Below are positions 1 to 64,000 of a DNA stretch of 64,000 nt, one piece after another. Positions within the stretch are counted from its first letter, which is position 1; each line of letters begins with the position of its first letter. Location of the stretch: assembly GCF_003387355.1 (NCBI RefSeq), contig NZ_QUNH01000001.1, forward strand, positions 754,023 to 818,022, in the 5' to 3' direction. Both the position numbers and the translations under genes were made by a program. The notes below the pieces were generated by a model that was not told the DNA's origin, made no database searches, and saw only the letters and a list, made by a program, of their open reading frames with translations. Origin of the DNA: Winogradskyella sediminis (GTDB lineage Bacteria; Bacteroidota; Bacteroidia; Flavobacteriales; Flavobacteriaceae).

Positions 1-317
1 CCAAAGTGTCTGTCATTATCCTGAAATTCATAAATATTTCCTGGTATAGCGGCAGTAATGGCAAGATTTTCATTTAACATATATCCCAACTTTAAATCTG
101 GAAAAACAAACGTTCCTTGAGATTTGTCGAAGGTTTGAATGCCTGCACTGTCTTCTAAACTGATTAGTCCTCCTCCTACTGAAAATTCAATGATAAAGCC
201 TTCTCGTTGAGTTGTTGTTTCTGTATTTGTGTTGTTTTGTGCGTATGTTAAACTAGATACTAATGCAAAGACTACACAAGCCGTTCTTAATAAAATTTGC
301 TTTTTGATTGTTTTCAT
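1..317 (-). CDS. Outer-membrane beta-barrel-type protein, N-terminal part (truncated by the window edge)
   Basis: Reading the minus strand from the ATG at 317 gives about 105 codons running off the left edge. The N-terminus starts MKTIKKQILL, followed by a hydrophobic stretch ending in SLTYAQ, which is a clear Sec signal peptide. The mature part alternates short strands and loops (FIIEFSVGGG, LKLGYMLNENLAIT), as in small outer-membrane barrel proteins of the OmpW or opacity type. An in-frame ATG five codons upstream (332) is an alternative start. The function cannot be named from this fragment. Its upstream region carries a dyad that partly resembles the region in front of the next gene. Confidence 0.6.
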   Translation of the reverse strand, partial: MKTIKKQILLRTACVVFALVSSLTYAQNNTNTETTTQREGFIIEFSVGGGLISLEDSAGIQTFDKSQGTFVFPDLKLGYMLNENLAITAAIPGNIYEFQDNDRHF

Positions 318-382
318 TATAATTGATTTCATGATTGTTCGTTTTTTGATGGTGCAAATTTGAGATATAAGAAGACTGTAAA

Positions 383-406
383 CGTCCGAGATTATAATTT
401 CGGACG
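383..406. promoter_or_regulatory. Inverted repeat upstream of the outer-membrane protein gene
   Basis: Arms CGTCCGA (383-389) and TCGGACG (400-406) flank an AT-rich centre that is itself nearly self-complementary, so the 24 bp form a palindrome with a single mismatched pair (390/399). It lies about 50-65 bp upstream of the gene starting at 317 or 332, a position that suits a regulator site. It is not followed by a T-run, so a terminator is less likely. Confidence 0.45.
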
Positions 407-572
407 AATTCAAGTATGAAAATGAAAGCTGTTTGAATTTTAAATTTGTTAGGTAAACTCTAGTGGTGTATAGGAGTAAAATAATTTTAAAATCTAAATA
501 TTAAGTAAGAATAATGCATCTAAAAATTAATTTAACGTCTATTAACTGAGATAAAGGACTTGTAACTTTACG

Positions 573-2348
573 TTATTTAGTATTAGATTTTACCCATTTA
601 CTAGGTGTAGTGCCCTCTGTTTTTTTGAAGTACGTGTTAAATACGCTTTTAGAATTAAAACCACTGTCATAAGCTAAGCCAAGAATAGTTAAATGTGAGT
701 TTTTTGGGTCTATGGCTATTGATTTAAAATGATTTAAGCGATATGAATTTACAAAGTCATTAAAATTAAGATGAAAAGCTTTATTTATTACGTAGGATAT
801 TTTATTAGTATTTAATTCAAACACATCAGCCACGAATTTTAAACTCAATTGTGGATTTAAGAAAGGTTCGTCCTCTTCAAAATAAGAACGTAATTCTTCT
901 TTAAGCGTTTCTATTTGTTGAGCATCTAAAATGATTGATGATGGTTTTTCTTCGTCTATTTGATGGTAATTAACGTCTTCAATGGACAAATTAGACTTGT
1001 GTAGCTCGGAAAACGCTTTGGTATTATGTAAGGGTTGTAAAAAAGGTTCTTGTCTATAGTTTATCACTTGTCCACGTCTTTGCTCAATCATTTCTTTTAA
1101 GCGTGTAAACCCTTGTTCTATATAACTTGAATTGCTTAAAATAAAAACATCATAGGGGACTGGCATCGTTTCTTCGTTTTGAAATTGTAACCATTTTGTC
1201 ATCATTTGCTCCGGAACTTCAACATCCTTATTGTTGATGAGTTGAAATAATAGATTTTTCTCCTCTTCTAAGGTAGTGTCCTGAATAAAATATTGAAACT
1301 GTTGACTTTTGTTTAGCCATATTAAACAGAAACATTTCAAATGATGTGCTAATGCTAAATCAGTATTAAGTGTTAGAGCGTAGTTTACATTTTCTAATGC
1401 TTTATCAAACTTGCGTTGGTAGTAGTAAATGCTAGCTAATGTGTAATGGTTATTTGCGGATAGCGGATCTACTTCTAATAATCTGTTTGCATACGTTAAA
1501 GCCTTATCAAAAAAGCCAAGCGCTATAGAAAGCTCTGTCATAGCTTCTAATCCATCAATATAATTAGAATTAATATCTAAAGTTTTTTCTATATGTATAT
1601 ATGCATTTTTAAAATCCCATTCACCCCAAAGAAACTTCCCTACAAAGGATAGCGGATATTCGGGTAGTGCTGTTTCTATTTCTTTAGCTATTAATAGATT
1701 GTTAACGGCTAAATCCATAGCTTCTTGGTAAGGCATATAACCCCAAACGGCCAATAACCCATAGCATTGTAAATTGGCATAATAAGCTTTAGCATAATTT
1801 TTATCTAAGTCAATAGCTTGATTATAATATGATATTGCTTGATTTAGACTTTTTGGTGTCCATTTTAATTGTAATGAACGCCCTTTTAAAAATAATTGAT
1901 AAGCCTCGACATTATTTGTAGGTTGTTTAATTAAATGGTCTTGTACTTCAAAATGCCCAAAATTGTTTCGGACTTCATCTGCTATGGCAAGACTCACTAT
2001 ATCTTCCAATTCGAAGATATCTACTAATTCTCTATCGAACTTTTTAGACCAATATTGTGTACCATATTTTGTGTCTATTAATTGACCTGTTATGCGAATG
2101 CTATTGTTTGATTTTCTAACACTTCCTTCTAAAACAGTAGCCACACCTAATTGATTTCCAATATGTCGAACATCAATATTTTTATTTTTAAATGCAAATG
2201 AAGATCGTCTTGCAATAACCTTTAAGCCATTTATTTTTGATAAGGCATTAATTATTTCTTCAGTAATACCATCACAAAAAGATTCGTTGTCAATATCATT
2301 ACTCATATTGACAAAAGGTAAGACAGCAATAGATTTCTCGTTGATCAA
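573..2348 (-). CDS. Soluble TPR protein with N-terminal FlgO/TolB-like domain and C-terminal AraC-type HTH
   Basis: This 591-residue protein has three parts. Residues 3-130 are the SIAVLPF...NMS domain found in CadC/adenylate-cyclase-like and FlgO-like proteins. Residues 140-350 are TPR-like helices (repeated A-LDxNYAKAYY type motifs). Residues about 485-590 are an AraC-type double helix-turn-helix (LSLKFVADVF ... LGLAYDSGF ... TPSKWV). No signal peptide or membrane segment is present, so it should act in the cytoplasm as a transcription regulator sensing an unknown input through the TPR part. The reading frame opens with TTG at 2348; no in-frame ATG lies between it and the upstream stop, and the next ATG (residue 15) would cut into the conserved domain. 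The domains occur in reverse order in the protein at 5769-7883. Confidence 0.8.
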   Translation of the reverse strand: MINEKSIAVLPFVNMSNDIDNESFCDGITEEIINALSKINGLKVIARRSSFAFKNKNIDVRHIGNQLGVATVLEGSVRKSNNSIRITGQLIDTKYGTQYWSKKFDRELVDIFELEDIVSLAIADEVRNNFGHFEVQDHLIKQPTNNVEAYQLFLKGRSLQLKWTPKSLNQAISYYNQAIDLDKNYAKAYYANLQCYGLLAVWGYMPYQEAMDLAVNNLLIAKEIETALPEYPLSFVGKFLWGEWDFKNAYIHIEKTLDINSNYIDGLEAMTELSIALGFFDKALTYANRLLEVDPLSANNHYTLASIYYYQRKFDKALENVNYALTLNTDLALAHHLKCFCLIWLNKSQQFQYFIQDTTLEEEKNLLFQLINNKDVEVPEQMMTKWLQFQNEETMPVPYDVFILSNSSYIEQGFTRLKEMIEQRRGQVINYRQEPFLQPLHNTKAFSELHKSNLSIEDVNYHQIDEEKPSSIILDAQQIETLKEELRSYFEEDEPFLNPQLSLKFVADVFELNTNKISYVINKAFHLNFNDFVNSYRLNHFKSIAIDPKNSHLTILGLAYDSGFNSKSVFNTYFKKTEGTTPSKWVKSNTK

Positions 2349-2614
2349 AATGATGAATTAATCACACAAATTTATAAAATTAAAACTTTAAAACTATGAG
2401 AGCCAACGATTGTTGTGCAGTTTATTAACTAAGTTTAGATATAAAAGAAAATAAGACTATAAACAAATCGATAATTTGGACATTTACTACACTATTTACG
2501 CATTCTTCTTGATAGGGGATGTTGAAGTGTTGTAGTTTTAAAGCTTTAGGACTTGTGTTTTTCCATTAAATAGCATGAATTGTTCGTTTTTCGATTGATG
2601 ATTTCTGTTTTTAA

Positions 2615-3064
2615 TTAAATGTTAAGAAGCATTTCAAGGAATTTTGTTTTCCCAACTTTTCCTACCGCGTAATCAATGACTTTTCCTTCAGGATCAATGA
2701 AAATTGTTGTTGGTGTAGCACCAATATTGTATTGTTTTACTAGAGTTTCAGAATTCGGGTCATCAATATTAATTTCTAGTGATACAACTTTAGCGTCCAT
2801 AGCTTTCGTAACTTCATTATCAGCAAAGACTTCACGCTTCATAATGCGACAAGGAGAGCACCATTCCGTAGTAAATAATACCATAATATTTTTATCAGAA
2901 TTATATGCGAGCTTTTGAGCAGATTCCAAGTTATCTTTCCAAGTAATATCATTTGAGGGTGCATAAAATGAGTGCCAAGCATACCAAAGTGATACGACAA
3001 GAAATGTTAGCCAGAAAAAACTCCAAAACGGATGCGTTTTCTTTTTTGATTTAATTTTTTTCAT
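2615..3064 (-). CDS. Membrane-anchored thioredoxin-fold protein (WCSPC)
   Basis: This protein of 149 residues has a lysine-rich start, one transmembrane helix at about 13-31, then a thioredoxin fold with the redox motif W68-C-S-P-C72 and the cis-proline region GATPTTIF. The domain should face the periplasm and work as a thiol:disulfide oxidoreductase, most like the thioredoxin_7/TlpA-type proteins. The CSPC active site differs from the CGPC of classical thioredoxin. It is followed by a DUF6090-like gene on the same strand. The partner protein is unknown. Confidence 0.8.
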   Translation of the reverse strand: MKKIKSKKKTHPFWSFFWLTFLVVSLWYAWHSFYAPSNDITWKDNLESAQKLAYNSDKNIMVLFTTEWCSPCRIMKREVFADNEVTKAMDAKVVSLEINIDDPNSETLVKQYNIGATPTTIFIDPEGKVIDYAVGKVGKTKFLEMLLNI

Positions 3065-3085
3065 GATTCTATAGTTCTAAATTGT

Positions 3086-3793
3086 TTAATTTTTATTTTG
3101 AAGTTCTGTATAAGTGTCTTTTAGCTTCTTTAACGATTCAATGCCGTTACCGTAAGCTTCTCGATTTTGCGCAATCGTAGTCATTCTTGTTAAGACCATA
3201 TTTTCAAAATAAATGTCTTTTCCGTAAGTGTCTGAAGAAATGCCCATATCCCTAAATTTAACGTTTCGCATTAAAAAGTTTTCATAATACGCTTCAATTG
3301 CTTGTTGTTCTGAAGCTTCAAGTTTTCCTATAGGGTTGAATGTCTCGTATGTTTCAGAGATAGCGTTGCGTAAGTTCAGATCATCAAATAATTTTAAATC
3401 ACCAGAAAATTTTAAATTTTCATAGGTTATCATAACTGGATAAAACTTTTTAGACATGATTAAATAGAATGATTTTGTCGATAATTTTGGGTTATCATAA
3501 TCTTTATATAATAAAATTTTAAATACTGTATCTAATTCTTTGAGCATTTGCAATGCCTCATCGTCTAGAAGCGTTAACTTTTTTAGGTTGCGATCTGCTT
3601 CATCATGCAATTGAATTAGGTATGAATTTCGTAACTCTAATCTCTTCTTATCATTTGAATGCTCGTTGATTGCCAGTGCGATAAGGATTCCGAGAATAAC
3701 AAGAATAATTTCTCCAGTTGCATAAGCAAAATAGTTGGCGAACTTATTTTTGGAGAGCATTTTTTGTCTATTTTTTCTAAATAATTTTATCAT
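3086..3793 (-). CDS. DUF6090-like single-pass membrane protein
   Basis: The chosen ATG at 3793 (MIKLFRKNRQ) has an AGGA element a few bases upstream and gives 235 residues. The open frame extends further upstream, but that part lies inside the preceding acyltransferase gene. One membrane helix at about 26-43 (GEIILVILGILIALAINE) follows a basic N-terminus, and the remainder is charged, mostly helical and without cysteines. This matches the layout of DUF6090 proteins, which are common in Flavobacteriia and have no known function. It overlaps the end of the upstream gene by 17 bp, so the two are probably co-transcribed. Confidence 0.65.
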   Translation of the reverse strand: MIKLFRKNRQKMLSKNKFANYFAYATGEIILVILGILIALAINEHSNDKKRLELRNSYLIQLHDEADRNLKKLTLLDDEALQMLKELDTVFKILLYKDYDNPKLSTKSFYLIMSKKFYPVMITYENLKFSGDLKLFDDLNLRNAISETYETFNPIGKLEASEQQAIEAYYENFLMRNVKFRDMGISSDTYGKDIYFENMVLTRMTTIAQNREAYGNGIESLKKLKDTYTELQNKN

Positions 3794-4925
3794 GGTTTCC
3801 TGGTTTATCACATTGAAAAACAGTGTTTTGTGTGGTATTTTGAATCCTATTTGATTTTTTCTGTACGACGCTTTTAAATTTCCACTTAAGTCCAAATAAT
3901 GGTCTTAAAATTGTAATTCTTTTTAAGATGAATTCATAGATAAGAAAACAGACTATAAACGTAAATAGCGTGATTCCTATATACGCTAGTATAGGATGAA
4001 GGTTTAAAGGCAGAATAAATAATGCACCTGCATATAATACAAACATGTGAATAATATAAACAGGATAGACAGCTGCACTCAAATAGCTTAGTAAGGCACT
4101 TGGTTTATTAAGGTAACTGTATCCTATTCCAAATAAACCCAATATCCAAGTATTAGATTCTATAGTGGTGATATACATATTTGATATGGACTCATATCCT
4201 GTAAACCGAATAACAAATAAAACAGACGCTATGCCTATATATAACCATTTCCATTTAGAAACGGTTAGCCAGAATGCTTTACCACTATACACAAAAAGAA
4301 AACCAAAAAAGAAAGCAAGTAGCCCTATAAAAAACCCATGCCAAGTTTGAGCGTACAGTTCAAATAGCTGAGGTTTAACAAAACCTATTTCTATCATAAA
4401 AAATACGGATATTGATAATGGTCCTAAAGCATAGGTCATCACTTTTGAAATGGCTTTCTTAAATTTTCCTTCTTCGTTAGTCTTCAAATAGTAAAACACA
4501 GGTGACAACACTACGACATAGACAAAAATGTTTCCTAAAAACCATAAATGTCCCATATGCGGAAAATAACTCAATGGCATATTATAGTAGTTTTGAAAGA
4601 CTAAAAAATGTAACGGAGTGATAGCTAAAATACCGAAAACAAAGGGTAAAAGAATTCGTTTACTGCGCTCTATGAATAATTGCTTCCAATTTCTTTTTTT
4701 CATTGCAAAATATAAGCCCATTCCCGATACAAAAAACAGTAAGGGTATCCTCCAAACATTGAGCATGGTCATTGGTTTCCAAAGTCCTTCTAAAGCGTCT
4801 TCACTTCTTATAAACCCTATAAACATGGCCCAAGGTTGAAATATAATCGCTATATGGTAAATCAGTAATAAACCTATAGCAATGACTCTAAGCCAATCAA
4901 TATCGTATCTTCTTTCTGTTGTCAT
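3777..4925 (-). CDS. Acyltransferase family 3 membrane protein
   Basis: The 382-residue polytopic protein has about ten hydrophobic helices. The N-terminus RRYDIDWLRVIAIGLLLIYH carries the conserved DxLR-type start and the His of the acyltransferase-3 (OafA/YrhL) family. Such proteins move acetyl or other acyl groups onto exported sugars, lipids or peptides at the inner membrane. A basic C-terminal tail follows the last helix. The acceptor cannot be deduced. The 3' end overlaps the DUF6090-like gene, and the ankyrin lipoprotein gene ends 12 bp before its start. Confidence 0.85.
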   Translation of the reverse strand: MTTERRYDIDWLRVIAIGLLLIYHIAIIFQPWAMFIGFIRSEDALEGLWKPMTMLNVWRIPLLFFVSGMGLYFAMKKRNWKQLFIERSKRILLPFVFGILAITPLHFLVFQNYYNMPLSYFPHMGHLWFLGNIFVYVVVLSPVFYYLKTNEEGKFKKAISKVMTYALGPLSISVFFMIEIGFVKPQLFELYAQTWHGFFIGLLAFFFGFLFVYSGKAFWLTVSKWKWLYIGIASVLFVIRFTGYESISNMYITTIESNTWILGLFGIGYSYLNKPSALLSYLSAAVYPVYIIHMFVLYAGALFILPLNLHPILAYIGITLFTFIVCFLIYEFILKRITILRPLFGLKWKFKSVVQKKSNRIQNTTQNTVFQCDKPGNHDKII

Positions 4926-4937
4926 CTTGTTTTATGT

Positions 4938-5531
4938 TTATTGTAGCATCATTGCAACAACAGGACGTGCCTTTTGTAATTCATCAAGATCTAATGTAAA
5001 TCCCATTGGTTTTAATTGCTGAATTAACATTTCATAGATAGGTTTCATTTGAGCAAAATCTGCCATTGCTGTTTCTCTTGCTGTAGCTCCATAATTATTA
5101 CGAACCGTTTTATCTGCTTTTGCATCAATAAGTAATTGTACTATTTCGATTCGTCCAAAGAATGCTGCCGTGTGTAAAGCTGTACCACCATCATTATTTT
5201 TTATAGACAAATCTGCATTTGCATTGATCAATACTTTAGCGATTTCAGGTTTATTAAAAGTGGCTGCAGACATTAAAGGTGTAGAACCAGACATGGCCTC
5301 TTTTTGATTAATATCAGTCCCAGCTTCAATATGTTGCTTAACTGCATCCAAATTTCCCGTTAAAACAGCTCCGTGAATATCTATATCAGGTGCGTTTACT
5401 GTTTTTGTTGCTTTAGCGGAATCATTTGAACTTGTTTCTTTGTTAGATTGTGCGCATGAACTCATTATTAAAAGCGTGAAGAATAACATTTGAATAGTCA
5501 TTCTAATTGAAGTGATTTTAAGTGTTTTCAT
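4938..5531 (-). CDS. Ankyrin-repeat lipoprotein
   Basis: The 197-residue protein starts with a signal peptide ending in a lipobox (LLIMSSC26 region), so it is probably a lipoprotein. Residues about 50-175 form three to four ankyrin repeats with the GxTPLMxAA, GGTALHTAAFFG and NNYGATARE signatures. Ankyrin repeats mediate protein contacts; no catalytic domain is present. It lies just upstream of the acyltransferase gene on the same strand and may share its transcript. Divergent from it is the membrane AraC/TPR regulator. Confidence 0.85.
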   Translation of the reverse strand: MKTLKITSIRMTIQMLFFTLLIMSSCAQSNKETSSNDSAKATKTVNAPDIDIHGAVLTGNLDAVKQHIEAGTDINQKEAMSGSTPLMSAATFNKPEIAKVLINANADLSIKNNDGGTALHTAAFFGRIEIVQLLIDAKADKTVRNNYGATARETAMADFAQMKPIYEMLIQQLKPMGFTLDLDELQKARPVVAMMLQ

Positions 5532-5647
5532 AATTTAAATTTATAATAATTAATAATTTGATTTTTGTTTCTACAAAGATGCGATACTAACTTAGTTGGT
5601 TGATAATCCGCATGAAGCCTGTTGTGTCAAGTTTGGTGAGAGATTGA

Positions 5648-5680
5648 AAATTATGACGCAGGAGTATAAATTATGACGCA
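5648..5680. promoter_or_regulatory. Direct repeat AAATTATGACGCA x2, 20-bp period
   Basis: The 13-mer AAATTATGACGCA occurs at 5648-5660 and again at 5668-5680. The spacing is exactly 20 bp, so both copies face the same side of the helix, as is usual for AraC-family dimer sites. It sits between the divergent ankyrin lipoprotein gene and the AraC/TPR regulator gene, about 65-95 bp upstream of the latter's putative -7 box. Autoregulation by the 5769-7883 product is a reasonable inference. Confidence 0.55.
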
Positions 5681-5743
5681 AAAACTCATTTTTTGATAAA
5701 GAACTTTCAACTATAAGCGACATAGTGTTTAAATAAAAATTTC

Positions 5744-5751
5744 TACTTTTG
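5744..5751 (+). promoter_or_regulatory. Putative Bacteroidota -7 box TACTTTTG
   Basis: TACTTTTG matches the TAnnTTTG -7 consensus of Bacteroidota promoters and lies 17 bp upstream of the ATG at 5769, giving a very short leader. No good TTTG -33 box is seen at the expected distance, which fits an activator-dependent promoter using the direct repeat upstream. Confidence 0.45.
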
Positions 5752-5768
5752 GAACAGTACAAAGCAAC

Positions 5769-7883
5769 ATGTCTAACATCTCACATCAAGAAAAATTTAT
5801 TGAGCAAGCTCAGTCGCTTATTTTAGAGAATATCTCTAATGAGCAATTTGGAGTTTCAGAATTGGCAGACCTCATGAATATGAGCCGATCAAATTTGTTG
5901 CGGAAGATTAAGAAACAAACACAAGGTAGTGCAAGTCAATTTATTCGTGAAGTTCGACTTCAAAAAGGGATGACGATGTTAAAAGAGACGGAGCTTACTG
6001 TTTCTGAAATTTCTTATGTGGTTGGGTTTAGTAATAATTCCTATTTCATCAAATGCTTTAAAGACTATTATGGGTATTCCCCAGGCGAGGCCAGAAAAAA
6101 AATAGGTGAACAAACAGAATTTGAAGATGAATTTGAAGTTGAAGGAGATCACCAAAACACAGAGATTATTGAAGTTACTAAGAAAGGTTTTTTTCAACAG
6201 TACCGTATTCAGATAATAGTAGGAATGGTCTTGGTTATAGTACTAGTACTATTTTTGCTTCTTCCAAAAGAAACAATCAATTCTGAAAAAAATGTCGTCA
6301 ACCTTAAGAAATCGATAGCAGTATTGCCGTTTAAAAATATGAGTAGTGATTCTGATAATCTGTATTTCGTAAACGGACTAATGGAGTCGACGTTAAACAA
6401 TTTACAAAAGATTGAAGATCTCCGCGTAATCAGTAGAACCTCTGTCGAAAAATATAGAAATACAAATAAAACGGTTTCGGAAATAGCAGATGAGCTCAAC
6501 GTCAATTATTTAATTGAAGGAAGTGGACAACGCGTTGATGATCAGGTGGTGTTAAATATCCAATTGATTGACGCATTGAACGATACACCTATATGGGCAC
6601 AACAATACAACCACAAAACAGAAGACATTTTTTCTGTACAAAACGAAGTGGCTAAAAAGATTACTGAATCTATAAAAGCGACAGTAACACCAGCAGAAAT
6701 ACAACAAATTGATAAAAAACCAACAGAAAACTTGTTGGCTTATGATTATTACTTAAAAGGGCTCGAATCGCTTCAAGAAGAAACTAAGGAGAGCTTAGAA
6801 TTTGCTATTGCTTTATTTGAAAAAGCTATCGAACAAGACACGGAATTTGCGCTCGCGTATTCTCAGATTGCGATAACATATTATTATTTAGACTTAAACC
6901 AAGCTGAAAAACGGTATACAGATATTATAAATAACAATGCAGATAAAGCGTTGCTTTATGATTCTAAATCTGCTAAGAGTCTTATCGCAAAAGCACTTTA
7001 TTATATTAATGTTAATGAATATAGATTGGCGATTCCGCATTTAGAAAAAGCCTTAGAATATAATCCAAATTCAAGTTCTGTAGTTCAAATACTTGCCGAT
7101 TTGTATTCACGCGCCACTCCTGATACAGGTAAATATTTACAGTATGCGCTAAAAGGTTTACAGCTTGATATTGAGGCAAATGATTCAATAAATAAAAGTT
7201 TTATGTATTTGGCATTAAGCAATGCTTTTGTTCAAAATGGTTTTACAGATGAAGCACAGAAGTATTTAAAATTATCTTTAGATTATAATCCACAGAATTA
7301 TTATGCTCCTTTTTTAAAAGTTTTTATACAATACGCACAGCATCAAAATATAGAAAAGGCTACAGATGCATTAGTGAAACTATGGAAAAAAGATACAACG
7401 CGTTTAGATATAATGCAGGAAGTGGCAAAGTTCTATTATTTTCAAGAAAAGTATGATAGTGCTTATTATTACTATGATAAATTTGAAAAAATCAAGGAAA
7501 TTAATGAGTTCAATGTATATCCACAAGAAAATCTAAAAATTGGAATAGTATACGATAAAATGGACTTTCATGAGAAAGTTGAAGACTTTTATAGAGCCTA
7601 TGCAGAATATTGTGAAAATGATCAATCTATATACCAACCACTTAGTTTGGCTATGAAATATTTACACGATGGTAACCAGAATCGCGCTATTGAGCAATTA
7701 AAGTTGTTTGCGACTAAAAATAACTATCAATATTGGGTTTTATTGTTTCTTGAAGAAGACCCACTGTTGAAATCCTTAAAACACCATCCCGACTATGATG
7801 AAGTTATTCAAAAAATTAAAGATAGATTCTGGGAAAATCATAATCAATTGAAAATATCCTTAAAGGATAAAAAACTTATATAA
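5769..7883 (+). CDS. Membrane-spanning AraC-HTH / TPR regulator
   Basis: 704 residues. An AraC-type DNA-binding domain comes first (about 10-112, with FGVSELADLM, EISYVVGF and YYGYSPGEARK). An acidic linker follows, then one transmembrane helix at about 147-166, a KKSIAVLPFKNMSSDSDN domain of the FlgO/TolB-N-like type (about 185-310), and TPR repeats to the C-terminus. The HTH would be cytoplasmic and the TPR part periplasmic, so this looks like a one-component transmembrane regulator. The layout is analogous to CadC, with an AraC domain in place of the OmpR-type one. Its target is unknown; the 20-bp-spaced repeat directly upstream suggests autoregulation. It ends before a 386-bp gap closed by a terminator. 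Confidence 0.82.
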   Translation: MSNISHQEKFIEQAQSLILENISNEQFGVSELADLMNMSRSNLLRKIKKQTQGSASQFIREVRLQKGMTMLKETELTVSEISYVVGFSNNSYFIKCFKDYYGYSPGEARKKIGEQTEFEDEFEVEGDHQNTEIIEVTKKGFFQQYRIQIIVGMVLVIVLVLFLLLPKETINSEKNVVNLKKSIAVLPFKNMSSDSDNLYFVNGLMESTLNNLQKIEDLRVISRTSVEKYRNTNKTVSEIADELNVNYLIEGSGQRVDDQVVLNIQLIDALNDTPIWAQQYNHKTEDIFSVQNEVAKKITESIKATVTPAEIQQIDKKPTENLLAYDYYLKGLESLQEETKESLEFAIALFEKAIEQDTEFALAYSQIAITYYYLDLNQAEKRYTDIINNNADKALLYDSKSAKSLIAKALYYINVNEYRLAIPHLEKALEYNPNSSSVVQILADLYSRATPDTGKYLQYALKGLQLDIEANDSINKSFMYLALSNAFVQNGFTDEAQKYLKLSLDYNPQNYYAPFLKVFIQYAQHQNIEKATDALVKLWKKDTTRLDIMQEVAKFYYFQEKYDSAYYYYDKFEKIKEINEFNVYPQENLKIGIVYDKMDFHEKVEDFYRAYAEYCENDQSIYQPLSLAMKYLHDGNQNRAIEQLKLFATKNNYQYWVLLFLEEDPLLKSLKHHPDYDEVIQKIKDRFWENHNQLKISLKDKKLI

Positions 7884-8269
7884 TCTTATAACTATATTAT
7901 ATCTGTTAGTCAAATATTTGGCTTCAAATTTTTTTTCAATAGAGTTAAATGTAAGTTCGAATTCTTTAATTAGAGTAATTAGAGATTTAATCAAAACGTC
8001 AATTGATACAAAGTTTTATATACATATAATGTGCCATACATCTATATTTAAAACCCAATTTTACTCCATATTATGCAGTTTTACTATATCATATAGAATC
8101 GTAAATAAAAAAGCCTGACAGAGATGTAGGGCTTTTTTATTTTTATGAGATTATAGTAATAAGATGGATATTATAATGGTATCATGATCCATTTTTCCTA
8201 TAATAGGATATTAAGTGATAGCGTGTCTAATTATTTATAAACTCAGAAGAATATTTCCTAAAAAACAGT
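7884..8269. other. Intergenic region of 386 bp
   Basis: AT-rich spacer between two convergent genes (the AraC/TPR regulator and the TRAP large permease). Apart from the hairpin at 8107-8138 nothing convincing is seen. A 66-codon open frame within it (7918-8118) has low-complexity, unstructured coding and overlaps the terminator, so it is not called a gene. Confidence 0.5.
8107..8138. terminator. Bidirectional intrinsic terminator
   Basis: AAAAAAGCC (8107-8115) pairs with GGCTTTTTT (8130-8138) around a 14-nt loop. The T-run in either direction lets it stop both the regulator transcript coming from the left and the TRAP transcript coming from the right. Confidence 0.7.
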
Positions 8270-9565
8270 TTAATATCCAAATAAACCTGGCAACCATAAG
8301 CTTAATTCTGAAAAATACGTAACCAAGAGTAAGGAAATGATCATGGCTGCAAAAAGCGGTAAAAGTGGCTTAACCACTTTCTCTATAGTTGTATTTGCTA
8401 CACCAACTCCTACAAATAATACCGACCCTACAGGTGGCGTACAAAGGCCAATGCATAAATTTAGAATCATAACGATACCAAAATGTACAGGATCCATGCC
8501 AAGCTTTTCTACGATAGGTAAAAATATTGGAGTAAAAATGAGTATTGCTGGTGTCATATCCATAAATATACCAACTACCAATAATATCAAATTAATAATT
8601 AGTAATATCACTATAGGGTTATTGCTTGCTCCTAATAAAGCTGTACTAATATCATTTGGAATATTCTCGTAAGACATGACCCAAGACATGCTCGTAGACG
8701 CACCAATTAAAAGCATTACAATCGCTGTAGTGCCGCAAGCTTCTAACGATATTTCTGGTAAATCGTTAAGGGTGATCTCCTTATACCAAAAGCCTAATAT
8801 TAACGTATAAAGAACAGCAATAGCAGATGCTTCTGTGGCTGTAAAAATACCGGCTACAATACCTCCAATCACAACGACAAGTAACATTAAACTAGGAAAA
8901 GCTCTAAAAAATGTACGTCCAACGTCTTTTAATGAACTTTTCTTTCCTACATTGTACCCTTTCTTTTTCGCCCAAAAAGAAGCAACAATCATAAGAAATA
9001 ATCCTGTTAAAATTCCGGGAATATAGCCTGCTAAAAACAAGGCAGCGATAGAGACACCTCCACTTGCTAAGGAATATACAATGAGCACATTACTTGGTGG
9101 AATTATTAGTCCTGTAGTGGAAGATGTAATGTTTACAGCTGCTCCAAATTCTTTTGAATAGCCTTCCTTTTCCATTTCGGGTCCTAAAATACTTCCCATA
9201 GCTGATGCAGATGCCATGGCTGATCCTGCTATGGCTCCCATTAACATGGCGGCAATGACATTAATTAATGCCAATCCACCGGGAAGCGCACCTACAAGTG
9301 TTTTAGCAAAATCGATTAAACGGTGTGCTATACCTCCTTTATTCATAAGTTGACCAGAGAGTACAAAAAACGGTATGGCTAACAAAGCAAAACTATCTAA
9401 ACCTGTGGCCATACGTTGCGATACAGTGGTTAACGCAGGAAGCACGGCTATACTTGTCATCATTGTTAATAATGATGAAATGGCAATACTCCATCCTACA
9501 GGAACACTTAGTAATAATAAACCAATAAAACTTAATACTAAAACGAGTATAGGTAGATATTCCAT
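8270..9565 (-). CDS. TRAP transporter large permease (DctM-type)
   Basis: 431 residues with about twelve hydrophobic helices and the conserved DctM signatures. These include FFVLSGQLMNKGGIA near residue 65, ITSSTTGLIIPPSN near 150 and CIGLCTPPVGSVLF near 370. DctM forms the ion-coupled transport channel with DctQ in the inner membrane, driven by a sodium or proton gradient. It overlaps the dctQ stop codon by one base. With KduI/KduD encoded divergently, the likely cargo is an unsaturated or keto-deoxy uronate released by GH88, by analogy with known uronate TRAP systems. Confidence 0.9.
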   Translation of the reverse strand: MEYLPILVLVLSFIGLLLLSVPVGWSIAISSLLTMMTSIAVLPALTTVSQRMATGLDSFALLAIPFFVLSGQLMNKGGIAHRLIDFAKTLVGALPGGLALINVIAAMLMGAIAGSAMASASAMGSILGPEMEKEGYSKEFGAAVNITSSTTGLIIPPSNVLIVYSLASGGVSIAALFLAGYIPGILTGLFLMIVASFWAKKKGYNVGKKSSLKDVGRTFFRAFPSLMLLVVVIGGIVAGIFTATEASAIAVLYTLILGFWYKEITLNDLPEISLEACGTTAIVMLLIGASTSMSWVMSYENIPNDISTALLGASNNPIVILLIINLILLVVGIFMDMTPAILIFTPIFLPIVEKLGMDPVHFGIVMILNLCIGLCTPPVGSVLFVGVGVANTTIEKVVKPLLPLFAAMIISLLLVTYFSELSLWLPGLFGY

Positions 9566-10029
9566 TATAATTGTTTGTTTATAATATCAGAAAGTTTGTA
9601 ATAAATAATCAAGATGCCACTAATAGGAATTATCGCATAAACCACAGCTAATGGAATTTGTAATGCAGGCGAAGACTGTTTTAATGTAAAGGTGATATAT
9701 ACTAAACGTAATCCTCCAATTACAAGTGCTGCAAAGCAAAAAACAATAATAACCCAATTAATAACCACCTTTAAATTTGTTTGTCCTTTTTTACTCAATC
9801 GCGATGGCAATAAATCTATGGCAACATGTAGTCGCTTTCCAGAAATATAAGCAGCTCCTAAAACACCGACCCAAATCATGAGATATCGTGCTAATTCGTC
9901 TGTAAATGAACTTGGAGTGCCCATGACAAATCTTGTAAATACCTGCCACAAAACGTTTATAACCATTACGCCCATAATTAGTGCAAGTGATGTGCCCAAT
10001 ACTTTATCCACTTTTTGTCTTAATTTCAT
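9565..10029 (-). CDS. TRAP transporter small permease (DctQ-type)
   Basis: 154 residues with four predicted membrane helices (about 13-33, 45-64, 88-108 and 127-147) and the family motif FTDELARYLMIWVGVLGAAY. DctQ bridges the binding protein and the large permease. It lies two bases after dctP and overlaps dctM by one base, so translation of the three is tightly coupled. Confidence 0.88.
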   Translation of the reverse strand: MKLRQKVDKVLGTSLALIMGVMVINVLWQVFTRFVMGTPSSFTDELARYLMIWVGVLGAAYISGKRLHVAIDLLPSRLSKKGQTNLKVVINWVIIVFCFAALVIGGLRLVYITFTLKQSSPALQIPLAVVYAIIPISGILIIYYKLSDIINKQL

Positions 10030-10031
10030 AA

Positions 10032-11021
10032 TTATTGGCTTTCTTGAATTCGCTTAATAAGGCTATACATCTGTGCATCATCTTTATAAGATTCATAAAT
10101 AGATTCTACCTTATTTTTAAAAATCGTTTTATCTGGTTGAATAACGGTAACTCCCGCTTCTTTTACAGCTTTTAAGGCTTCTAATTCTGCTTTTGCCCAT
10201 AGCTTTCTTTGGTATGTTACAGAAACATCTACAGCTGATTGTAGCCATTCTTTTTCTTGAGCACTCAAGGTTTCCCACAAATGCGTACTGATAATTAATA
10301 CATCTGGAATCGTAGTATGCTCATCTAAAGAAAAATACTTACAGACTTCATAATGTCTTGAAAGATAAAATGTCGGAGGATTGTTTTCTGCACCATCTAC
10401 AACACCTTGCTGTAAAGCGGTATATAATTCTCCTGACGATATTGGAGTAGGAGAGCCTCCAAGACTTGTAACCATGCGCATGGCTGTAACGCTTTCCATA
10501 ACTCTGATTTTTAAGCCTTCTAAATCTTCTAGAGTTTCAACGGTTTTTTCTTTAGTGTAAAAACTGCGACTTCCAGCATCATAATAGCCTAAACCTTTCA
10601 GCCAATATTTTTGTCCACCATCCAATAATTCCTTCCCAATAGCACCATCTAAAACATTAAACGTATGCTCGCGATCTTTAAAAATGAAAGGGAGACCAAA
10701 CACTTTCATATCTGGTGAAAAATTTTCCATCACTGCTGCAGATACTTTAGTCATATCTAAACTTCCTATTTGAAGCAATTCTAAGCATTGACGCTCTGAG
10801 CCCAATTGCTGGTTTGGATATATTTCTAAGGTTAATTTTCCTTCGGAATTTTTGTCGAGCTCTTCACCCATACGTATCATGGCCTTATGTACAGGGTGAT
10901 TCGTGTCTAATCCGTGAGCTAATTTGATCGTTTTCTCGTCTTGTAATGTTTCACAGGACGTAAAAGTCAAGACTAATAGAAATGAAATAAATATTGGTAC
11001 AATTGTTTTCATTGAAATCAT
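10032..11021 (-). CDS. TRAP transporter substrate-binding lipoprotein (DctP-type)
   Basis: 329 residues; a second in-frame ATG three codons downstream (11012) is an equally good start. The signal peptide ends in a lipobox (FTSC), so this binding protein should be lipid-anchored and not freely soluble. The DctP core shows GLDTNHPVHKA, the arginine-containing KIRVMES that pairs with the carboxylate of acidic ligands, and the GAENNPPTFY ligand-pocket motif. A carboxylated sugar is therefore the expected ligand. It is separated from the LacI gene by only 14 bp and belongs to the same operon. Confidence 0.88.
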   Translation of the reverse strand: MISMKTIVPIFISFLLVLTFTSCETLQDEKTIKLAHGLDTNHPVHKAMIRMGEELDKNSEGKLTLEIYPNQQLGSERQCLELLQIGSLDMTKVSAAVMENFSPDMKVFGLPFIFKDREHTFNVLDGAIGKELLDGGQKYWLKGLGYYDAGSRSFYTKEKTVETLEDLEGLKIRVMESVTAMRMVTSLGGSPTPISSGELYTALQQGVVDGAENNPPTFYLSRHYEVCKYFSLDEHTTIPDVLIISTHLWETLSAQEKEWLQSAVDVSVTYQRKLWAKAELEALKAVKEAGVTVIQPDKTIFKNKVESIYESYKDDAQMYSLIKRIQESQ

Positions 11022-11035
11022 TTTAATTTAAGCCT

Positions 11036-12055
11036 TCACTTTTTTGATGATTGACGTTCTATTAAATTCGAATCCATTATGATGGTTTGTGCGTCTAATG
11101 CACCATTTTTAGTCGTTATATGTTTCAAAAGCAATTCTGTGGCAGCCTTACCTATTTCAATTCCTGGCTGATTAATCGTGGTTAAAGCAGGATTAATAAC
11201 TGTAGAAATTGGTTCATTACTAAAGCCAACAATTGCAATATCTTCAGGGATTTTAACACCGTTGTCAGTTAAATATTTCATGGCTCCAATAGCAGCCACA
11301 TCGTTTGCAGAAAATATACCATCAACGGGATTTGGTAGAGCTAATAATTTCTCAGAATTTTTCCTACCATCTTCTTCCATTAATTTTGATGGAAATACAA
11401 GTGCTTCTTCAAAGGGCAAATTATGTTTTGAAAGGGCATGCTTATAACCTTTAAATCGGTTTTTATAAATTTCTAGGTTTTGCGGACCAGAAAAATGAGC
11501 GATATGTTTACATCCTTTTAAAATGAGATGTTCTGTCGCCTCAAAACCACCATTAAAATCGTCAATTAATACATTAGAATAATTAGGAATGTCGCAATGT
11601 CTATCAAAAAAAACGAGTTGAATGCCTTGCTTTTTTAAGACTTCTAAATGCTTATAGTCTTTAGTTTCCATTGAAATGGACATGAGCACACCGTCAACAC
11701 GTTGCCCCAAAAGTGTGTTTATAATTTTTTTTTCACGATTGAATTGCTCTAAAGATTGACAAATAATTACCGTGTAGCCCGCTTCATATGCGGTCTCTTC
11801 AATACCACTAATTACAGATGAAAAGAAATGACGCGAAATTCTTGGTACAATAACTCCAATGGTATTTGTTTTACTTTTTCTTAAACTAGAGGCTAAATGG
11901 TTACGTTGGTAACCCATTTCTGCAGCCTTAGCTAAAACAATATCTTTAGTTTTTTGTATCACTCTTGGGCTATCGTTTAAAGCTCTAGACACGGTTGAGC
12001 TATCGAGATTTAAGGCCTTAGCAATATCGTGTATGGTCACCTTATTGTTTTGCAT
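11036..12055 (-). CDS. LacI-family transcriptional regulator of the uronate module
   Basis: From the ATG at 12055 the protein has 339 residues, the usual LacI length. A longer frame starting with TTG at 12118 would add a non-conserved tail. The HTH and hinge (VTIHDIAKALNLDSSTVSRALN) occupy residues 4-27 and the periplasmic-binding-protein-like effector domain about 60-335 (IGVIVPRISRHFFSSVI, GVLMSIS, VDGIFSANDVAAIGAM). It is first in an operon with the TRAP genes and faces kduI across a perfect palindrome (12148-12171), its probable operator. The effector is probably a uronate catabolic intermediate (inference). Confidence 0.9.
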   Translation of the reverse strand: MQNNKVTIHDIAKALNLDSSTVSRALNDSPRVIQKTKDIVLAKAAEMGYQRNHLASSLRKSKTNTIGVIVPRISRHFFSSVISGIEETAYEAGYTVIICQSLEQFNREKKIINTLLGQRVDGVLMSISMETKDYKHLEVLKKQGIQLVFFDRHCDIPNYSNVLIDDFNGGFEATEHLILKGCKHIAHFSGPQNLEIYKNRFKGYKHALSKHNLPFEEALVFPSKLMEEDGRKNSEKLLALPNPVDGIFSANDVAAIGAMKYLTDNGVKIPEDIAIVGFSNEPISTVINPALTTINQPGIEIGKAATELLLKHITTKNGALDAQTIIMDSNLIERQSSKK

Positions 12056-12147
12056 TTGAATACGTTTTGGTAAATAGTTTGCGCCTCCTAGATTACGTAA
12101 TTTTTTAGCTGTAATCAAGCAATATTATATAACAAATATATGATATT

Positions 12148-12171
12148 CAAAATACAATCGATTGTATTTTG
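12148..12171. promoter_or_regulatory. 24-bp perfect palindrome, probable LacI operator
   Basis: The palindrome is centred between 12159 and 12160, has no mismatch over 24 bp, and its core is ACAATCGATTGT. It lies in the divergent promoter region between lacI-TRAP and kduI, about 45 bp upstream of kduI. An even dyad with a central CG is the standard LacI-family operator form. The same 12-bp core recurs at 44548-44559 in front of the giant secreted protein gene. Confidence 0.8.
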
Positions 12172-12217
12172 GATATTTTTATTACTTTTACAAAAATTAA
12201 CTTAAATATATTTGGCA

Positions 12218-13060
12218 ATGACAACTCACTATCAAACACGATATGCGGCATCACCACAAGACGTGAAAAAATACGATACGAATAGATTAAGAGATGAATT
12301 TTTAATTAGTAACGTCATGGAAAATGATGCTATAAATTTAGTTTATTCGCATTATGATAGATTTATAACTGGAGGAGCAGTTCCAGTGAAAAATGAATTA
12401 AAACTTGAATCCATAGAGCCCTTAAAAGCAGATTATTTTCTAGAACGACGCGAATTAGGAATTATAAATGTTGGTGGTAAAGGCACTGTTTCTGTTAATG
12501 CTGTAGCTTATAATTTAGATTATAAAGAGGCACTATACATAGGTAGAGAGACTAAAGACGTTAGTTTTAGTAGCGACGATGCTACAAATCCGGCAAAATT
12601 TTACTTAAACTCTACACCTGCTCACAAAACGTTTCCAACTAAAAAAATTAGTAGAGAAGATGCCGAAGTTGTAGAACTAGGAGCATTAGAAACTGCTAAT
12701 GCTAGAACGATTAGAAAACTAATTGTAAACAGTGTGGTTGAAACATGTCAAGTACAAATGGGTATGACTGAGTTAAAAACAGGAAGTGTTTGGAATACTA
12801 TGCCAGCTCATGTACACGATAGACGTATGGAGGTTTATTTTTATTTTGAGGTGCCAGAAGATCAGGCTGTTTGTCATTTTATGGGAGAACCAGAAGAAAC
12901 AAGACATATCTGGATGGCCAATAACCAAGCTGTAATTTCTCCACCTTGGTCTATACATTCAGGCTCAGGGACGAGTAACTATATTTTCATTTGGGGTATG
13001 GCTGGAGAAAATTTAGACTACGGAGATATGGATCACTGTAAGATCAATGAGTTAAAATAA
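12218..13060 (+). CDS. kduI: 5-dehydro-4-deoxy-D-glucuronate isomerase
   Basis: The protein has 280 residues from the ATG at 12218; a TTG two codons upstream is less likely. KduI is a cupin-fold metal enzyme that converts the open-chain unsaturated uronate product (DKI) to 3-deoxy-D-glycero-2,5-hexodiulosonate. The metal-binding pattern is visible as MPAHVHDRRMEVYFYF (two His and the Glu) and SIHSG near the end. It is first in the kduI-kduD-DUF4861 operon, 19 bp before kduD, and lies opposite the LacI/TRAP operon. The substrate would come from GH88 action on lyase products. Confidence 0.94.
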   Translation: MTTHYQTRYAASPQDVKKYDTNRLRDEFLISNVMENDAINLVYSHYDRFITGGAVPVKNELKLESIEPLKADYFLERRELGIINVGGKGTVSVNAVAYNLDYKEALYIGRETKDVSFSSDDATNPAKFYLNSTPAHKTFPTKKISREDAEVVELGALETANARTIRKLIVNSVVETCQVQMGMTELKTGSVWNTMPAHVHDRRMEVYFYFEVPEDQAVCHFMGEPEETRHIWMANNQAVISPPWSIHSGSGTSNYIFIWGMAGENLDYGDMDHCKINELK

Positions 13061-13079
13061 TTAATTAAAAACAGTAATT

Positions 13080-13874
13080 ATGTCAATTAACTTATTTGAT
13101 TTAACAGGGAAAATAGCATTAATAACCGGAGCTACGCATGGTTTAGGAATGGCAATGGCTAAAGGTATTGGAAATGCTGGTGCTAAAATTGTTGTAAACG
13201 GAAATTCGTCACAGACAAAATTAGATGAAGCTGTTGCAAATTATAAAGAATCTGGTATTGAGGCCTACGGCTATCTTTTTGATGTTACAGATGAGGTTGC
13301 TGTAAAAGAACATATTGAAAAGATTGAAAAAGAAGTTGGTCCCATTGATATTTTAGTCAATAATGCAGGGATTATTAAACGCACTCCATTAGTAGACATG
13401 GAGGTGGTTGATTTTAAAGCGGTTGTTGATGTCGATTTAGTCGCTCCTTTTATTGTTTCTAAACATGTTGTGAAAGGAATGATTGAAAGAAAAACTGGCA
13501 AAATCATTAACATTTGCTCCATGATGAGCGAGTTGGGTCGAAATTCTGTAGGTGCTTATGCAGCTGCAAAAGGTGGACTTAAAATGCTGACACAAAATAT
13601 GGCTACAGAATGGGCTAAACACAACATTCAAACTAATGGAATAGGTCCTGGGTATTTTGCCACAAGTCAAACAGAACCTATTAGAGTAGATGGTCATCCT
13701 TTTAATGATTTTATTGTTAATAGAACACCATCAGGTAAATGGGGAGATCCGGATGACTTACAAGGTGCGGCTATATTTTTAAGTTCTAGAGCTAGTGATT
13801 TTGTTAATGGTCAAGTTGTGTATGTTGATGGAGGAATCCTTGCAACGATTGGGAAGCCAGCCAACGAAGATTAA
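13080..13874 (+). CDS. kduD: 2-dehydro-3-deoxy-D-gluconate 5-dehydrogenase (SDR)
   Basis: 264 residues of classical short-chain dehydrogenase: TGATHGLGMAMA nucleotide-binding motif near residue 16, NNAG near 92, and the catalytic Tyr/Lys in YAAAKGG near 160. Next to kduI it is best read as KduD, which reduces the diketo acid to 2-keto-3-deoxygluconate with NAD(P)H. KDG kinase and KDPG aldolase are not in the window and must be encoded elsewhere. Confidence 0.9.
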   Translation: MSINLFDLTGKIALITGATHGLGMAMAKGIGNAGAKIVVNGNSSQTKLDEAVANYKESGIEAYGYLFDVTDEVAVKEHIEKIEKEVGPIDILVNNAGIIKRTPLVDMEVVDFKAVVDVDLVAPFIVSKHVVKGMIERKTGKIINICSMMSELGRNSVGAYAAAKGGLKMLTQNMATEWAKHNIQTNGIGPGYFATSQTEPIRVDGHPFNDFIVNRTPSGKWGDPDDLQGAAIFLSSRASDFVNGQVVYVDGGILATIGKPANED

Positions 13875-13890
13875 TAAATCTAATATTATT

Positions 13891-15066
13891 ATGAGAATCA
13901 TAAAAAAACCTATTGCTTTAGTATTGATAGTGCTATTATATGCTTGTGCGCAAGAGAAAAATAGTACCGTTATTAGCGTGAAAAACACATTAGATTTTGA
14001 ACGCTCTTTTGAGACGGTAGAGATTGATATAACGTCATTAGATGTAGAAAATTCATCAAATATTGGTATAAAAGATGTGAATACAGGTGAGCTTCAAGTG
14101 ACCCAATTAGTCGATAATGATGGAGATGGCACTATGGATGTCATTTTATTTCAACCTAAAGTGACTTCAAAATCTGTAGCTAAATTTGAGGTGGTGACAA
14201 TTACCGAAGAAGAACAACCTAAAGCAGCAGATTTGTGTTATTCGCGTTTTGTACCAGAACGAACCGATGATTATACTTGGGAAAATGATAAAGTCGCGTT
14301 TCGTGTATATGGACCAACGGCACAACAAATGGTTGAAGATAGTGTTCCAGGAGGTACGCTTTCTAGTGGTGTTGATGCGTGGTTAAAACGAGTTGAATAT
14401 CCCATTATTAATAAATGGTACAAAAAAGAAACTGAAACAGATGGAAGTTATCATATCGATTCAGGAGAAGGATTAGACGATTTTCATGTTGGTGCTAGTC
14501 GTGGAGTAGGTGGTATTGCTGTTAAAGCGGATACGACGTATTATACCGCTAAAAACTTTACCAATTGGCGTACAATAACAACGGGTCCTCTTAGAACTAG
14601 TTTTTATTTGGAATATGAAAATTGGGATGTCGGAGGAAACACTATTACAGAATCAAAAGTAATCAGTTTAGATTTAGGTCAGAATTTTTCAAAATTTAAT
14701 GTGTCATTAGAAGGTGTGAAAAACATTTCAGCTGGTTTAACCTTGCATGAAAAAGATGGTGAAGTTTCTGGTAATAAAGAAGAAGGCTGGGTGAGTTATT
14801 GGCAGCCTCATGCCGATTCAGAATTAGGAACTGCTATTATCGCTTCTAAAGATTATTTTAATGATTTTGAGACTTATAATAGTAATATAAAAGACCTTAG
14901 TAATGCCTATGCGCATCTTAATGTTAAAGACAATAACGTTATTTATTACGCTGGTTTTGGGTGGAAAAAAAGTGGTCAGTTTACGTCTGAGAAAGCGTGG
15001 GAAGACTATATAGCTGCATTTTCAAAATGTGTAAACAACCCTTTGGAAATTAGCTTGAATAAGTAG
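13891..15066 (+). CDS. DUF4861 lipoprotein
   Basis: The ATG at 13891 gives 391 residues starting MRIIKKPIALVL and a lipobox LLLYAC, a much better start than the open frame reaching back into kduD. The body matches the DUF4861 family: repeated NTGELQVTQLVDNDGDGTMD-like N-terminal strands, then a beta-sandwich-rich region with WKKSGQF near the C-terminus. These proteins recur next to uronate-releasing hydrolases and lyases in Bacteroidota, but no catalytic activity is assigned from this sequence. It lies 16 bp after kduD and should be a surface or periplasmic lipoprotein of the same operon. Confidence 0.8.
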   Translation: MRIIKKPIALVLIVLLYACAQEKNSTVISVKNTLDFERSFETVEIDITSLDVENSSNIGIKDVNTGELQVTQLVDNDGDGTMDVILFQPKVTSKSVAKFEVVTITEEEQPKAADLCYSRFVPERTDDYTWENDKVAFRVYGPTAQQMVEDSVPGGTLSSGVDAWLKRVEYPIINKWYKKETETDGSYHIDSGEGLDDFHVGASRGVGGIAVKADTTYYTAKNFTNWRTITTGPLRTSFYLEYENWDVGGNTITESKVISLDLGQNFSKFNVSLEGVKNISAGLTLHEKDGEVSGNKEEGWVSYWQPHADSELGTAIIASKDYFNDFETYNSNIKDLSNAYAHLNVKDNNVIYYAGFGWKKSGQFTSEKAWEDYIAAFSKCVNNPLEISLNK

Positions 15067-15159
15067 AGTATTAATCAGATGTCATTAGGAGTTTAAACTT
15101 GTTTCATTGAAGATAATTTATTGAAGTATGGTTTAATTTCAGAACATTAAAAAAAACTT

Positions 15160-15195
15160 AAAGCCATAGTTTTACAACATTAAAGCTATGGCTTT
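15160..15195. terminator. Bidirectional hairpin terminator
   Basis: AAAGCCATAG (15160-15169) pairs with CTATGGCTTT (15186-15195) over a 16-nt loop, between the convergent DUF4861 and AraC genes. The right arm contains the stop codon of the AraC gene. The A-rich left side supplies a T-run on the minus strand. Confidence 0.65.
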
Positions 15196-16052
15196 CTTCT
15201 AATTTGTCCTGGAGAATATCCCATTTTATTTTTAAATACTTTTGAAAAATAGAATAGCGAATTAAATCCTGTTTTAGCTGAAATTTCCTTTAAAGAAAGC
15301 GTGGTATTCACCATAAGTCGTTTCGCATGTTCTAGTCGTTCTTGAATAAGATATTGCTGTAATGAAACACCTGTATTATTTTTAAAAACCGTTCTAAATC
15401 TGTTGTAACTTAAGTGATGCTCACTAGCAAGTTTTTTGAAGTCTACTTCAGTATTAAGATTCTCTCTAATAAAATCAATTATTTTTTTACAAAGCTCTTC
15501 TTCTCGATTACCAGTTTCTTGGTTTTCATAAGAAATAACATAAGCTACCAACTGTAAAACGATGCCTGCTAAAATTTTTCTAAATCCTGGGCTATTTCTT
15601 TTAACTAATTTTATAGATTGATTAAATAAAAATATGAGCTCATCCTGATATCCCATTTGTTTCACATAGGACGTGTTATTAGGAAATAAATCTTTAAGTA
15701 TTTTATTCGATAAAACCTCACCTCGTATTCCCATCCAATATTCTTCCCATCCTGTGTCTTCATCGGGTTTGTACTTATGCCATTCTCCTGGGTATAATAA
15801 CATGACATCTCCTGAGTTCACTTCCCATTTACCAGATTTTGTCTCTAGTGTACCCTTTCCTGTAGGCACATACACAAGATAACATCCAGGTAGCGTTCTT
15901 CCCATGGCTTGTTGAAAGTCATGTGTATCTGGGTGACCTTCTAATGGGTATTGAGCTCCAGGGTAAATATGTTGATACCCACAAGTAGGCACATAAACAC
16001 CCCAAACCTCGGCTTCAGGGTCGTCAGCTAAATAGTGAAAAAAACTGTCCAT
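15186..16052 (-). CDS. AraC-family regulator with cupin-like sensor domain
   Basis: 288 residues. The N-terminal half (about 15-130) is an AraC-binding cupin domain (ETKSGKWEVNSGDVMLLYPGEWHKY). The C-terminal 100 residues hold the two HTH units (DFKKLASEHHLSYNRFRTVF and LKEISAKTGFNSLFYFSKVF, ending GYSPGQIRR). It is transcribed away from the oxygenase-creatininase-AKR operon and is a natural candidate to control it. It is also the only conventional AraC sugar sensor in the window, so it is a candidate for the bipartite sites found before rhaEW, susC and the deacetylase gene. That assignment is inference. Confidence 0.88.
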   Translation of the reverse strand: MDSFFHYLADDPEAEVWGVYVPTCGYQHIYPGAQYPLEGHPDTHDFQQAMGRTLPGCYLVYVPTGKGTLETKSGKWEVNSGDVMLLYPGEWHKYKPDEDTGWEEYWMGIRGEVLSNKILKDLFPNNTSYVKQMGYQDELIFLFNQSIKLVKRNSPGFRKILAGIVLQLVAYVISYENQETGNREEELCKKIIDFIRENLNTEVDFKKLASEHHLSYNRFRTVFKNNTGVSLQQYLIQERLEHAKRLMVNTTLSLKEISAKTGFNSLFYFSKVFKNKMGYSPGQIRRKP

Positions 16053-16260
16053 ATCTAATCAAATGTAGACATTTTGAACAACAAAACCAACAAAACGTCT
16101 ATTGTTTGGAATAGGTGATTCCTCTAAGTTTGTAAATCACCCATATTGAATAAAGTGTTTCTCAAGGCGCTATAATCAATTTTCATCGCGTCAATTTAAA
16201 AGAGCAAAAATTAACCGTTTGCAAATTTGACATAAGGTATGAAAACAGTAAAAAATTAAA

Positions 16261-18594
16261 ATGATAGATCTAGAACCAAAGGTTGTAATACAAAAAACAC
16301 ATAAAGAAAAGACTTTGGCTCATGAAACGTCTATGTCAAATCCTCAAATTGAATTAGACTATTCATTAACAGGGAAAAATACTGCCAGAGCTATAGAATT
16401 AGGACTTGCTGAGGCAGATTGGTACCAAACTCCTGTGCCTCGCAAAACAATGCGAAAATTATTGGTAAGAAAAGATGGACCTGCCATTATGGATACCATA
16501 CTTTTAGTTGCTATTTTAGTCAGTACTGCGGTAGCTACCATTTTACTTTGGGGAACTTGGTGGGTTATAATTCCTTATCTTATTTATGCTGTATTTTATA
16601 GTACAAGTTCAGACTCTAGATGGCATGAGTGTAGCCATGGAACAGCGTTTAAGACCGATTGGATGAATAATGTTGTTTATGAAGTAGCCTCGTTTATGGT
16701 GATGAGAGAATCTGTAGTTTGGCGTTGGAGTCATACACGTCATCACAGTGATACTATTATTGTTGGACGCGATCCAGAAATTCAAATACCACGTCCACCA
16801 AATATCAAGAATCTTATTTTGTCTCTATTTAATTGGGGAGGTTACAAAACATTCTTTCCAAGTTTAATTCGGCATGCATTTGGAAAAATTACAGCATCCG
16901 AAAAAACCTATATTCCAGAAACTGAATTTGGGAAAATATTTAAAATCGCACGTATTTACTTAGCCATATATGCTGTAGTGATTTGTACATCCATAATTTT
17001 ACAGACTTGGATTCCCATATTTCTATTTGTATTACCTCAAATTTTTGGGACTTGGCTCATGATTGTGCACAACACAACGCAACATGCTGGCTTAGCAGAA
17101 AATGTTTTGGATCATCGTTTAAATTGCCGTACCGTTTATATGAATCCAATAAGCAGGTTTATCTATTGGAATATGAACTACCACACAGAGCATCATATGT
17201 TTCCGCTTGTGCCTTACCATGCGCTTCCCAAGTTACACGAACTTATAAAAGACGACTGTCCGCCAGTGTATACGTCTATTTACGCCGCTTGGAGTGAAAT
17301 ACTACCTGCCATAAAAAGACAAGTTAAAGAACCTGGTTATTACGTGAAACGTAAATTACCGGAAGCAAAAAGTGTAGCACCAGAAGGATTGGTGAAATCT
17401 AATGTATTACCCGATTCTGAAGGTTGGTTAGAGGTTTGTGCAAACAAAGATTTGGAGATTGAAGACATTATTAGATTCGATCATGTAAAGAAAACCTTTG
17501 CCCTTTTTAGAGATAACCAAGGCTGTCTATATGCTACAGATGGTATTTGTACACATGGCAATACGCACTTAAGTGAAGGCCTAATTAAAGGTAAAATCAT
17601 AGAATGTCCAAAACATAATGGACGTTTTAATATCGAAGATGGCTCTCCTGCTCGTGCTCCTATTTGTCAAGGATTGGCAACTTATCCCATTGAAACTCGA
17701 AATGATAAAATCTGGCTTAATATTGAAAAGGCAGGTGGAGCAGGAGCGCGCAAGAAAAAAAGCTATGATTTAAAAGTAATTAGTAACCAAAATGTTTCAA
17801 CATTTATAAAGGAACTTATTCTTGAACCTATAAATACGAATGAAAAAATAGAATTTGTGCCTGGAGATTATATGCAAATTAACATTCCAGAATATAATAA
17901 AATACCATTCAATCAATTTGATATTCCAGAGCCTTATGCTGCCGTTTGGAATCATCAAAGAATGTTTGATTTAAGTTGTAGTAATACAGAGGTTGGTCGT
18001 GTCAATAATTATTCATTAGCCAATAACGGACTTAAAGAACACACACTTAAATTTAATGTTCGTATAGCAACTCCTCCACCTGGTCAAGATTGTCCTCCAG
18101 GCATTGGTTCTAGTTATATTTTTAATCTAAAACCAGGTGATCGTGTAACAGCTATTGGTAGTTTTGGGGATTTTCATATAAAACCGACACAGAGAGAAAT
18201 GGTTTATATTGGAGGTGGAGCTGGTATGGCGCCAATCCGTTCTCATATTGCTCATCTATTCGAAAATGAATCTACCCATAGAAAAGTGAGTTACTGGTAT
18301 GGAGCACGCTCTAAACAAGAAATTTTTTACGATGATTATTTCAAAAGTATTCAAGATAGACATACTAATTTCAATTTTCAAATAGCACTTTCTGAGCCAT
18401 TAAAAGACGATAAATGGGAAGGACAAACGGGTTTTATTCATCAAGTCGTTTTTGACAATTATTTAAAAACGCATCCTAATCCAAAAGCTATAGAGTTTTA
18501 TCTATGTGGTCCACCAAAGATGATTAAGGCCTGTACCAAAATGTTGACGCAATTAGGGGTGACAAGTCATCAAATTGCTTTTGATGAGTTTTAA
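16261..18594 (+). CDS. Fusion of desaturase-type diiron oxygenase, Rieske ferredoxin and NqrF-like reductase
   Basis: This 777-residue protein has three parts. Residues 60-350 are a membrane fatty-acid-desaturase/hydroxylase fold with histidine boxes H122ECSH, H158TRHH, H270NTTQH and H308TEHH. Residues about 385-495 are a Rieske domain with ligands C430, H432, C449 and H452. Residues about 500-777 are an FAD/NADH reductase closely resembling the C-terminal part of NqrF (RIATPPP, SSYIFNLKPGD, IGGGAGMAPIRSH, SYWYGARS, YLCGPPKM). All parts needed to pass electrons from NADH to a diiron oxygenase are on one chain. The same three functions are separate proteins in the MocD/MocE/MocF system for O-demethylation of the rhizopine methyl-inosamine. 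O-demethylation of a methylated sugar is therefore the leading guess. Confidence 0.85.
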   Translation: MIDLEPKVVIQKTHKEKTLAHETSMSNPQIELDYSLTGKNTARAIELGLAEADWYQTPVPRKTMRKLLVRKDGPAIMDTILLVAILVSTAVATILLWGTWWVIIPYLIYAVFYSTSSDSRWHECSHGTAFKTDWMNNVVYEVASFMVMRESVVWRWSHTRHHSDTIIVGRDPEIQIPRPPNIKNLILSLFNWGGYKTFFPSLIRHAFGKITASEKTYIPETEFGKIFKIARIYLAIYAVVICTSIILQTWIPIFLFVLPQIFGTWLMIVHNTTQHAGLAENVLDHRLNCRTVYMNPISRFIYWNMNYHTEHHMFPLVPYHALPKLHELIKDDCPPVYTSIYAAWSEILPAIKRQVKEPGYYVKRKLPEAKSVAPEGLVKSNVLPDSEGWLEVCANKDLEIEDIIRFDHVKKTFALFRDNQGCLYATDGICTHGNTHLSEGLIKGKIIECPKHNGRFNIEDGSPARAPICQGLATYPIETRNDKIWLNIEKAGGAGARKKKSYDLKVISNQNVSTFIKELILEPINTNEKIEFVPGDYMQINIPEYNKIPFNQFDIPEPYAAVWNHQRMFDLSCSNTEVGRVNNYSLANNGLKEHTLKFNVRIATPPPGQDCPPGIGSSYIFNLKPGDRVTAIGSFGDFHIKPTQREMVYIGGGAGMAPIRSHIAHLFENESTHRKVSYWYGARSKQEIFYDDYFKSIQDRHTNFNFQIALSEPLKDDKWEGQTGFIHQVVFDNYLKTHPNPKAIEFYLCGPPKMIKACTKMLTQLGVTSHQIAFDEF

Positions 18595-18605
18595 TACTGA
18601 ACGAT

Positions 18606-19337
18606 ATGAACATTGTTAATGAAACAATAAATACAGCTTCTAAATGGGGACTATACGACCAAATGCGACCTCAGGAAATTGAAGCGATTCAAAAGAAAAC
18701 ACCTATCGCTTATTTGCCTTGGGGAGCCATTGAATATCATGGAAGTCATAATCCTACTGGTCTTGATAGCATAAAAGCGTTCAGTATGTGCAAAGACTTA
18801 GCAGAAAAAAATGGAGGTCTTGTTTTTCCTGTTGTTAGTTTGGCTGCTAATTTAATTAAATCCTATCCTGGTGTCAACTTCCCTAAGCATTCTATTGAAT
18901 TTTCAGAGAACCTCATTAGGCTTGCTTGTGAAGAATATTTAGAACAACTGGTTATACAAGGTTTTAAAATTATTGTTTTATTATCTGGACATGCTGGTGA
19001 ACCTCATTTCACCATTTTAAAAACTGTAGCAGAAACGTTTAATAATAAATATCCAGATAGGAGATTTTGGGCATTGGCAGAATTCGATATTTTACCAGAT
19101 GATGTATTGGTCGCTAACCATTCGGCTATAGGTGAAACATCTTTACAATTATACTACGCATCTGAAACGGTAGATTTAGAGACCTTACCAAAGGATAGGT
19201 CAATTACCCTAGAACTAGATGCTGTTTCTGGTGAAGATCCACGATTATCAACCAAAGCGCTAGGTGAAAAGATTGTAAAATTATTTTTAAGAAATGCATC
19301 TTTAATTATAGAAGAGTTAAAACGAAAATATTTATGA
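18606..19337 (+). CDS. Creatininase-family metal-dependent hydrolase
   Basis: 243 residues with the creatininase fold signatures: PWGAIEYHGSHNPTGLD near residue 39 (Glu, His and Asp ligands), LSGHAGE near 133 and the Glu of AIGETS near 178. All expected metal ligands seem present, though the usual NGHGGN is SGHAGE. Family members hydrolyse cyclic amides, formamides or peptide bonds; no substrate is evident here. It sits 11 bp after the oxygenase fusion and its stop overlaps the next start (ATGA), so it is part of the operon. A lactonase-like role after sugar oxidation is possible but unproven. Confidence 0.82.
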   Translation: MNIVNETINTASKWGLYDQMRPQEIEAIQKKTPIAYLPWGAIEYHGSHNPTGLDSIKAFSMCKDLAEKNGGLVFPVVSLAANLIKSYPGVNFPKHSIEFSENLIRLACEEYLEQLVIQGFKIIVLLSGHAGEPHFTILKTVAETFNNKYPDRRFWALAEFDILPDDVLVANHSAIGETSLQLYYASETVDLETLPKDRSITLELDAVSGEDPRLSTKALGEKIVKLFLRNASLIIEELKRKYL

Positions 19338-20296
19338 AGTATAGAAAATTAGGAAGAACAGGTATAGAAATTAGTGAAATCAGTTTAGGTACTTGGGCTT
19401 TTGGTAATAAAGTTTATGGTGGTGTTGATGAACAAGATGGGATAAATACCATTCATGCAGGTATTGATATGGGTATAAATATTTTTGATACAGCACCTCA
19501 ATATGGTACTCCAGAACAAGATGGTGTTGCCGAAATAGTTCTAGGAAAGGCACTAAAAGGCAAACGTGATAAGGTGCATATCTCTACAAAATTTGGACGA
19601 AATCCGACTATTAAAAATGGAGCATCTCAATTCTATAAATCGCGTATTGTAGACTCTGTAGAAGAGAGTTTAAAACGGTTACAAACCGACTATATAGATG
19701 TGCTATTTTTTCATTCCCCTTTTTCTCCTGAAGAAATCAATGATGATGTTTGGGAAGGAATTGAACACGTTAAAAAACAGGGTAAAGTACGTTTTATTGG
19801 GCATTCTATTTCCATGTTTCATCAGACCGAAAATATGGCACGTCAATGGGCAAAAGAAAGTAAAATAGACGTTATTCAAGTGGTATTGAGTTTAATGAAT
19901 AAAGAAGCTCAGCAATTAATTGAAGAATTACAAACATACCCTATAGGAGTCTTTGGGAGAGAATGTTTGGCTAACGGGTTTTTATCAGGAGCTATTACAA
20001 AAGATACAAGATTTGCAGAAGGTACATTGAATGCACGTTATTCGCGTGAAGACATTGCAGAGCGCGTTGATCAAGTAGAGGCTTTTAAGTTTTTATTGAG
20101 AGATGACGTTAAAAATATGCCACAGGCAGCATTACGTTGGGTTTTAGATCAAAAAGGGATTTCAACAGTTTTATCAGGGGCCAAAAATATAAGTGAGTTA
20201 AAAGGTGCAGTCTCTGCCTCAGAAGCGAAGCCATTTACAGAAACTGAATTAAAACTGGCCAAAGATGTATTGAAAAAAGATTTTGAACCTGCATAA
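19334..20296 (+). CDS. Aldo/keto reductase
   Basis: 320 residues, a TIM-barrel AKR with the catalytic set visible: Asp in FDTAPQYG, its Tyr, Lys in ISTKFG and His in LFFHSP. The N-terminus MKYRKLGRTGIEISEISLGTW is the family hallmark. The closest general types are sugar dehydrogenase/reductase-like AKRs. It overlaps the creatininase gene by four bases and ends before a strong terminator. In this operon it probably oxidises or reduces a sugar or aldehyde made by the oxygenase step. Confidence 0.85.
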   Translation: MKYRKLGRTGIEISEISLGTWAFGNKVYGGVDEQDGINTIHAGIDMGINIFDTAPQYGTPEQDGVAEIVLGKALKGKRDKVHISTKFGRNPTIKNGASQFYKSRIVDSVEESLKRLQTDYIDVLFFHSPFSPEEINDDVWEGIEHVKKQGKVRFIGHSISMFHQTENMARQWAKESKIDVIQVVLSLMNKEAQQLIEELQTYPIGVFGRECLANGFLSGAITKDTRFAEGTLNARYSREDIAERVDQVEAFKFLLRDDVKNMPQAALRWVLDQKGISTVLSGAKNISELKGAVSASEAKPFTETELKLAKDVLKKDFEPA

Positions 20297-20356
20297 AATC
20301 GGCTCATTTATCTAGTAAAACATTAAATTAATGTTTTACTAGAAAGCATATAATTT

Positions 20357-20401
20357 AAAAACCTCCATTACAAATTTATAAATCTGTAATGGAGGTTTTT
20401 T
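20357..20401. terminator. Strong bidirectional terminator
   Basis: A 16-bp perfect stem (20357-20372 with 20385-20400) and a 12-nt loop, flanked by A- and T-runs on each side. It separates the convergent AKR operon and the susCD operon and can serve both. Confidence 0.85.
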
Positions 20402-20438
20402 AGTAAATTACTCAAGTGATGAGCGTCGTTTACGGCTT

Positions 20439-22166
20439 TTACTCATCTTCTAAAGTTACTGTTAGAATAGGAGCGGTTGCCCCTGATTCAGCACTGTCAA
20501 ATTGTAGATGTGCCCAAAGTGGCATGTCATTTCTGTTAGCACCAATTCTAAGAAACATAAATTCTCCAGCACTTGCGCCATTATCATATTGGTCGTTCAT
20601 AAAGGATGCTAAGTCTATCCCTGATGGATCGTCCATAACATATTCTCCAAGAGCATCTCCATCTGTAATAAATCCTTGTTGAATTGCAGTAGCATTTGCA
20701 TCGGTGTCATAATCTCCTGCAAAATAGTCTGTCGAAAGAACTTCGGAAGTTGACCTAGATGCTATAGCATATATATCGTATTCGACAACCTCCCATGAAT
20801 TATTATTAATGACATTGACCTTTAATACGGCTGATTTTACTCGTTTGCCCTCAGGTATTTCCGGTAAAGCAAATGGTATCACTCCAACGACCTGATCATC
20901 GCCTCCTATGCCTGTGGCAACATGCCCACCAAATAACTGAGTCCATGTAGCATCCACAGAGCCTCCACTCCAAATGGTAGCATCTCCTATGTCCGCAGTT
21001 ACATCGAAGGCTGCATTTGGATCCACAATCTCAATCGTGAAAGTTAACTCAGAGGACTCTACGCCATTGGTCGCAACTATGGTAATATCGTAAATGCCTA
21101 AATCACATCCTCCACAATTCGTATAAGGATCAAAAGTTATAACGCCTGAGCCAAAGCCGTTATCCACAAAGTTTGCGAATTGTGGTAAATCGTTGGCTTC
21201 CATAGTAATATTACCACCTAAAGGATCCACAGCTTCAATTTCTACGTCTAGAACGGCTCCTTCCGCTAATACAACATCATCCACAGCTAGAAAAACTGGA
21301 GCTTGATTTTGTGTTAGTGTCGTGATTTCCATATTTAAAACTCTATGCGTTCCAGGATCATCCAAATTAAAATTACCAGCGACCATAGACCAATAATCTT
21401 GGTGTGTAATTTTACGCCTAAATTTATAGTTTTCGCCAATTTGAACAACCTCTCCACCTTGCTCATTCGCGTATATATCATAAGTCATTGTAACAGCATC
21501 AACATCCATTTTTACATGATATGTTACGCCTGCATGATATTCTAGCTCGTTATCTGCTGCGTATCCAGTATCATCATAAGCATCTATTTTTCCTGAAGGA
21601 TTTAATCTTACAATGCATGAGTTATCTGAATACGTTGTTGCGATACCATCTAAAATACCAACAACACCATCCATGATGTCTTTACTAGGAATCATATCAA
21701 ACTCAACAGTAAATGTACCTGTTTGAGTGCCTTGCGGAATCGGAATAGATTGCCATTCGTTAATTCTACTCGTATAACCATCGAGATTACCTCTAAAATT
21801 AAAGACTACTGTTTTTTCATATCCGGAAGGTCGGGTCGCAATAAAATTAACCCTTTTGGACTCTTCTTCGGTAGGAGCGTAAGTATAGTTTAAGTCATTA
21901 CTTAATACTTCACCAGTTTCATCGTCCACCCATTGTACCATGGTGTCTTCACTAGGTGATACTTGTAGGTTTAAGTCTAATGTTTCTCCTATTAAAACAT
22001 CATAACCCTCCCATGCAATACCGGTTATATTATCTCCTTCACCCCAAAAATAAACGGTTAAATCCGTGTCAGATAGTGTTGGGTTTTTTACATCGTCTTG
22101 ACTGCAAGATGATGTAAGAAGTAATAAAAGACTAAAAATATAGGCACTATAATTCTTTATTTTCAT
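20439..22166 (-). CDS. Surface glycan-binding lipoprotein with a C-terminal DLYGLP-type module
   Basis: 575 residues; the signal peptide ends in a lipobox (LLTSSC). Next come an N-terminal Ig-like region, a concanavalin/LamG-like beta-sandwich (about 125-285) and a cadherin-like domain (about 290-388, NQAPVFLAVDDV). Last is a module at about 390-575 related to those of the secreted proteins at 38-51 kb (IPFALPEIPEGK, YDIYAIASR, LASFMNDQYDNGA). It is third in the susC-susD operon, the place of surface glycan-binding proteins. Unlike its module relatives it lacks a secretion tail, being anchored by lipid. Binding to the target polysaccharide is inferred from position and fold. Confidence 0.75.
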   Translation of the reverse strand: MKIKNYSAYIFSLLLLLTSSCSQDDVKNPTLSDTDLTVYFWGEGDNITGIAWEGYDVLIGETLDLNLQVSPSEDTMVQWVDDETGEVLSNDLNYTYAPTEEESKRVNFIATRPSGYEKTVVFNFRGNLDGYTSRINEWQSIPIPQGTQTGTFTVEFDMIPSKDIMDGVVGILDGIATTYSDNSCIVRLNPSGKIDAYDDTGYAADNELEYHAGVTYHVKMDVDAVTMTYDIYANEQGGEVVQIGENYKFRRKITHQDYWSMVAGNFNLDDPGTHRVLNMEITTLTQNQAPVFLAVDDVVLAEGAVLDVEIEAVDPLGGNITMEANDLPQFANFVDNGFGSGVITFDPYTNCGGCDLGIYDITIVATNGVESSELTFTIEIVDPNAAFDVTADIGDATIWSGGSVDATWTQLFGGHVATGIGGDDQVVGVIPFALPEIPEGKRVKSAVLKVNVINNNSWEVVEYDIYAIASRSTSEVLSTDYFAGDYDTDANATAIQQGFITDGDALGEYVMDDPSGIDLASFMNDQYDNGASAGEFMFLRIGANRNDMPLWAHLQFDSAESGATAPILTVTLEDE

Positions 22167-22177
22167 AATCTGTTTTT

Positions 22178-23842
22178 TTATAAATCAACTCCTCTTGTTA
22201 AACTATTATCCCACCAAACAGGTGCTCCCCAAAAATTCACACCATTATCCAAATGTGCTTCTAAATTGTCGCGATTAAAATTCATTTCACTATTAGGATA
22301 TGGTAATTTTCTAGGAATTAAACCATTTAGTGTTTGGTCCGTATAAGGGTTGTCAGTTGTTGGTTTAAGTACAGGGAAACCTGATCTTCTCCAGTTTGCG
22401 AAGCCCTCTATACCGTTATAAAAGTTATTAATATAATGTTGCATGTTTATAGCCTCCATTTTATCTGAAGTATTGTTCCATAAATTTTCAGCATAAACAT
22501 CTGAATTGATATCTAAATTAGGTTCAGCACCTAATATTGTTACTAGTTCATCAATGTTAGCAAAAATGGCATTTTTATAATGGGTTTTAGCATCACCACC
22601 AAAATTACTCCAACCTCTCTGTGCTGCTTCTGCCAGCCAAAGTTCTACTTCAGAATAGGATTGGTATATTGATGGCAAATCTATACGTGTTAAGTCTCTT
22701 CTTACTTGAAGTGATTTAAAATATTTATCAATTTGAACGGTTCTTCCATTTTTTTCAACAAAGCGTGGAGACCAAACATCGGCCGGTGCATCTTCAGCGG
22801 CTTCAAATAAGAAGTATCCAGGTGGATAGCCTTCAATAACTCCGTAAGTTGCTAAATATTCATCTGTAATCTCTACACTTGTTTCTGTTGAAGATTTAGA
22901 ATTATAACGTGATGTGGCATCTTCTTGGTAAGCAGCGTACATTCCGAACATCATTAAGAGTCTAGGGTCATCGTTGTCTCGCAAGTACGAGATATAGGTC
23001 TCACAGGCCACCATTATTTCCTCTGAAAAATTTTGGACTTGTGAAAATCCATTTCCTCTTATTTCTGAGGCACCACTTGTACTCACCGTAAAATCGCCAT
23101 GTTCTACTTTTGCAGCGTCATCAACATTTTCCATTACACCGTCTTCAATGGCTAATACGGCTTCTGTTTCAGCTTTAGACAAATTAACATTGACTAATCT
23201 CATGGCATATCTTAACCTTAAAGAATTTGCAAATTTTCTCCATCTTTCAACATCACCATTATACATTAAATCACCTTCTAAAGCTTTAGAGTCATCTAAT
23301 TGAGCGGCAGCTTCTTTCAATTCCTTAAAGAAATCATTATAAATATCTTCTTGATTATCATAAGCTGGATGTAAATTATCCTCTTCTGCTTGTGCACCAG
23401 CTTCAAAATATGGTAAATCGCCATAGGTGTCTGTGAGTTGAGCGAAAATCATGACTTTTAATATTCTTGCTACGGCTTCATAATTTACAAGTTCTGGATT
23501 CTGTTCAGCTTCTTGAATAGCGTATGTTAAATCACTGATTTCACGGTAAGAGCTTTTCCACATATACTCCATATAGCTTATATCGAGCTTGTAAGTTTGC
23601 CCATGTGATACCGTCCACCCGTCTGAAATCATTTGCGTAATAGACATGTGATACGCAGCTAGAGACCTCCATTGCGTTTCTCGATCTCCAGAGTAACTTG
23701 TTTGTACTTTAGAAATTAAGGTTTTAGGATTGGCAATTGTTGAGGTTGTTGGATCAACATTTAAGTCGTTAAAATCTTCGCAACTAGTGGTTAGTGTTAA
23801 AGTAGACACTAGTAATATTAATATCTTTATACTTGTCTTCAT
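22178..23842 (-). CDS. SusD-family nutrient-binding outer-membrane lipoprotein
   Basis: 554 residues with lipobox LTTSC and the SusD pattern: EDFNDLNVDPTT just after the anchor, TPR-like helices, and the C-terminal RRSGFPVL ... IPRKLPYPNSEMNFN segment. It belongs to the SusD-like_2 type. With the SusC porin encoded 3 bp upstream it forms the lid-and-channel complex that captures and imports oligosaccharides. Confidence 0.92.
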   Translation of the reverse strand: MKTSIKILILLVSTLTLTTSCEDFNDLNVDPTTSTIANPKTLISKVQTSYSGDRETQWRSLAAYHMSITQMISDGWTVSHGQTYKLDISYMEYMWKSSYREISDLTYAIQEAEQNPELVNYEAVARILKVMIFAQLTDTYGDLPYFEAGAQAEEDNLHPAYDNQEDIYNDFFKELKEAAAQLDDSKALEGDLMYNGDVERWRKFANSLRLRYAMRLVNVNLSKAETEAVLAIEDGVMENVDDAAKVEHGDFTVSTSGASEIRGNGFSQVQNFSEEIMVACETYISYLRDNDDPRLLMMFGMYAAYQEDATSRYNSKSSTETSVEITDEYLATYGVIEGYPPGYFLFEAAEDAPADVWSPRFVEKNGRTVQIDKYFKSLQVRRDLTRIDLPSIYQSYSEVELWLAEAAQRGWSNFGGDAKTHYKNAIFANIDELVTILGAEPNLDINSDVYAENLWNNTSDKMEAINMQHYINNFYNGIEGFANWRRSGFPVLKPTTDNPYTDQTLNGLIPRKLPYPNSEMNFNRDNLEAHLDNGVNFWGAPVWWDNSLTRGVDL

Positions 23843-23845
23843 TTT

Positions 23846-26800
23846 TTAAAATTTTGCAGTTAAGTTAAATCCGTAACTTCGTCTTTGTGGTAAAGAACCA
23901 TATTCATAGCCTTGCCCATTACTAATATTGTAAGTTGACTCTGGATCGACATTAGGTACATTTGAATGAATTAACCATAAATTTCTACCAATAATAGAAA
24001 AGGTTAAACCATTTAGGAATTTAATGTTTTTCAATTGTTCTGGGCTTAATGAATAAGACAAAGAAACTTCTCTTAATTTTACGTACGACGCATCGTAAAT
24101 GAATGGTTTTATAATATGTGAATTTGCAATACTGCCCCAATAATCTTTAGGATCTACATAAACATCATTGGCTCTATAGGTTGGGTTTCCATCTGCGCCA
24201 ACGCCATCCTCAATAACACCTTGTGCTAGATAACCACCTGTGGCAACCCAACTACTAGGTAATTCACCAGCACTTTCTCGTTCTGACTCGGATAGTGCCC
24301 ATCCTTCTCGTCCTTCTAAGGTTCCAATATGTGCTCCTTGTTGATATAACTTCTGATTAGTCATGGATAATATATCTGCGCCAGATTTAATTTGAATTAA
24401 AGCTCTTAACCTAAATCCTTTATATTGAATGCCGTTAGTTATACCTCCAGTGAATTTATATTGCCCATTGCCTAAAGACACTTGTTCGTCTGATCTTATC
24501 GGTAATCCATTAGCACCTAAAATAGGAGTACCATCTTCAGTACGTTTAAAGTCGTATCCTACAATATCTCCATAAGAACCGCCTTCTTCTGCAGTAATCA
24601 ATGAGCTGATCCAATCTGCTCTTGCAATGGTTTGTGTTTTTGCTTCTTCATGTAATTTTACAATTTTGTTCTCATTATTGGCAAAATTGAATGTTAAATC
24701 CCAACGTAGATCATCTGTTTTAATAGGTACGATATTTACCATAACCTCCCATCCTTTATTGTTGATTTCACCTGCATTAATACTAGCAGATTCAAAACCG
24801 TTTGAATTAGAAATAGGAATATTCATTATTTCGTCATAGGTAGTTTGATTGTAGTATGTGACATCTAAACCAACTCTCCAATTAAAAAGTTTTGCATCTA
24901 ATCCAAATTCATATCCTTTTGTTCTTGAGGGATTAATATTGGTAAAATAGGTGATATCATTTACGGTTGAAAAATTTGCTCCGTTTGACGAATACGGGTA
25001 ATCGAAAAAAGTATTATATGCATATGGGTCTGTATCACCACCAACTTCAGCATAGGAAGCTCTTAGTTTTGCATAAGATATCGTTTTCGACCTTAAATTT
25101 TCTATGGCCTTGGTTAAGACTAAAGCACCTGTAAATGATGGATAAAAATAGCCATTGTTTCCTTTTTTTAATGTAGAAGACCAATCTTGTCTGCCCGTGA
25201 CATCCAAAAAGGCATAATCTTTATAGCTAACATTGGCAAAGCCATAAAAAGACCTTACTTCCTTTCTTGGGTTTTCTCGTCCTACAATAAATTCGTTATA
25301 ATTATTTATAGAAATTACATCTTCTGAACCTTGATTTTTTCCAAGTATATTATTTGTTGAACTTTCATAATTCATAATGTTTCCACCAAGACTTGCTCCA
25401 ACGGTCCAATTATCGTTAAGCTCTTTATTCGCAGAAAGTAGAAATTCAGTATTAATTTCAGTAGTTCTTGAGTCTATTTTTGTTAGTTCTCCCCATTCAG
25501 CTAAAGGTGTTGTTCTTGGTGAATAATTATAATAATCATATGTAAATGTATCTATACCAGATTTGAATTTGAAATCTAACCAATCTGTGATATGATAGTT
25601 TAAAGAGGCATATCCTAAAACTCTATTCTTATTAGATTCATTTTTCATGTTATACAATGAATAGTAAGGATTGATAATTCGTGTTGCAGAATTCCAAAAC
25701 ACATAATCACCGTTGACATCCGTTGCACTATCTTGTAACCATTGCTGATCAATATTTCCTGGTAAGCCCAAAAGTGCTAATGCCGTATTTGCACCAGAAT
25801 AACCCAAATAAGGTCTATTATCTACATCTTCTAGAGTAAAATTAACTTTGGCATCTAAAGTTAATTTCTCCCACATTTTCATATGCCCTTTTAAAGTGAA
25901 GTTATTTCTATGTAAACCGCTATTTGGAACAATATCCTCCATTTTTACATCTGATGCAGAAAATAATAAGTTGGCAGATTCATTACCACCAGATAAAGAG
26001 ATAGTATTTTGAATGGTATAACCTGTTCTGAAAAAGGACTCAATATTATCTTTTTTTACACCATAATCTCTATACTGTCCATCGAAAGAGATGAATTGTA
26101 AATTTGGATCCATTTTACCACCCCAACTCCACATACCTGTAGCGTCACCTATATCTCTTGGAGGTGTTCCGATACCTTGACCATACACATGTTGAACATC
26201 TTCGTATCCACTTATGACCTCATCAAACGTAGAGTTTGTTGAAAAATTAATATTAAATTTAGATTTCGAATTCTTTTTAAACGATTTTGTTGTAATTAAA
26301 ATGACACCGTTTCCACCTCTAGAACCATATAACGCTGCTGCTGCAGGGCCTTTTAAAACAGATATCGTTTCTATGTCATCTGAGTTTACAGAAGAGATAC
26401 CATCTCCTAAATCTTGACCACCATATTGTCCGGCTTGCCCAAAAGAGTTGTTATCCATTGGTACACCATCAATGACGTATAGCGGTTGATTAGAGCCATT
26501 AAATTTTGTGTTTCCACGAATAATAATTTTAGATGAACCACCCGATCCTGTATTTGGTTGGGCAATATCTACACCGGCAACTTTACCAGCTAATGAGTTG
26601 ACTGCATTAATACTTTTTATTTCAGCGAGTTCTTCTCCATCAACCTTAGATATAGCATAGCCTAAAGCTTGTTCCTTACGTGAAATTCCTAAAGCAGTAA
26701 CCACGACTTCGTTAAGTGCCTCAACAGATTCAACCAATTGAATATTAATAACGGTATTATCTCCTATAGTTACCTTCTGTTCAGAGAAGCCAATATAGCT

Positions 26801-27031
26801 AAAGCGAAGTACGTCTCCTTTTTCTGCGTCTATTGAATAATCACCATTAAAATCAGTATTCGTTCCTTTGTTCTTACCTACGACAATGATCGATACACCT
26901 GGCATAGGCATTTCATCTTCTAATGAAGTCACTTTTCCAGTTATTTGAATTTCTTGAGCATGTAAAATTGAAAATGATGTAATTATAAAAACACAGAGAA
27001 ACGTAGAGAGTTTAAAATGTTTAATTCCCAT
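23846..27031 (-). CDS. SusC-family TonB-dependent transporter
   Basis: 1061 residues: signal peptide, carboxypeptidase-regulatory-like domain (about 28-110, GKVTSLEDEMPMPGVSIIV), plug domain (ALNEVVVTALGISRKEQAL to about 250, with LKGPAAAALYGSRGGNG) and a 22-strand barrel ending in the aromatic RRSYGFNLTAKF. It energises uptake of PUL oligosaccharides with TonB. Its promoter region carries the bipartite site and a TAnnTTTG box shared with the rhaEW and deacetylase genes. Confidence 0.95.
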   Translation of the reverse strand: MGIKHFKLSTFLCVFIITSFSILHAQEIQITGKVTSLEDEMPMPGVSIIVVGKNKGTNTDFNGDYSIDAEKGDVLRFSYIGFSEQKVTIGDNTVINIQLVESVEALNEVVVTALGISRKEQALGYAISKVDGEELAEIKSINAVNSLAGKVAGVDIAQPNTGSGGSSKIIIRGNTKFNGSNQPLYVIDGVPMDNNSFGQAGQYGGQDLGDGISSVNSDDIETISVLKGPAAAALYGSRGGNGVILITTKSFKKNSKSKFNINFSTNSTFDEVISGYEDVQHVYGQGIGTPPRDIGDATGMWSWGGKMDPNLQFISFDGQYRDYGVKKDNIESFFRTGYTIQNTISLSGGNESANLLFSASDVKMEDIVPNSGLHRNNFTLKGHMKMWEKLTLDAKVNFTLEDVDNRPYLGYSGANTALALLGLPGNIDQQWLQDSATDVNGDYVFWNSATRIINPYYSLYNMKNESNKNRVLGYASLNYHITDWLDFKFKSGIDTFTYDYYNYSPRTTPLAEWGELTKIDSRTTEINTEFLLSANKELNDNWTVGASLGGNIMNYESSTNNILGKNQGSEDVISINNYNEFIVGRENPRKEVRSFYGFANVSYKDYAFLDVTGRQDWSSTLKKGNNGYFYPSFTGALVLTKAIENLRSKTISYAKLRASYAEVGGDTDPYAYNTFFDYPYSSNGANFSTVNDITYFTNINPSRTKGYEFGLDAKLFNWRVGLDVTYYNQTTYDEIMNIPISNSNGFESASINAGEINNKGWEVMVNIVPIKTDDLRWDLTFNFANNENKIVKLHEEAKTQTIARADWISSLITAEEGGSYGDIVGYDFKRTEDGTPILGANGLPIRSDEQVSLGNGQYKFTGGITNGIQYKGFRLRALIQIKSGADILSMTNQKLYQQGAHIGTLEGREGWALSESERESAGELPSSWVATGGYLAQGVIEDGVGADGNPTYRANDVYVDPKDYWGSIANSHIIKPFIYDASYVKLREVSLSYSLSPEQLKNIKFLNGLTFSIIGRNLWLIHSNVPNVDPESTYNISNGQGYEYGSLPQRRSYGFNLTAKF

Positions 27032-27133
27032 AAAAAATTGAATTTAGAATTATAAGGCTTTTAAAGAAACGTCAAAAAAGTACCCCAAAAAGTTAGTTGT
27101 TAGTAATATAATAGCTAATTATTATAGTATTCT

Positions 27134-27229
27134 CAAATATATATATAAAAACTTCTAAATTCATAATATTATACGGCTCAGCAATGAATAAAAGACAAAA
27201 CTTATAAAGGTTTGAGCAGTATGTATAAA
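27134..27229 (-). promoter_or_regulatory. susC promoter with bipartite regulator site
   Basis: Read on the plus strand, CAAATATA at 27134-27141 is the complement of a -7 box TATATTTG. AGACAAA starts at 27193 and CAGTATGTATAAA spans 27217-27229. The two upstream elements are 24 bp apart start to start, and the CAG element begins 83 bp from the -7 box. The same layout occurs before the genes starting at 48844 and 57235. No TTTG -33 box is apparent, fitting an activator-dependent promoter. Confidence 0.7.
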
Positions 27230-27251
27230 TTTCCGTTTTTAAATGATACCG

Positions 27252-28478
27252 TTATATATTAGACCATCGAATTAAAGCCTCTAAATAGTAGTAGTCAGCA
27301 TAATTTAGTGGAGCATCGGTTTCATTATTTTCATGAAAATTGCCTACAGAATGTTTTAAGATAAAGCCTCCGTTTTCATTTTTTTGAGCTAAATAGTCAT
27401 CAGATGAAAGCGTTCTTAAGATGGTTTCGGTGTAATCTAAATATTCATTTTTACGCGCTGAATCAAATGCTTGTAATTCCAATAATGCTGATGCCACTAT
27501 AGCTGCTGCTGAGGCATCTCGAGGAATCTCTTCTGTACTTTCGGCATCATAATCCCAATAAGGAATATTATCATCAGGAATTTTATCGTTATTCATTATA
27601 TAATTAGCTATCTTCTTAGCGTGCTCTAGGAATATTTTATGTCCCGATTCTTTATAAGCTTCCGTATAGCCATATAAACCCCATGCCTGTCCACGTGCCC
27701 AAGCAGACTCATCAGCGTAGCCTTGAAAATTTACTTTTTTACGTACGTCTCCTGTAATATGGTCGTAGTCTATAATATGATAACAACTATAATCAGGTCG
27801 ATATTGGTTTTTAATCGATGTGGTTGCGTGTGCATTTGCAATATTTGAAAACGTTGAATCTGCCGTGTGCTTAGTGGCTTGATATAGTAAATTCAGGTTC
27901 ATCATATTATCAATAATAATAGGCATATCTAACCCTTTACCTTGAATCCATGGGGCATCTGTATCCCAAGACTGGATGACTTTTGCAACAGGTCGGTAAC
28001 GTGTACTTAAAGATCTTGCTGCATCAACAACGGCTTGTTTATAAGTTTCATTTCCGGTAAGACGATAGCCTTGTCCAAAAGAGTTTTGTATCATAAATCC
28101 AACATCGTGATTCCATTTTACAAATTGAGCAGAATCTAAGGCCTCTGTAAATTTTTCGGCCTCTATTTTCCACTTATTATCATTTGTTTGCTCGTATAAA
28201 TACCATAGTGAACCTGGAAAAAAACCACAAGTCCAGTCTTGTTTGTAAGCCATTCTAAGCGACCCATCCTTGTTTAAACTTCTAGGGTTCAATAATGGTG
28301 AAATAGTATCTATTTTATTTATTAAATAATCATACTGATGTTCTGCTAACGAAAAAACCCGTTTCACGAGTTCTTGCTTTGTTTCCTCAGTGTGTTCTTT
28401 AACTTCAACTTTATTTTTACACGATGTTAAAACTAAAATCGAAATTGTGATCGCTATAAATCTTATTGACAATGTCAT
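27252..28478 (-). CDS. GH88 unsaturated glucuronyl hydrolase, lipoprotein
   Basis: 408 residues; the signal peptide carries a lipobox (LVLTSC). The (alpha/alpha)6 barrel shows GH88 hallmarks: WTCGFFPGSLWYLYE near 85, HDVGFMIQNSFG near 125, MPIIIDNMMNLNLLY near 195 with the likely catalytic Asp, and AWARGQAWGLYGYTEAY near 262. GH88 hydrolyses the 4,5-unsaturated uronic acid from lyase products, giving the substrate of KduI. Being lipid-anchored, it acts outside the inner membrane, which fits a TRAP importer for the freed uronate. It is the last gene of the operon starting at 44527. Confidence 0.9.
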   Translation of the reverse strand: MTLSIRFIAITISILVLTSCKNKVEVKEHTEETKQELVKRVFSLAEHQYDYLINKIDTISPLLNPRSLNKDGSLRMAYKQDWTCGFFPGSLWYLYEQTNDNKWKIEAEKFTEALDSAQFVKWNHDVGFMIQNSFGQGYRLTGNETYKQAVVDAARSLSTRYRPVAKVIQSWDTDAPWIQGKGLDMPIIIDNMMNLNLLYQATKHTADSTFSNIANAHATTSIKNQYRPDYSCYHIIDYDHITGDVRKKVNFQGYADESAWARGQAWGLYGYTEAYKESGHKIFLEHAKKIANYIMNNDKIPDDNIPYWDYDAESTEEIPRDASAAAIVASALLELQAFDSARKNEYLDYTETILRTLSSDDYLAQKNENGGFILKHSVGNFHENNETDAPLNYADYYYLEALIRWSNI

Positions 28479-28501
28479 AGTCTTTTAATTTTTTACAAAA
28501 T

Positions 28502-30160
28502 TTATTGTTTTTCTGTTAGGGCTCTTCTCGATTTCAATTCACCCTCAATTTTATCCATGGTTTTATTATCAAGTGGATAGAAACTCATAATACCAGCAAC
28601 AAGGAAACTACCAGCAGCAGGAATTAAACTTACCATTAAAAGAATTCCAAAAGCAGATTCTGTTGTTTGAACTGTATTAGCCTTAAATCCATAAAAAGCT
28701 AATATCCAACCTGCGAGCGCTGCTCCAATAGTAAGTCCAAATTTTTGAGCCATGGTAGAAGCCGACATAATTAAGCCAGTAGCACGTCTGTTATTTTTCC
28801 ATTCAGAATAACTTGCCGTATCCGTATACATCGCAAATAAGATTGGTGCTGGTGGACCTGAAGCTAAACTTACAATGATATTAAGAGCGAATATCATAGT
28901 AATATTAGATTTATCTACAAAGAAGAATAGGGCTGTAAACGTACCAGCAATGAGTTGGCAGGCAATTACAACTTTCTTTTTACCAAATCGGTTGCATAGT
29001 TTCTCTGTAAAAGAAATAGCAATGATAGTGACTATAGTTCCTGACACTAGAAACGAACTTACTAGTGATTCATCTTCTATGTAGTATTTAAAATAATACA
29101 TAACGGACCCATATCTAATGGCAACGTACGCCAAACTTATCACTCCAATAACTAAAAGCACCAACCAAGGCTTATTGCTAAATAAGTCTTTAAAGTCATT
29201 TTTGATATTTGTTTTCTGCTCTTTGGGAGGCGAAACACGCTCTTTAGTGGTATAAAATGTGGTTAGAAACATGATGATGGACATAATTCCAAATACAATC
29301 ATGACCCCTTGAAAGCCTTTAGCTTCATTAACCACCTGAACTGATATTTCCTTAGATGAAATAGTTTCGTCAAAATAGGTTGAAGGATTTAAAGTATGGG
29401 TTCCAAAACCTTCTTCGAGATATAAAATATCTGTTGTATCATCTATTTCATTTTTTAGATCATTTTTATAAACGATTACGGTAACGTTTTTAGTTAACAG
29501 GTCTTCTTCTCCTATATCTGCATTTAAAACTAATTTTGAAGCTCCAACACCATGTTCAGTAATCACAATTTGATTGGTATTTAATTCTGCTGAAAACACA
29601 CTGGTATTATCTCCACCGATACTATTGACTAATGGAAGTGTTAAGGCTTGCACAAGCAATCCGCCAGTAAACGCAAACATAAATCTGTATTGTGAAAAAC
29701 TAGCGCGCTGAGAAGGACTTGCAGAAACAACTCCCATCAATGAAGAATAAGGAATATTTATAGCCGTATATACCATCATCATAAGCGTATAGGTTACATA
29801 GGCGTATATAATTTTGCCTGTTAGGCTAAAATCTGGTGTTGTAAAAGTGAGTACACCTACCAGTGCAAATGGTAAGGCTAACCACAAAAGAAAAGGACGG
29901 AATTTTCCCCATTTTGTATTGGTGCGATCGGCAATAAGTCCCATTACAGGATCGTTTATGGAATCCCATATTTTTGTTATTAAAAACATGGTTCCTACGA
30001 CAGCTGCTGGCAAGCCAAAAATATCGGTATAAAAATACAGTTGAAAAATCATTAAGGTCTGCCACACCAGATTTGAAGCTGTATCGCCTAAACTAAAACC
30101 AATCTTTTCTTTTATCGATATATTTTCCTCTACACCAATATTTTGTTTATCTAACTCCAT
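28502..30160 (-). CDS. GPH-family sugar:cation symporter with a periplasmic insertion
   Basis: 552 residues, longer than the usual 450-480. The N-terminal half has the GPH signatures (GFSLGDTASNLVWQT, DSINDPVMGLIADRT, WGKFRPFLLW) and about twelve membrane helices in all. An additional polar stretch of roughly 80-100 residues (about 180-275) lies between helices 5 and 6. By topology it is expected on the periplasmic face. It probably imports the oligosaccharide left after GH88 action for the cytoplasmic GH78 and GH94 enzymes. It is adjacent to the GH94 gene with no gap. Confidence 0.88.
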   Translation of the reverse strand: MELDKQNIGVEENISIKEKIGFSLGDTASNLVWQTLMIFQLYFYTDIFGLPAAVVGTMFLITKIWDSINDPVMGLIADRTNTKWGKFRPFLLWLALPFALVGVLTFTTPDFSLTGKIIYAYVTYTLMMMVYTAINIPYSSLMGVVSASPSQRASFSQYRFMFAFTGGLLVQALTLPLVNSIGGDNTSVFSAELNTNQIVITEHGVGASKLVLNADIGEEDLLTKNVTVIVYKNDLKNEIDDTTDILYLEEGFGTHTLNPSTYFDETISSKEISVQVVNEAKGFQGVMIVFGIMSIIMFLTTFYTTKERVSPPKEQKTNIKNDFKDLFSNKPWLVLLVIGVISLAYVAIRYGSVMYYFKYYIEDESLVSSFLVSGTIVTIIAISFTEKLCNRFGKKKVVIACQLIAGTFTALFFFVDKSNITMIFALNIIVSLASGPPAPILFAMYTDTASYSEWKNNRRATGLIMSASTMAQKFGLTIGAALAGWILAFYGFKANTVQTTESAFGILLMVSLIPAAGSFLVAGIMSFYPLDNKTMDKIEGELKSRRALTEKQ

Positions 30161-32467
30161 TTAATTCGTTTTAGTTTTTCCGATTTGAAAATCTATAGAG
30201 ATTTCCTTTTTGTTGAGTCCATATTCAGGTACTTCAATAAAATTATCTGTTTGTTCTTTCCCGTCAACCAACATATTTTGTAGATCACCTCGTTTTATGG
30301 TGACATTGAATGTGGTTCCTCTGAAAACTCTTGTATACGTTACATTGTCCCAAAATGAAGGAATTTGAGGATCAATTGTAACTCCCTTTAAGGTTCGTTT
30401 AAAGCCTAAAAGGTTATCAAAACAGTTGAGCATATTCCAAGCTACAGTACCTGTTCGCCATGGGTCGTCAGAGACGTGTCTATCTTTTCGTAATGCCGAA
30501 GGTCCTACATAACTATTGGGTTGTGCATAAGGTTCTGATTTCTCCTCAGAAGGTAGAATTCTTTTAAAGGTTTCAAAGGCTTTATCGTTTCGTCCTGCGG
30601 CATAATCTGCGGCAATCTTAAATGATGCGGCATGACAATAGACGTTTCCATTGGTAAAATTACCTTGTGGAATCCCAGTTATAGAGCCAATGTCTTTATT
30701 GTATTTTGTAAATGGTGGCCAATTATGAACAGGACCAACAGGTGTATCTACCATAGGTTCCACTTTTTTCATGATATCCTTATATTTTTCAGCATCAATA
30801 ATGCCTGCAAGTACAGCCCATGACTGCGGATTTATGAAAACTTGCCCTTCTTCTGAGGCATTATCACCGACCTTATTTCCGGCATCCGTGTAAGCGTAGA
30901 TAAAGTGATCTTCATCCCAACCGTATTTTAAGATATTCGCTTTAATTTCATGATATCTTTCTGCACATTGTGCTTCTATTTTGGTATCACCTTTCCAAGC
31001 TGCAATTTCTTCAACAACTTTAAGCGCTTTAGCAAGAGCTATACTCATCCAAACTCCTTCTCCTTTTCCTTCAGCACCAACGCGGTCCATTAGGTCATTC
31101 CAGTCTCCATGTCTTATTAATGCTAAGCCGTGCTCTCCTCTGTCGTTCCAAAGAAAATCTAAAGCTTTTAAGTTGTGATTCCAGATGGTATCTTCTCCGT
31201 TATCAGAATAGGAGACAACTTTATCTAACATGCTAAGATCTCCAGTTTCTAGAAGTATGGAATATGTGGCGTGACTGATCCAACTTGGTGAGTCAGAATA
31301 ATGTTTATCTGCTGCTGCAACCTCCATAGAAGATACTCTAAATGCTCTTGGACAAAATCCATTACTTTTTTGATTTTCTAACGCTTTTTCTAACATTTTT
31401 AAAGCGCGGTCAGGGTCTATAATAGCAACGCCTGCGGCATCTTGAAGTGTATCGCGATAGCCTTTAAAATAAAATCTAGCCCAATCTGCCATAAGATGTA
31501 ACTGATGTTTCATCCAAACATTAAAGAGGTTATTAAAATCGGCATCGGGAGTGTTTAATTCTGTAAGGCCTAATCTCGCTATATTTTGTTGTTTTATAGT
31601 TTCAAGTTCGGCATCAATACGAGCACTATTGGCATATAAAGTCGTAAATTCATCGGCTTCAGCTTCATCAAATACAATACCCATGACAATATTGATACGT
31701 TGTTCAACTCCATCATTCAGATTCAAATTGTGCTGTAAGGCAGACACCATATATTCTGTTGAAGCATCACTATCACTTAATTGTCCTTTAATTATACATT
31801 CTGGCATTTCAAAACTAAGGTTGTGACCTAAAAACACATCTCGGCTAATATCAAAGTGATCAAAAGGCACATCGGTATACGTAAATGCACGATATTTCTC
31901 TGTCATAACACTTACCGATCGGTTTCTAAAAAACAAGCGTTGTTTTTCTCTATCGTGATAACCATCAACGGCAGAATTATACCCATAGGTTAGATTTACT
32001 CCATCTAAAATCACTTTTGCTACGCTAAATACAGATATGTTTCGTGGTCTACCTGACTCATTCAATACCTTTACAGACCAAATTTCTCCTGCTTCCTTAC
32101 GAGGTACAAATATTTGAAATGATACTTTGATGCCATTTTTTTTACTCTCTAAAACAGTGTATCCCAATCCGTGAGTACAACTATAGTCATCTAATTCAAC
32201 ACCAGTTGTATTTGGTGCAACGGACCATACGTCGTTCGTCTCATTATCTCTTAAGTAAATATGTCGTGGCGCACTTCTATCATCTTGTTTTCCAAATAGG
32301 TTAGTAAGAACGCCTGCTTCATTTTGATATAGCGAAAAGCCATTAAGGTTTTGTCCTACACTGGCTAAGTATTTTGGGTTCCACAACATGTTAAACCAAT
32401 CGCGAGGAGGTTGTGAATTTGTTATTTTATATTCAAGTCCGTTATTTATATAACTACCGTATTTCAT
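30161..32467 (-). CDS. GH94-family glycoside phosphorylase
   Basis: 768 residues, no signal peptide, hence cytoplasmic. The N-terminal beta-sandwich (about 1-270) is followed by an (alpha/alpha)6 barrel. The catalytic-acid motif GDWND is at 454-458, with the phosphate-loop-like VGAEGKGEGVWMS close by. C-terminal PYAQPNSYVGPSA and GRNDKAFETFKRILP segments also match cellobiose/chitobiose-type phosphorylases. Family members split beta-linked disaccharides with phosphate to give sugar-1-phosphate. Exact linkage cannot be read; the presence of this gene implies a beta-linked hexose in the target glycan. Confidence 0.85.
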   Translation of the reverse strand: MKYGSYINNGLEYKITNSQPPRDWFNMLWNPKYLASVGQNLNGFSLYQNEAGVLTNLFGKQDDRSAPRHIYLRDNETNDVWSVAPNTTGVELDDYSCTHGLGYTVLESKKNGIKVSFQIFVPRKEAGEIWSVKVLNESGRPRNISVFSVAKVILDGVNLTYGYNSAVDGYHDREKQRLFFRNRSVSVMTEKYRAFTYTDVPFDHFDISRDVFLGHNLSFEMPECIIKGQLSDSDASTEYMVSALQHNLNLNDGVEQRINIVMGIVFDEAEADEFTTLYANSARIDAELETIKQQNIARLGLTELNTPDADFNNLFNVWMKHQLHLMADWARFYFKGYRDTLQDAAGVAIIDPDRALKMLEKALENQKSNGFCPRAFRVSSMEVAAADKHYSDSPSWISHATYSILLETGDLSMLDKVVSYSDNGEDTIWNHNLKALDFLWNDRGEHGLALIRHGDWNDLMDRVGAEGKGEGVWMSIALAKALKVVEEIAAWKGDTKIEAQCAERYHEIKANILKYGWDEDHFIYAYTDAGNKVGDNASEEGQVFINPQSWAVLAGIIDAEKYKDIMKKVEPMVDTPVGPVHNWPPFTKYNKDIGSITGIPQGNFTNGNVYCHAASFKIAADYAAGRNDKAFETFKRILPSEEKSEPYAQPNSYVGPSALRKDRHVSDDPWRTGTVAWNMLNCFDNLLGFKRTLKGVTIDPQIPSFWDNVTYTRVFRGTTFNVTIKRGDLQNMLVDGKEQTDNFIEVPEYGLNKKEISIDFQIGKTKTN

Positions 32468-32486
32468 ATTACTGTTTTCTAAATTT

Positions 32487-34865
32487 TTATAATGCTATGT
32501 TTTGTTTTCCCCCAACAAGCGAAACCGATTGTCCTTGCCATTTAAATTCACCTGTAAGATCTTCTGGCATTGAAATCTCTGCATTTATATTATTGTCATT
32601 TTTTGAATAGCGAATTGTGATCATACCCTGAGGATGCGGGAATTCGACATTAAGTGTTTTTAATTTTCCTAAATTTGGTTCTATTATAACTGATTTGAAA
32701 CCGTGTTCGCCTGGATATATGCCAGCAACAGTATGAAGAAAATCGAAGTTGGGACTCGAGCTCCACGCATGACATTCTGAACGTGGATTAATATCCGTTT
32801 CTCCATAGGTCGTCATACCATCATCAATCATACCTCTCCAAGATCCTAATAAATCGAAATACAAATCTCCTAAACCAACCTTTTGTAAGGCTCTAAATAG
32901 ATAAAATTTGAAATAAATGGTAGCTTGAAAAAGGGTCTCGTCTTCAAGTACTTTTTTCATTATGTCAGATTGAATATCTTGTTTAAATGTATCGGTTAAT
33001 ATCCCTAAGATATTTGTGTGCTGTGAGAATTCTTTTTTATCAGGTGTTTCGGCAATAAGTCCCTTTTTTGTATCAAAACAGCGTTCTAAAACGGACTTTT
33101 TAATTCGTTTAGACAGTATTTGATACGAATCGACTTCATGTTCCAAATTAAAATAACGGAATACAGCTTGGGCATGATCTAAGGTCTTTGCAAACTGCAA
33201 GGCAATATTTGCGGAATAACCATCGTCTGCACCTTGTGGAATGCCACTTGGAAAATCGATAGTCCAATCTGTGAAATTCCACCATTTTAAATTGGTAACC
33301 ATACCAGTTTCATCAACACGAGAGGCAAACCAATCTATTACCGATTTAATCCCTGGAATGAATTGACGTAAAAATTCAGGATCATTTCGATACATGAAAT
33401 AATCATAAATCATATCGACCCAAATCAATGAAAACGGTGGTATAATTTGAATTATGTTTGAAGGATATCGACTTTGGGTTAACCCTTCTGAGGTGCGTGA
33501 GTCGTCAAATTGTTGTATGGCTTTTCGCATTAACCGATCATCTCCAGATACATAAATTGAGATTAGCGATGCTATTTTGGTGTCGCCTATATATTGTAAA
33601 TTCTCATAATAGGAATCGTAATACATTTCGTCTGCAGAATTGCGTAATGTTCTCCATGCTGCATCCCAAATTTTAGTGAGAGAAGGATCTCCTGTTTCTA
33701 CTTTTGCTTTTTCTTCAAATGGGTATCCTGTGTAAACACCATGGTAATCTTCTAGAATTAAAGCTTCTTCTTTTGTGGTTATTTCTAGTTCTACAAAACG
33801 ATACGTTCGTCGTGAAAGCGGCTTGTAAAATCTATTCTCTCCTCCATCTGGAAAGAGCATATCATAATACCCGAATATGGATTTCTCTTCAAAATCATTG
33901 CGATTACCTTTTAAATCAACGAGATTTAAATTACCGTCAGAAACTGTTTCATCTGGATTTATATCTTTGACCAAAGCCTCAGCATAGGTTATTTTTAGTT
34001 CACTGTTCTTTCCATGGCTGTACGTTAGTTCTGGATATCCTGTAGTGTGATGTGTTTGATCTATTAGGATTTTTACATGTGAGTTTTTAGGAATTATTGA
34101 GGCTTTGTTTTTTAGAAAACCGTCATTCTTTTCAATACCACTCACCCGAATAATTTCAGGAAATCGTTCTACTTTTTCTTCCATAAAAGGGATGGTTCTC
34201 GGTACTAAATGCCAAGCTCCTCCATATAAAAAACCTCTACCAACAGCGAACTCCGTTGTTGTACTTTTAGGGTTCAACCAGTTGTCATAATTAAACTGTA
34301 ATTGGTTCCAACTCCAAGGATATTTTGAATCATCAACATGGTCACGCGGTCCGGCGGCATAATAAGCATTCATCATCTCGCTTGTAATCTTAACTGGTGA
34401 AAATGCATGGTTTTTAATCACTTTCCAATCGGCACTTCCTGTATTAATATCTAAGTTGAGGTTTCGGTCTGCCTGTAAAATAAAAGCCGTTTGATAAGTC
34501 ACTTGTGACACACTTCTGTACTCTCCAAAATTTACGACTTCAGCAGCAATAACATTTTTACCCTCCTTTAAATGAGGCGCTATATCTAGAGTTTCATAGC
34601 GTTGGTGTGCTCTATCTCCAATGGATGGTCCGTAACAAACACGTTCTCCATTAACATAAAGTCTATAACGGTTATCGGCAGATACAAAAATGATGAACTC
34701 ACTCATTTTCTCTTCGAGAGTAAATACATGTCGAAAAAGGAACACACCATAGTCTAGCGTTGATGCACTGGGATGTGTAATCCATTGTGCTTTCCATGTA
34801 TGCTTAAGCAAGTTAATATCTTTACCGGACCCATTAACTTTTACTGTAGACTCTGGGTTTATCAT
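32487..34865 (-). CDS. GH78 alpha-L-rhamnosidase, cytoplasmic
   Basis: The ATG at 34865 gives 792 residues; the open frame continues four codons to a TTG. An N-terminal jelly-roll (WKAQWITHP, YRLYVNGERVCYGPSIGD), a further sandwich and an (alpha/alpha)6 barrel are seen. The barrel carries the GH78 motif DSYYENLQYIGDTKIASL near 410 and HAWSSSPNFDFLHTVAGI near 705. A C-terminal beta domain follows. No signal peptide, so it acts after import. It would free L-rhamnose for the RhaI-RhaB-RhaEW pathway encoded in the same locus. Confidence 0.88.
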   Translation of the reverse strand: MINPESTVKVNGSGKDINLLKHTWKAQWITHPSASTLDYGVFLFRHVFTLEEKMSEFIIFVSADNRYRLYVNGERVCYGPSIGDRAHQRYETLDIAPHLKEGKNVIAAEVVNFGEYRSVSQVTYQTAFILQADRNLNLDINTGSADWKVIKNHAFSPVKITSEMMNAYYAAGPRDHVDDSKYPWSWNQLQFNYDNWLNPKSTTTEFAVGRGFLYGGAWHLVPRTIPFMEEKVERFPEIIRVSGIEKNDGFLKNKASIIPKNSHVKILIDQTHHTTGYPELTYSHGKNSELKITYAEALVKDINPDETVSDGNLNLVDLKGNRNDFEEKSIFGYYDMLFPDGGENRFYKPLSRRTYRFVELEITTKEEALILEDYHGVYTGYPFEEKAKVETGDPSLTKIWDAAWRTLRNSADEMYYDSYYENLQYIGDTKIASLISIYVSGDDRLMRKAIQQFDDSRTSEGLTQSRYPSNIIQIIPPFSLIWVDMIYDYFMYRNDPEFLRQFIPGIKSVIDWFASRVDETGMVTNLKWWNFTDWTIDFPSGIPQGADDGYSANIALQFAKTLDHAQAVFRYFNLEHEVDSYQILSKRIKKSVLERCFDTKKGLIAETPDKKEFSQHTNILGILTDTFKQDIQSDIMKKVLEDETLFQATIYFKFYLFRALQKVGLGDLYFDLLGSWRGMIDDGMTTYGETDINPRSECHAWSSSPNFDFLHTVAGIYPGEHGFKSVIIEPNLGKLKTLNVEFPHPQGMITIRYSKNDNNINAEISMPEDLTGEFKWQGQSVSLVGGKQNIAL

Positions 34866-34916
34866 ATTTATTTTCAATATTATCTTTTATTAAAGTTCCT
34901 GAAAGAGGATTAATAA

Positions 34917-36416
34917 TTAATCTATTTTCGTTCGAAAAGTTGATACAGGCAATCCTTTATTTGAGGTTAAATTAGCTTCTGTATAGGGCTTCCAGGCGTA
35001 TCTTACATAAAATGGTTTTTTGTGTTTATTTGGTAAGCTAAACGCTATTGTTTTGCCTTCAATTCTAGGTTCTAATTTTTCAAAATGTTTGTTGTCCGTA
35101 CTTATTTCAAAACCAATAATAGCTTCTGATGATTTTGTTTTTAAACTACTAAACTCCCCTTTAAAATGAATCGTATAAGTGTTGTTAGAATAGGTGATTT
35201 TATCAAACACCGGACTTTCATAATCATTAGCTACTTTATAGGTGTCTCCGAGTGCTAAGAGTGCCAATCTGTCTCCAACAGGTTGTTTGTTTTTTGCATG
35301 TGTGTCTTGCCGATCACCAACATCAGTTATAACAACCATTTTAGAATTTGGGACTTCATTTAATAATTCGCTTTGCGCAAATCTAAACTCTGGCCATGCA
35401 GGTCTATCTTCTCTACTAGTTAATTGTGTAGAATAAAAAGGGAAGTCTTCATTAAAATCTGATCGCCATAAAGCCACCATTTTTTTAAACATAGCTTTGT
35501 ACAAAATAGGAGCTTCTGCATTGGACTCGCCTTGGTACCAAATAACTCCTTTGATGGGGATGTTTTTTATAGGTAATATGCCATTCTCATAATTATAACT
35601 TGGCATCCATGGGTGTTTCTGATTGGGATTTTCACTTAATGATATTTGATGTTTTGCTACTGAAATCATCGCATCCTTTTCGTCTTCTTTAGCTTTCCAA
35701 CGTTCTTTTATAAAACTTGACATGGTAGAATCTTGTTCAATTTCTTTTTTAGACAACCAAGATTCAATGGGAGAACCCGGAACGGCATTATGAATAATAC
35801 CGATGGGAATATTTAATTCACTTTGTAGCTTTTCCGCGAAATAATATCCTACAGCAGAAAAATACAAGACCTCTTCAGGAGTTGCTTTTACCCAGCCTTT
35901 AGTATTAAAATAGTGATTGTTTTGAATTTTATTTAATTCTTCTAAGGTATGAACACCGTCTTTACCAGTTGGGTAAGTGGGTTTCATGTTATAAATTCTT
36001 AGGTTCGGATTGTTTGCATTTTTTGCAATGCTATCTCCATTTAAAGTGCGTTTTAAATCGAGATGCATGTTAGATTGCCCAGAAGCTAACCAAACGTCAC
36101 CGATTAAAATATCTGTGAGTTGAATAGATTCATTTGTGGATTCAATACTTAAACGGTACGGACCTCCAGCTTCTAATGCCTCAAAATTAACGTTCCAGTG
36201 ACCTTCACTATTAGCTATAGTGTGAATTGTGATATCTTTTAAAGTTGCAACTATTTTAGTATTTGGCTTTGCTGTTCCCCAAACAGGGATGTTATGATGC
36301 CTTTGCAAAACCATGTGACTAGAAAAAACAGGATCCACTTTAAAATTGCTTTGTGCACCTAAAAAAATGGAATAAAAACTTAGAAAAATGAAAAAAGAAA
36401 CATTTTTAATTTTCAT
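34917..36416 (-). CDS. Secreted SGNH-type carbohydrate acetylesterase (SASA family)
   Basis: 499 residues with a signal peptide (MKIKNVSFFIFLSFYS). It shows the sialate-O-acetylesterase-like blocks LASGQSNM (nucleophile Ser), VIWYQGESNA and DVGDRQDTHAKNK (Asp/His). Such enzymes remove O-acetyl groups from glycans. Together with the deacetylase-like protein and the alpha/beta esterase it suggests the polysaccharide is acetylated. It lies 21 bp from the PL14-like gene in the same operon. Confidence 0.87.
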   Translation of the reverse strand: MKIKNVSFFIFLSFYSIFLGAQSNFKVDPVFSSHMVLQRHHNIPVWGTAKPNTKIVATLKDITIHTIANSEGHWNVNFEALEAGGPYRLSIESTNESIQLTDILIGDVWLASGQSNMHLDLKRTLNGDSIAKNANNPNLRIYNMKPTYPTGKDGVHTLEELNKIQNNHYFNTKGWVKATPEEVLYFSAVGYYFAEKLQSELNIPIGIIHNAVPGSPIESWLSKKEIEQDSTMSSFIKERWKAKEDEKDAMISVAKHQISLSENPNQKHPWMPSYNYENGILPIKNIPIKGVIWYQGESNAEAPILYKAMFKKMVALWRSDFNEDFPFYSTQLTSREDRPAWPEFRFAQSELLNEVPNSKMVVITDVGDRQDTHAKNKQPVGDRLALLALGDTYKVANDYESPVFDKITYSNNTYTIHFKGEFSSLKTKSSEAIIGFEISTDNKHFEKLEPRIEGKTIAFSLPNKHKKPFYVRYAWKPYTEANLTSNKGLPVSTFRTKID

Positions 36417-36437
36417 AAAATAGGGAGTATGTCTTAC

Positions 36438-37289
36438 TTAAAATTCGGGTTTTAATGTTGTCACTTTTATCTTATCAAACAACGCAAAGGAATCGTTTTG
36501 TGGAGCCCAATCTTCTGTAGCGCCTCCGTGAAAAGTTGAAAAATAAAAAGAATCAATATCACCTTGATCCCATAAACGATAGCGGACTTCTGTATCATCA
36601 ATTACTTTTACGCCATCGATCCAAACCTGCATAATTCCGTTTGGTAAGTTGTTTTGATTTAATTTTATTCTTTGGGTTAAGCGGTACCATTTTCCGGTTT
36701 CAAAATATATTCCAGAATCTACAGAATCTCCATATTCTGAAGTCATATCCATATAATAAAAATAGACTATGGCTTCAACGCCAGCATTTCTATTGACCCA
36801 CATGTATCGTGCGCTCCAGCCTTCACCATTGTCGGGATGATTTCCACCCGTGTACGTTGAACCACCACTGGTTAAACCAGGTAGTTTACCACCTTCTCTA
36901 AAATCGAACCCTTCTTCGAAATATACATAATAGTCCAAATAATATTCATTTGAAGCTGGTAAGGTTTTAATGAATTGAACACCATTAGTTTCTGGTCCAA
37001 CAGTGTCTTCAGGATAATCTACTTTTAAAACGTGTCCTTTTTCTCCGTCAGGATCATCAACAATATTGGCGTTATCACCAAGTAAAGACCAACGGATATC
37101 TCCTCCTTCACTTATTAAATTTTGTGTTGTATAGGTTCCTTGTGCTGCGGTTTCAAAATCTAATTCAAAAATTATATTTTCAGCAATAGGTGTTTGTGGG
37201 TCTTCATTGTAATCCTCAACGCTTTCCTGAGCACAAGCATTCAGCATAATGCCATTAAAGAATACTATAAATAAGATTGTATTTTTCAT
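36438..37289 (-). CDS. PL14-like polysaccharide lyase, lipoprotein
   Basis: 283 residues: signal peptide with lipobox (MLNAC), then one beta-jelly-roll. Conserved blocks are FDFREGGKLPGL near 123, GWSARYMWVNRN near 153, and the FETGKWYRLTQRIKLN ... MQVWIDG strands. GGKLPGL and WSARYMW are typical of PL14 and the related PL20-type alginate/glucuronan lyases. It would cut uronosyl bonds by beta-elimination at the cell surface, giving the unsaturated ends needed by GH88. It is the only recognisable lyase in the locus besides the uncharacterised beta-helix proteins. Confidence 0.75.
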   Translation of the reverse strand: MKNTILFIVFFNGIMLNACAQESVEDYNEDPQTPIAENIIFELDFETAAQGTYTTQNLISEGGDIRWSLLGDNANIVDDPDGEKGHVLKVDYPEDTVGPETNGVQFIKTLPASNEYYLDYYVYFEEGFDFREGGKLPGLTSGGSTYTGGNHPDNGEGWSARYMWVNRNAGVEAIVYFYYMDMTSEYGDSVDSGIYFETGKWYRLTQRIKLNQNNLPNGIMQVWIDGVKVIDDTEVRYRLWDQGDIDSFYFSTFHGGATEDWAPQNDSFALFDKIKVTTLKPEF

Positions 37290-37296
37290 AATTCTA

Positions 37297-38331
37297 CTAT
37301 TTGGTAATCCCTAAGTGTTTATAGATAAAGTTTTTTGTGTTCTTAACTGCTATTTTTGATTCTGGAATATCATAATGACCTTGCCAAACATGCCACATCC
37401 CTTCATAAATATCTAACTCTACATCTTTATTGTTTTCTTTTAGTTGTCGATACATTCTAAGGGAATTACTTAAAAATATTTCTTTACTTCCCACTTGAAT
37501 TAGAGTAGGGGGAAAGTCTTTTGAATAATCGCCATACACTGGCGAAACGTATGGGTTTTTCCATTCCGATCTTGGGGCATAAGCTTCTGCACAATTTTCT
37601 AAAAATCCTTTATAAATTAATGTCGGGTCTGTGTCTTTTAATGTATGATAGGAGTCTCCTATCTCATCTAAATCTAACCAAGCCGACCATAATACAACTG
37701 AACTTGGTAAATTTATTTTTAAATCTCGCATTTTTAAAATTGAAGCGACAGTAATTGTGCCTCCAGCGGAATCACCATATATGGCAATATGTTCTGCTTT
37801 ATAAGTTTTTAATAATGCTTTATAAGCTGTAATAACTTCATCTAATATCTGATTAAACTTTGCTTGTGGTGCTAAGGTATAATCAATGGCTATGATTCTT
37901 AAGTTGCTTGTATCTGCTAACGGAACACTTGATAATAAAGTGACATCAGCAGGATAAAAAACGAAACCTCCTCCATGGATGTAGATAATGACTTTGTCGG
38001 ATTCTTGGTAATTCTTCGGTTTAATGTCAATTGCTCTAATGCCATCAAGAAATATGGTTTCTACACTAGGTTGATATACTTCTAATAACTTAGCTAAAGG
38101 TTTTTCTGCTTCAATTTGAAACTCCCGTTGTCTCTCCACCCACGCTGAAATTGGAGCATCATATTTTGGTAAATTTGCTCCAGCGTTTCTACCTTCAATT
38201 GTCCAATTTCTTAACATCGTTTTGGCCTCTTCAGAAATTGTAGTAGGTATGGCTAATTCGTTTTCAGCCTTGTGGTCTATATTTCTCTCTTCTTGAGATG
38301 AAGTTAAAGTGCTATTAGGGATTTGTTTCAT
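37297..38331 (-). CDS. Alpha/beta-hydrolase esterase of the HSL type
   Basis: 344 residues, no signal peptide. It has the oxyanion motif YIHGGGF near 123, nucleophile GDSAGG near 190 and catalytic His in GMWHVWQG near 317. At the third triad position the sequence reads VGSKEIFLSN, with Glu where Asp is usual; this substitution is known in some HSL esterases. It probably removes acyl groups from imported oligosaccharides in the cytoplasm. It lies 19 bp after the giant secreted protein gene and 7 bp before the lyase gene. Confidence 0.82.
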   Translation of the reverse strand: MKQIPNSTLTSSQEERNIDHKAENELAIPTTISEEAKTMLRNWTIEGRNAGANLPKYDAPISAWVERQREFQIEAEKPLAKLLEVYQPSVETIFLDGIRAIDIKPKNYQESDKVIIYIHGGGFVFYPADVTLLSSVPLADTSNLRIIAIDYTLAPQAKFNQILDEVITAYKALLKTYKAEHIAIYGDSAGGTITVASILKMRDLKINLPSSVVLWSAWLDLDEIGDSYHTLKDTDPTLIYKGFLENCAEAYAPRSEWKNPYVSPVYGDYSKDFPPTLIQVGSKEIFLSNSLRMYRQLKENNKDVELDIYEGMWHVWQGHYDIPESKIAVKNTKNFIYKHLGITK

Positions 38332-38350
38332 TTTTAAATATACTTCTTAA

Positions 38351-41300
38351 TCAATTAACGATTAATTTTTGAGTAAATATTTTTGATGTATTTCTTAATT
38401 TCAGAATGTATACTCCAGAATTCAATTGTATGTCGGCATGCATTGTATTAGATTGTGTTGGCTGCACATGCTGTTTAAATACTAAACGACCTGTTAATGA
38501 ATAAATTTCAAGAGTAGATTTCTGATTTAACATACGACTAGAAATAGTAACTTTACCTTCATTAATAGGGTTTGGGTAAACACTTACAGTTGAATTTTCT
38601 ATTTCAAGTATTTCTTTTGTGTTATTGTTATAAGCTTTTCCTAGAGTGAAGGCTGTATCAAAATTTAAAACAGGTCTATAACTTGATGTTGTATGGTCTT
38701 GAGATGCGATATCCCAATAGTTATAATTCCCTGATCCATTATAGTCTAAACTAAATCTGAAAAATATGAAGTCTCCTGTAACAGCTCCGTTATCTAATTG
38801 ATTATTGATATAGTTAACAATATTTTGAGACGACGAACTTTGAAGATTCCCTTGTGGTGAATTTAAATCTAAAATATCATCTTCTATTGCCGTAGCTGTT
38901 AGGTCTGTATCATAAACTCCTGCATAATAATCGGTACTTAAAATAGTACTACTACTTCTATATGGCAACCCATAAAGATCGACTTTATGCGCTAGGTTTC
39001 CACCATTTTGTAATAGGTGAAAATTTAAGGTAGCAGAGGTAAGCCTTTCGTTTTGTGCTAACGTTGGAATCTGAAAAGGAATTATAGCAGATGTTTTATT
39101 GTTTGACCCTATTCTATGCGTATGATATCCTACCCACTGCATTCCTCCATTATCATAAACCGTTTGGTCATCCATAACTGCCTCTACGATGTAATTATTT
39201 TGTTGAGGTAAAGCATAAACTTGTATATTTAAGATAGCGCTATCATTTAATTCCCCATCGTAAACTGTAACAGTTATGTTTGAAGTACCTTCATCTCCTG
39301 AAATAGGAGATAGTGTTATTGTTGCTGTTCTGTCTCCATTGTCAACAAGAGTTGCATATCCAGGTGCATTGTTGATTGCAAACGATAATGCATCAGCATC
39401 AGCATCTGTTGCAGATATATTTATGATTTTAACGTCATCAACATTTAGAGTTTGACTTACTAAAGTAGACAATACAGGTGCATTATTAGCCGTAGTTGAG
39501 TCATTATTAACTATAATATTTAAGGTTTCAGTATCAATAGTAGTACCATCGTTTACAGAAATAGAAATATTATTTGTTGATGCATCTCCAATAGCTGGAG
39601 CAATAGTTAATGTAGCCGTATTATCGTTATTATCTATAAAGGTTACAAATGAAGGTAAATTGTTTGCTGTAAAACTCAATGTATCTCCATCGGTATCTGT
39701 AGCAGAAACAATTATATTTAAAATGTCACCTTCAGTGATGGTTTGATTTCCAATTGGTAATAAAACAGGAGCGGTATTTGTTGGCGGTGTATACCCTGAT
39801 GTATTAATAACAATTTCAGAATAATTATTCCACCCATTAACATCACTTCCTGAACCTACTATTCTAATATATTTTGCTGAGACATCTACAAAATCAAAAT
39901 GTTCCGCAGCTGTTGTAGTTCCTGTACTCGTAGCTGAATGTACTTGAGTGAAATTACGTCCATCTGTTGAAACTTCGATTACAAAACTATAAGCTCTTTC
40001 ATCACCTAAACCAAAGCTAATATCTACTGATTGAACTGTAACAATTTCGCAAAAGCTTTTTTGTATCCACTGATTACCCTCAGCAGCCCATTTTGTTTGA
40101 TTATCTCCATCAAAAGCATTTGATGAAGGATTATATGCCCATTCATCATCTTGATAAGTACTTGCCCAATTGGTATCACATTCATAAATAAAAGTAGCAG
40201 AAGAATTAGAAGCTGTATTTCCAGCATAGTCTTCTACATTGTTGGCTGTAATTGTATAGGTCGTATTCCCATTTAAAGCAGAACAGGTTAATGTTACCGT
40301 TTTATTATCTTCTGATAAAGAGGCTGAACTTATAGTTGCACCTCCGCTTAAAGTATAATTTCCTGGCAACTCTGAAGAAGCGTTAGTCACACTTTCGCTA
40401 AAAACAATAACAAATTCATCATTAAAAAACGTATTATTTGCATTTACAATAACCGGCGAAGTTATATCTGCACTTGCTTGAAGTTCAAATGCGCCACAGT
40501 CCACTGCTGCACCAACAGATCTTGGGTCTCCATTAATATCTAAAGTAGTAAGACCTGCATTAACACCAGCATCAATTGCAGAACTTCCGGCTTTTAAATT
40601 AAAGTCCAAATTATTAAAATCCTCATAAGTATTGATAGCGTCAATTGCAGATACTACAATGTTATATTCTACTGTATTAGTTGTTTCATCATAAGTCCAT
40701 GGTGTATATTTTGCGGCTATATTATTTCTTATAATATTCCCTGTACTTCCGTTACCTTGCTTATCATTTTTTATTTGTATCCAAGGAATGGCATCGGTTA
40801 CAGGATTGTAGGACGTAGGGGTTTTAGAAACTGTATTATTCTGAATTTTACAATTAATAGCTCCTGTAAGGGTAATGCCATGATAGTGATCGGAAACGAC
40901 TAAATTATTTTCCACAATGACATTTTCGGTATGACCGTCGGTAATAATAATACCTTGCATGGAATACCCTATTAAATTATCATTAACCATCGCCTGAGTT
41001 ATAGGGTCTGCAAAGTTGAATATTTTATTATTCCTAATAACGACATCCTCTATGGTTCCTGCTGCAACATTATCCTTGTCGTACATCTGTATACCATCAT
41101 CATGATTTATATTGTAATCTTCGATATAAGCATCTCTAATAATATTATTTTCGTAAATAGCGTGCGAACCTAATGCCCTAATAGCATCTGCGCCAAAATT
41201 ATCAATTAAGTTATTTCTAATTTCAGCATAATCACCTTCTATTTGTAATGCAAAATACACATTTTTGATGGTGTTGTTATTAAAGATTATATTATCCCCA

Positions 41301-44300
41301 CGAATAATAACAGCATCTTCAGAATTTGCATACCAATCGTTTTTAGACCAAGTTGAAGAATCATTTGCACTAGAGAACGTACAGTTTTCAATTTTTAAAT
41401 ACGTGGCATCGTCTTTTGTTAAAAACATGTAATCTCTTGCGAAATTACCGCCAGATCCATCAGTTGAAAATGTTAATCCATCAAATGCCCAATAAGATCC
41501 ATTTTCAACTTGGACAGAGGCTAAAACTGGATGCTCTCCACTTAACGGCTTTATAGTTACATAATCTGAATGCGTACCAGTCATATAAGGGCTTCCGTGA
41601 GCCCCTGAGAGTAAGTAAATTACATCACCAGAATTAAACGTTTTTTGAGCAGTAAATACGTCTTGTAAGCTTTTCCATGGGCTAGCTAGTGTTCCAGGAT
41701 TACTCATAGATCCATTAATTGGATCACAATAATAGGCCGTTCCGGCTACATTAATTATTTCAGAAACACTAACAACAAAGTTCAATGTGGTAGTATCTAT
41801 AGTATCTGATGCTTGAACATCAATGGTATAAGTCCCTGCATCACCTTCAGAAGGTGTAAATTCAAATAAGGCTGTACCATCACCATGGTCTGTAAATGTT
41901 GCAAAATTTGGTAAGCTTGTAGATGTTATTGTTAAGGTATCATTATCACTGTCGGTTACCGAAATATTTACATTAAGTATATTATCTTCTTCGACAGCTT
42001 GGTTTGTTACATTAGCAATTATAGGAGCATTATTCAAGGGAGCCGTTCCCTCTGGGTTTATAGTTACTAGAATAATTTCTTCAATTGAATCCGTTCCATC
42101 GGTTACAGAAACGGTTATATTATAAGAATTAGCATCTCCTATTTGTGGAGATAAAGTTAATGAAGCCGTACCATTTCCATTATCAACAAACGTTGTAAAA
42201 TTTGGTGCGTTTGTTATTGAGAAAGTTAAGGTGTCATTATCTGAATCAGTAGCAGAAATTGAGACTTCTAAGGTTTCAAGTTCGTTCATTGTTTTGCCTC
42301 CAATTGAAGCTAAAATAGGGGCATTATTTGCTGGAGGAGCTACTGTGCCTGTATACTCGTAAGCTCCAGCATCTACACTAGTTCCCATAGATCTAGGATT
42401 GCCCTCTAAATCTGTTACAGCTAGGTCTGTATCAACACCTGCATCTATAGCAGGGCTCGTAGCTGATAAATGAAAATCATTAGTTACATAATCAACAAAA
42501 TAATTACTATAGTTAGCATAATTACTACCATCTATGGTTATATTATGTTCTACTGTTGAGGTTGTGTCATACGTCCATGTTGTATATTTTGCTGAAATAT
42601 TATTTCTAATGACATTATTAAAATTAGTCTGACCTGTTTTGGTTTGATCTGTTAACATGATCCATGGGACATGATCAGCATCAGAATATAGAGGTGATTG
42701 AACCACAGTATTATTCTGTACTTTACAATTACGCGCGCCGTATAATGATATACCATGATCTTGATTATTACTAACAATATTATTTTCTACAATCCAACCA
42801 TCAGCGTAACCATCGGTAATTATTATTCCTTGCATTAAACCTCCAATTAAGTTATTTGATTGAACAAAAGGAGTTACTGGATCTGCAAATAACATAAACA
42901 CGTTGTTACGAAGTGTAATGTTTGAAATTTTCGGATCACTTTGTAAGTTATAAGCTTGAAAACCATCATCATGCTGAATAGCGTAATCGTTAATATAACA
43001 ATCTCTAACAGTATTGTTTTCATATGTAGAATTACTACCTAGACTACGTATAGCGTCTCCAGCGAAATTATCAATTAAATTATTATGTACTTCTGTAAAC
43101 TCACCTCTCACTTCTAAAGCGTGGTACGTGTTTTTTATTACATTATTTTCTAGAAAAGCGTAGTCACTTCTTATTTGAATACCACTAGTCACATTATTGT
43201 ACCAATCTGTTTTGGTCCACGTTTCTATATTTTCTGCAGAGGATATTGTTGAGTTTACGATTTTAGTATGATGCGAATTTACATCCGAAGAAAATAAAAC
43301 TTGTTCTTTAGTTTTATTATTATTTGTACCATCAATCTTAATACCATCAAAAGCCCAATACGAGGAATTTACTAATTGAATTGATTTGATTACTGGAGCA
43401 TTTCCGCTTAAAGCTTTTACCGTAACGTAGTCGTTAAAAGACATATTGTTAATATATGGATCTCCATGATCACCAGACATTAAGTAAATTATATCACCAG
43501 AATTAAGGGGTTTATTTGTATACACTACTGCAGCTAGCGTGCTCCATGGGTTTGCTTGTGAACCGTCATTGTTGATATTTCCGTTTATAGGATCACAATA
43601 ATAAACTCCAGCCACAGGTGTTTGGTATGCTGATATGACAATAGAAATAGTTTCAGTAACCGTTTCAATACCATCACTAACAGTAATGGTTACTGAATAT
43701 GTTGATGCGTCTCCAAGTTGTGGATTTAAAGACATGACAGCTGTACCGTCACCATTGTCGATTAAAGTTGCAAAACTTGGTAAGGTGCTAGACGTTATGG
43801 AAAGTGCATCACCATCCATATCACTTGCGCTAATGTTTACATTTAAAGTTGATTGTTCTTGAACATTTTGATTGCCAATAAAAGTAAGTGTGGGTGTTGT
43901 ATTCGAGGTATTGGAAATAGCGATATCCAAAATAGGCCTATTACTAGTAGTTCCATTATCTTGCGAAGCTAAATTCCATGTTTCTGAACTATTAGCGTCT
44001 GCACTAAAACGAATAAAAACAAAATCCCCTCCTACAGCACCAGCTGAGTATTGAGCATTTAAATATGAAACTAAATTTTGCTGAGTATTGGAGTCTAAAT
44101 TTACCAATCCAGTGACATTATCTTCGAATATATTATCTTGAATTAATGTTGCTGAAGTATCTAATGCTCCCACAAAATAATCAGTATTTAAATCTACGGT
44201 AGATGTTGTTCTAAAGGGTAGACCGTATAAATCGATATTTGTATTACTTGGTTGGTTACTATAAGAAATAACTTCAACAGCTAAATCTGCAGTTGTGATA

Positions 44301-44527
44301 GATTCTCCAGGTTGTAAAACAGGTAATTGAAATGGAATAATATAGGCTTGTGCATTATTATGGCCTAACCTTGCGGTTGTTTGACCAACCCATCCCCAAG
44401 AGGTGTTATCGTTTTTAATGGTAATATCGTCTGAATGCGCTGAAATAATTTGAGAATTTTGTGCCTCTGCAGATATAATTCCTATTAATATCATTATAAA
44501 TGCATATTGAAATTTTATGATGTTCAT
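38351..44527 (-). CDS. Giant secreted multimodular protein: two beta-helices, F5/8-type module, two DLYGLP-type modules, type IX tail
   Basis: 2058 residues. Order: signal peptide; DLYGLP-type module (about 25-190); cadherin-like domain; beta-helix 1 (about 309-722, starting YYCDPINGNINNDGS and ending GAYEY); two cadherin-like domains; beta-helix 2 (about 929-1346, YYCDPINGSMSNPG to GAFEL). Then come an SbsA-like Ig domain, an F5/8-type (CBM32-like) module (about 1452-1575), two cadherin-like domains, a second DLYGLP module (about 1776-1957) and a Por secretion tail (SVYPNPINEGKVTIS). The helices have NNxI-type coils as in PL6-like lyases and epimerases, but the catalytic residues are not identified. 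It is first in an operon with the lyase, esterases and glycosidases, and a LacI-type operator core lies 21 bp upstream. Confidence 0.8.
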   Translation of the reverse strand: MNIIKFQYAFIMILIGIISAEAQNSQIISAHSDDITIKNDNTSWGWVGQTTARLGHNNAQAYIIPFQLPVLQPGESITTADLAVEVISYSNQPSNTNIDLYGLPFRTTSTVDLNTDYFVGALDTSATLIQDNIFEDNVTGLVNLDSNTQQNLVSYLNAQYSAGAVGGDFVFIRFSADANSSETWNLASQDNGTTSNRPILDIAISNTSNTTPTLTFIGNQNVQEQSTLNVNISASDMDGDALSITSSTLPSFATLIDNGDGTAVMSLNPQLGDASTYSVTITVSDGIETVTETISIVISAYQTPVAGVYYCDPINGNINNDGSQANPWSTLAAVVYTNKPLNSGDIIYLMSGDHGDPYINNMSFNDYVTVKALSGNAPVIKSIQLVNSSYWAFDGIKIDGTNNNKTKEQVLFSSDVNSHHTKIVNSTISSAENIETWTKTDWYNNVTSGIQIRSDYAFLENNVIKNTYHALEVRGEFTEVHNNLIDNFAGDAIRSLGSNSTYENNTVRDCYINDYAIQHDDGFQAYNLQSDPKISNITLRNNVFMLFADPVTPFVQSNNLIGGLMQGIIITDGYADGWIVENNIVSNNQDHGISLYGARNCKVQNNTVVQSPLYSDADHVPWIMLTDQTKTGQTNFNNVIRNNISAKYTTWTYDTTSTVEHNITIDGSNYANYSNYFVDYVTNDFHLSATSPAIDAGVDTDLAVTDLEGNPRSMGTSVDAGAYEYTGTVAPPANNAPILASIGGKTMNELETLEVSISATDSDNDTLTFSITNAPNFTTFVDNGNGTASLTLSPQIGDANSYNITVSVTDGTDSIEEIILVTINPEGTAPLNNAPIIANVTNQAVEEDNILNVNISVTDSDNDTLTITSTSLPNFATFTDHGDGTALFEFTPSEGDAGTYTIDVQASDTIDTTTLNFVVSVSEIINVAGTAYYCDPINGSMSNPGTLASPWKSLQDVFTAQKTFNSGDVIYLLSGAHGSPYMTGTHSDYVTIKPLSGEHPVLASVQVENGSYWAFDGLTFSTDGSGGNFARDYMFLTKDDATYLKIENCTFSSANDSSTWSKNDWYANSEDAVIIRGDNIIFNNNTIKNVYFALQIEGDYAEIRNNLIDNFGADAIRALGSHAIYENNIIRDAYIEDYNINHDDGIQMYDKDNVAAGTIEDVVIRNNKIFNFADPITQAMVNDNLIGYSMQGIIITDGHTENVIVENNLVVSDHYHGITLTGAINCKIQNNTVSKTPTSYNPVTDAIPWIQIKNDKQGNGSTGNIIRNNIAAKYTPWTYDETTNTVEYNIVVSAIDAINTYEDFNNLDFNLKAGSSAIDAGVNAGLTTLDINGDPRSVGAAVDCGAFELQASADITSPVIVNANNTFFNDEFVIVFSESVTNASSELPGNYTLSGGATISSASLSEDNKTVTLTCSALNGNTTYTITANNVEDYAGNTASNSSATFIYECDTNWASTYQDDEWAYNPSSNAFDGDNQTKWAAEGNQWIQKSFCEIVTVQSVDISFGLGDERAYSFVIEVSTDGRNFTQVHSATSTGTTTAAEHFDFVDVSAKYIRIVGSGSDVNGWNNYSEIVINTSGYTPPTNTAPVLLPIGNQTITEGDILNIIVSATDTDGDTLSFTANNLPSFVTFIDNNDNTATLTIAPAIGDASTNNISISVNDGTTIDTETLNIIVNNDSTTANNAPVLSTLVSQTLNVDDVKIINISATDADADALSFAINNAPGYATLVDNGDRTATITLSPISGDEGTSNITVTVYDGELNDSAILNIQVYALPQQNNYIVEAVMDDQTVYDNGGMQWVGYHTHRIGSNNKTSAIIPFQIPTLAQNERLTSATLNFHLLQNGGNLAHKVDLYGLPYRSSSTILSTDYYAGVYDTDLTATAIEDDILDLNSPQGNLQSSSSQNIVNYINNQLDNGAVTGDFIFFRFSLDYNGSGNYNYWDIASQDHTTSSYRPVLNFDTAFTLGKAYNNNTKEILEIENSTVSVYPNPINEGKVTISSRMLNQKSTLEIYSLTGRLVFKQHVQPTQSNTMHADIQLNSGVYILKLRNTSKIFTQKLIVN

Positions 44528-44547
44528 AATAAACTATTTTTAGTTAG

Positions 44548-44559
44548 ACAATCGATTGT
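44548..44559. promoter_or_regulatory. LacI-type operator core in front of the giant protein gene
   Basis: ACAATCGATTGT is a perfect 12-bp palindrome identical to the core of the 12148-12171 site. It lies 21 bp upstream of the ATG at 44527, where a bound repressor would block transcription. It implies that the LacI regulator at 11036-12055 also controls the operon from 44527 to 27252. Confidence 0.7.
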
Positions 44560-44806
44560 ATTATTGTGAAAATGTTTTTAAAAATTTGATAACACTTTGC
44601 TTGAGGCTACACTAAATTATCAATAGTAATATTTCTTAATCCCTTTTGTATTTTATGCCAATACTTCACTTAATTATAAGGTTAGATAGGTTTAATTAAG
44701 TCAATTTGTTTGCTGCATTTACTTTTTAATCCTTAAACGGTTATTTGAGAAGTTCCTATTTTAGAACATGGAAGTACTAGATTACTTAAATAATAATTAT
44801 TAAATA

Positions 44807-44839
44807 GAAAACGAGGGCATATATTAATCCCTCGTTTTC
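44807..44839 (-). terminator. Intrinsic terminator
   Basis: GAAAACGAGGG (44807-44817) pairs perfectly with CCCTCGTTTTC (44829-44839), an 11-bp stem with an 11-nt loop, just downstream of the stop codon at 44855. It ends the operon of the deacetylase-like and tandem-module genes. Confidence 0.75.
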
Positions 44840-44854
44840 AAAAATTGCTATTAA

Positions 44855-46495
44855 TTACTGAATGATTAATTTTTGTGTTTTAGAACGCGTTCCATCTTGA
44901 AGTTTAACGATATACACACCTGATTTTAAATTTAATGTTGTGTTAAAAGAATTTGCCAAATTTGCTTCAACTTTTTCAGAATGGACTAACTGACCTGTTA
45001 TTGAGAAAATAGTTAATTTAGAATCATTACTAAATCCGTTTGATGTAATTGTTAACTTACCATCAGTTACAGGGTTTGGATATAATTTTAAAGTTGATTT
45101 TTCTACGCTATCTACAGATAATTCACCATCTATAGAAATTGATAACGTTGGTGCATTAGCAGTTGAACCATCGTCAACTCCAAAATAATGAGCACCAGTA
45201 GTTGCTGGGTCATCTACATTTAATCTTAAAAACACATAATCACCTTCAACTGCACCAGCATCATATTGCGCATTTAAATAGTCTACTAAAGCATTATCTC
45301 CATTAGCATTTGTTTCTTCAAAACGTGCAGTATCTAAAGATCCAGCATCTACATTTTTTGAAAAGTAATCATCCTGAATTGCTGTAACATCAGCTGTAGC
45401 ATCTGGATACGCGCCATCATAATGGTCTGCAGGATAAATAGTGCTAGCCGCATTATAAGGAAGTCCATATAAATCGACATTAGAAGATATCCATTCGCGA
45501 CCATAATTGACATGTACTTTTAAATTTGCAGAAACTACCAACTGACCTGATGGACGCGCAGGTAATTTAAATGGAATAATACCACTTGTTGTAACTGGGC
45601 TTCCGTCTGCAGCACTTGCTCCTATTTTTAACGAATTTATTCCGCCAACATTATTTCCATTCAAATAAGGATTGTTAGCAGGCAAAGCAGTTATATCAGA
45701 AACAATACCATCAACGTGGTAAGCTTGATCTAAAACCATCTCTGGCACCAAATCATAATCTGTTGTTGGGCTTACCTCAGCATCTTCTACTTCTATAGTT
45801 AATGTTGGTGCGTTTGCAGTTGAACCATCATCAACTCCAAAATAATGAGCTCCAGTAGTCGCTGGGTCATCTACATTTAATCTTAAAAACACATAATCGC
45901 CTGCAACCGCACCAGCATCATATTGTGCATTTAAGTAGTCCACTAAAGCGGTATCTCCACCAGCATTTGTCTCTTCAAAACGTGCTGTATCTAAAGATCC
46001 AGGGTCAACATTTTTTGAAAAGTAATCATCTTGAATTCCTGTAACATCAGCTGTAGCATCCGGGTAGGCATCATCAAAATGGTCTGCAGCATAAATAGTG
46101 CTAGCCGCATTATAAGGAAGTCCATATAAATCGACATTGGAAGATATCCATTCACGACCATAATTGACATGTACTTTTAAATTCGCATTAACTACTAATT
46201 TTCCTTCTGGGCGCACAGGTAGTTTAAAAGGTATGATGGCACTTGTTGTATTTGGGCTTCCGTCTGCAGCACTTGCTCCTATTTTTAACGAATTTATTCC
46301 GCCTACATTATTTCCATTTAAATAAGGGTTATTTGCAGGCATAGCAGTTATATCAGAAACAATACCATCGACATGATAGGATTGATCTGTAACAATTTCT
46401 GGTGTAACATCATAGGATGTTGTTTGGGCTTGTAATGCAAATGGTGTCACACCTAATGCAATTCCCAATAAAGAATTTAGTAGCGTTGTTTTCAT
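44855..46495 (-). CDS. Secreted protein made of two nearly identical DLYGLP-type modules and a type IX tail
   Basis: 546 residues. After a signal peptide come two copies of one domain, about 28-243 and 244-455, each with NNPYLNGNNVGGINSLKIG, IIPFKLP, SSNVDLYGLPYN and VDYLNAQYDAGA. They are followed by a secretion tail (LKLYPNPVTDGKLTIT). No catalytic domain is present, so it looks like a secreted binding or adhesive protein. The copies differ at only a small share of positions, pointing to a recent internal duplication. It follows the deacetylase-like gene by 24 bp. Confidence 0.75.
   Translation of the reverse strand: MKTTLLNSLLGIALGVTPFALQAQTTSYDVTPEIVTDQSYHVDGIVSDITAMPANNPYLNGNNVGGINSLKIGASAADGSPNTTSAIIPFKLPVRPEGKLVVNANLKVHVNYGREWISSNVDLYGLPYNAASTIYAADHFDDAYPDATADVTGIQDDYFSKNVDPGSLDTARFEETNAGGDTALVDYLNAQYDAGAVAGDYVFLRLNVDDPATTGAHYFGVDDGSTANAPTLTIEVEDAEVSPTTDYDLVPEMVLDQAYHVDGIVSDITALPANNPYLNGNNVGGINSLKIGASAADGSPVTTSGIIPFKLPARPSGQLVVSANLKVHVNYGREWISSNVDLYGLPYNAASTIYPADHYDGAYPDATADVTAIQDDYFSKNVDAGSLDTARFEETNANGDNALVDYLNAQYDAGAVEGDYVFLRLNVDDPATTGAHYFGVDDGSTANAPTLSISIDGELSVDSVEKSTLKLYPNPVTDGKLTITSNGFSNDSKLTIFSITGQLVHSEKVEANLANSFNTTLNLKSGVYIVKLQDGTRSKTQKLIIQ
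45131..46414 (-). repeat. Tandem duplication of about 640 bp inside the two-module gene
   Basis: The stretches near 45131-45766 and 45767-46414 encode the two module copies and share long identical runs at DNA level, for example around the SSNVDLYGLPY codons (45470-45500 and 46130-46160). Boundaries are approximate. Confidence 0.7.
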
Positions 46496-46519
46496 AGTTT
46501 ATTGTTTTAAAGAATTAGT

Positions 46520-48844
46520 TTATTGTATGATTAGTTTTTGTGTTTTTTGGGCTATACCATCGGATATCTTAAGAAGATATAGCCCAGCATTTAAATTCAA
46601 ATTTGTTTCAAAATTTGAACTTGAATTGCTTGTAATTATTTCACTATGAACTAAACTACCTGTTAAAGAATAGATGTTTAGTTTCGTGTTTTCTGATTTA
46701 AATCCTTTTAATACGATGGTTAATTTGCCTTCTGTTACTGGATTTGGATAAAGGCTTACATTTGATTGATCGAAAGCATCAACGCTTAAAACATTTTCAA
46801 TTTCTAACGTTAAAGTGGGTGCTTCTTCTGTTGATTCATCACTTATACCGTAATAATGGGCACTTGTAGAACCTGCTGTAGCATCTACACTTAACCTTAA
46901 AAAAATGTAATCTCCTGCAACGGCACCTGCATCGTATTGCGCATTTATGTATGCTGCTAGGTTGGTATCACCTTCCGAATCCGTATCTACTTGTCGGTCT
47001 GTTAAAATTAAGGTGCCAACAGGTTCATTGCCATCTACATCTCTAACAATAAATCCATCTTGTAGTCCTGTTGCTGTTCCTGTGGTGTTAGCAAAAGAGC
47101 CATCATAAAAATCATTTGGAGATATAGTGTTAGAGCTATTATATGGTAATCCGTATAAGTCGATGTCAGAAGAAATCCAGTGTCTTATGTAGGCAATGTT
47201 CACATTTAAATTAGCGGCTGTTACTAATTTACCAGGTGGACGAACAGGTAATTGAAAAGGAATTATAGCATTTGTTGTAAATCCACCACCAGTTGATGCA
47301 CTTGCTCCAACTTTTAAGACTTTGGTGCCATCGATGTCGTTTCCATTAAGCCATGGATTTGTACTACCCTCTTCTAAATTAACAACATCAGATATGATAC
47401 CATCACCAGTAGGTGTTATTATGTATTCTGTCGTTGGTTCTCCACCAGAATCAGGACTAACCGTTAAGTTAAAAGATTGTGATGTGATACTCCTTCCATT
47501 ATCTGCAATGACGGTAATATCTTGGTAATCACCAGCATCTAAAAGTGCAGGTGAAAATATAATGCTTCCAGTATTGTCGCCATTGTCAGTTAAGACTCCA
47601 AAACTTGGTAGGTTAGATGTTGTAAAAGAAATGGGATCATCACCAACTGTAGCTGCTGAAAAATCTAATTGTAATGTAGCTTCTTCAACCATAGATTGAT
47701 TTTCTATAGAAGGAGAAATTATTGCAGGGTCCGAATCTGCAACACCTGCTATTGTAACTTGACCTGCGTCTGGTACAGTTTTTACTAACGTATATTTTTT
47801 ACCATTATGTGTTATGATTTCAGAGTCTATAGGCTCTCCATTTTGTATGGCGGTAACATTGACCCAACTATTGTCAATTCTTATTTTAACAGTTAAAGGA
47901 AAATAAAAAGCGGCGTCTAACATGTCGTCTGTTAATGTGTATTTTATTTCACTTTCTGAAACATTATCTATGGTTAAATTATGCGTTGCAAAAGATTGAG
48001 AGTATTGTGTAACCTCTGTAAATCCGGCAACCCACAATTCTGGTTTGTTTGCTAAGTATTGTAAAAATTCATTAGTGGTAATTTCACCAGCCTCATCTAG
48101 ACCATGGAAATGTGTACTGCCCCAACCACGATAGTAATTTGTGCCGTATAATGTATTTTCGTTGTCCAAAAGTGGTAATATATACTGGTCTCGGTCTGTA
48201 TCGTTACCGTAAATATGAACATTAGAAATGCTATTAACATCTAAATAATTAACAGTGTTAGATTGATTTAGAATGCCTTGGGTGCCTCTAATTCCAATAA
48301 ATTGTGTTCTAGCAATGGTTTCATTACCTTCTCCATAAGGATAGGCATAGGTTAAACATTTATTAGAGCCAGAAGTTACTTCTGTATCAATAGTGGCAAC
48401 TGTGGCTTGTAATTTTGCGAGATAATCCGCATCAGACAGGTTGGTTTCTCCTTCTGCTGGGTTAGTATACCAATTTCTATCATCGTGTCCATCTATTTGA
48501 CTTCCTAAAGCCGCAAGGTCATTATAAAGACTCCAATCTTGAACATTATATGCCGGATCTGCCTCAGTAATCACAAACCACGAAAAATGGAACCCATATT
48601 CAGCAATCATCGATGTCCAAAAAGGAATATCTTGTTCGTTATTATCATCAATGGTGATTGTGAATGCGGCTAATTTGTCATCATTCCATAAGCAGACATC
48701 TCCTTCACCTACGACTTCTGGCCAAACTTTATCTGTTACTGTAAACCTTGTTCCGACAGCCGGATCGAGATTAAAAGTGTTTTGTCCAATCGATTGTATG
48801 AAAATCATTAAGAAGACGAAAAGGGTAATATTTTTTTTAAACAT
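46520..48844 (-). CDS. Secreted polysaccharide-deacetylase-like protein with DLYGLP-type module and type IX tail
   Basis: 774 residues: signal peptide; a NodB-like domain (about 45-260) with FTITIDDNNE near 56 (the two Asp), QIDGHDDRNW near 112 and TYAYPYGEGN near 145; an Ig-like domain (about 365-465, SIENQSMVEEATLQL); a DLYGLP-type module (about 472-690); and a secretion tail. The second motif lacks the usual second metal His (Asn/Trp instead of HxxxH), so the activity may be altered. It heads a two-gene operon driven by the promoter at 48919-49015. Confidence 0.75.
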   Translation of the reverse strand: MFKKNITLFVFLMIFIQSIGQNTFNLDPAVGTRFTVTDKVWPEVVGEGDVCLWNDDKLAAFTITIDDNNEQDIPFWTSMIAEYGFHFSWFVITEADPAYNVQDWSLYNDLAALGSQIDGHDDRNWYTNPAEGETNLSDADYLAKLQATVATIDTEVTSGSNKCLTYAYPYGEGNETIARTQFIGIRGTQGILNQSNTVNYLDVNSISNVHIYGNDTDRDQYILPLLDNENTLYGTNYYRGWGSTHFHGLDEAGEITTNEFLQYLANKPELWVAGFTEVTQYSQSFATHNLTIDNVSESEIKYTLTDDMLDAAFYFPLTVKIRIDNSWVNVTAIQNGEPIDSEIITHNGKKYTLVKTVPDAGQVTIAGVADSDPAIISPSIENQSMVEEATLQLDFSAATVGDDPISFTTSNLPSFGVLTDNGDNTGSIIFSPALLDAGDYQDITVIADNGRSITSQSFNLTVSPDSGGEPTTEYIITPTGDGIISDVVNLEEGSTNPWLNGNDIDGTKVLKVGASASTGGGFTTNAIIPFQLPVRPPGKLVTAANLNVNIAYIRHWISSDIDLYGLPYNSSNTISPNDFYDGSFANTTGTATGLQDGFIVRDVDGNEPVGTLILTDRQVDTDSEGDTNLAAYINAQYDAGAVAGDYIFLRLSVDATAGSTSAHYYGISDESTEEAPTLTLEIENVLSVDAFDQSNVSLYPNPVTEGKLTIVLKGFKSENTKLNIYSLTGSLVHSEIITSNSSSNFETNLNLNAGLYLLKISDGIAQKTQKLIIQ

Positions 48845-49161
48845 TTGATTTTTATTGGGAATTATTATTTGCTTCTGTGTTTGATATAGATATGGCTAAA
48901 AACAGAAAGCGCTACTCTCAAATATAAATACAAATAGCTGACTAATCCTAGTGTTTTCCGTGCTTAGCTCAATAAAACAGACAAAACTAACAAACAATTA
49001 AACAGATAGTATAAACTTCAATTGTGCTTTTTGAGAATAATTGGTGAAATGTAGATAATTTTTATGAGAAATTTAAATTTTGCAAAATCAATTGTCAATT
49101 TAATAACTTTTAGGTGTGATTAAGTGTAATTTGTTAAAATTTAATTATGTAACATCATCAA
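48845..49161. other. Intergenic region of 317 bp
   Basis: Holds the promoter and bipartite site described separately. The remainder, towards the end of the beta-helix gene at 49162, is AT-rich with no clear terminator hairpin. Confidence 0.5.
48919..49015 (-). promoter_or_regulatory. Promoter of the deacetylase-like gene with bipartite site
   Basis: On the plus strand, CAAATATA (48919-48926) is the complement of the -7 box TATATTTG. AGACAAA begins at 48979 and CAGATAGTATAAA spans 49003-49015. Element spacing is 24 bp, and the CAG element begins 84 bp from the -7 box. The segment ACTAATCCTAG (48940-48950) is also shared with the rhaEW promoter. Confidence 0.7.
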
Positions 49162-51285
49162 TTACCAAACGAAGAAAATTTGTTTTTTTGTTTCACCTTC
49201 AGTAGTATATTCTAATAAGTATTTGCCAGTAGGTAGTTGTAATTTTTCACTTCGAAAAACATCGCCTGAAAGGTCAGAAGTATTTATAGTCTGTTCAAAA
49301 ACCTGCTCACCTGAAAAATTCAGCAATTTAAGTTGTACAGTTTTACCTTGTTTAAAACCTAAGAAGTAAACATTAAATTCTCCATTATACATAGAGTTTG
49401 GTGCAATAACGACATTATTTTTAATAGATTCGATATTGTTGGTGGCCTCTTCATTAAGTTCAGGGTATCCAACAGTAATTTCAAGTGTTGGTTGGTTTTC
49501 TTTTTTGTTACCGTTAGCGCTTACAAAGTTCCATCTATTATAATCTGAAACATCCTTGGAGTTTGGGTTCATTCTTAAAAAGATATAGGCCTCAGAGTTT
49601 GTTTCTGCTTCAAAAATGGTGTTCAAGTAATCTTTGAGTCCTTTTTGCCCAAGGTTATTTGTTTTAATGTCTCCAGAATACATATTGGAGTCTACAAAAT
49701 TATTCTGAATGGGTCTTGCCGAAACATCTTGTCCAAAAGTACCTTGATAATAGAGGTCTTCAGTAACCCAAAAATTTGATTTTGGAGGCAACGCATATAA
49801 ATCAATGCCTCCTTCTGGTTGATTATCTATTTTAGACAAATACACTTTAAAATTAGCAGATAGAATTTTTTTGCCTCCAGGGATTTCTGGAAGCTTAAAT
49901 GGGAAGACTCCAGCACCGTCAATATTTTCGCCAACACCTCCAATACGAATTTGTGGTTGGCCATCCCAGTCTCCTTTACCTTTGGAGTGAATCTGTCTAT
50001 CTGAAGCTTCCGAAGGTATTTCAAAAACCTGATTAGCCTCATCAATTTTAGTATACTCAAAGGCTCCAATATTAACAAAGTAACCTAAGGACCGTTTGTT
50101 TTGACTTGCGTCTAAATTTGGTGCCATATCCGATGTTCCACTGTTCAGAGCTTTTGAATTAGGGCCTAAAGAGAAATCAAACAAAGCCCAATTATTAAAG
50201 CATTTGTCATAATCATGTACGGAGACAGGAAGCGTTAGATTATAATCAGCAATCCCTTTTATGTTCTTAAATAGGACATCATTAGACAGGTTATTTCTTA
50301 TAAACAGATTTGAAGAATCATTTTCGCCAATGATCTGTATGGCAAGTGGTGCATTTGTTTCGCTTTTATCGTTGAAATTTAAACCAAAATAGGGATTTAC
50401 AACTGTATTATTAATGATTTTTAGATTGTTCAATTGACCAGTAAGAGATATCCCTTTTATACCATTTGTAATAATAACATTATTCTCAAATATACTTTCT
50501 GAAATAATGGTTTTCAATCCATAAATACCATTTAATACTCCTATTTGCGCTCTATTTGATTTGGTGAAATTGATAATTGTATTACCTCTAAAAATGTTAC
50601 CTTTTGTTTCTTTCTCGGTAAAATATATACCAGAATTTACTTCAGCATCTGTGGCTATACTTTCTTTAATTAAGTTGTATTCTAATAAATTATAATCTGC
50701 TAAAATCGTAATGGCATTATGGCTGAAAAACTCGATACGGTTATTCCGAATTTGAGTTTTTTCACCAGAAACTATAATGCCGTTTTTGTAATTCGAAATG
50801 ACATTACTTTCTATTTTACATTGCTTACCTTTGATCTCAATCGCAGTGTAATGGTTGGCGTTTGAAATAAAATTATTTTCCGTTAATCTGATCTTAGAAC
50901 TATTTTGATGTATAAAAACAGTATTTGAATGTAGGGCTCCATTGAAAGTAATGTTATTAAGAATCCACTTGGATGCAGGAGATTCTTCAGTTCCAAATGT
51001 TATAGCATTTATTGTAGGATTTTGGCCTGTAAGTCCGGAAATAGTAATATATTTTTCGTTTTGGCCTATAACTTTAACGTCTCCATGATTTCCGGAAAGT
51101 AAGAATATAGCATCACCTGCTTTAAATTCTATTCCTTTTCCAAAAACACTTTCTAAGCTTCCCCAAGGATTAGCTTTACTTCCGTCGTTATTTGTATTCC
51201 CGTTTACCGGGTCACAATAGAAATCAGTTGCGTAGGTCGCTTGTGCGAATAAGAAGAAAAGAAAGAAGTAGCCGTAAGTTTTCAT
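49162..51285 (-). CDS. Secreted right-handed beta-helix protein with DLYGLP-type module and type IX-like tail
   Basis: 707 residues: signal peptide; beta-helix (about 20-405, starting FYCDPVNGNTNNDGSKANPW, with many NNxI coils and ending GAFEY); one module (about 415-625, GVFPFKLPEIPGGKK, GGIDLYALPP, LKDYLNTIFEAET); and a divergent secretion tail (NGEFNVYFLGFKQGKTVQL ... LPTGKYLLEYTT). The helix resembles both helices of the giant protein; a PL6-like lyase or a binding role are both open. It lies 12 bp after lldD, so it is probably transcribed with the rhamnose genes. Confidence 0.75.
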   Translation of the reverse strand: MKTYGYFFLFFLFAQATYATDFYCDPVNGNTNNDGSKANPWGSLESVFGKGIEFKAGDAIFLLSGNHGDVKVIGQNEKYITISGLTGQNPTINAITFGTEESPASKWILNNITFNGALHSNTVFIHQNSSKIRLTENNFISNANHYTAIEIKGKQCKIESNVISNYKNGIIVSGEKTQIRNNRIEFFSHNAITILADYNLLEYNLIKESIATDAEVNSGIYFTEKETKGNIFRGNTIINFTKSNRAQIGVLNGIYGLKTIISESIFENNVIITNGIKGISLTGQLNNLKIINNTVVNPYFGLNFNDKSETNAPLAIQIIGENDSSNLFIRNNLSNDVLFKNIKGIADYNLTLPVSVHDYDKCFNNWALFDFSLGPNSKALNSGTSDMAPNLDASQNKRSLGYFVNIGAFEYTKIDEANQVFEIPSEASDRQIHSKGKGDWDGQPQIRIGGVGENIDGAGVFPFKLPEIPGGKKILSANFKVYLSKIDNQPEGGIDLYALPPKSNFWVTEDLYYQGTFGQDVSARPIQNNFVDSNMYSGDIKTNNLGQKGLKDYLNTIFEAETNSEAYIFLRMNPNSKDVSDYNRWNFVSANGNKKENQPTLEITVGYPELNEEATNNIESIKNNVVIAPNSMYNGEFNVYFLGFKQGKTVQLKLLNFSGEQVFEQTINTSDLSGDVFRSEKLQLPTGKYLLEYTTEGETKKQIFFVW

Positions 51286-51297
51286 AGTAATTAAACG

Positions 51298-52449
51298 TTA
51301 TTGGTTGATTAAAAAATTCGGAAAATCTTCTGTTTTTTCACAGTTCAATTGTTCCATTACTTGTTGTAATTCCGTTTTTAATAACGATATAGTATGGTCT
51401 CCTCCTTGTTTTCCTAATGCCGAAACACCATACATAAATGAACGTCCTAAAAAGGTGAATTTTGCACCAGAAGCTAAAGTCCTAGCCACATCTGGACCAG
51501 AACGAAGACCGCTGTCCATCATAACCTCAATCTTATCTCCATATTTCTGAGCAATGGTTTTTAGCGGTTTTATAGTGGATTGTCCTGCGTCTAGTTGTCG
51601 TCCACCATGATTGGAGACTATTATGCCATCTAAGCCTAATCGTATGGCCTCTTCAGTGTCATGCTCAGAGGCGACACCTTTTAAAACGAGTTTTCCTTTC
51701 CACATATCTCTAATAGGCTTTATTTTTTCTTCATTTAATCGTCCACTAAAGGTTTGATCCATAAACTTACCTAATTGTCTTAAATCTAAACCTTTTGGCA
51801 TGTAGGGTTTTAACGTTTCAAAACTGGGTTGTCCGTGTTTTAAAGTTTCTAGAGCCCAATGTGGTTTTCCTAAAATTTGTAAAATATTTTTAACAGACAT
51901 TTTTGGTGGCATAGCTAAACCATTTCTGATATCACGAGGTCTGAATCCAAACGTTGGAACATCACATAGTATAACAAGCACAGGGCAATGTGCAGCTTCC
52001 GCACGTTTAATAATATCATCTCGCAATCGATCTTCTGTTGGGTGATATAATTGAAACCATGCTTTACCTTCCGTAAGCTCACTAGTACGCTCAATACTTG
52101 TTGTGGTAACTGTACTGAGAATAAACGGGATGTTGTGGTTAAATGCCGCTTTTGCTAATATTTCAGGGGAATTTGGCCACATTAAACCTTGTAAGCCAAC
52201 TGGTGCAATGCCGAAAGGAGCATCATATTCTATTCCAAAAAGTTTCGTTTTTAAAGAAGCACCAGAGTGGTTTTTTAAATAATTAGGTTTTAATTGTACG
52301 TCTCTAAGCTCAGATGTATTTCGGTGCAGGTTGACATCTTCATTGCAGCCACCATCTAAATACTCAAAAGCAAATTTTGGTATTTTTTTTTGGGCTTTTA
52401 ACCTTAAGTCAATAACCGACGGATATTTCGTGTTTATCTTCAAATTCAT
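51298..52449 (-). CDS. lldD: FMN-dependent L-lactate dehydrogenase
   Basis: 383 residues of the alpha-hydroxy-acid oxidase family, with FEYLDGGCNEDVNL near the start, VSNHGGRQLD (active His) near 280 and DSGLRSGPDV near 315. It oxidises L-lactate to pyruvate and passes electrons to the respiratory chain. Its place after rhaEW is meaningful, since RhaW makes L-lactate from L-lactaldehyde; the two complete rhamnose use. Confidence 0.87.
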   Translation of the reverse strand: MNLKINTKYPSVIDLRLKAQKKIPKFAFEYLDGGCNEDVNLHRNTSELRDVQLKPNYLKNHSGASLKTKLFGIEYDAPFGIAPVGLQGLMWPNSPEILAKAAFNHNIPFILSTVTTTSIERTSELTEGKAWFQLYHPTEDRLRDDIIKRAEAAHCPVLVILCDVPTFGFRPRDIRNGLAMPPKMSVKNILQILGKPHWALETLKHGQPSFETLKPYMPKGLDLRQLGKFMDQTFSGRLNEEKIKPIRDMWKGKLVLKGVASEHDTEEAIRLGLDGIIVSNHGGRQLDAGQSTIKPLKTIAQKYGDKIEVMMDSGLRSGPDVARTLASGAKFTFLGRSFMYGVSALGKQGGDHTISLLKTELQQVMEQLNCEKTEDFPNFLINQ

Positions 52450-52455
52450 CGTGTT

Positions 52456-53835
52456 TTACCTTAGAATAAAGGGTATATGTTTTTTCAATCCGTAATTCTT
52501 TTTTAAAAAATTAGAATCTAATTTACCATCCATAATTACTATAGCGGCTCCTAGTGCCGAACCTAATGAAGAGCAAGTTGATCTCACTTTCAGGTTACGT
52601 AAACGATGTGTCAATAATTTTATAAATACATCATTATCGCTAAACCCTCCATCAATATACAATCGTTTTATTGAACTGTTAGTGCCTAATGTGGTTTTTA
52701 TGCTTTGTATTTGTAGATCAATAAGCTCTATCATTAATTGATGATAGGCGTCTTGATAATTGTCAAATTTGAGGTTCGTTTTCTCTGGTGTTTCAGTGTT
52801 GTCTATATATTTCCACTTAAAACATGGATCAAAATTATGTGATAATCTGTCGAAAATTTGGCTATTAAATGCTACCGATTTATGTTGATCTAGTGGCACA
52901 TCAAAATATTGACTTAATTGTGTAATTTGATGTATGTATTCTTTTCCTAGTAACAATTTTGCCGATTTCACAGGTTTACCATTAACCTTCATGTAATTAA
53001 TGGTGTCATTTTGAAGGGCTTCGTTGGTTAATGATACGTCGGAATACGGATTAAGTGATACACTCCAAGTGCCAGTAGAAACCAAAACAAATGGTTTTTT
53101 AGACCCTTTTAAATAAGGTATGAGTGCTGAAGAACTATCATGAATACCCACTCCAATTTTTATACGTTTTCCATTATAGTATTTAGAAATACATGTTTCA
53201 GTTGAAACAATTGGAGGAAGTATTTGGTCAATGTCTTCTTTATAAACCCAACTGTGATAATCTTTTTTACCATAATCCCAAAGTGAGGTGTGGCAGCCAA
53301 TACTTGTAAATTCACTAAGCGGAACACCTGTAAACATATAACTAAGATATTGTGGCAAGTGCAAGGAATACGAAATGTTTTTGAATACGTCTGGTTGCTT
53401 ATATTTTAGCCAATACAACTGCATTCCTGAATTTAACATGCCAGATGGTGGTGCACCTGTTTCTATAGAAATATCTCCATACGTGTTATTAAACTGTTCT
53501 AAGATATCTGAAGGAATAGGCTTTAAATAATTATAAAGCGGTGTTAGTAGATCCCCGTTTTTATCTAAATGAACAAGACTTGCTCCGTATGTAGAAAAAT
53601 TAACAGCTGTAATAGTGTATGTGTTGGAATCTAAAATATTTTTAAATACTAATTGTATCCATTTTTGAAGCGCATGAATATCTTCTGTTGGAAACCCATC
53701 TTCATCAACAATTTCTTCTAAAGTGGTGTACTCTTTATAGACTTCGTTATAATTAGTATCGAATAGGAAAAACTTTTTATTAGTCTTCCCTATATCGAAT
53801 ATTGCTATAACCTCTTGTTTTATTGGAGTACTCAT
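52456..53835 (-). CDS. rhaB: FGGY-family sugar kinase, probable L-rhamnulokinase
   Basis: 459 residues with the actin-like ATPase blocks IFDIGKTNKKFFLF near 12, VSTGTWSVSLNP near 250 and YIDGGFSDNDVF near 393, plus GSALGAAIV near the C-terminus. Position between rhaI and lldD indicates phosphorylation of L-rhamnulose. The sequence is divergent from the enterobacterial enzyme, so the name rests partly on context. Confidence 0.8.
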   Translation of the reverse strand: MSTPIKQEVIAIFDIGKTNKKFFLFDTNYNEVYKEYTTLEEIVDEDGFPTEDIHALQKWIQLVFKNILDSNTYTITAVNFSTYGASLVHLDKNGDLLTPLYNYLKPIPSDILEQFNNTYGDISIETGAPPSGMLNSGMQLYWLKYKQPDVFKNISYSLHLPQYLSYMFTGVPLSEFTSIGCHTSLWDYGKKDYHSWVYKEDIDQILPPIVSTETCISKYYNGKRIKIGVGIHDSSSALIPYLKGSKKPFVLVSTGTWSVSLNPYSDVSLTNEALQNDTINYMKVNGKPVKSAKLLLGKEYIHQITQLSQYFDVPLDQHKSVAFNSQIFDRLSHNFDPCFKWKYIDNTETPEKTNLKFDNYQDAYHQLMIELIDLQIQSIKTTLGTNSSIKRLYIDGGFSDNDVFIKLLTHRLRNLKVRSTCSSLGSALGAAIVIMDGKLDSNFLKKNYGLKKHIPFILR

Positions 53836-53842
53836 AGTGTTT

Positions 53843-55114
53843 TTACAAACCTGTTGCAGTAGAATTCATTCCTCTTTCTTTAATCAATACATTTCTAACA
53901 TCAAGCGACCTATATGCTGAAATAGGATCAATGGCTCCATTATTCCTTAATCGGGCTTCTGCTAAAATTGTTTTTACGTCTGTGTTAAAAGCATCTTGTA
54001 AAATGCGTTGTGCAGTTACAACATCATTTTTCAATTGTGCTTCTTCAAGTGCTTTTTGGTTAATTAACAATGCTTTTGCATAAGCCGTTTCAATGGCTTC
54101 AATAGACTGAATTAAATCCTCTAAAGGGTCTTTTAAATTATGGCTTGCATCAATCATCCAAGCGGGAATTGGGTTATTAGCTGGATTGTTTTCCATTCCA
54201 AAAACCAATTCATTGAATATTAAAAATAACTGATAAGGTTTCATAACACCAACACTTAAATCATCATCACCATATTTACTATCATTAAAATGAAAACCAC
54301 CCAACATGCCTCTTGTCATTAATGTGGCTACAATATGCTCAATATTTGTGTTTGGTAAATGATGACCTAAGTCTACCAAGGTATACGCTTGTTCACCTAA
54401 ATCTTTAGCCAACATATGAGATGTTCCCCAATCTTGTATGACCATAGAATAGAAATTTGGCTCGTAAGGCTTGTATTCTATAAATAGTTTCCAATCAGCT
54501 GGTAGATGAGCATAAATTTCTTTTAAACTTGCTAAGGTGTTTTCAAAAGCACGTCTAAAATTGAGCTGTCCGGGAAAATTAGATCCATCTGCTAACCATA
54601 CAGTCAAAGATTTTGAACCTAAGGCAATTCCATAATCAATAACGGCTTTATTGTGCGCCACGGCTTGATCTCTAACCTTTTTATCTGTATGACACAGAGA
54701 TCCAAACTTGTAACTGTATTCTTGGTTGTCTTGATCTTGAAACGTATTAGAATTCATGGCATCAAAATGAAGCCCTAAATGTTTTGCTTTTTCTTTAATG
54801 GCATTAGCATCTTCAGGAATATCCCAAGGAATATGTAAAGACACTGCATTTGCAGATTTGGTTAAAGCATTAATAACACCAATATCTTCTAATTTTTGTT
54901 CTAAAGTACTAGGTTCACCTCCAAAACCGAATCTTCCAAATCGTGTGCCTCCGGCGCCTAATGCCCAGCTTGGTATGGCTATATTATAATTTGAAATGGT
55001 ATCAATTATATGTTCTAAATTGTCGTGTTTTTTTGACAATTGTGTCAAATTTTCTTTATGCTCAACTAATAAATCTTTATTTAAGCCTACTATTTGATTT
55101 TGATGTATTTGCAT
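53843..55114 (-). CDS. rhaI: L-rhamnose isomerase (RhaI type)
   Basis: 423 residues, a TIM-barrel sugar isomerase of the Pseudomonas stutzeri RhaI type rather than the E. coli RhaA type. Visible metal-site blocks are LFIEYKPYEPNFY (Glu) near 210, LVDLGHHLPN near 245, and GGFHFNDSKYGDDDLS (His and Asp residues) near 270. It converts L-rhamnose to L-rhamnulose. It is second in the operon, 21 bp after rhaEW. Confidence 0.88.
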   Translation of the reverse strand: MQIHQNQIVGLNKDLLVEHKENLTQLSKKHDNLEHIIDTISNYNIAIPSWALGAGGTRFGRFGFGGEPSTLEQKLEDIGVINALTKSANAVSLHIPWDIPEDANAIKEKAKHLGLHFDAMNSNTFQDQDNQEYSYKFGSLCHTDKKVRDQAVAHNKAVIDYGIALGSKSLTVWLADGSNFPGQLNFRRAFENTLASLKEIYAHLPADWKLFIEYKPYEPNFYSMVIQDWGTSHMLAKDLGEQAYTLVDLGHHLPNTNIEHIVATLMTRGMLGGFHFNDSKYGDDDLSVGVMKPYQLFLIFNELVFGMENNPANNPIPAWMIDASHNLKDPLEDLIQSIEAIETAYAKALLINQKALEEAQLKNDVVTAQRILQDAFNTDVKTILAEARLRNNGAIDPISAYRSLDVRNVLIKERGMNSTATGL

Positions 55115-55135
55115 TGTTATAGTTTTAAAGGCTGA

Positions 55136-57235
55136 TTATCGCACAAAAGCATTTGCCATGCCTCCATCTACATTAATAATGTTTCCTGTACTTTTATCTA
55201 AAATAGCAACTAAAGAAAATACACCATTTGCAATGTCAGCCGGATAAATAATTTCATTTAATAAATTTCTTTTGGCGTAATGTGCAGGTAATTCTTCAAC
55301 TGTAATGCCATAGGCTTCAGCGCGTCCTTTTGCCCATTCGCCTTCCCATATTTTACTGCCAACAATAACACCATCTGGATTCACAACATTCACTCTTATT
55401 TTATCTGCCCCTAATTCTGCAGCTAATAATCTAGACATGTGTTGTTGTGCTGCTTTTGCTGTACCATAACCTACATTGTTAGGCCCTGAAACGAGACCGT
55501 TTTTACTAGCTATATTTACAATATCTCCACCTAATTTTTGTTTTTTGAAAATAGTAACAGCTTGTTTTGCTAATTCAAACTGACCTTTAACTAATACATT
55601 TTGCAAAATATCCCAATCTTTATCTGTGGTTTCTTCTAGTGGTTTCGAAATTGCTAATCCTGCGCTATGCACTACAATATCTACGCCTCCAAAAGCTAAA
55701 CAAGCTTGTTTGTAAGTGTTTGCAATAGAATTGCTATCTGTAACATCTCCTTGAACATAAATTGCTGTATCATTTTTATACGTTGCGATGGCTTCTTTTA
55801 AGCGGTCTTCTGATAAATCCGTAAGTACAACATTGGCACCTTCTGCAGCTAACTTATCGGCAATGGCTTTACCAATGCCTCCACCAGCACCAGTTATTAA
55901 GGCTACTTTTCTAGACAATGCTCGTTCTTTTGGCATGCGTTGTAATTTAGCTTCTTCCAATAACCAATATTCAATATCAAAGGCTTCTTGTCTAGGCAAT
56001 GATGTGTATTCTGAAATGGCTTCAGCACCACGCATCACATTAATGGCGTTTATATAAAACTCACTCGCTACACGAGCTGTTTGCTTATTTTTTGCAAAAC
56101 TGAACATGCCAATGCCTGGATACAAAATAATGACTGGGTTTGCATCTCGCATTGCAGGACTTGTGTCGTTTTTACAAGTCTCGTAATAGGCTTCATATTC
56201 TTTTCTATAACTATCAAATGCAGGCTCTAGTTTTTCAAAAATGAGTTCCGTGTTATTTACATCTTCTGATGGACTTAAATTGAGTACTAATGGCTGAATC
56301 TTGGTTCTTAAGAAGTGGTCTGGACACGACGTTCCCATGGGAGCCAAACGTTGCAAATCTTTACTATTTATAAAATCTAAAACTTTATCGTCATCTGTGA
56401 AATGGCCAATCATTCTGTTTTCAGAAGCACATAAGCCTCTTAGTATTGGTGCTAATACGGCTGCTTTTTCTAGGCGTTCTTCTTTTGGAAGACTTTCAAC
56501 TGTTTGGCCGCCAAAAACCTCTCCATTTTCAGAAATTTTGTTTTCGATATAAGCAGATGCCATCTCTATGACTTCTAAACTGTTGATATAGCAGTCGTAT
56601 GAGGTATCTCCCCAAGTGAATAACCCATGGGAACCTAAAACAATGCCTCGAATGCCTGGGTTGTCTGCTAAACATTGTTCAAGCATTAAACCCAATTCAA
56701 AACCTGGTTTTTTCCAAGGCACCCAACCCATGGTGTCTCCCCAAATTTCTTTGGTTACTTTTTTACTGTCTTTTGCAGCAGCTACGGCAATTAAAGCATC
56801 AGGATGTAAATGATCAATATGCTTAAAGGGTAACAATCCGTGAAGTGGAGTATCTATTGATGGTGCTTTGCTGTTTAAATCAAAAATACAATGATTGAAA
56901 AGTGCCACCATTTCATCCTCATAGGCAACACCTCTGTATACTTTTTTTAAGTCTCTTAAGCGATCGGTATATAAGCCTGCAATTCCGCTTCTTGTTAGGG
57001 TGCCAATATCTCCTCCAGAACCTTTTACCCACATAACTTCAACATCTTTATTTGTTAAAGGATCTTTTTCAATGGTTTTACAACTTGTATTTCCTCCACC
57101 GTAATTGGTAATTCTTAGATCACTACCTAAGATGTTAGAACGATATAAAAATTGTGCGACTTCATCATTTTTTATTTTTTCTACTTTGGTGTCGTCCCAT
57201 AGATAATCTACATAACGGTAATTTTTTATTGACAT
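55136..57235 (-). CDS. rhaEW: Bifunctional rhamnulose-1-phosphate aldolase / L-lactaldehyde dehydrogenase
   Basis: 699 residues. The N-terminal half (about 1-410) is a class II aldolase/adducin-type domain with HIDHLHPDALIAV near 133 and LGSHGLFTWGD near 203. The C-terminal half (about 425-699) is a short-chain dehydrogenase with LITGAGGGIGKAIA and the YGTAKAA catalytic Tyr/Lys. This fused RhaE-RhaW form splits rhamnulose-1-phosphate into dihydroxyacetone phosphate and L-lactaldehyde and oxidises the aldehyde to L-lactate. It is the first gene of the rhamnose operon. Confidence 0.9.
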   Translation of the reverse strand: MSIKNYRYVDYLWDDTKVEKIKNDEVAQFLYRSNILGSDLRITNYGGGNTSCKTIEKDPLTNKDVEVMWVKGSGGDIGTLTRSGIAGLYTDRLRDLKKVYRGVAYEDEMVALFNHCIFDLNSKAPSIDTPLHGLLPFKHIDHLHPDALIAVAAAKDSKKVTKEIWGDTMGWVPWKKPGFELGLMLEQCLADNPGIRGIVLGSHGLFTWGDTSYDCYINSLEVIEMASAYIENKISENGEVFGGQTVESLPKEERLEKAAVLAPILRGLCASENRMIGHFTDDDKVLDFINSKDLQRLAPMGTSCPDHFLRTKIQPLVLNLSPSEDVNNTELIFEKLEPAFDSYRKEYEAYYETCKNDTSPAMRDANPVIILYPGIGMFSFAKNKQTARVASEFYINAINVMRGAEAISEYTSLPRQEAFDIEYWLLEEAKLQRMPKERALSRKVALITGAGGGIGKAIADKLAAEGANVVLTDLSEDRLKEAIATYKNDTAIYVQGDVTDSNSIANTYKQACLAFGGVDIVVHSAGLAISKPLEETTDKDWDILQNVLVKGQFELAKQAVTIFKKQKLGGDIVNIASKNGLVSGPNNVGYGTAKAAQQHMSRLLAAELGADKIRVNVVNPDGVIVGSKIWEGEWAKGRAEAYGITVEELPAHYAKRNLLNEIIYPADIANGVFSLVAILDKSTGNIINVDGGMANAFVR

Positions 57236-57652
57236 ATTTGTGGGTTTGTATATTAGAAAAGCGTCGTTTTTTACAGGTTTAAAAAACTTCGACTCTTCTC
57301 AAAAGTACATAAATAGCCCACTAATCCTAGGGTAAACAGAGCCTGTCCTATCATAAAAGACAAATAAAACAAGTAATTAATCAGATTGTATAAATCTTAT
57401 TACTCGAATTAAATTGAAGTGAGTATGGAGGTGTTAATGAATAATAATATTGGCCAATTATTCATTTAACTATAACGATGTTCTTTTAACAACTTTATGT
57501 AAAGTTGAAGTTTGAAAGTGTATAGCGTCTATAAAAAAATGTACTTGTATCGTCTGATAAAATAGACTTTATTTGATTGCATAGCGAGTGATCGGAGTAT
57601 AGTATTTAAATAATAAAAGGGAATAGTGAAATGCTTCAAATAAAATACTCTA
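57236..57652. other. Intergenic region of 417 bp
   Basis: Contains the rhaEW promoter and bipartite site (57300-57394). The remainder up to the FGE-like gene end is AT-rich without a clear hairpin or open frame. Confidence 0.55.
57300..57394 (-). promoter_or_regulatory. rhaEW promoter with bipartite site
   Basis: On the plus strand CAAAAGTA (57300-57307) is the complement of -7 box TACTTTTG. AGACAAA begins at 57358 and CAGATTGTATAAA spans 57382-57394. Element spacing is 24 bp, and the CAG element begins 82 bp from the -7 box. The leader to the ATG at 57235 is about 60 nt. This is one of three matching promoters in the window. Confidence 0.72.
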
Positions 57653-58735
57653 TTATTTTTTCAGATTTAACATACTTGGTGTGGCTACAGTTCTAAATCC
57701 CATATGGTCTGACCCAGAATCTAAGGAAACACCCATTTTTGCAGAAATTCTAAAACTCGCGCAGTAAGAGGCATGACATAAAAATGAACCACCTTTCATT
57801 ACATGTTCTACCTGATAAGGATTATTAGGATTAAAAGGTGAAGCAGCTCCTTTTGGATTTTTAATAGGTGTAGTGGTGTCTAATTCTTGGTAATATTTTA
57901 CATTAAAATAATCACTAGTAATTTCCCATACATTTCCAGTCATATCGTATAAGCCAATACTATTAGGTGGGTATGATTTTACGGGTGAAATAAATTCAAA
58001 ACCATCTTTAGATTCATTAATTGTTGGAAAAACCCCTTGCCATGTATTGGCATTTGTATTTAGTTGATTTATGTCATTTCCCCAAGTAAAAATAGTGTTA
58101 GTGTTTTTTCCTTGAGCGGCAGATTCCCATTCCGCTTCAGTTGGTAGTCGTCTGTTGGCCCATTTACAATAAGCGAGAGCATCTTGGTAAGCGATATGTA
58201 CTACTGGATAATTGTCTTTACCTTCTATAGTAGATTCGGGACCTTCAGGATGTCTCCAATTAGCACCTGTTTTCCAGGTCCACCATTGTCCATAGTTTTC
58301 CATGTTAACAACTGCATTAACATTTTTATTAAAAATTAAACTACCTGGCTGCAAAATAGAATCGTGGGGTTTTGGTGTATTTGGAGGTAATTCTTTTTTC
58401 ATATCCTCCCAATCAATCTTACGTTCTGCAATAGTCACATAACCTGTTGCGTCAACAAACGCTTTAAATTGTTTATTGGTAACTTCAGTAATGTCTATGA
58501 AAAAGCCATCTACCGTGACTAGATGAGCAGGTTTTTCTCTTGGCATTGCATGGGTGTCAGAATCTTTAGCACCTTTTAAAAAGGTTTTTTTTTCAATCCA
58601 AACCATACCTTCAGGTGCTTCTATTTTAGAAATTTTTATTATTTCTTTCGATTCCTGCCTAGTCTTATTTTTACAGCCAAAAGCCATTGAAATTATCAAT
58701 AGTAAAAACGAGGTGTAAACAAATTGATTTTTCAT
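57653..58735 (-). CDS. Formylglycine-generating-enzyme-family lipoprotein
   Basis: 360 residues with lipobox (MAFGC). The FGE-sulfatase fold is complete: PEGMVWIEKKTFLKG near 37, FFIDITEVTNKQFKAFVDATGY near 75, CKWANRRLPTEAEWE near 190, YDMTGNVWEIT near 260. Near the end MKGGSFLCHASYC carries both cysteines that bind copper in true FGEs, followed by HMGFR. It is therefore likely to convert sulfatase cysteine or serine to formylglycine, though a lipid-anchored enzyme outside the cytoplasm is unusual. No sulfatase gene is in the window. Confidence 0.82.
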   Translation of the reverse strand: MKNQFVYTSFLLLIISMAFGCKNKTRQESKEIIKISKIEAPEGMVWIEKKTFLKGAKDSDTHAMPREKPAHLVTVDGFFIDITEVTNKQFKAFVDATGYVTIAERKIDWEDMKKELPPNTPKPHDSILQPGSLIFNKNVNAVVNMENYGQWWTWKTGANWRHPEGPESTIEGKDNYPVVHIAYQDALAYCKWANRRLPTEAEWESAAQGKNTNTIFTWGNDINQLNTNANTWQGVFPTINESKDGFEFISPVKSYPPNSIGLYDMTGNVWEITSDYFNVKYYQELDTTTPIKNPKGAASPFNPNNPYQVEHVMKGGSFLCHASYCASFRISAKMGVSLDSGSDHMGFRTVATPSMLNLKK

Positions 58736-58884
58736 AATACGTTTATGTTGAGTTAAAAATACTTGAAGAAAATTAAATAGTTACTTTCATTTGAAATTAT
58801 TTCATTCCATTGAAAATTTATTTCACTAATTTATACGTTTAAGTAAAGATTTACCTGTGTAGTGGCAGTAGAATAATAATAACT

Positions 58885-59652
58885 TTAAGATGTAAATAAG
58901 TCCTTATGATTTTGAAGTTCTTTTACAGCTGCCGTATAGCCCAAATTAAAAATAACATCCATATTACTCATCCCAAAAGTACTATACTTAACCAGTTCTT
59001 GAGGTGAAATAACCATATCACAATCAGGAAATTTATTAGAGGACTCCGCGGCAACTTTAATTTTATATGCGCGTTCTATAACGGAATAAGAATGTCTCAG
59101 ATCCTTTATGCTTACTGTTTTTAAAGGATTAACACAAACACCTATAATTTTGTCGCATTTATTTTTTAATGGTTCTACCGGAAAATTATTTAAAGTTCCA
59201 CCATCAACATAGAAATTGCCATCAATTTCGGTCGGAGTAAACACACCTGGAAAAGATGCAGATGCAATGATGGGCTTTATCAGAGGACCTTTACTAAAAA
59301 TGGTTGAAGTGCCATCAATAATATTGGCCGCAGGAATAAATAAAGGTTTTTTTAAATCTTCAAAACTATCTTTCGGTAAATAGGTTTTAAGATCATCATA
59401 AAAATTTTCTGAATTTAAGAAACCAGGTTTTTTTCGCGCAAAGCGTTTAGCGTGAAAAAGAGGAATGGTTTTAAAGAAAGTTAATATTTCTGACCAATGA
59501 ACTCCCGCAGCATATAAAGCTCCAACAATGGCACCTGCGCTGGCGCCAGAAATGTGTGTGGCAAAAATGCCGTGTTCTTCTAAGGCCTTAATAACACCAA
59601 TATGCGCTGCGCCTCGAGCACCACCACCAGAAAGGACTAAACCTATATTCAT
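58885..59652 (-). CDS. Patatin-like phospholipase
   Basis: From the ATG at 59652 (MNIGLVLSGGGARG) the protein has 255 residues; an ATG five codons upstream also exists. It carries the oxyanion GGGARG, the nucleophile elbow GASAG near 38 and the catalytic Asp in VDGGTLNNFP near 147. This is the RssA/YchK-like small patatin type, a serine lipid acyl hydrolase. It has no signal peptide and no evident link to the PUL. Confidence 0.87.
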   Translation of the reverse strand: MNIGLVLSGGGARGAAHIGVIKALEEHGIFATHISGASAGAIVGALYAAGVHWSEILTFFKTIPLFHAKRFARKKPGFLNSENFYDDLKTYLPKDSFEDLKKPLFIPAANIIDGTSTIFSKGPLIKPIIASASFPGVFTPTEIDGNFYVDGGTLNNFPVEPLKNKCDKIIGVCVNPLKTVSIKDLRHSYSVIERAYKIKVAAESSNKFPDCDMVISPQELVKYSTFGMSNMDVIFNLGYTAAVKELQNHKDLFTS

Positions 59653-59803
59653 GATATAAAAATACAAAGTTGCTTCGAATTATGTAGTGATTTTTGTGAT
59701 TTCATGTAATAACTGATTTAAAATTATTTTTTATATTATGAGAGCATCGGAATTTTGTAACCTTTCCCTTAACTTATCGACACATATTAATAAATAACAA
59801 TCC

Positions 59804-60655
59804 TTGAATTTGCAAACAAATATTATAACGCCAGAAGATAAAGCTGCCTTAATGCGTGCAAAATCGAACATGCAAAATTTAGGTTGGGCCATTCGTAATG
59901 TGAATAAAATTGGTAATACCGTGGAAACTGGGATTTCTTACGTTCCTGAAAAAGTGCTAGTGAAAGTGGAAAAGATTACGGAAAAAGTTTTACTTCAGAT
60001 TATAAAAGCCAATTTGCTTACCATTCAAAAACATAAAACATTTAAAAAGCCTTCGAAAACGACTTATAAAAGTATAGTGACAGGCACAGGAGCGGTTAGT
60101 GGTTTTTTTGGAGCGTCTACAGGTTTCGGAACTGCTATATTTGCTTCCGAAGTCGCTATAACAACTAAGTTTTTAATGCGAACTATAATGGATATCGCAC
60201 GAAGTGAAGGTGAGGATATTTACACTATAGAAGGACAAATGGCCTGTTTAGAAGTTTTTGCTCTTGGTGGTGACTCTAAGGACGATGACGGTATGGAAAT
60301 GAGTTATTACACGACACGTATGGCATTAAATTCCGCTTTGAATAATGTATCAGTCGCCAGCATAAAAATGGGTATAGATAGTTTAGTAAAAGGAGTTGGT
60401 ACGTTAGGGTCTAATGTGGTAAGCAATTTTTTGTCAAAAATTACTACACGATTAAGTCTTCTTATTAGCGAAAAATTTTTGGCACAAGCTGTGCCAATTG
60501 CTGGTGCTATTGGAGGTGGTGGGTTAAATTATGTCTTTGTTAATCATTTTCAAAATATGGCAACTGCACATTTTACCGTACGACGATTAGAACGAAAATA
60601 TGGTGAAGCTGAGGTAAAATTGGCTTACGATAATGTAAAAATAGATTTAAATTAA
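59804..60655 (+). CDS. EcsC-family protein
   Basis: 283 residues if the TTG at 59804 is used; the first in-frame ATG (59852) would remove 16 residues. The body matches EcsC-like proteins: GAVSGFFGASTGFGTAIFASEVAITTKFLMRTIMDIARSEGED in the middle and a C-terminal GAIGGGGLNYVFVNHFQ glycine-rich hydrophobic stretch. The biochemical role of the family is not established. The start remains uncertain. Confidence 0.72.
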   Translation: MNLQTNIITPEDKAALMRAKSNMQNLGWAIRNVNKIGNTVETGISYVPEKVLVKVEKITEKVLLQIIKANLLTIQKHKTFKKPSKTTYKSIVTGTGAVSGFFGASTGFGTAIFASEVAITTKFLMRTIMDIARSEGEDIYTIEGQMACLEVFALGGDSKDDDGMEMSYYTTRMALNSALNNVSVASIKMGIDSLVKGVGTLGSNVVSNFLSKITTRLSLLISEKFLAQAVPIAGAIGGGGLNYVFVNHFQNMATAHFTVRRLERKYGEAEVKLAYDNVKIDLN

Positions 60656-61030
60656 GGGGCTATAAACGTTCTCAACCTTTTTTAGAATATCTAATCTCAA
60701 GTCGCTTATTATTAGTATGTAAATTTCCATTACTGGTCATTTTATTATCTGGAATTTTCAGAATAATTTTTATGGCAATGTTTTACTTTTTATATTGAAC
60801 TTGTTGGTAGTTAAACGCTTATTTTGTGATTTGAGCGAGTTCAGTGTGTCCTTTATATAATTTTAATATTATATTTGCATTAAATAGTAATGAAAAATGT
60901 AGGTAACTTCCCTAATTTAACCCCATTTTATGCATTTTATCGATTAAATTTACCGTTTGAAGATGTTTTTTAGTAATTTTAATTTTGTCAACTCAATATT
61001 TTTAATACTTTTACACCATAATTAAATAGA
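60656..61030. other. Intergenic region of 375 bp
   Basis: AT-rich. It has a probable promoter for the small sorting-tail protein: TTTG at 60984-60987 and TACTTTTA at 61006-61013, 18 bp apart. A second -7-like TATATTTG is at 60870-60877. Nothing else is convincing. Confidence 0.5.
60984..61013 (+). promoter_or_regulatory. Putative promoter of the small PID-tail gene
   Basis: TTTG (60984-60987) and TACTTTTA (61006-61013) resemble Bacteroidota -33 and -7 boxes with an 18-bp spacer, ending 17 bp before the ATG at 61031. Confidence 0.5.
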
Positions 61031-61240
61031 ATGCATAAGAAAAATATGTTTGCCTCTGTCTTAGTTTTTTTCGTTGGTTTTGCATCTATGGCTCAAGGTA
61101 CTACAGGAAATGTACCTCCACCGCCTGCACCACCAAATCCACCTGGTCTTCCCATAGATAGCGGTATAGTCGTTTTATTTTTACTAGCTTTAAGCTTTGG
61201 TGTATATAAAACGTATAAATTATCTAAACGAGCAGCTTAG
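61031..61240 (+). CDS. Small secreted protein with proline-rich linker and PID-type C-terminal sorting tail
   Basis: 69 residues. A signal peptide (about 1-21, ending MAQG) leads to a proline-rich stretch (about 28-42), the motif LPID near 40-44, a hydrophobic helix (about 47-62) and a basic end (KLSKRAA). This is the layout of flavobacterial PID-CTERM small proteins, thought to be processed at the membrane. With so little left between signal and tail, the mature product would be very short. Its function is unknown. Confidence 0.65.
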   Translation: MHKKNMFASVLVFFVGFASMAQGTTGNVPPPPAPPNPPGLPIDSGIVVLFLLALSFGVYKTYKLSKRAA

Positions 61241-61827
61241 TTGCGTAAGTCATTTAATCGCTTTACATACTTTCCAATAACATCAAATTCTAAATTAATA
61301 GTATCACCTATGTTTAGAGATTTAAACGTTGTATGATTAAACGTGTAAGGTATAATAGCTACAGAAAAACTATTTAATTGAGAGTGTACGACCGTTAAAC
61401 TCACTCCATTAATTGTAATAGATCCTTTTTCAATAGTAATATTATTGAGAGATCTATCATACTCAAAAGTGAAAATCCAGCTGCCATTTTCATCTTTTTT
61501 ATCAATACATATGGCAGTCTGATCTACGTGGCCTTGAACAATATGTCCATCTAAGCGATCACCAAGTTTCATTGCGCGTTCAATATTAACATCTTCATTT
61601 TGTGTAAGTAATGCTAAATTTGTCTTGTCTAGGGTTTCTTGTATAGCTGTAACGGTATAAGTATCTCCTTCAATACCAACAACCGTTAAGCACACACCAT
61701 TATGAGCAACACTCTGATCAATTTTTAATTCATTTGTTATAGAGCTTTGTACTGTAATATGAAGATTCCCTCCCTCTCTATTTAAGCTTTTTATGGTGCC
61801 AAGATCTTCTATAATGCCTGTGAACAT
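61237..61827 (-). CDS. ribE: Riboflavin synthase alpha chain
   Basis: 196 residues with two similar lumazine-binding domains, each with a start like MFTGIIEDLGTI or HIVQGHVDQTA and an SLTVV or CLTVV motif. It forms riboflavin from two molecules of 6,7-dimethyl-8-ribityllumazine. Its stop overlaps the convergent small gene by four bases. No FMN riboswitch was recognised in the short divergent region to pdxA. Confidence 0.93.
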   Translation of the reverse strand: MFTGIIEDLGTIKSLNREGGNLHITVQSSITNELKIDQSVAHNGVCLTVVGIEGDTYTVTAIQETLDKTNLALLTQNEDVNIERAMKLGDRLDGHIVQGHVDQTAICIDKKDENGSWIFTFEYDRSLNNITIEKGSITINGVSLTVVHSQLNSFSVAIIPYTFNHTTFKSLNIGDTINLEFDVIGKYVKRLNDLRN

Positions 61828-61846
61828 AATTTGTACTTTATTTAGT

Positions 61847-61868
61847 TAAATTTGCAGTTACAAAGTTA
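61847..61868. promoter_or_regulatory. Divergent -7 boxes for pdxA and ribE
   Basis: TAAATTTG at 61847-61854 on the plus strand (25 bp before the pdxA ATG) and CAAAGTTA at 61861-61868, the complement of TAACTTTG, for ribE. Both match TAnnTTTG, and they lie within 22 bp, so the two promoters overlap head to head. Confidence 0.5.
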
Positions 61869-61878
61869 AAGACAAAAA

Positions 61879-62919
61879 ATGAAAAAAGACGAAAAGATAA
61901 TTGTTGGGATTTCAATCGGAGATCTTAATGGTATTGGTGCAGAAATAGTCATTAAAACATACGAAGATCCTAGGGCTTTAGAATTAAATACACCTGTAAT
62001 TTTTGCCTCGGCGAAAACCATGCAGTTCTTTAAGAATCATTTTAAAAGTAAAATTAATTTTTATAGTATAGACACTCCAGATAAAATGGTTCATGGAAAA
62101 GTTAATGTTGTTAATGTTTGGAACGAACCTGTAAAAATTGAATTTGGAAAAGAAGATAAAAAAATTGGACAATACGCTATAAAGTCTCTCGAGGCTGCCA
62201 CCAAAGCTTTAAAGGAAGGTACGGTTGATGTTTTGGTTACAGCTCCGATAAATAAGCACAATATTCAGTCTGAGACATTTAATTTCCCAGGTCATACCGA
62301 TTATTTGGCGAAAGCTTTAAATGGAAAAAGTTTAATGTTTATGGTGTCTGATGAGTTACGTGTAGGCCTATTAACAGACCACGTGCCACTTAAGGATGCA
62401 AGTAAGACCATAACGGTAGATCTCATTAAAGAGAAGATAACCACGGTTACGAAATCTCTAATCGCCGATTTTGGAATTAGAAAACCTAAAATAGCAGTTT
62501 TAGCTATTAATCCTCATGCTGGTGATAATGGTGTTATTGGTAATGAAGATGATACGGTATTGAAACCAACGTTAGAAAAAATTAAATCTACAGGGACTTT
62601 AGTTTATGGGCCATACTCAGCAGATAGCTTTTTCGGTTCTAATACATATAAAAATTTCGATGCTATAATTGCGTCTTATCACGATCAAGGTTTAATTCCT
62701 TTTAAAACCATTGCTTTTGGGAAAGGAGTTAACTATACTGCAGGTTTAGATAAGGTGCGAACTTCGCCAGATCATGGAACAGCCTATGAGATTGCGGGTA
62801 AAGGACTTGCCGATGAAAGCTCTATGAAACAAGCTATAGTTCTGGCAATTGAAATTTTTAGACACAGAAAAGAGTATAATTACTACAGTAAAAACCCTTT
62901 AAAAAAAGGATCTAGATAG
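61879..62919 (+). CDS. pdxA: 4-hydroxythreonine-4-phosphate dehydrogenase
   Basis: 346 residues. Family blocks seen: GISIGDLNGIGAEI at the start, TAPINKHNIQ near 115, FPGHTDYLA near 130, LAINPHAGDNGVIGNED near 210 and YHDQGLIPFK near 270 with metal-binding His/Asp. It oxidises 4-phosphohydroxy-L-threonine in pyridoxal phosphate synthesis. The chain continues into a lysine-rich tail. Confidence 0.93.
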   Translation: MKKDEKIIVGISIGDLNGIGAEIVIKTYEDPRALELNTPVIFASAKTMQFFKNHFKSKINFYSIDTPDKMVHGKVNVVNVWNEPVKIEFGKEDKKIGQYAIKSLEAATKALKEGTVDVLVTAPINKHNIQSETFNFPGHTDYLAKALNGKSLMFMVSDELRVGLLTDHVPLKDASKTITVDLIKEKITTVTKSLIADFGIRKPKIAVLAINPHAGDNGVIGNEDDTVLKPTLEKIKSTGTLVYGPYSADSFFGSNTYKNFDAIIASYHDQGLIPFKTIAFGKGVNYTAGLDKVRTSPDHGTAYEIAGKGLADESSMKQAIVLAIEIFRHRKEYNYYSKNPLKKGSR

Positions 62920-62968
62920 TTATAAACAAAATTTGTTGATATCTAGGCGTTAAATTAGGAAAAAGTTA

Positions 62969-62976
62969 TATATTTG
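62969..62976 (+). promoter_or_regulatory. Putative -7 box of the yceD-rpmF operon
   Basis: TATATTTG matches TAnnTTTG and lies 22 bp upstream of the chosen ATG at 62999. Confidence 0.45.
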
Positions 62977-62998
62977 CACGCTCAAATTGAATGTGATA

Positions 62999-63538
62999 AT
63001 GAAGGCATTAAAATCTTATACTATCCCTTTTGTAGGATTAAAGGTGGGAATGCATCATTTTGATTTTCAAATTGATAATGAGTTCTTTGAGCATTTTGAA
63101 TATGATGAATTTAATGCAGTTGACGTTAAAATTGACCTAGAATTCGAAAAAAAATCAACACTTTTAGAGTTGTTTTTTTCGGCTAAAGGTTCAGTAAATG
63201 TAAATTGTGATATTACTAATGAACCTTATGATCAAGCGATTAACGACGATTTTAAATTAGTTGTAAAGTTTGGTAATGAGTATAATGATGATAACGAAGA
63301 TATCTTAATTATACCACATGGCGAATATGAAATTAATGTCGCTCAATATATATATGAGCTCATTATTTTAGCGGTTCCTATTAAAAGGATTCATCCAGGT
63401 ATAGAAGATGGTACATTACAGTCTGATATACTTTCAAAATTAGAAGAACTAAGTCCAAGTGAGGACCGTAAAGAAAAATCATCTGAGGATATAGACCCTC
63501 GTTGGAATAATTTAAAAAAACTATTAACGGATAAATAA
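62999..63538 (+). CDS. yceD: YceD/DUF177 family protein
   Basis: From the ATG at 62999 ([11 protein letters not shown]) the protein has 179 residues; a TTG four codons upstream is less plausible. It shows the family pattern of a central [10 protein letters not shown] motif and acidic C-terminal half with LSKLEEL and a [11 protein letters not shown] end. YceD proteins accumulate with 50S assembly and are nearly always encoded before rpmF, as here. Confidence 0.88.
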
Positions 63539-63546
63539 CATTTAAA

Positions 63547-63750
63547 ATGGCACATCCAAAGCGTAAAATATCGAAAACAAGAAGAGATAAAAGAAGAACA
63601 CATTACAAAGCTTCTGTACCTCAAATAGCAACTTGCCCAACTACTGGTGAGCCACACTTATACCATAGAGCACACTGGTTCGAAGGTAAATTATATTACA
63701 GAGGTCAAGTGCTTATTGACAACTCAGTTGAAGAAGAAAACGTAGCATAA
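63547..63750 (+). CDS. rpmF: 50S ribosomal protein L32
   Basis: 67 residues starting [17 protein letters not shown], the hallmark basic N-terminus of bL32. Only one Cys ([16 protein letters not shown]) is left of the zinc-ribbon set, so this is a zinc-independent form. It lies 8 bp after yceD. Confidence 0.95.
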
Positions 63751-63770
63751 GTATTATGCACGCATACAAG

Positions 63771-63794
63771 AAAACGCTCCTATGTGAGCGTTTT
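63771..63794 (+). terminator. Intrinsic terminator after rpmF
   Basis: AAAACGCTC (63771-63779) pairs with GAGCGTTTT (63786-63794) with a 6-nt loop and a following T-run. Confidence 0.8.
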
Positions 63795-63928
63795 TTTTGT
63801 TATTATTTTTTGAATACAGCAAAAACCACTTACTTTGCGTTACTATTTGCCAAAAAACGGGGAAAATTGATTTAAACATTACTTTTTTTATCAATTTTTC
63901 ATACTTTTAATTAATCTAAAAGCTAATA

Positions 63929-64000
63929 ATGAGTAAAATCACAGCGGCAATTACAGCTGTCGGAGGCTATGTTCCTGAATATGTTTTAACGAACAAAATC
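63929..64000 (+). CDS. fabH: 3-oxoacyl-ACP synthase III, N-terminal part (cut by the window end)
   Basis: 24 codons starting MSKITAAITAVGGYVPEYVL, which is the typical FabH N-terminus. FabH starts fatty acid synthesis by condensing acetyl-CoA with malonyl-ACP. The order yceD-rpmF-fabH is the common bacterial arrangement, though here a terminator separates rpmF from fabH. Confidence 0.85.
   Translation, partial: MSKITAAITAVGGYVPEYVLTNKI

What the first reader, a model, noticed from the sequence alone, without database searches (positions are those of the whole stretch)
20439..51285. Seven copies of an uncharacterised IPFxLP...DLYGLP module in five PUL proteins
A domain of about 180-210 residues, marked by IPFxLP, (V/I)DLYGLPY (or relatives), DYLNAQYDAGA and a final FLRLN strand, occurs in five proteins. 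These are the surface lipoprotein (C-terminal), the giant protein (both ends), the two-module protein (two copies), the deacetylase-like protein and the beta-helix protein. It accompanies lipid-anchored and type IX-secreted proteins alike and has no catalytic look. It resembles DNRLRE-type beta-sandwiches, some of which bind polysaccharide. A locus-wide carbohydrate-binding module for the target glycan is likely.
Basis: partly seen in the sequence, partly recalled or inferred. Interest (0 to 1): 0.78.

Follow-up and report, generated by a model that had tools for sequence, protein, structure and literature searches.

The report
Seven sugar-binding-like modules, one locus
A bacterium of a marine genus carries seven copies of an unnamed protein module, all in one gene cluster for eating a rhamnose- and uronic-acid-containing sugar polymer, and the predicted shape says it is a new relative of known sugar-gripping domains, though binding itself has not been tested.

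Summary
Seven copies of a ~180-220-residue module lie in five proteins of one polysaccharide utilization locus; leave-one-out profiles recover each copy at E 6.3e-29 or better. The 99.9%-complete genome shows these seven and no others. Seven more Flavobacteriaceae carry 7-8 copies, each set within 25-41 kb of one contig. The module is rare (3 of 299 sampled Flavobacteriaceae, own genome included). Diverged copies occur in 20 of 387 Verrucomicrobiota, some fused to PL42-like rhamnose-glucuronate lyases, acetylesterases or sulfatases.

The predicted structure (pLDDT 88) matches best, on a DALI-like scale, the chondroitin-sulfate CBM 8wab and the alginate CBM 7vbo (Z 14.4, 14.0; next 9.8). No copy reaches the Pfam CBM96 or NCBIfam DNRLRE cut-off; the W-x-E motif of the CBM96 sample and its conserved arginine are missing.

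Verdict: most likely a sister family to CBM96, used locus-wide to bind a rhamnose/glucuronate glycan. Binding and ligand are inferred, not shown.

The parts
20442..21014 (-). Module 1: C-terminal module (residues 385-575) of the surface lipoprotein 20439-22166
   Evidence: leave-one-out E 5.8e-37
38663..39199 (-). Module 2: C-terminal module (residues 1777-1955) of the 2058-aa protein
   Evidence: leave-one-out E 3.2e-42
43913..44461 (-). Module 3: N-terminal module (residues 23-205) of the 2058-aa protein
   Evidence: leave-one-out E 3.1e-44
45131..45763 (-). Module 4: second module (residues 245-455) of the two-module protein
   Evidence: both tandem copies left out, E 7.8e-46
45764..46420 (-). 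Module 5: first module (residues 26-244) of the two-module protein; head of the structure prediction
   Evidence: both tandem copies left out, E 1.4e-45
46793..47437 (-). Module 6: residues 470-684 of the deacetylase-like protein
   Evidence: leave-one-out E 1.9e-49
49471..50043 (-). Module 7: residues 415-605 of the beta-helix protein
   Evidence: leave-one-out E 6.3e-29
20439..22166 (-). Candidate surface glycan-binding lipoprotein next to SusD; lipoprotein-like N-terminus (read by eye), sub-threshold PKD_3 and sialidase-CBM-like matches, C-terminal module
   Evidence: role inferred from position
22178..23842 (-). SusD-like (PF12771)
   Evidence: E 2.8e-73
23846..27031 (-). SusC-like TonB-dependent receptor (plug and CarbopepD_reg_2 domains)
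27252..28478 (-). GH88-type unsaturated glucuronyl hydrolase
   Evidence: 3wiw E 2.9e-109
28502..30160 (-). MFS sugar transporter
30161..32467 (-). GH94-family protein
32487..34877 (-). alpha-L-rhamnosidase-like (Bac_rhamnosid domains)
34917..36416 (-). SASA carbohydrate acetylesterase-like
36438..37289 (-). PL14-like polysaccharide lyase
   Evidence: E 5.4e-43; alginate lyases, VAL-1
37297..38331 (-). alpha/beta-hydrolase esterase
38351..44527 (-). Giant secreted protein: module, Ig-like, beta-helix, Ig-like, beta-helix, F5/8 C (CBM32-like), Ig-like, module, type IX tail
   Evidence: first beta-helix by alignment and model
44855..46495 (-). Two-module protein with type IX tail and no recognised catalytic domain
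46520..48844 (-). Polysaccharide deacetylase-like (sub-threshold PF01522), module, type IX tail
   Evidence: 20.6 bits; cut-off 23.1
49162..51285 (-). Beta-helix protein, module, sub-threshold type IX-like tail
51298..57235 (-). FMN-dependent dehydrogenase, rhamnulokinase-like FGGY kinase, isomerase-like TIM barrel, bifunctional rhamnulose-1-phosphate aldolase/dehydrogenase

Best explanation
The module is a non-catalytic glycan-binding domain of a family not modelled in Pfam or NCBIfam: a sister to CBM96/DNRLRE in the same fold. In this locus it is put on the cell-surface lipoprotein, on secreted beta-helix proteins, on a deacetylase-like protein and on a free two-module protein, so that capture and cutting of one glycan happen together. 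Shown: seven homologous copies, confinement to this locus, linkage with the same SusD and enzymes in other genera, fusion to carbohydrate-active enzymes in another phylum, and a predicted fold matching solved CBMs best on the DALI-like scale. Inferred: that it binds glycan, that the ligand is a rhamnosyl-glucuronate (or other rhamnose/uronate) motif, and that the binding face corresponds to the CBM96 groove but with other residues, so the ligand is not read as alginate is.
For: Model pLDDT 88.4, pTM 0.86. VIA-align Z 14.4 to 8wab (4.4 A over 168 residues) and 14.0 to 7vbo (3.6 A over 165); next 9.8. A profile of CBM96/DNRLRE rows (A3) recognises these two chains and no other in the PDB at E up to 1 and aligns colinearly with the modules. 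Partners in Verrucomicrobiota: of 25 carrier proteins scanned, 9 have a polysaccharide-active domain over Pfam's cut-off (4 BNR_4 from 3 genomes, 3 SASA from 2, 2 sulfatase from 2) and 5 others (2 genomes) a separate CBM96. The BNR_4 carriers L109 and L038 match PL42 L-Rha-alpha-1,4-GlcA lyase at 7.7e-53 and 9e-49, and 4 of 4 BNR_4 carriers keep the five active-site residues named in the PL42 abstract, at a numbering offset of +2. The window locus has PL14-like, GH88, rhamnosidase-like and rhamnose-catabolism genes. In a sample of 298 genomes the SusD ortholog was found in the same three genomes as the module. Position 194, close to the one aligned with CBM96 Tyr159 (my reading; within two residues), is aromatic in 45 of 50 rows. 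Single-module verrucomicrobial proteins (L126, L127, L039) and the window's two-module protein show that it can stand alone.
Against: No binding data. By Foldseek E-value BcsB and the BMP9 prodomain rank level with or ahead of 7vbo and 8wab (1.6e-4 to 2.6e-4), so fold alone does not prove binding; the sequence link to CBM96 is weak (hhalign probability 52.5). Modules are very acidic (median net charge -14.5, against -8.5 for the CBM96 sample), awkward for a polyanion ligand unless calcium or neutral rhamnose is read. The CBM96 ligand residues Lys27 and Arg36 align with invariant Gly48 and with S/T/A-type positions. Of 25 verrucomicrobial carriers, 11 showed neither an enzyme domain over the cut-off nor CBM96, and many of those loci showed no rhamnose-related neighbour in the stretch fetched.
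Confidence: 0.7

Rival explanations
1. Structural beta-sandwich: a spacer or stabilising cap beside the type IX tail or beta-helix, with no ligand.
For: Most conserved positions are G, P, D and hydrophobic types; CBM96 ligand residues are not kept; the fold also occurs in proteins without known glycan binding.
Against: A two-module protein with no other recognised domain but a sorting tail is kept in 5 of 5 loci compared; placement on the SusD-adjacent lipoprotein; 7-8 copies in one locus and none elsewhere in the six Flavobacteriaceae whose candidates were all scored; fusion to three kinds of polysaccharide-active enzyme.
Confidence: 0.15
2. Protein-protein docking module: copies bind one another or a shared partner, so that the two-module protein scaffolds the secreted enzymes on the lipoprotein, a cellulosome-like assembly.
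For: Two modules and no enzyme in 44855-46495; its tandem copies resemble each other within Winogradskyella and within Polaribacter; same module on lipid-anchored and secreted parts.
Against: Verrucomicrobial genomes G684 and G686 have one copy each, so no partner module; the nearest solved relatives by sequence kinship and DALI-like score bind glycans.
Confidence: 0.07
3. Glycan-binding, but for adhesion to or retention in extracellular polysaccharide rather than for degradation.
For: Single-module verrucomicrobial proteins with PEP-CTERM-like tails (L039 sub-threshold in Pfam; L126 and L127 by eye); DNRLRE domains are reported in archaeal disaggregatase and S-layer proteins (passage in PMC9971899).
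Against: In the eight Flavobacteriaceae the copies found sit in one locus, which in the window and five others is degradative.
Confidence: 0.08

Closest known systems
CBM96 (PF24517; founding member TM6-N4, PDB 7vbo)
   Same: Predicted fold, Z 14.0, 3.6 A over 165 residues; colinear profile alignment; attached to polysaccharide-active enzymes
   Different: 12% identity in the structural alignment; below the Pfam cut-off on 7 of 7; W-x-E in 2 of 50 modules against 26 of 26 CBM96/DNRLRE rows; Arg36 equivalent absent, Lys27 position a glycine; more acidic
DNRLRE domain (NF033679; PDB 8wab, chondroitin-sulfate-binding module of a chondroitinase)
   Same: Best structural match, Z 14.4, 14% identity; sub-threshold profile hits on 5 of 7 copies
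   Different: No copy reaches the 34-bit cut-off (best whole-protein score 31.9)
BcsB and TGF-beta-family prodomains
   Same: Shared arrangement, Z about 8-10, top Foldseek E-values; the CBM96 paper reports the same prodomain resemblance for CBM96 itself (passages)
   Different: Weaker than the CBM matches on the DALI-like scale; no sequence match to them in the PDB with the module profiles

Membership tests
CBM96 (PF24517) | Pfam gathering score 26 bits | tested here: not met
   One of 7 window modules matches at all, 15.5 bits; 10 of 10 verrucomicrobial modules without any Pfam match at E 0.1
CBM96 (PF24517) | CBM96 fold | tested here: met
   Z 14.0 to 7vbo, 3.6 A, 165 residues, on a predicted model
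CBM96 (PF24517) | W-x-E motif, present in 26 of 26 sampled CBM96/DNRLRE rows (my own hallmark, from A3) | tested here: not met
   2 of 50 modules contain W-x-E anywhere
CBM96 (PF24517) | Ligand residues Lys27 and Arg36 (called relatively conserved in PMC9971899) | tested here: not met
   Arg36: R in 23 of 26 A3 rows, R once in 50 modules over positions 58-61. Lys27: position is G in 50 of 50 modules, but K in only 10 of 26 A3 rows, so a weak marker. The alignment is at 11% identity; shifts of a residue are possible
CBM96 (PF24517) | Alginate binding | not testable with these tools
   Needs protein and ITC or affinity gels
DNRLRE domain (NF033679) | NCBIfam cut-off 34 bits | tested here: not met
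   Best 31.9 bits for the two-module protein; 5 of 7 single modules match sub-threshold
Carbohydrate-binding module (generic) | Discrete domain appended to different carbohydrate-active enzymes | tested here: met
   BNR_4/PL42-like lyase, SASA esterase and sulfatase partners over cut-off
Carbohydrate-binding module (generic) | Demonstrated glycan binding | not testable with these tools
Carbohydrate-binding module (generic) | Not already a numbered CAZy family | not tested
   CAZy/dbCAN models are not among the libraries

The most novel reading that the evidence does not exclude
A 'one ligand, one module, whole locus' design: a previously unmodelled CBM family, shared by Flavobacteriaceae and Verrucomicrobiota, that reads the L-rhamnosyl-D-glucuronate motif and is stamped on the extracellular arms of one utilization locus (surface lipoprotein, beta-helix proteins, deacetylase-like protein, free tandem binder). 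Its presence would then be a sequence marker for degraders of rhamnose-glucuronate glycans.
Probability: 0.45. Interest if true: 0.7.

Novelty: new variant of a known kind. Interest (0 to 1): 0.55.

Why it matters
To my knowledge few binding modules are known for rhamnose- and uronate-rich algal glycans. A module found in about 1% of sampled Flavobacteriaceae, with 7-8 copies in one locus in each of the eight genomes found, would be a sharp genomic marker for degraders of one such glycan and a ready-made probe (44855-46495 is a natural tandem binder without a recognised enzyme). It also suggests that the CBM96/DNRLRE superfamily is wider than its present models, and that locus-wide reuse of one binding domain, on lipid-anchored and type IX-secreted parts alike, has been kept through genus divergence.

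Tried and rejected
Membership in CBM96 or DNRLRE was considered and rejected as filing, although kinship stands. CBM27 (E 0.084, one copy) and Glyco_hydro_25 (E 0.019) matches were dismissed as weak. PDB sequence searches with the module profiles found nothing credible (best E 0.095, none). tblastn of the two-module protein against the plasmid collection found no match. The beta-helix partner was modelled (pLDDT 90.8); it matches a BT_1002 hydrolase, AlgE epimerases, Pel9A, rhamnogalacturonan lyases and PL6 lyases at Z 23-28 among many other beta-helices, tailspikes included, and lacto-N-biosidases lead by Foldseek, so no enzyme name is claimed.

Literature: searches were seen as listings with the starts of abstracts. 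Searches (Rieske, methyl rhamnose, demethylation, polysaccharide utilization; 3 of 4 terms; polysaccharide lyase family 14, rhamnosidase, Flavobacteri, surface glycan-binding; 3 of 4) returned 0 papers. Of PMC9971899 I saw passages, the abstract among them, and of PMC10951650 the outline with abstract and start of the introduction. No search for the module in print beyond these was made.

Rows and limits: A2 used 43 of 52 distinct locus modules (9 near-copies from W. marina and W. psychrotolerans left out) plus 7 from the window. A3 used 24 of the 30 CBM96 loci plus 2 loci. Two verrucomicrobial carriers (L117:5548-8070, L128:2779-5955) were not scanned against Pfam. The A2 profile contains three verrucomicrobial rows, so the 20 of 387 count is not fully independent, and that search scored at most 8 candidates a genome; at most 11 were scored, so the copy numbers of Flavicella and Tamlana are lower bounds.
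Full report
OBSERVATION. The seven copies are real. Translation of the five reading frames shows the module in each; the alignment has 13 invariant columns among 230; identities run from 22% to 54%, with 88% for the tandem pair. To exclude circularity I left out each copy (or both tandem copies), rebuilt the profile and searched 160 window reading frames: every left-out copy came back at E 6.3e-29 to 1.9e-49, and nothing outside the module regions reached E 0.5. Searching the whole 3.80-Mb, 99.9%-complete genome gives the same seven places and no eighth, with all 16 first-look candidates scored.

SURROUNDINGS. The modules lie in one polysaccharide utilization locus on the minus strand. Beside the five carriers it has SusC and SusD, a GH88-type unsaturated glucuronyl hydrolase (3wiw, E 2.9e-109), an MFS sugar transporter, a GH94-type protein, an alpha-L-rhamnosidase-like protein, a SASA acetylesterase-like protein, a PL14-like lyase and an esterase. 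Next to it are an FMN dehydrogenase, a rhamnulokinase-like kinase, an isomerase-like protein and a rhamnulose-1-phosphate aldolase/dehydrogenase. The target therefore probably contains uronate (lyase plus GH88) and L-rhamnose. The lipoprotein 20439-22166 sits where surface glycan-binding proteins usually sit (PUL anatomy, recalled), with the module at its C-terminus.

DISTRIBUTION. In a sample of 299 Flavobacteriaceae genomes 3 have the module (own, Flavicella sediminum, Tamlana haliotis, names by contig); in the genus 4 of 68; in a sample of 395 Bacteroidota only the own genome. Together with three Winogradskyella, Polaribacter marinus and the MAG BB35, eight Flavobacteriaceae carry 7, 7, 7, 7, 8, 8, 8 and 8 copies, every set on one contig within about 25-41 kb. 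All candidates were scored in six of these genomes; in Flavicella and Tamlana 11 of 14 and 11 of 17 were. The SusD of the window has an ortholog (E up to 1e-100) in the same 3 genomes and no other of a sample of 298 (at most 4 candidates a genome scored). Five loci compared gene by gene (W. thalassocola, Polaribacter, Flavicella, Tamlana, MAG) keep SusC, SusD, lipoprotein, GH88, rhamnosidase-like, SASA, PL14, esterase, two-module, deacetylase-like and beta-helix proteins in 5 of 5; the transporter, GH94, FMN dehydrogenase and rhamnose genes in 4 of 5 (not in the fetched Flavicella stretch); the giant protein at or near full length in 3 of 5. W. marina and W. psychrotolerans were not compared in this way.

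EVOLUTION. In a maximum-likelihood tree of 50 modules, the positional classes (lipoprotein, beta-helix C-terminal, giant N-terminal, giant C-terminal, and a third beta-helix protein that the window lacks) are each one side of a branch with bootstrap 100 across genera, so these copies split before the genera did. The tandem copies behave otherwise: in Winogradskyella and in Polaribacter first and second copies group within the genus, in Tamlana and the MAG the second copies form their own pair, and in Flavicella the second copies lie with the deacetylase type, as expected from gene conversion or repeated duplication. The root and deep branches are weak and several long branches meet, so I claim no order among classes.

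RELATIVES OUTSIDE. 20 of 387 Verrucomicrobiota genomes match at E up to 1e-5 (the profile includes three verrucomicrobial rows). Of 25 carrier proteins scanned with Pfam (two more not scanned) 4 carry BNR_4, 3 SASA and 2 sulfatase domains over the cut-off, 5 carry a separate CBM96, one is a beta-helix protein like the window's (25.4 bits, cut-off 25.9), and the remaining ten have no clear enzyme assignment, among them short single-module proteins (L126, L127, L039). BNR_4 carriers L109 and L038 match PDB L-rhamnose-alpha-1,4-D-glucuronate lyase (PL42) at 7.7e-53 and 9e-49, far above ulvan lyases at about 1e-6; the carriers L111 and L123 are 68% and 40% identical to L109 in that domain. The residues that the PL42 abstract names (Asp83, His85, His105, Tyr150, Arg166) sit, at a constant numbering offset of +2, on D, H, H, Y and R in 4 of 4 carriers; the same abstract says that the His-His-Asp motif is shared with PL24 and PL25. 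The Cerasicoccus carrier lies near a rhamnosidase-like gene, and one sulfatase carrier (L122) near a rhamnulose-phosphate aldolase homolog. So the rhamnose-glucuronate theme recurs in a second phylum; many of the other loci show no such neighbour in the stretch fetched.

STRUCTURE AND KINSHIP. The model of module 45764-46420, with 50 rows, has pLDDT 88.4 and pTM 0.86 and is nearly all beta, with one long helix. Foldseek is modest and does not single out CBMs: BcsB and BMP9 prodomain chains (1.6e-4, 2.0e-4) stand just ahead of 7vbo and 8wab (2.6e-4 each). The DALI-like second look does: 8wab, a chondroitin-sulfate-binding module (Z 14.4, 4.4 A, 168 residues), and 7vbo, the CBM96 alginate module (Z 14.0, 3.6 A, 165 residues), against 9.8 for the next. 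Both are the only PDB chains matched at E up to 1 by a profile of CBM96/DNRLRE rows, and that profile aligns with the modules from end to end (hhalign probability 52.5, E 1.4e-4 for one comparison, 11% identity). At family level they differ: no module reaches the Pfam or NCBIfam cut-off; W-x-E is in 26 of 26 A3 rows and 2 of 50 modules; the position of CBM96 Arg36 is R in 23 of 26 A3 rows and R once in 50 modules over positions 58-61; Lys27 aligns with a glycine invariant in 50 of 50, though only 10 of 26 A3 rows have K there. CBM96 ligand residues are from passages of PMC9971899. An aromatic residue within two places of the Tyr159-equivalent is kept in 45 of 50 modules. The own genome has no CBM96 at the search threshold of 1e-10.

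MECHANISM. Most likely the module grips a rhamnose/glucuronate-containing glycan through an aromatic-lined face, holds it at the outer membrane (lipoprotein), keeps secreted beta-helix and deacetylase-like proteins on the substrate, and, in the two-module protein, raises avidity or carries fragments. Shown: homology, confinement, linkage, partner enzymes, predicted fold. Inferred: binding, ligand, face. The strong negative charge (median -14.5) counts against simple electrostatic capture of a polyanion and suggests calcium or recognition of neutral rhamnose; that is a guess to be tested.

VERDICT. It is a new variant of a known kind; whether CAZy has numbered it could not be tested.

Noticed in passing
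window 16261-20296 (+): A 777-aa protein fusing a fatty-acid-desaturase-type domain, a Rieske domain and an NAD-binding reductase domain, followed by creatininase-like and aldo/keto-reductase genes. The trio is kept with the locus in 5 of 5 other Flavobacteriaceae compared, at the other end of it in the MAG; it could be an oxidative demethylase for an O-methylated sugar (guess).
   Followed up: partly
window 57653-58735 (-): FGE-sulfatase-type (formylglycine-generating-like) gene next to the locus although no sulfatase was recognised among the locus genes scanned; no match in the fetched stretches of the other five loci.
   Followed up: no
window 44855-46495 and orthologs: Tandem modules resemble each other within Winogradskyella and within Polaribacter, while single modules stay distinct by position, suggesting gene conversion; in Flavicella the second module is of the deacetylase type and a second two-module gene is present.
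   Followed up: partly
L032:9788-12718: Polaribacter marinus has a second two-module gene, 977 codons stop to stop, with about 450 residues of unassigned sequence before its type IX tail, about 28 kb from the first.
   Followed up: no
L115, L116, L118 (Verrucomicrobiota): SASA-type esterases followed by two to five modules in tandem.
   Followed up: partly
window 42344-43615 and 40472-41746 (-): Two beta-helix domains of the giant protein, 49% identical, with a confident model resembling epimerases, PL9 and PL6 enzymes among others; activity unassigned.
   Followed up: partly
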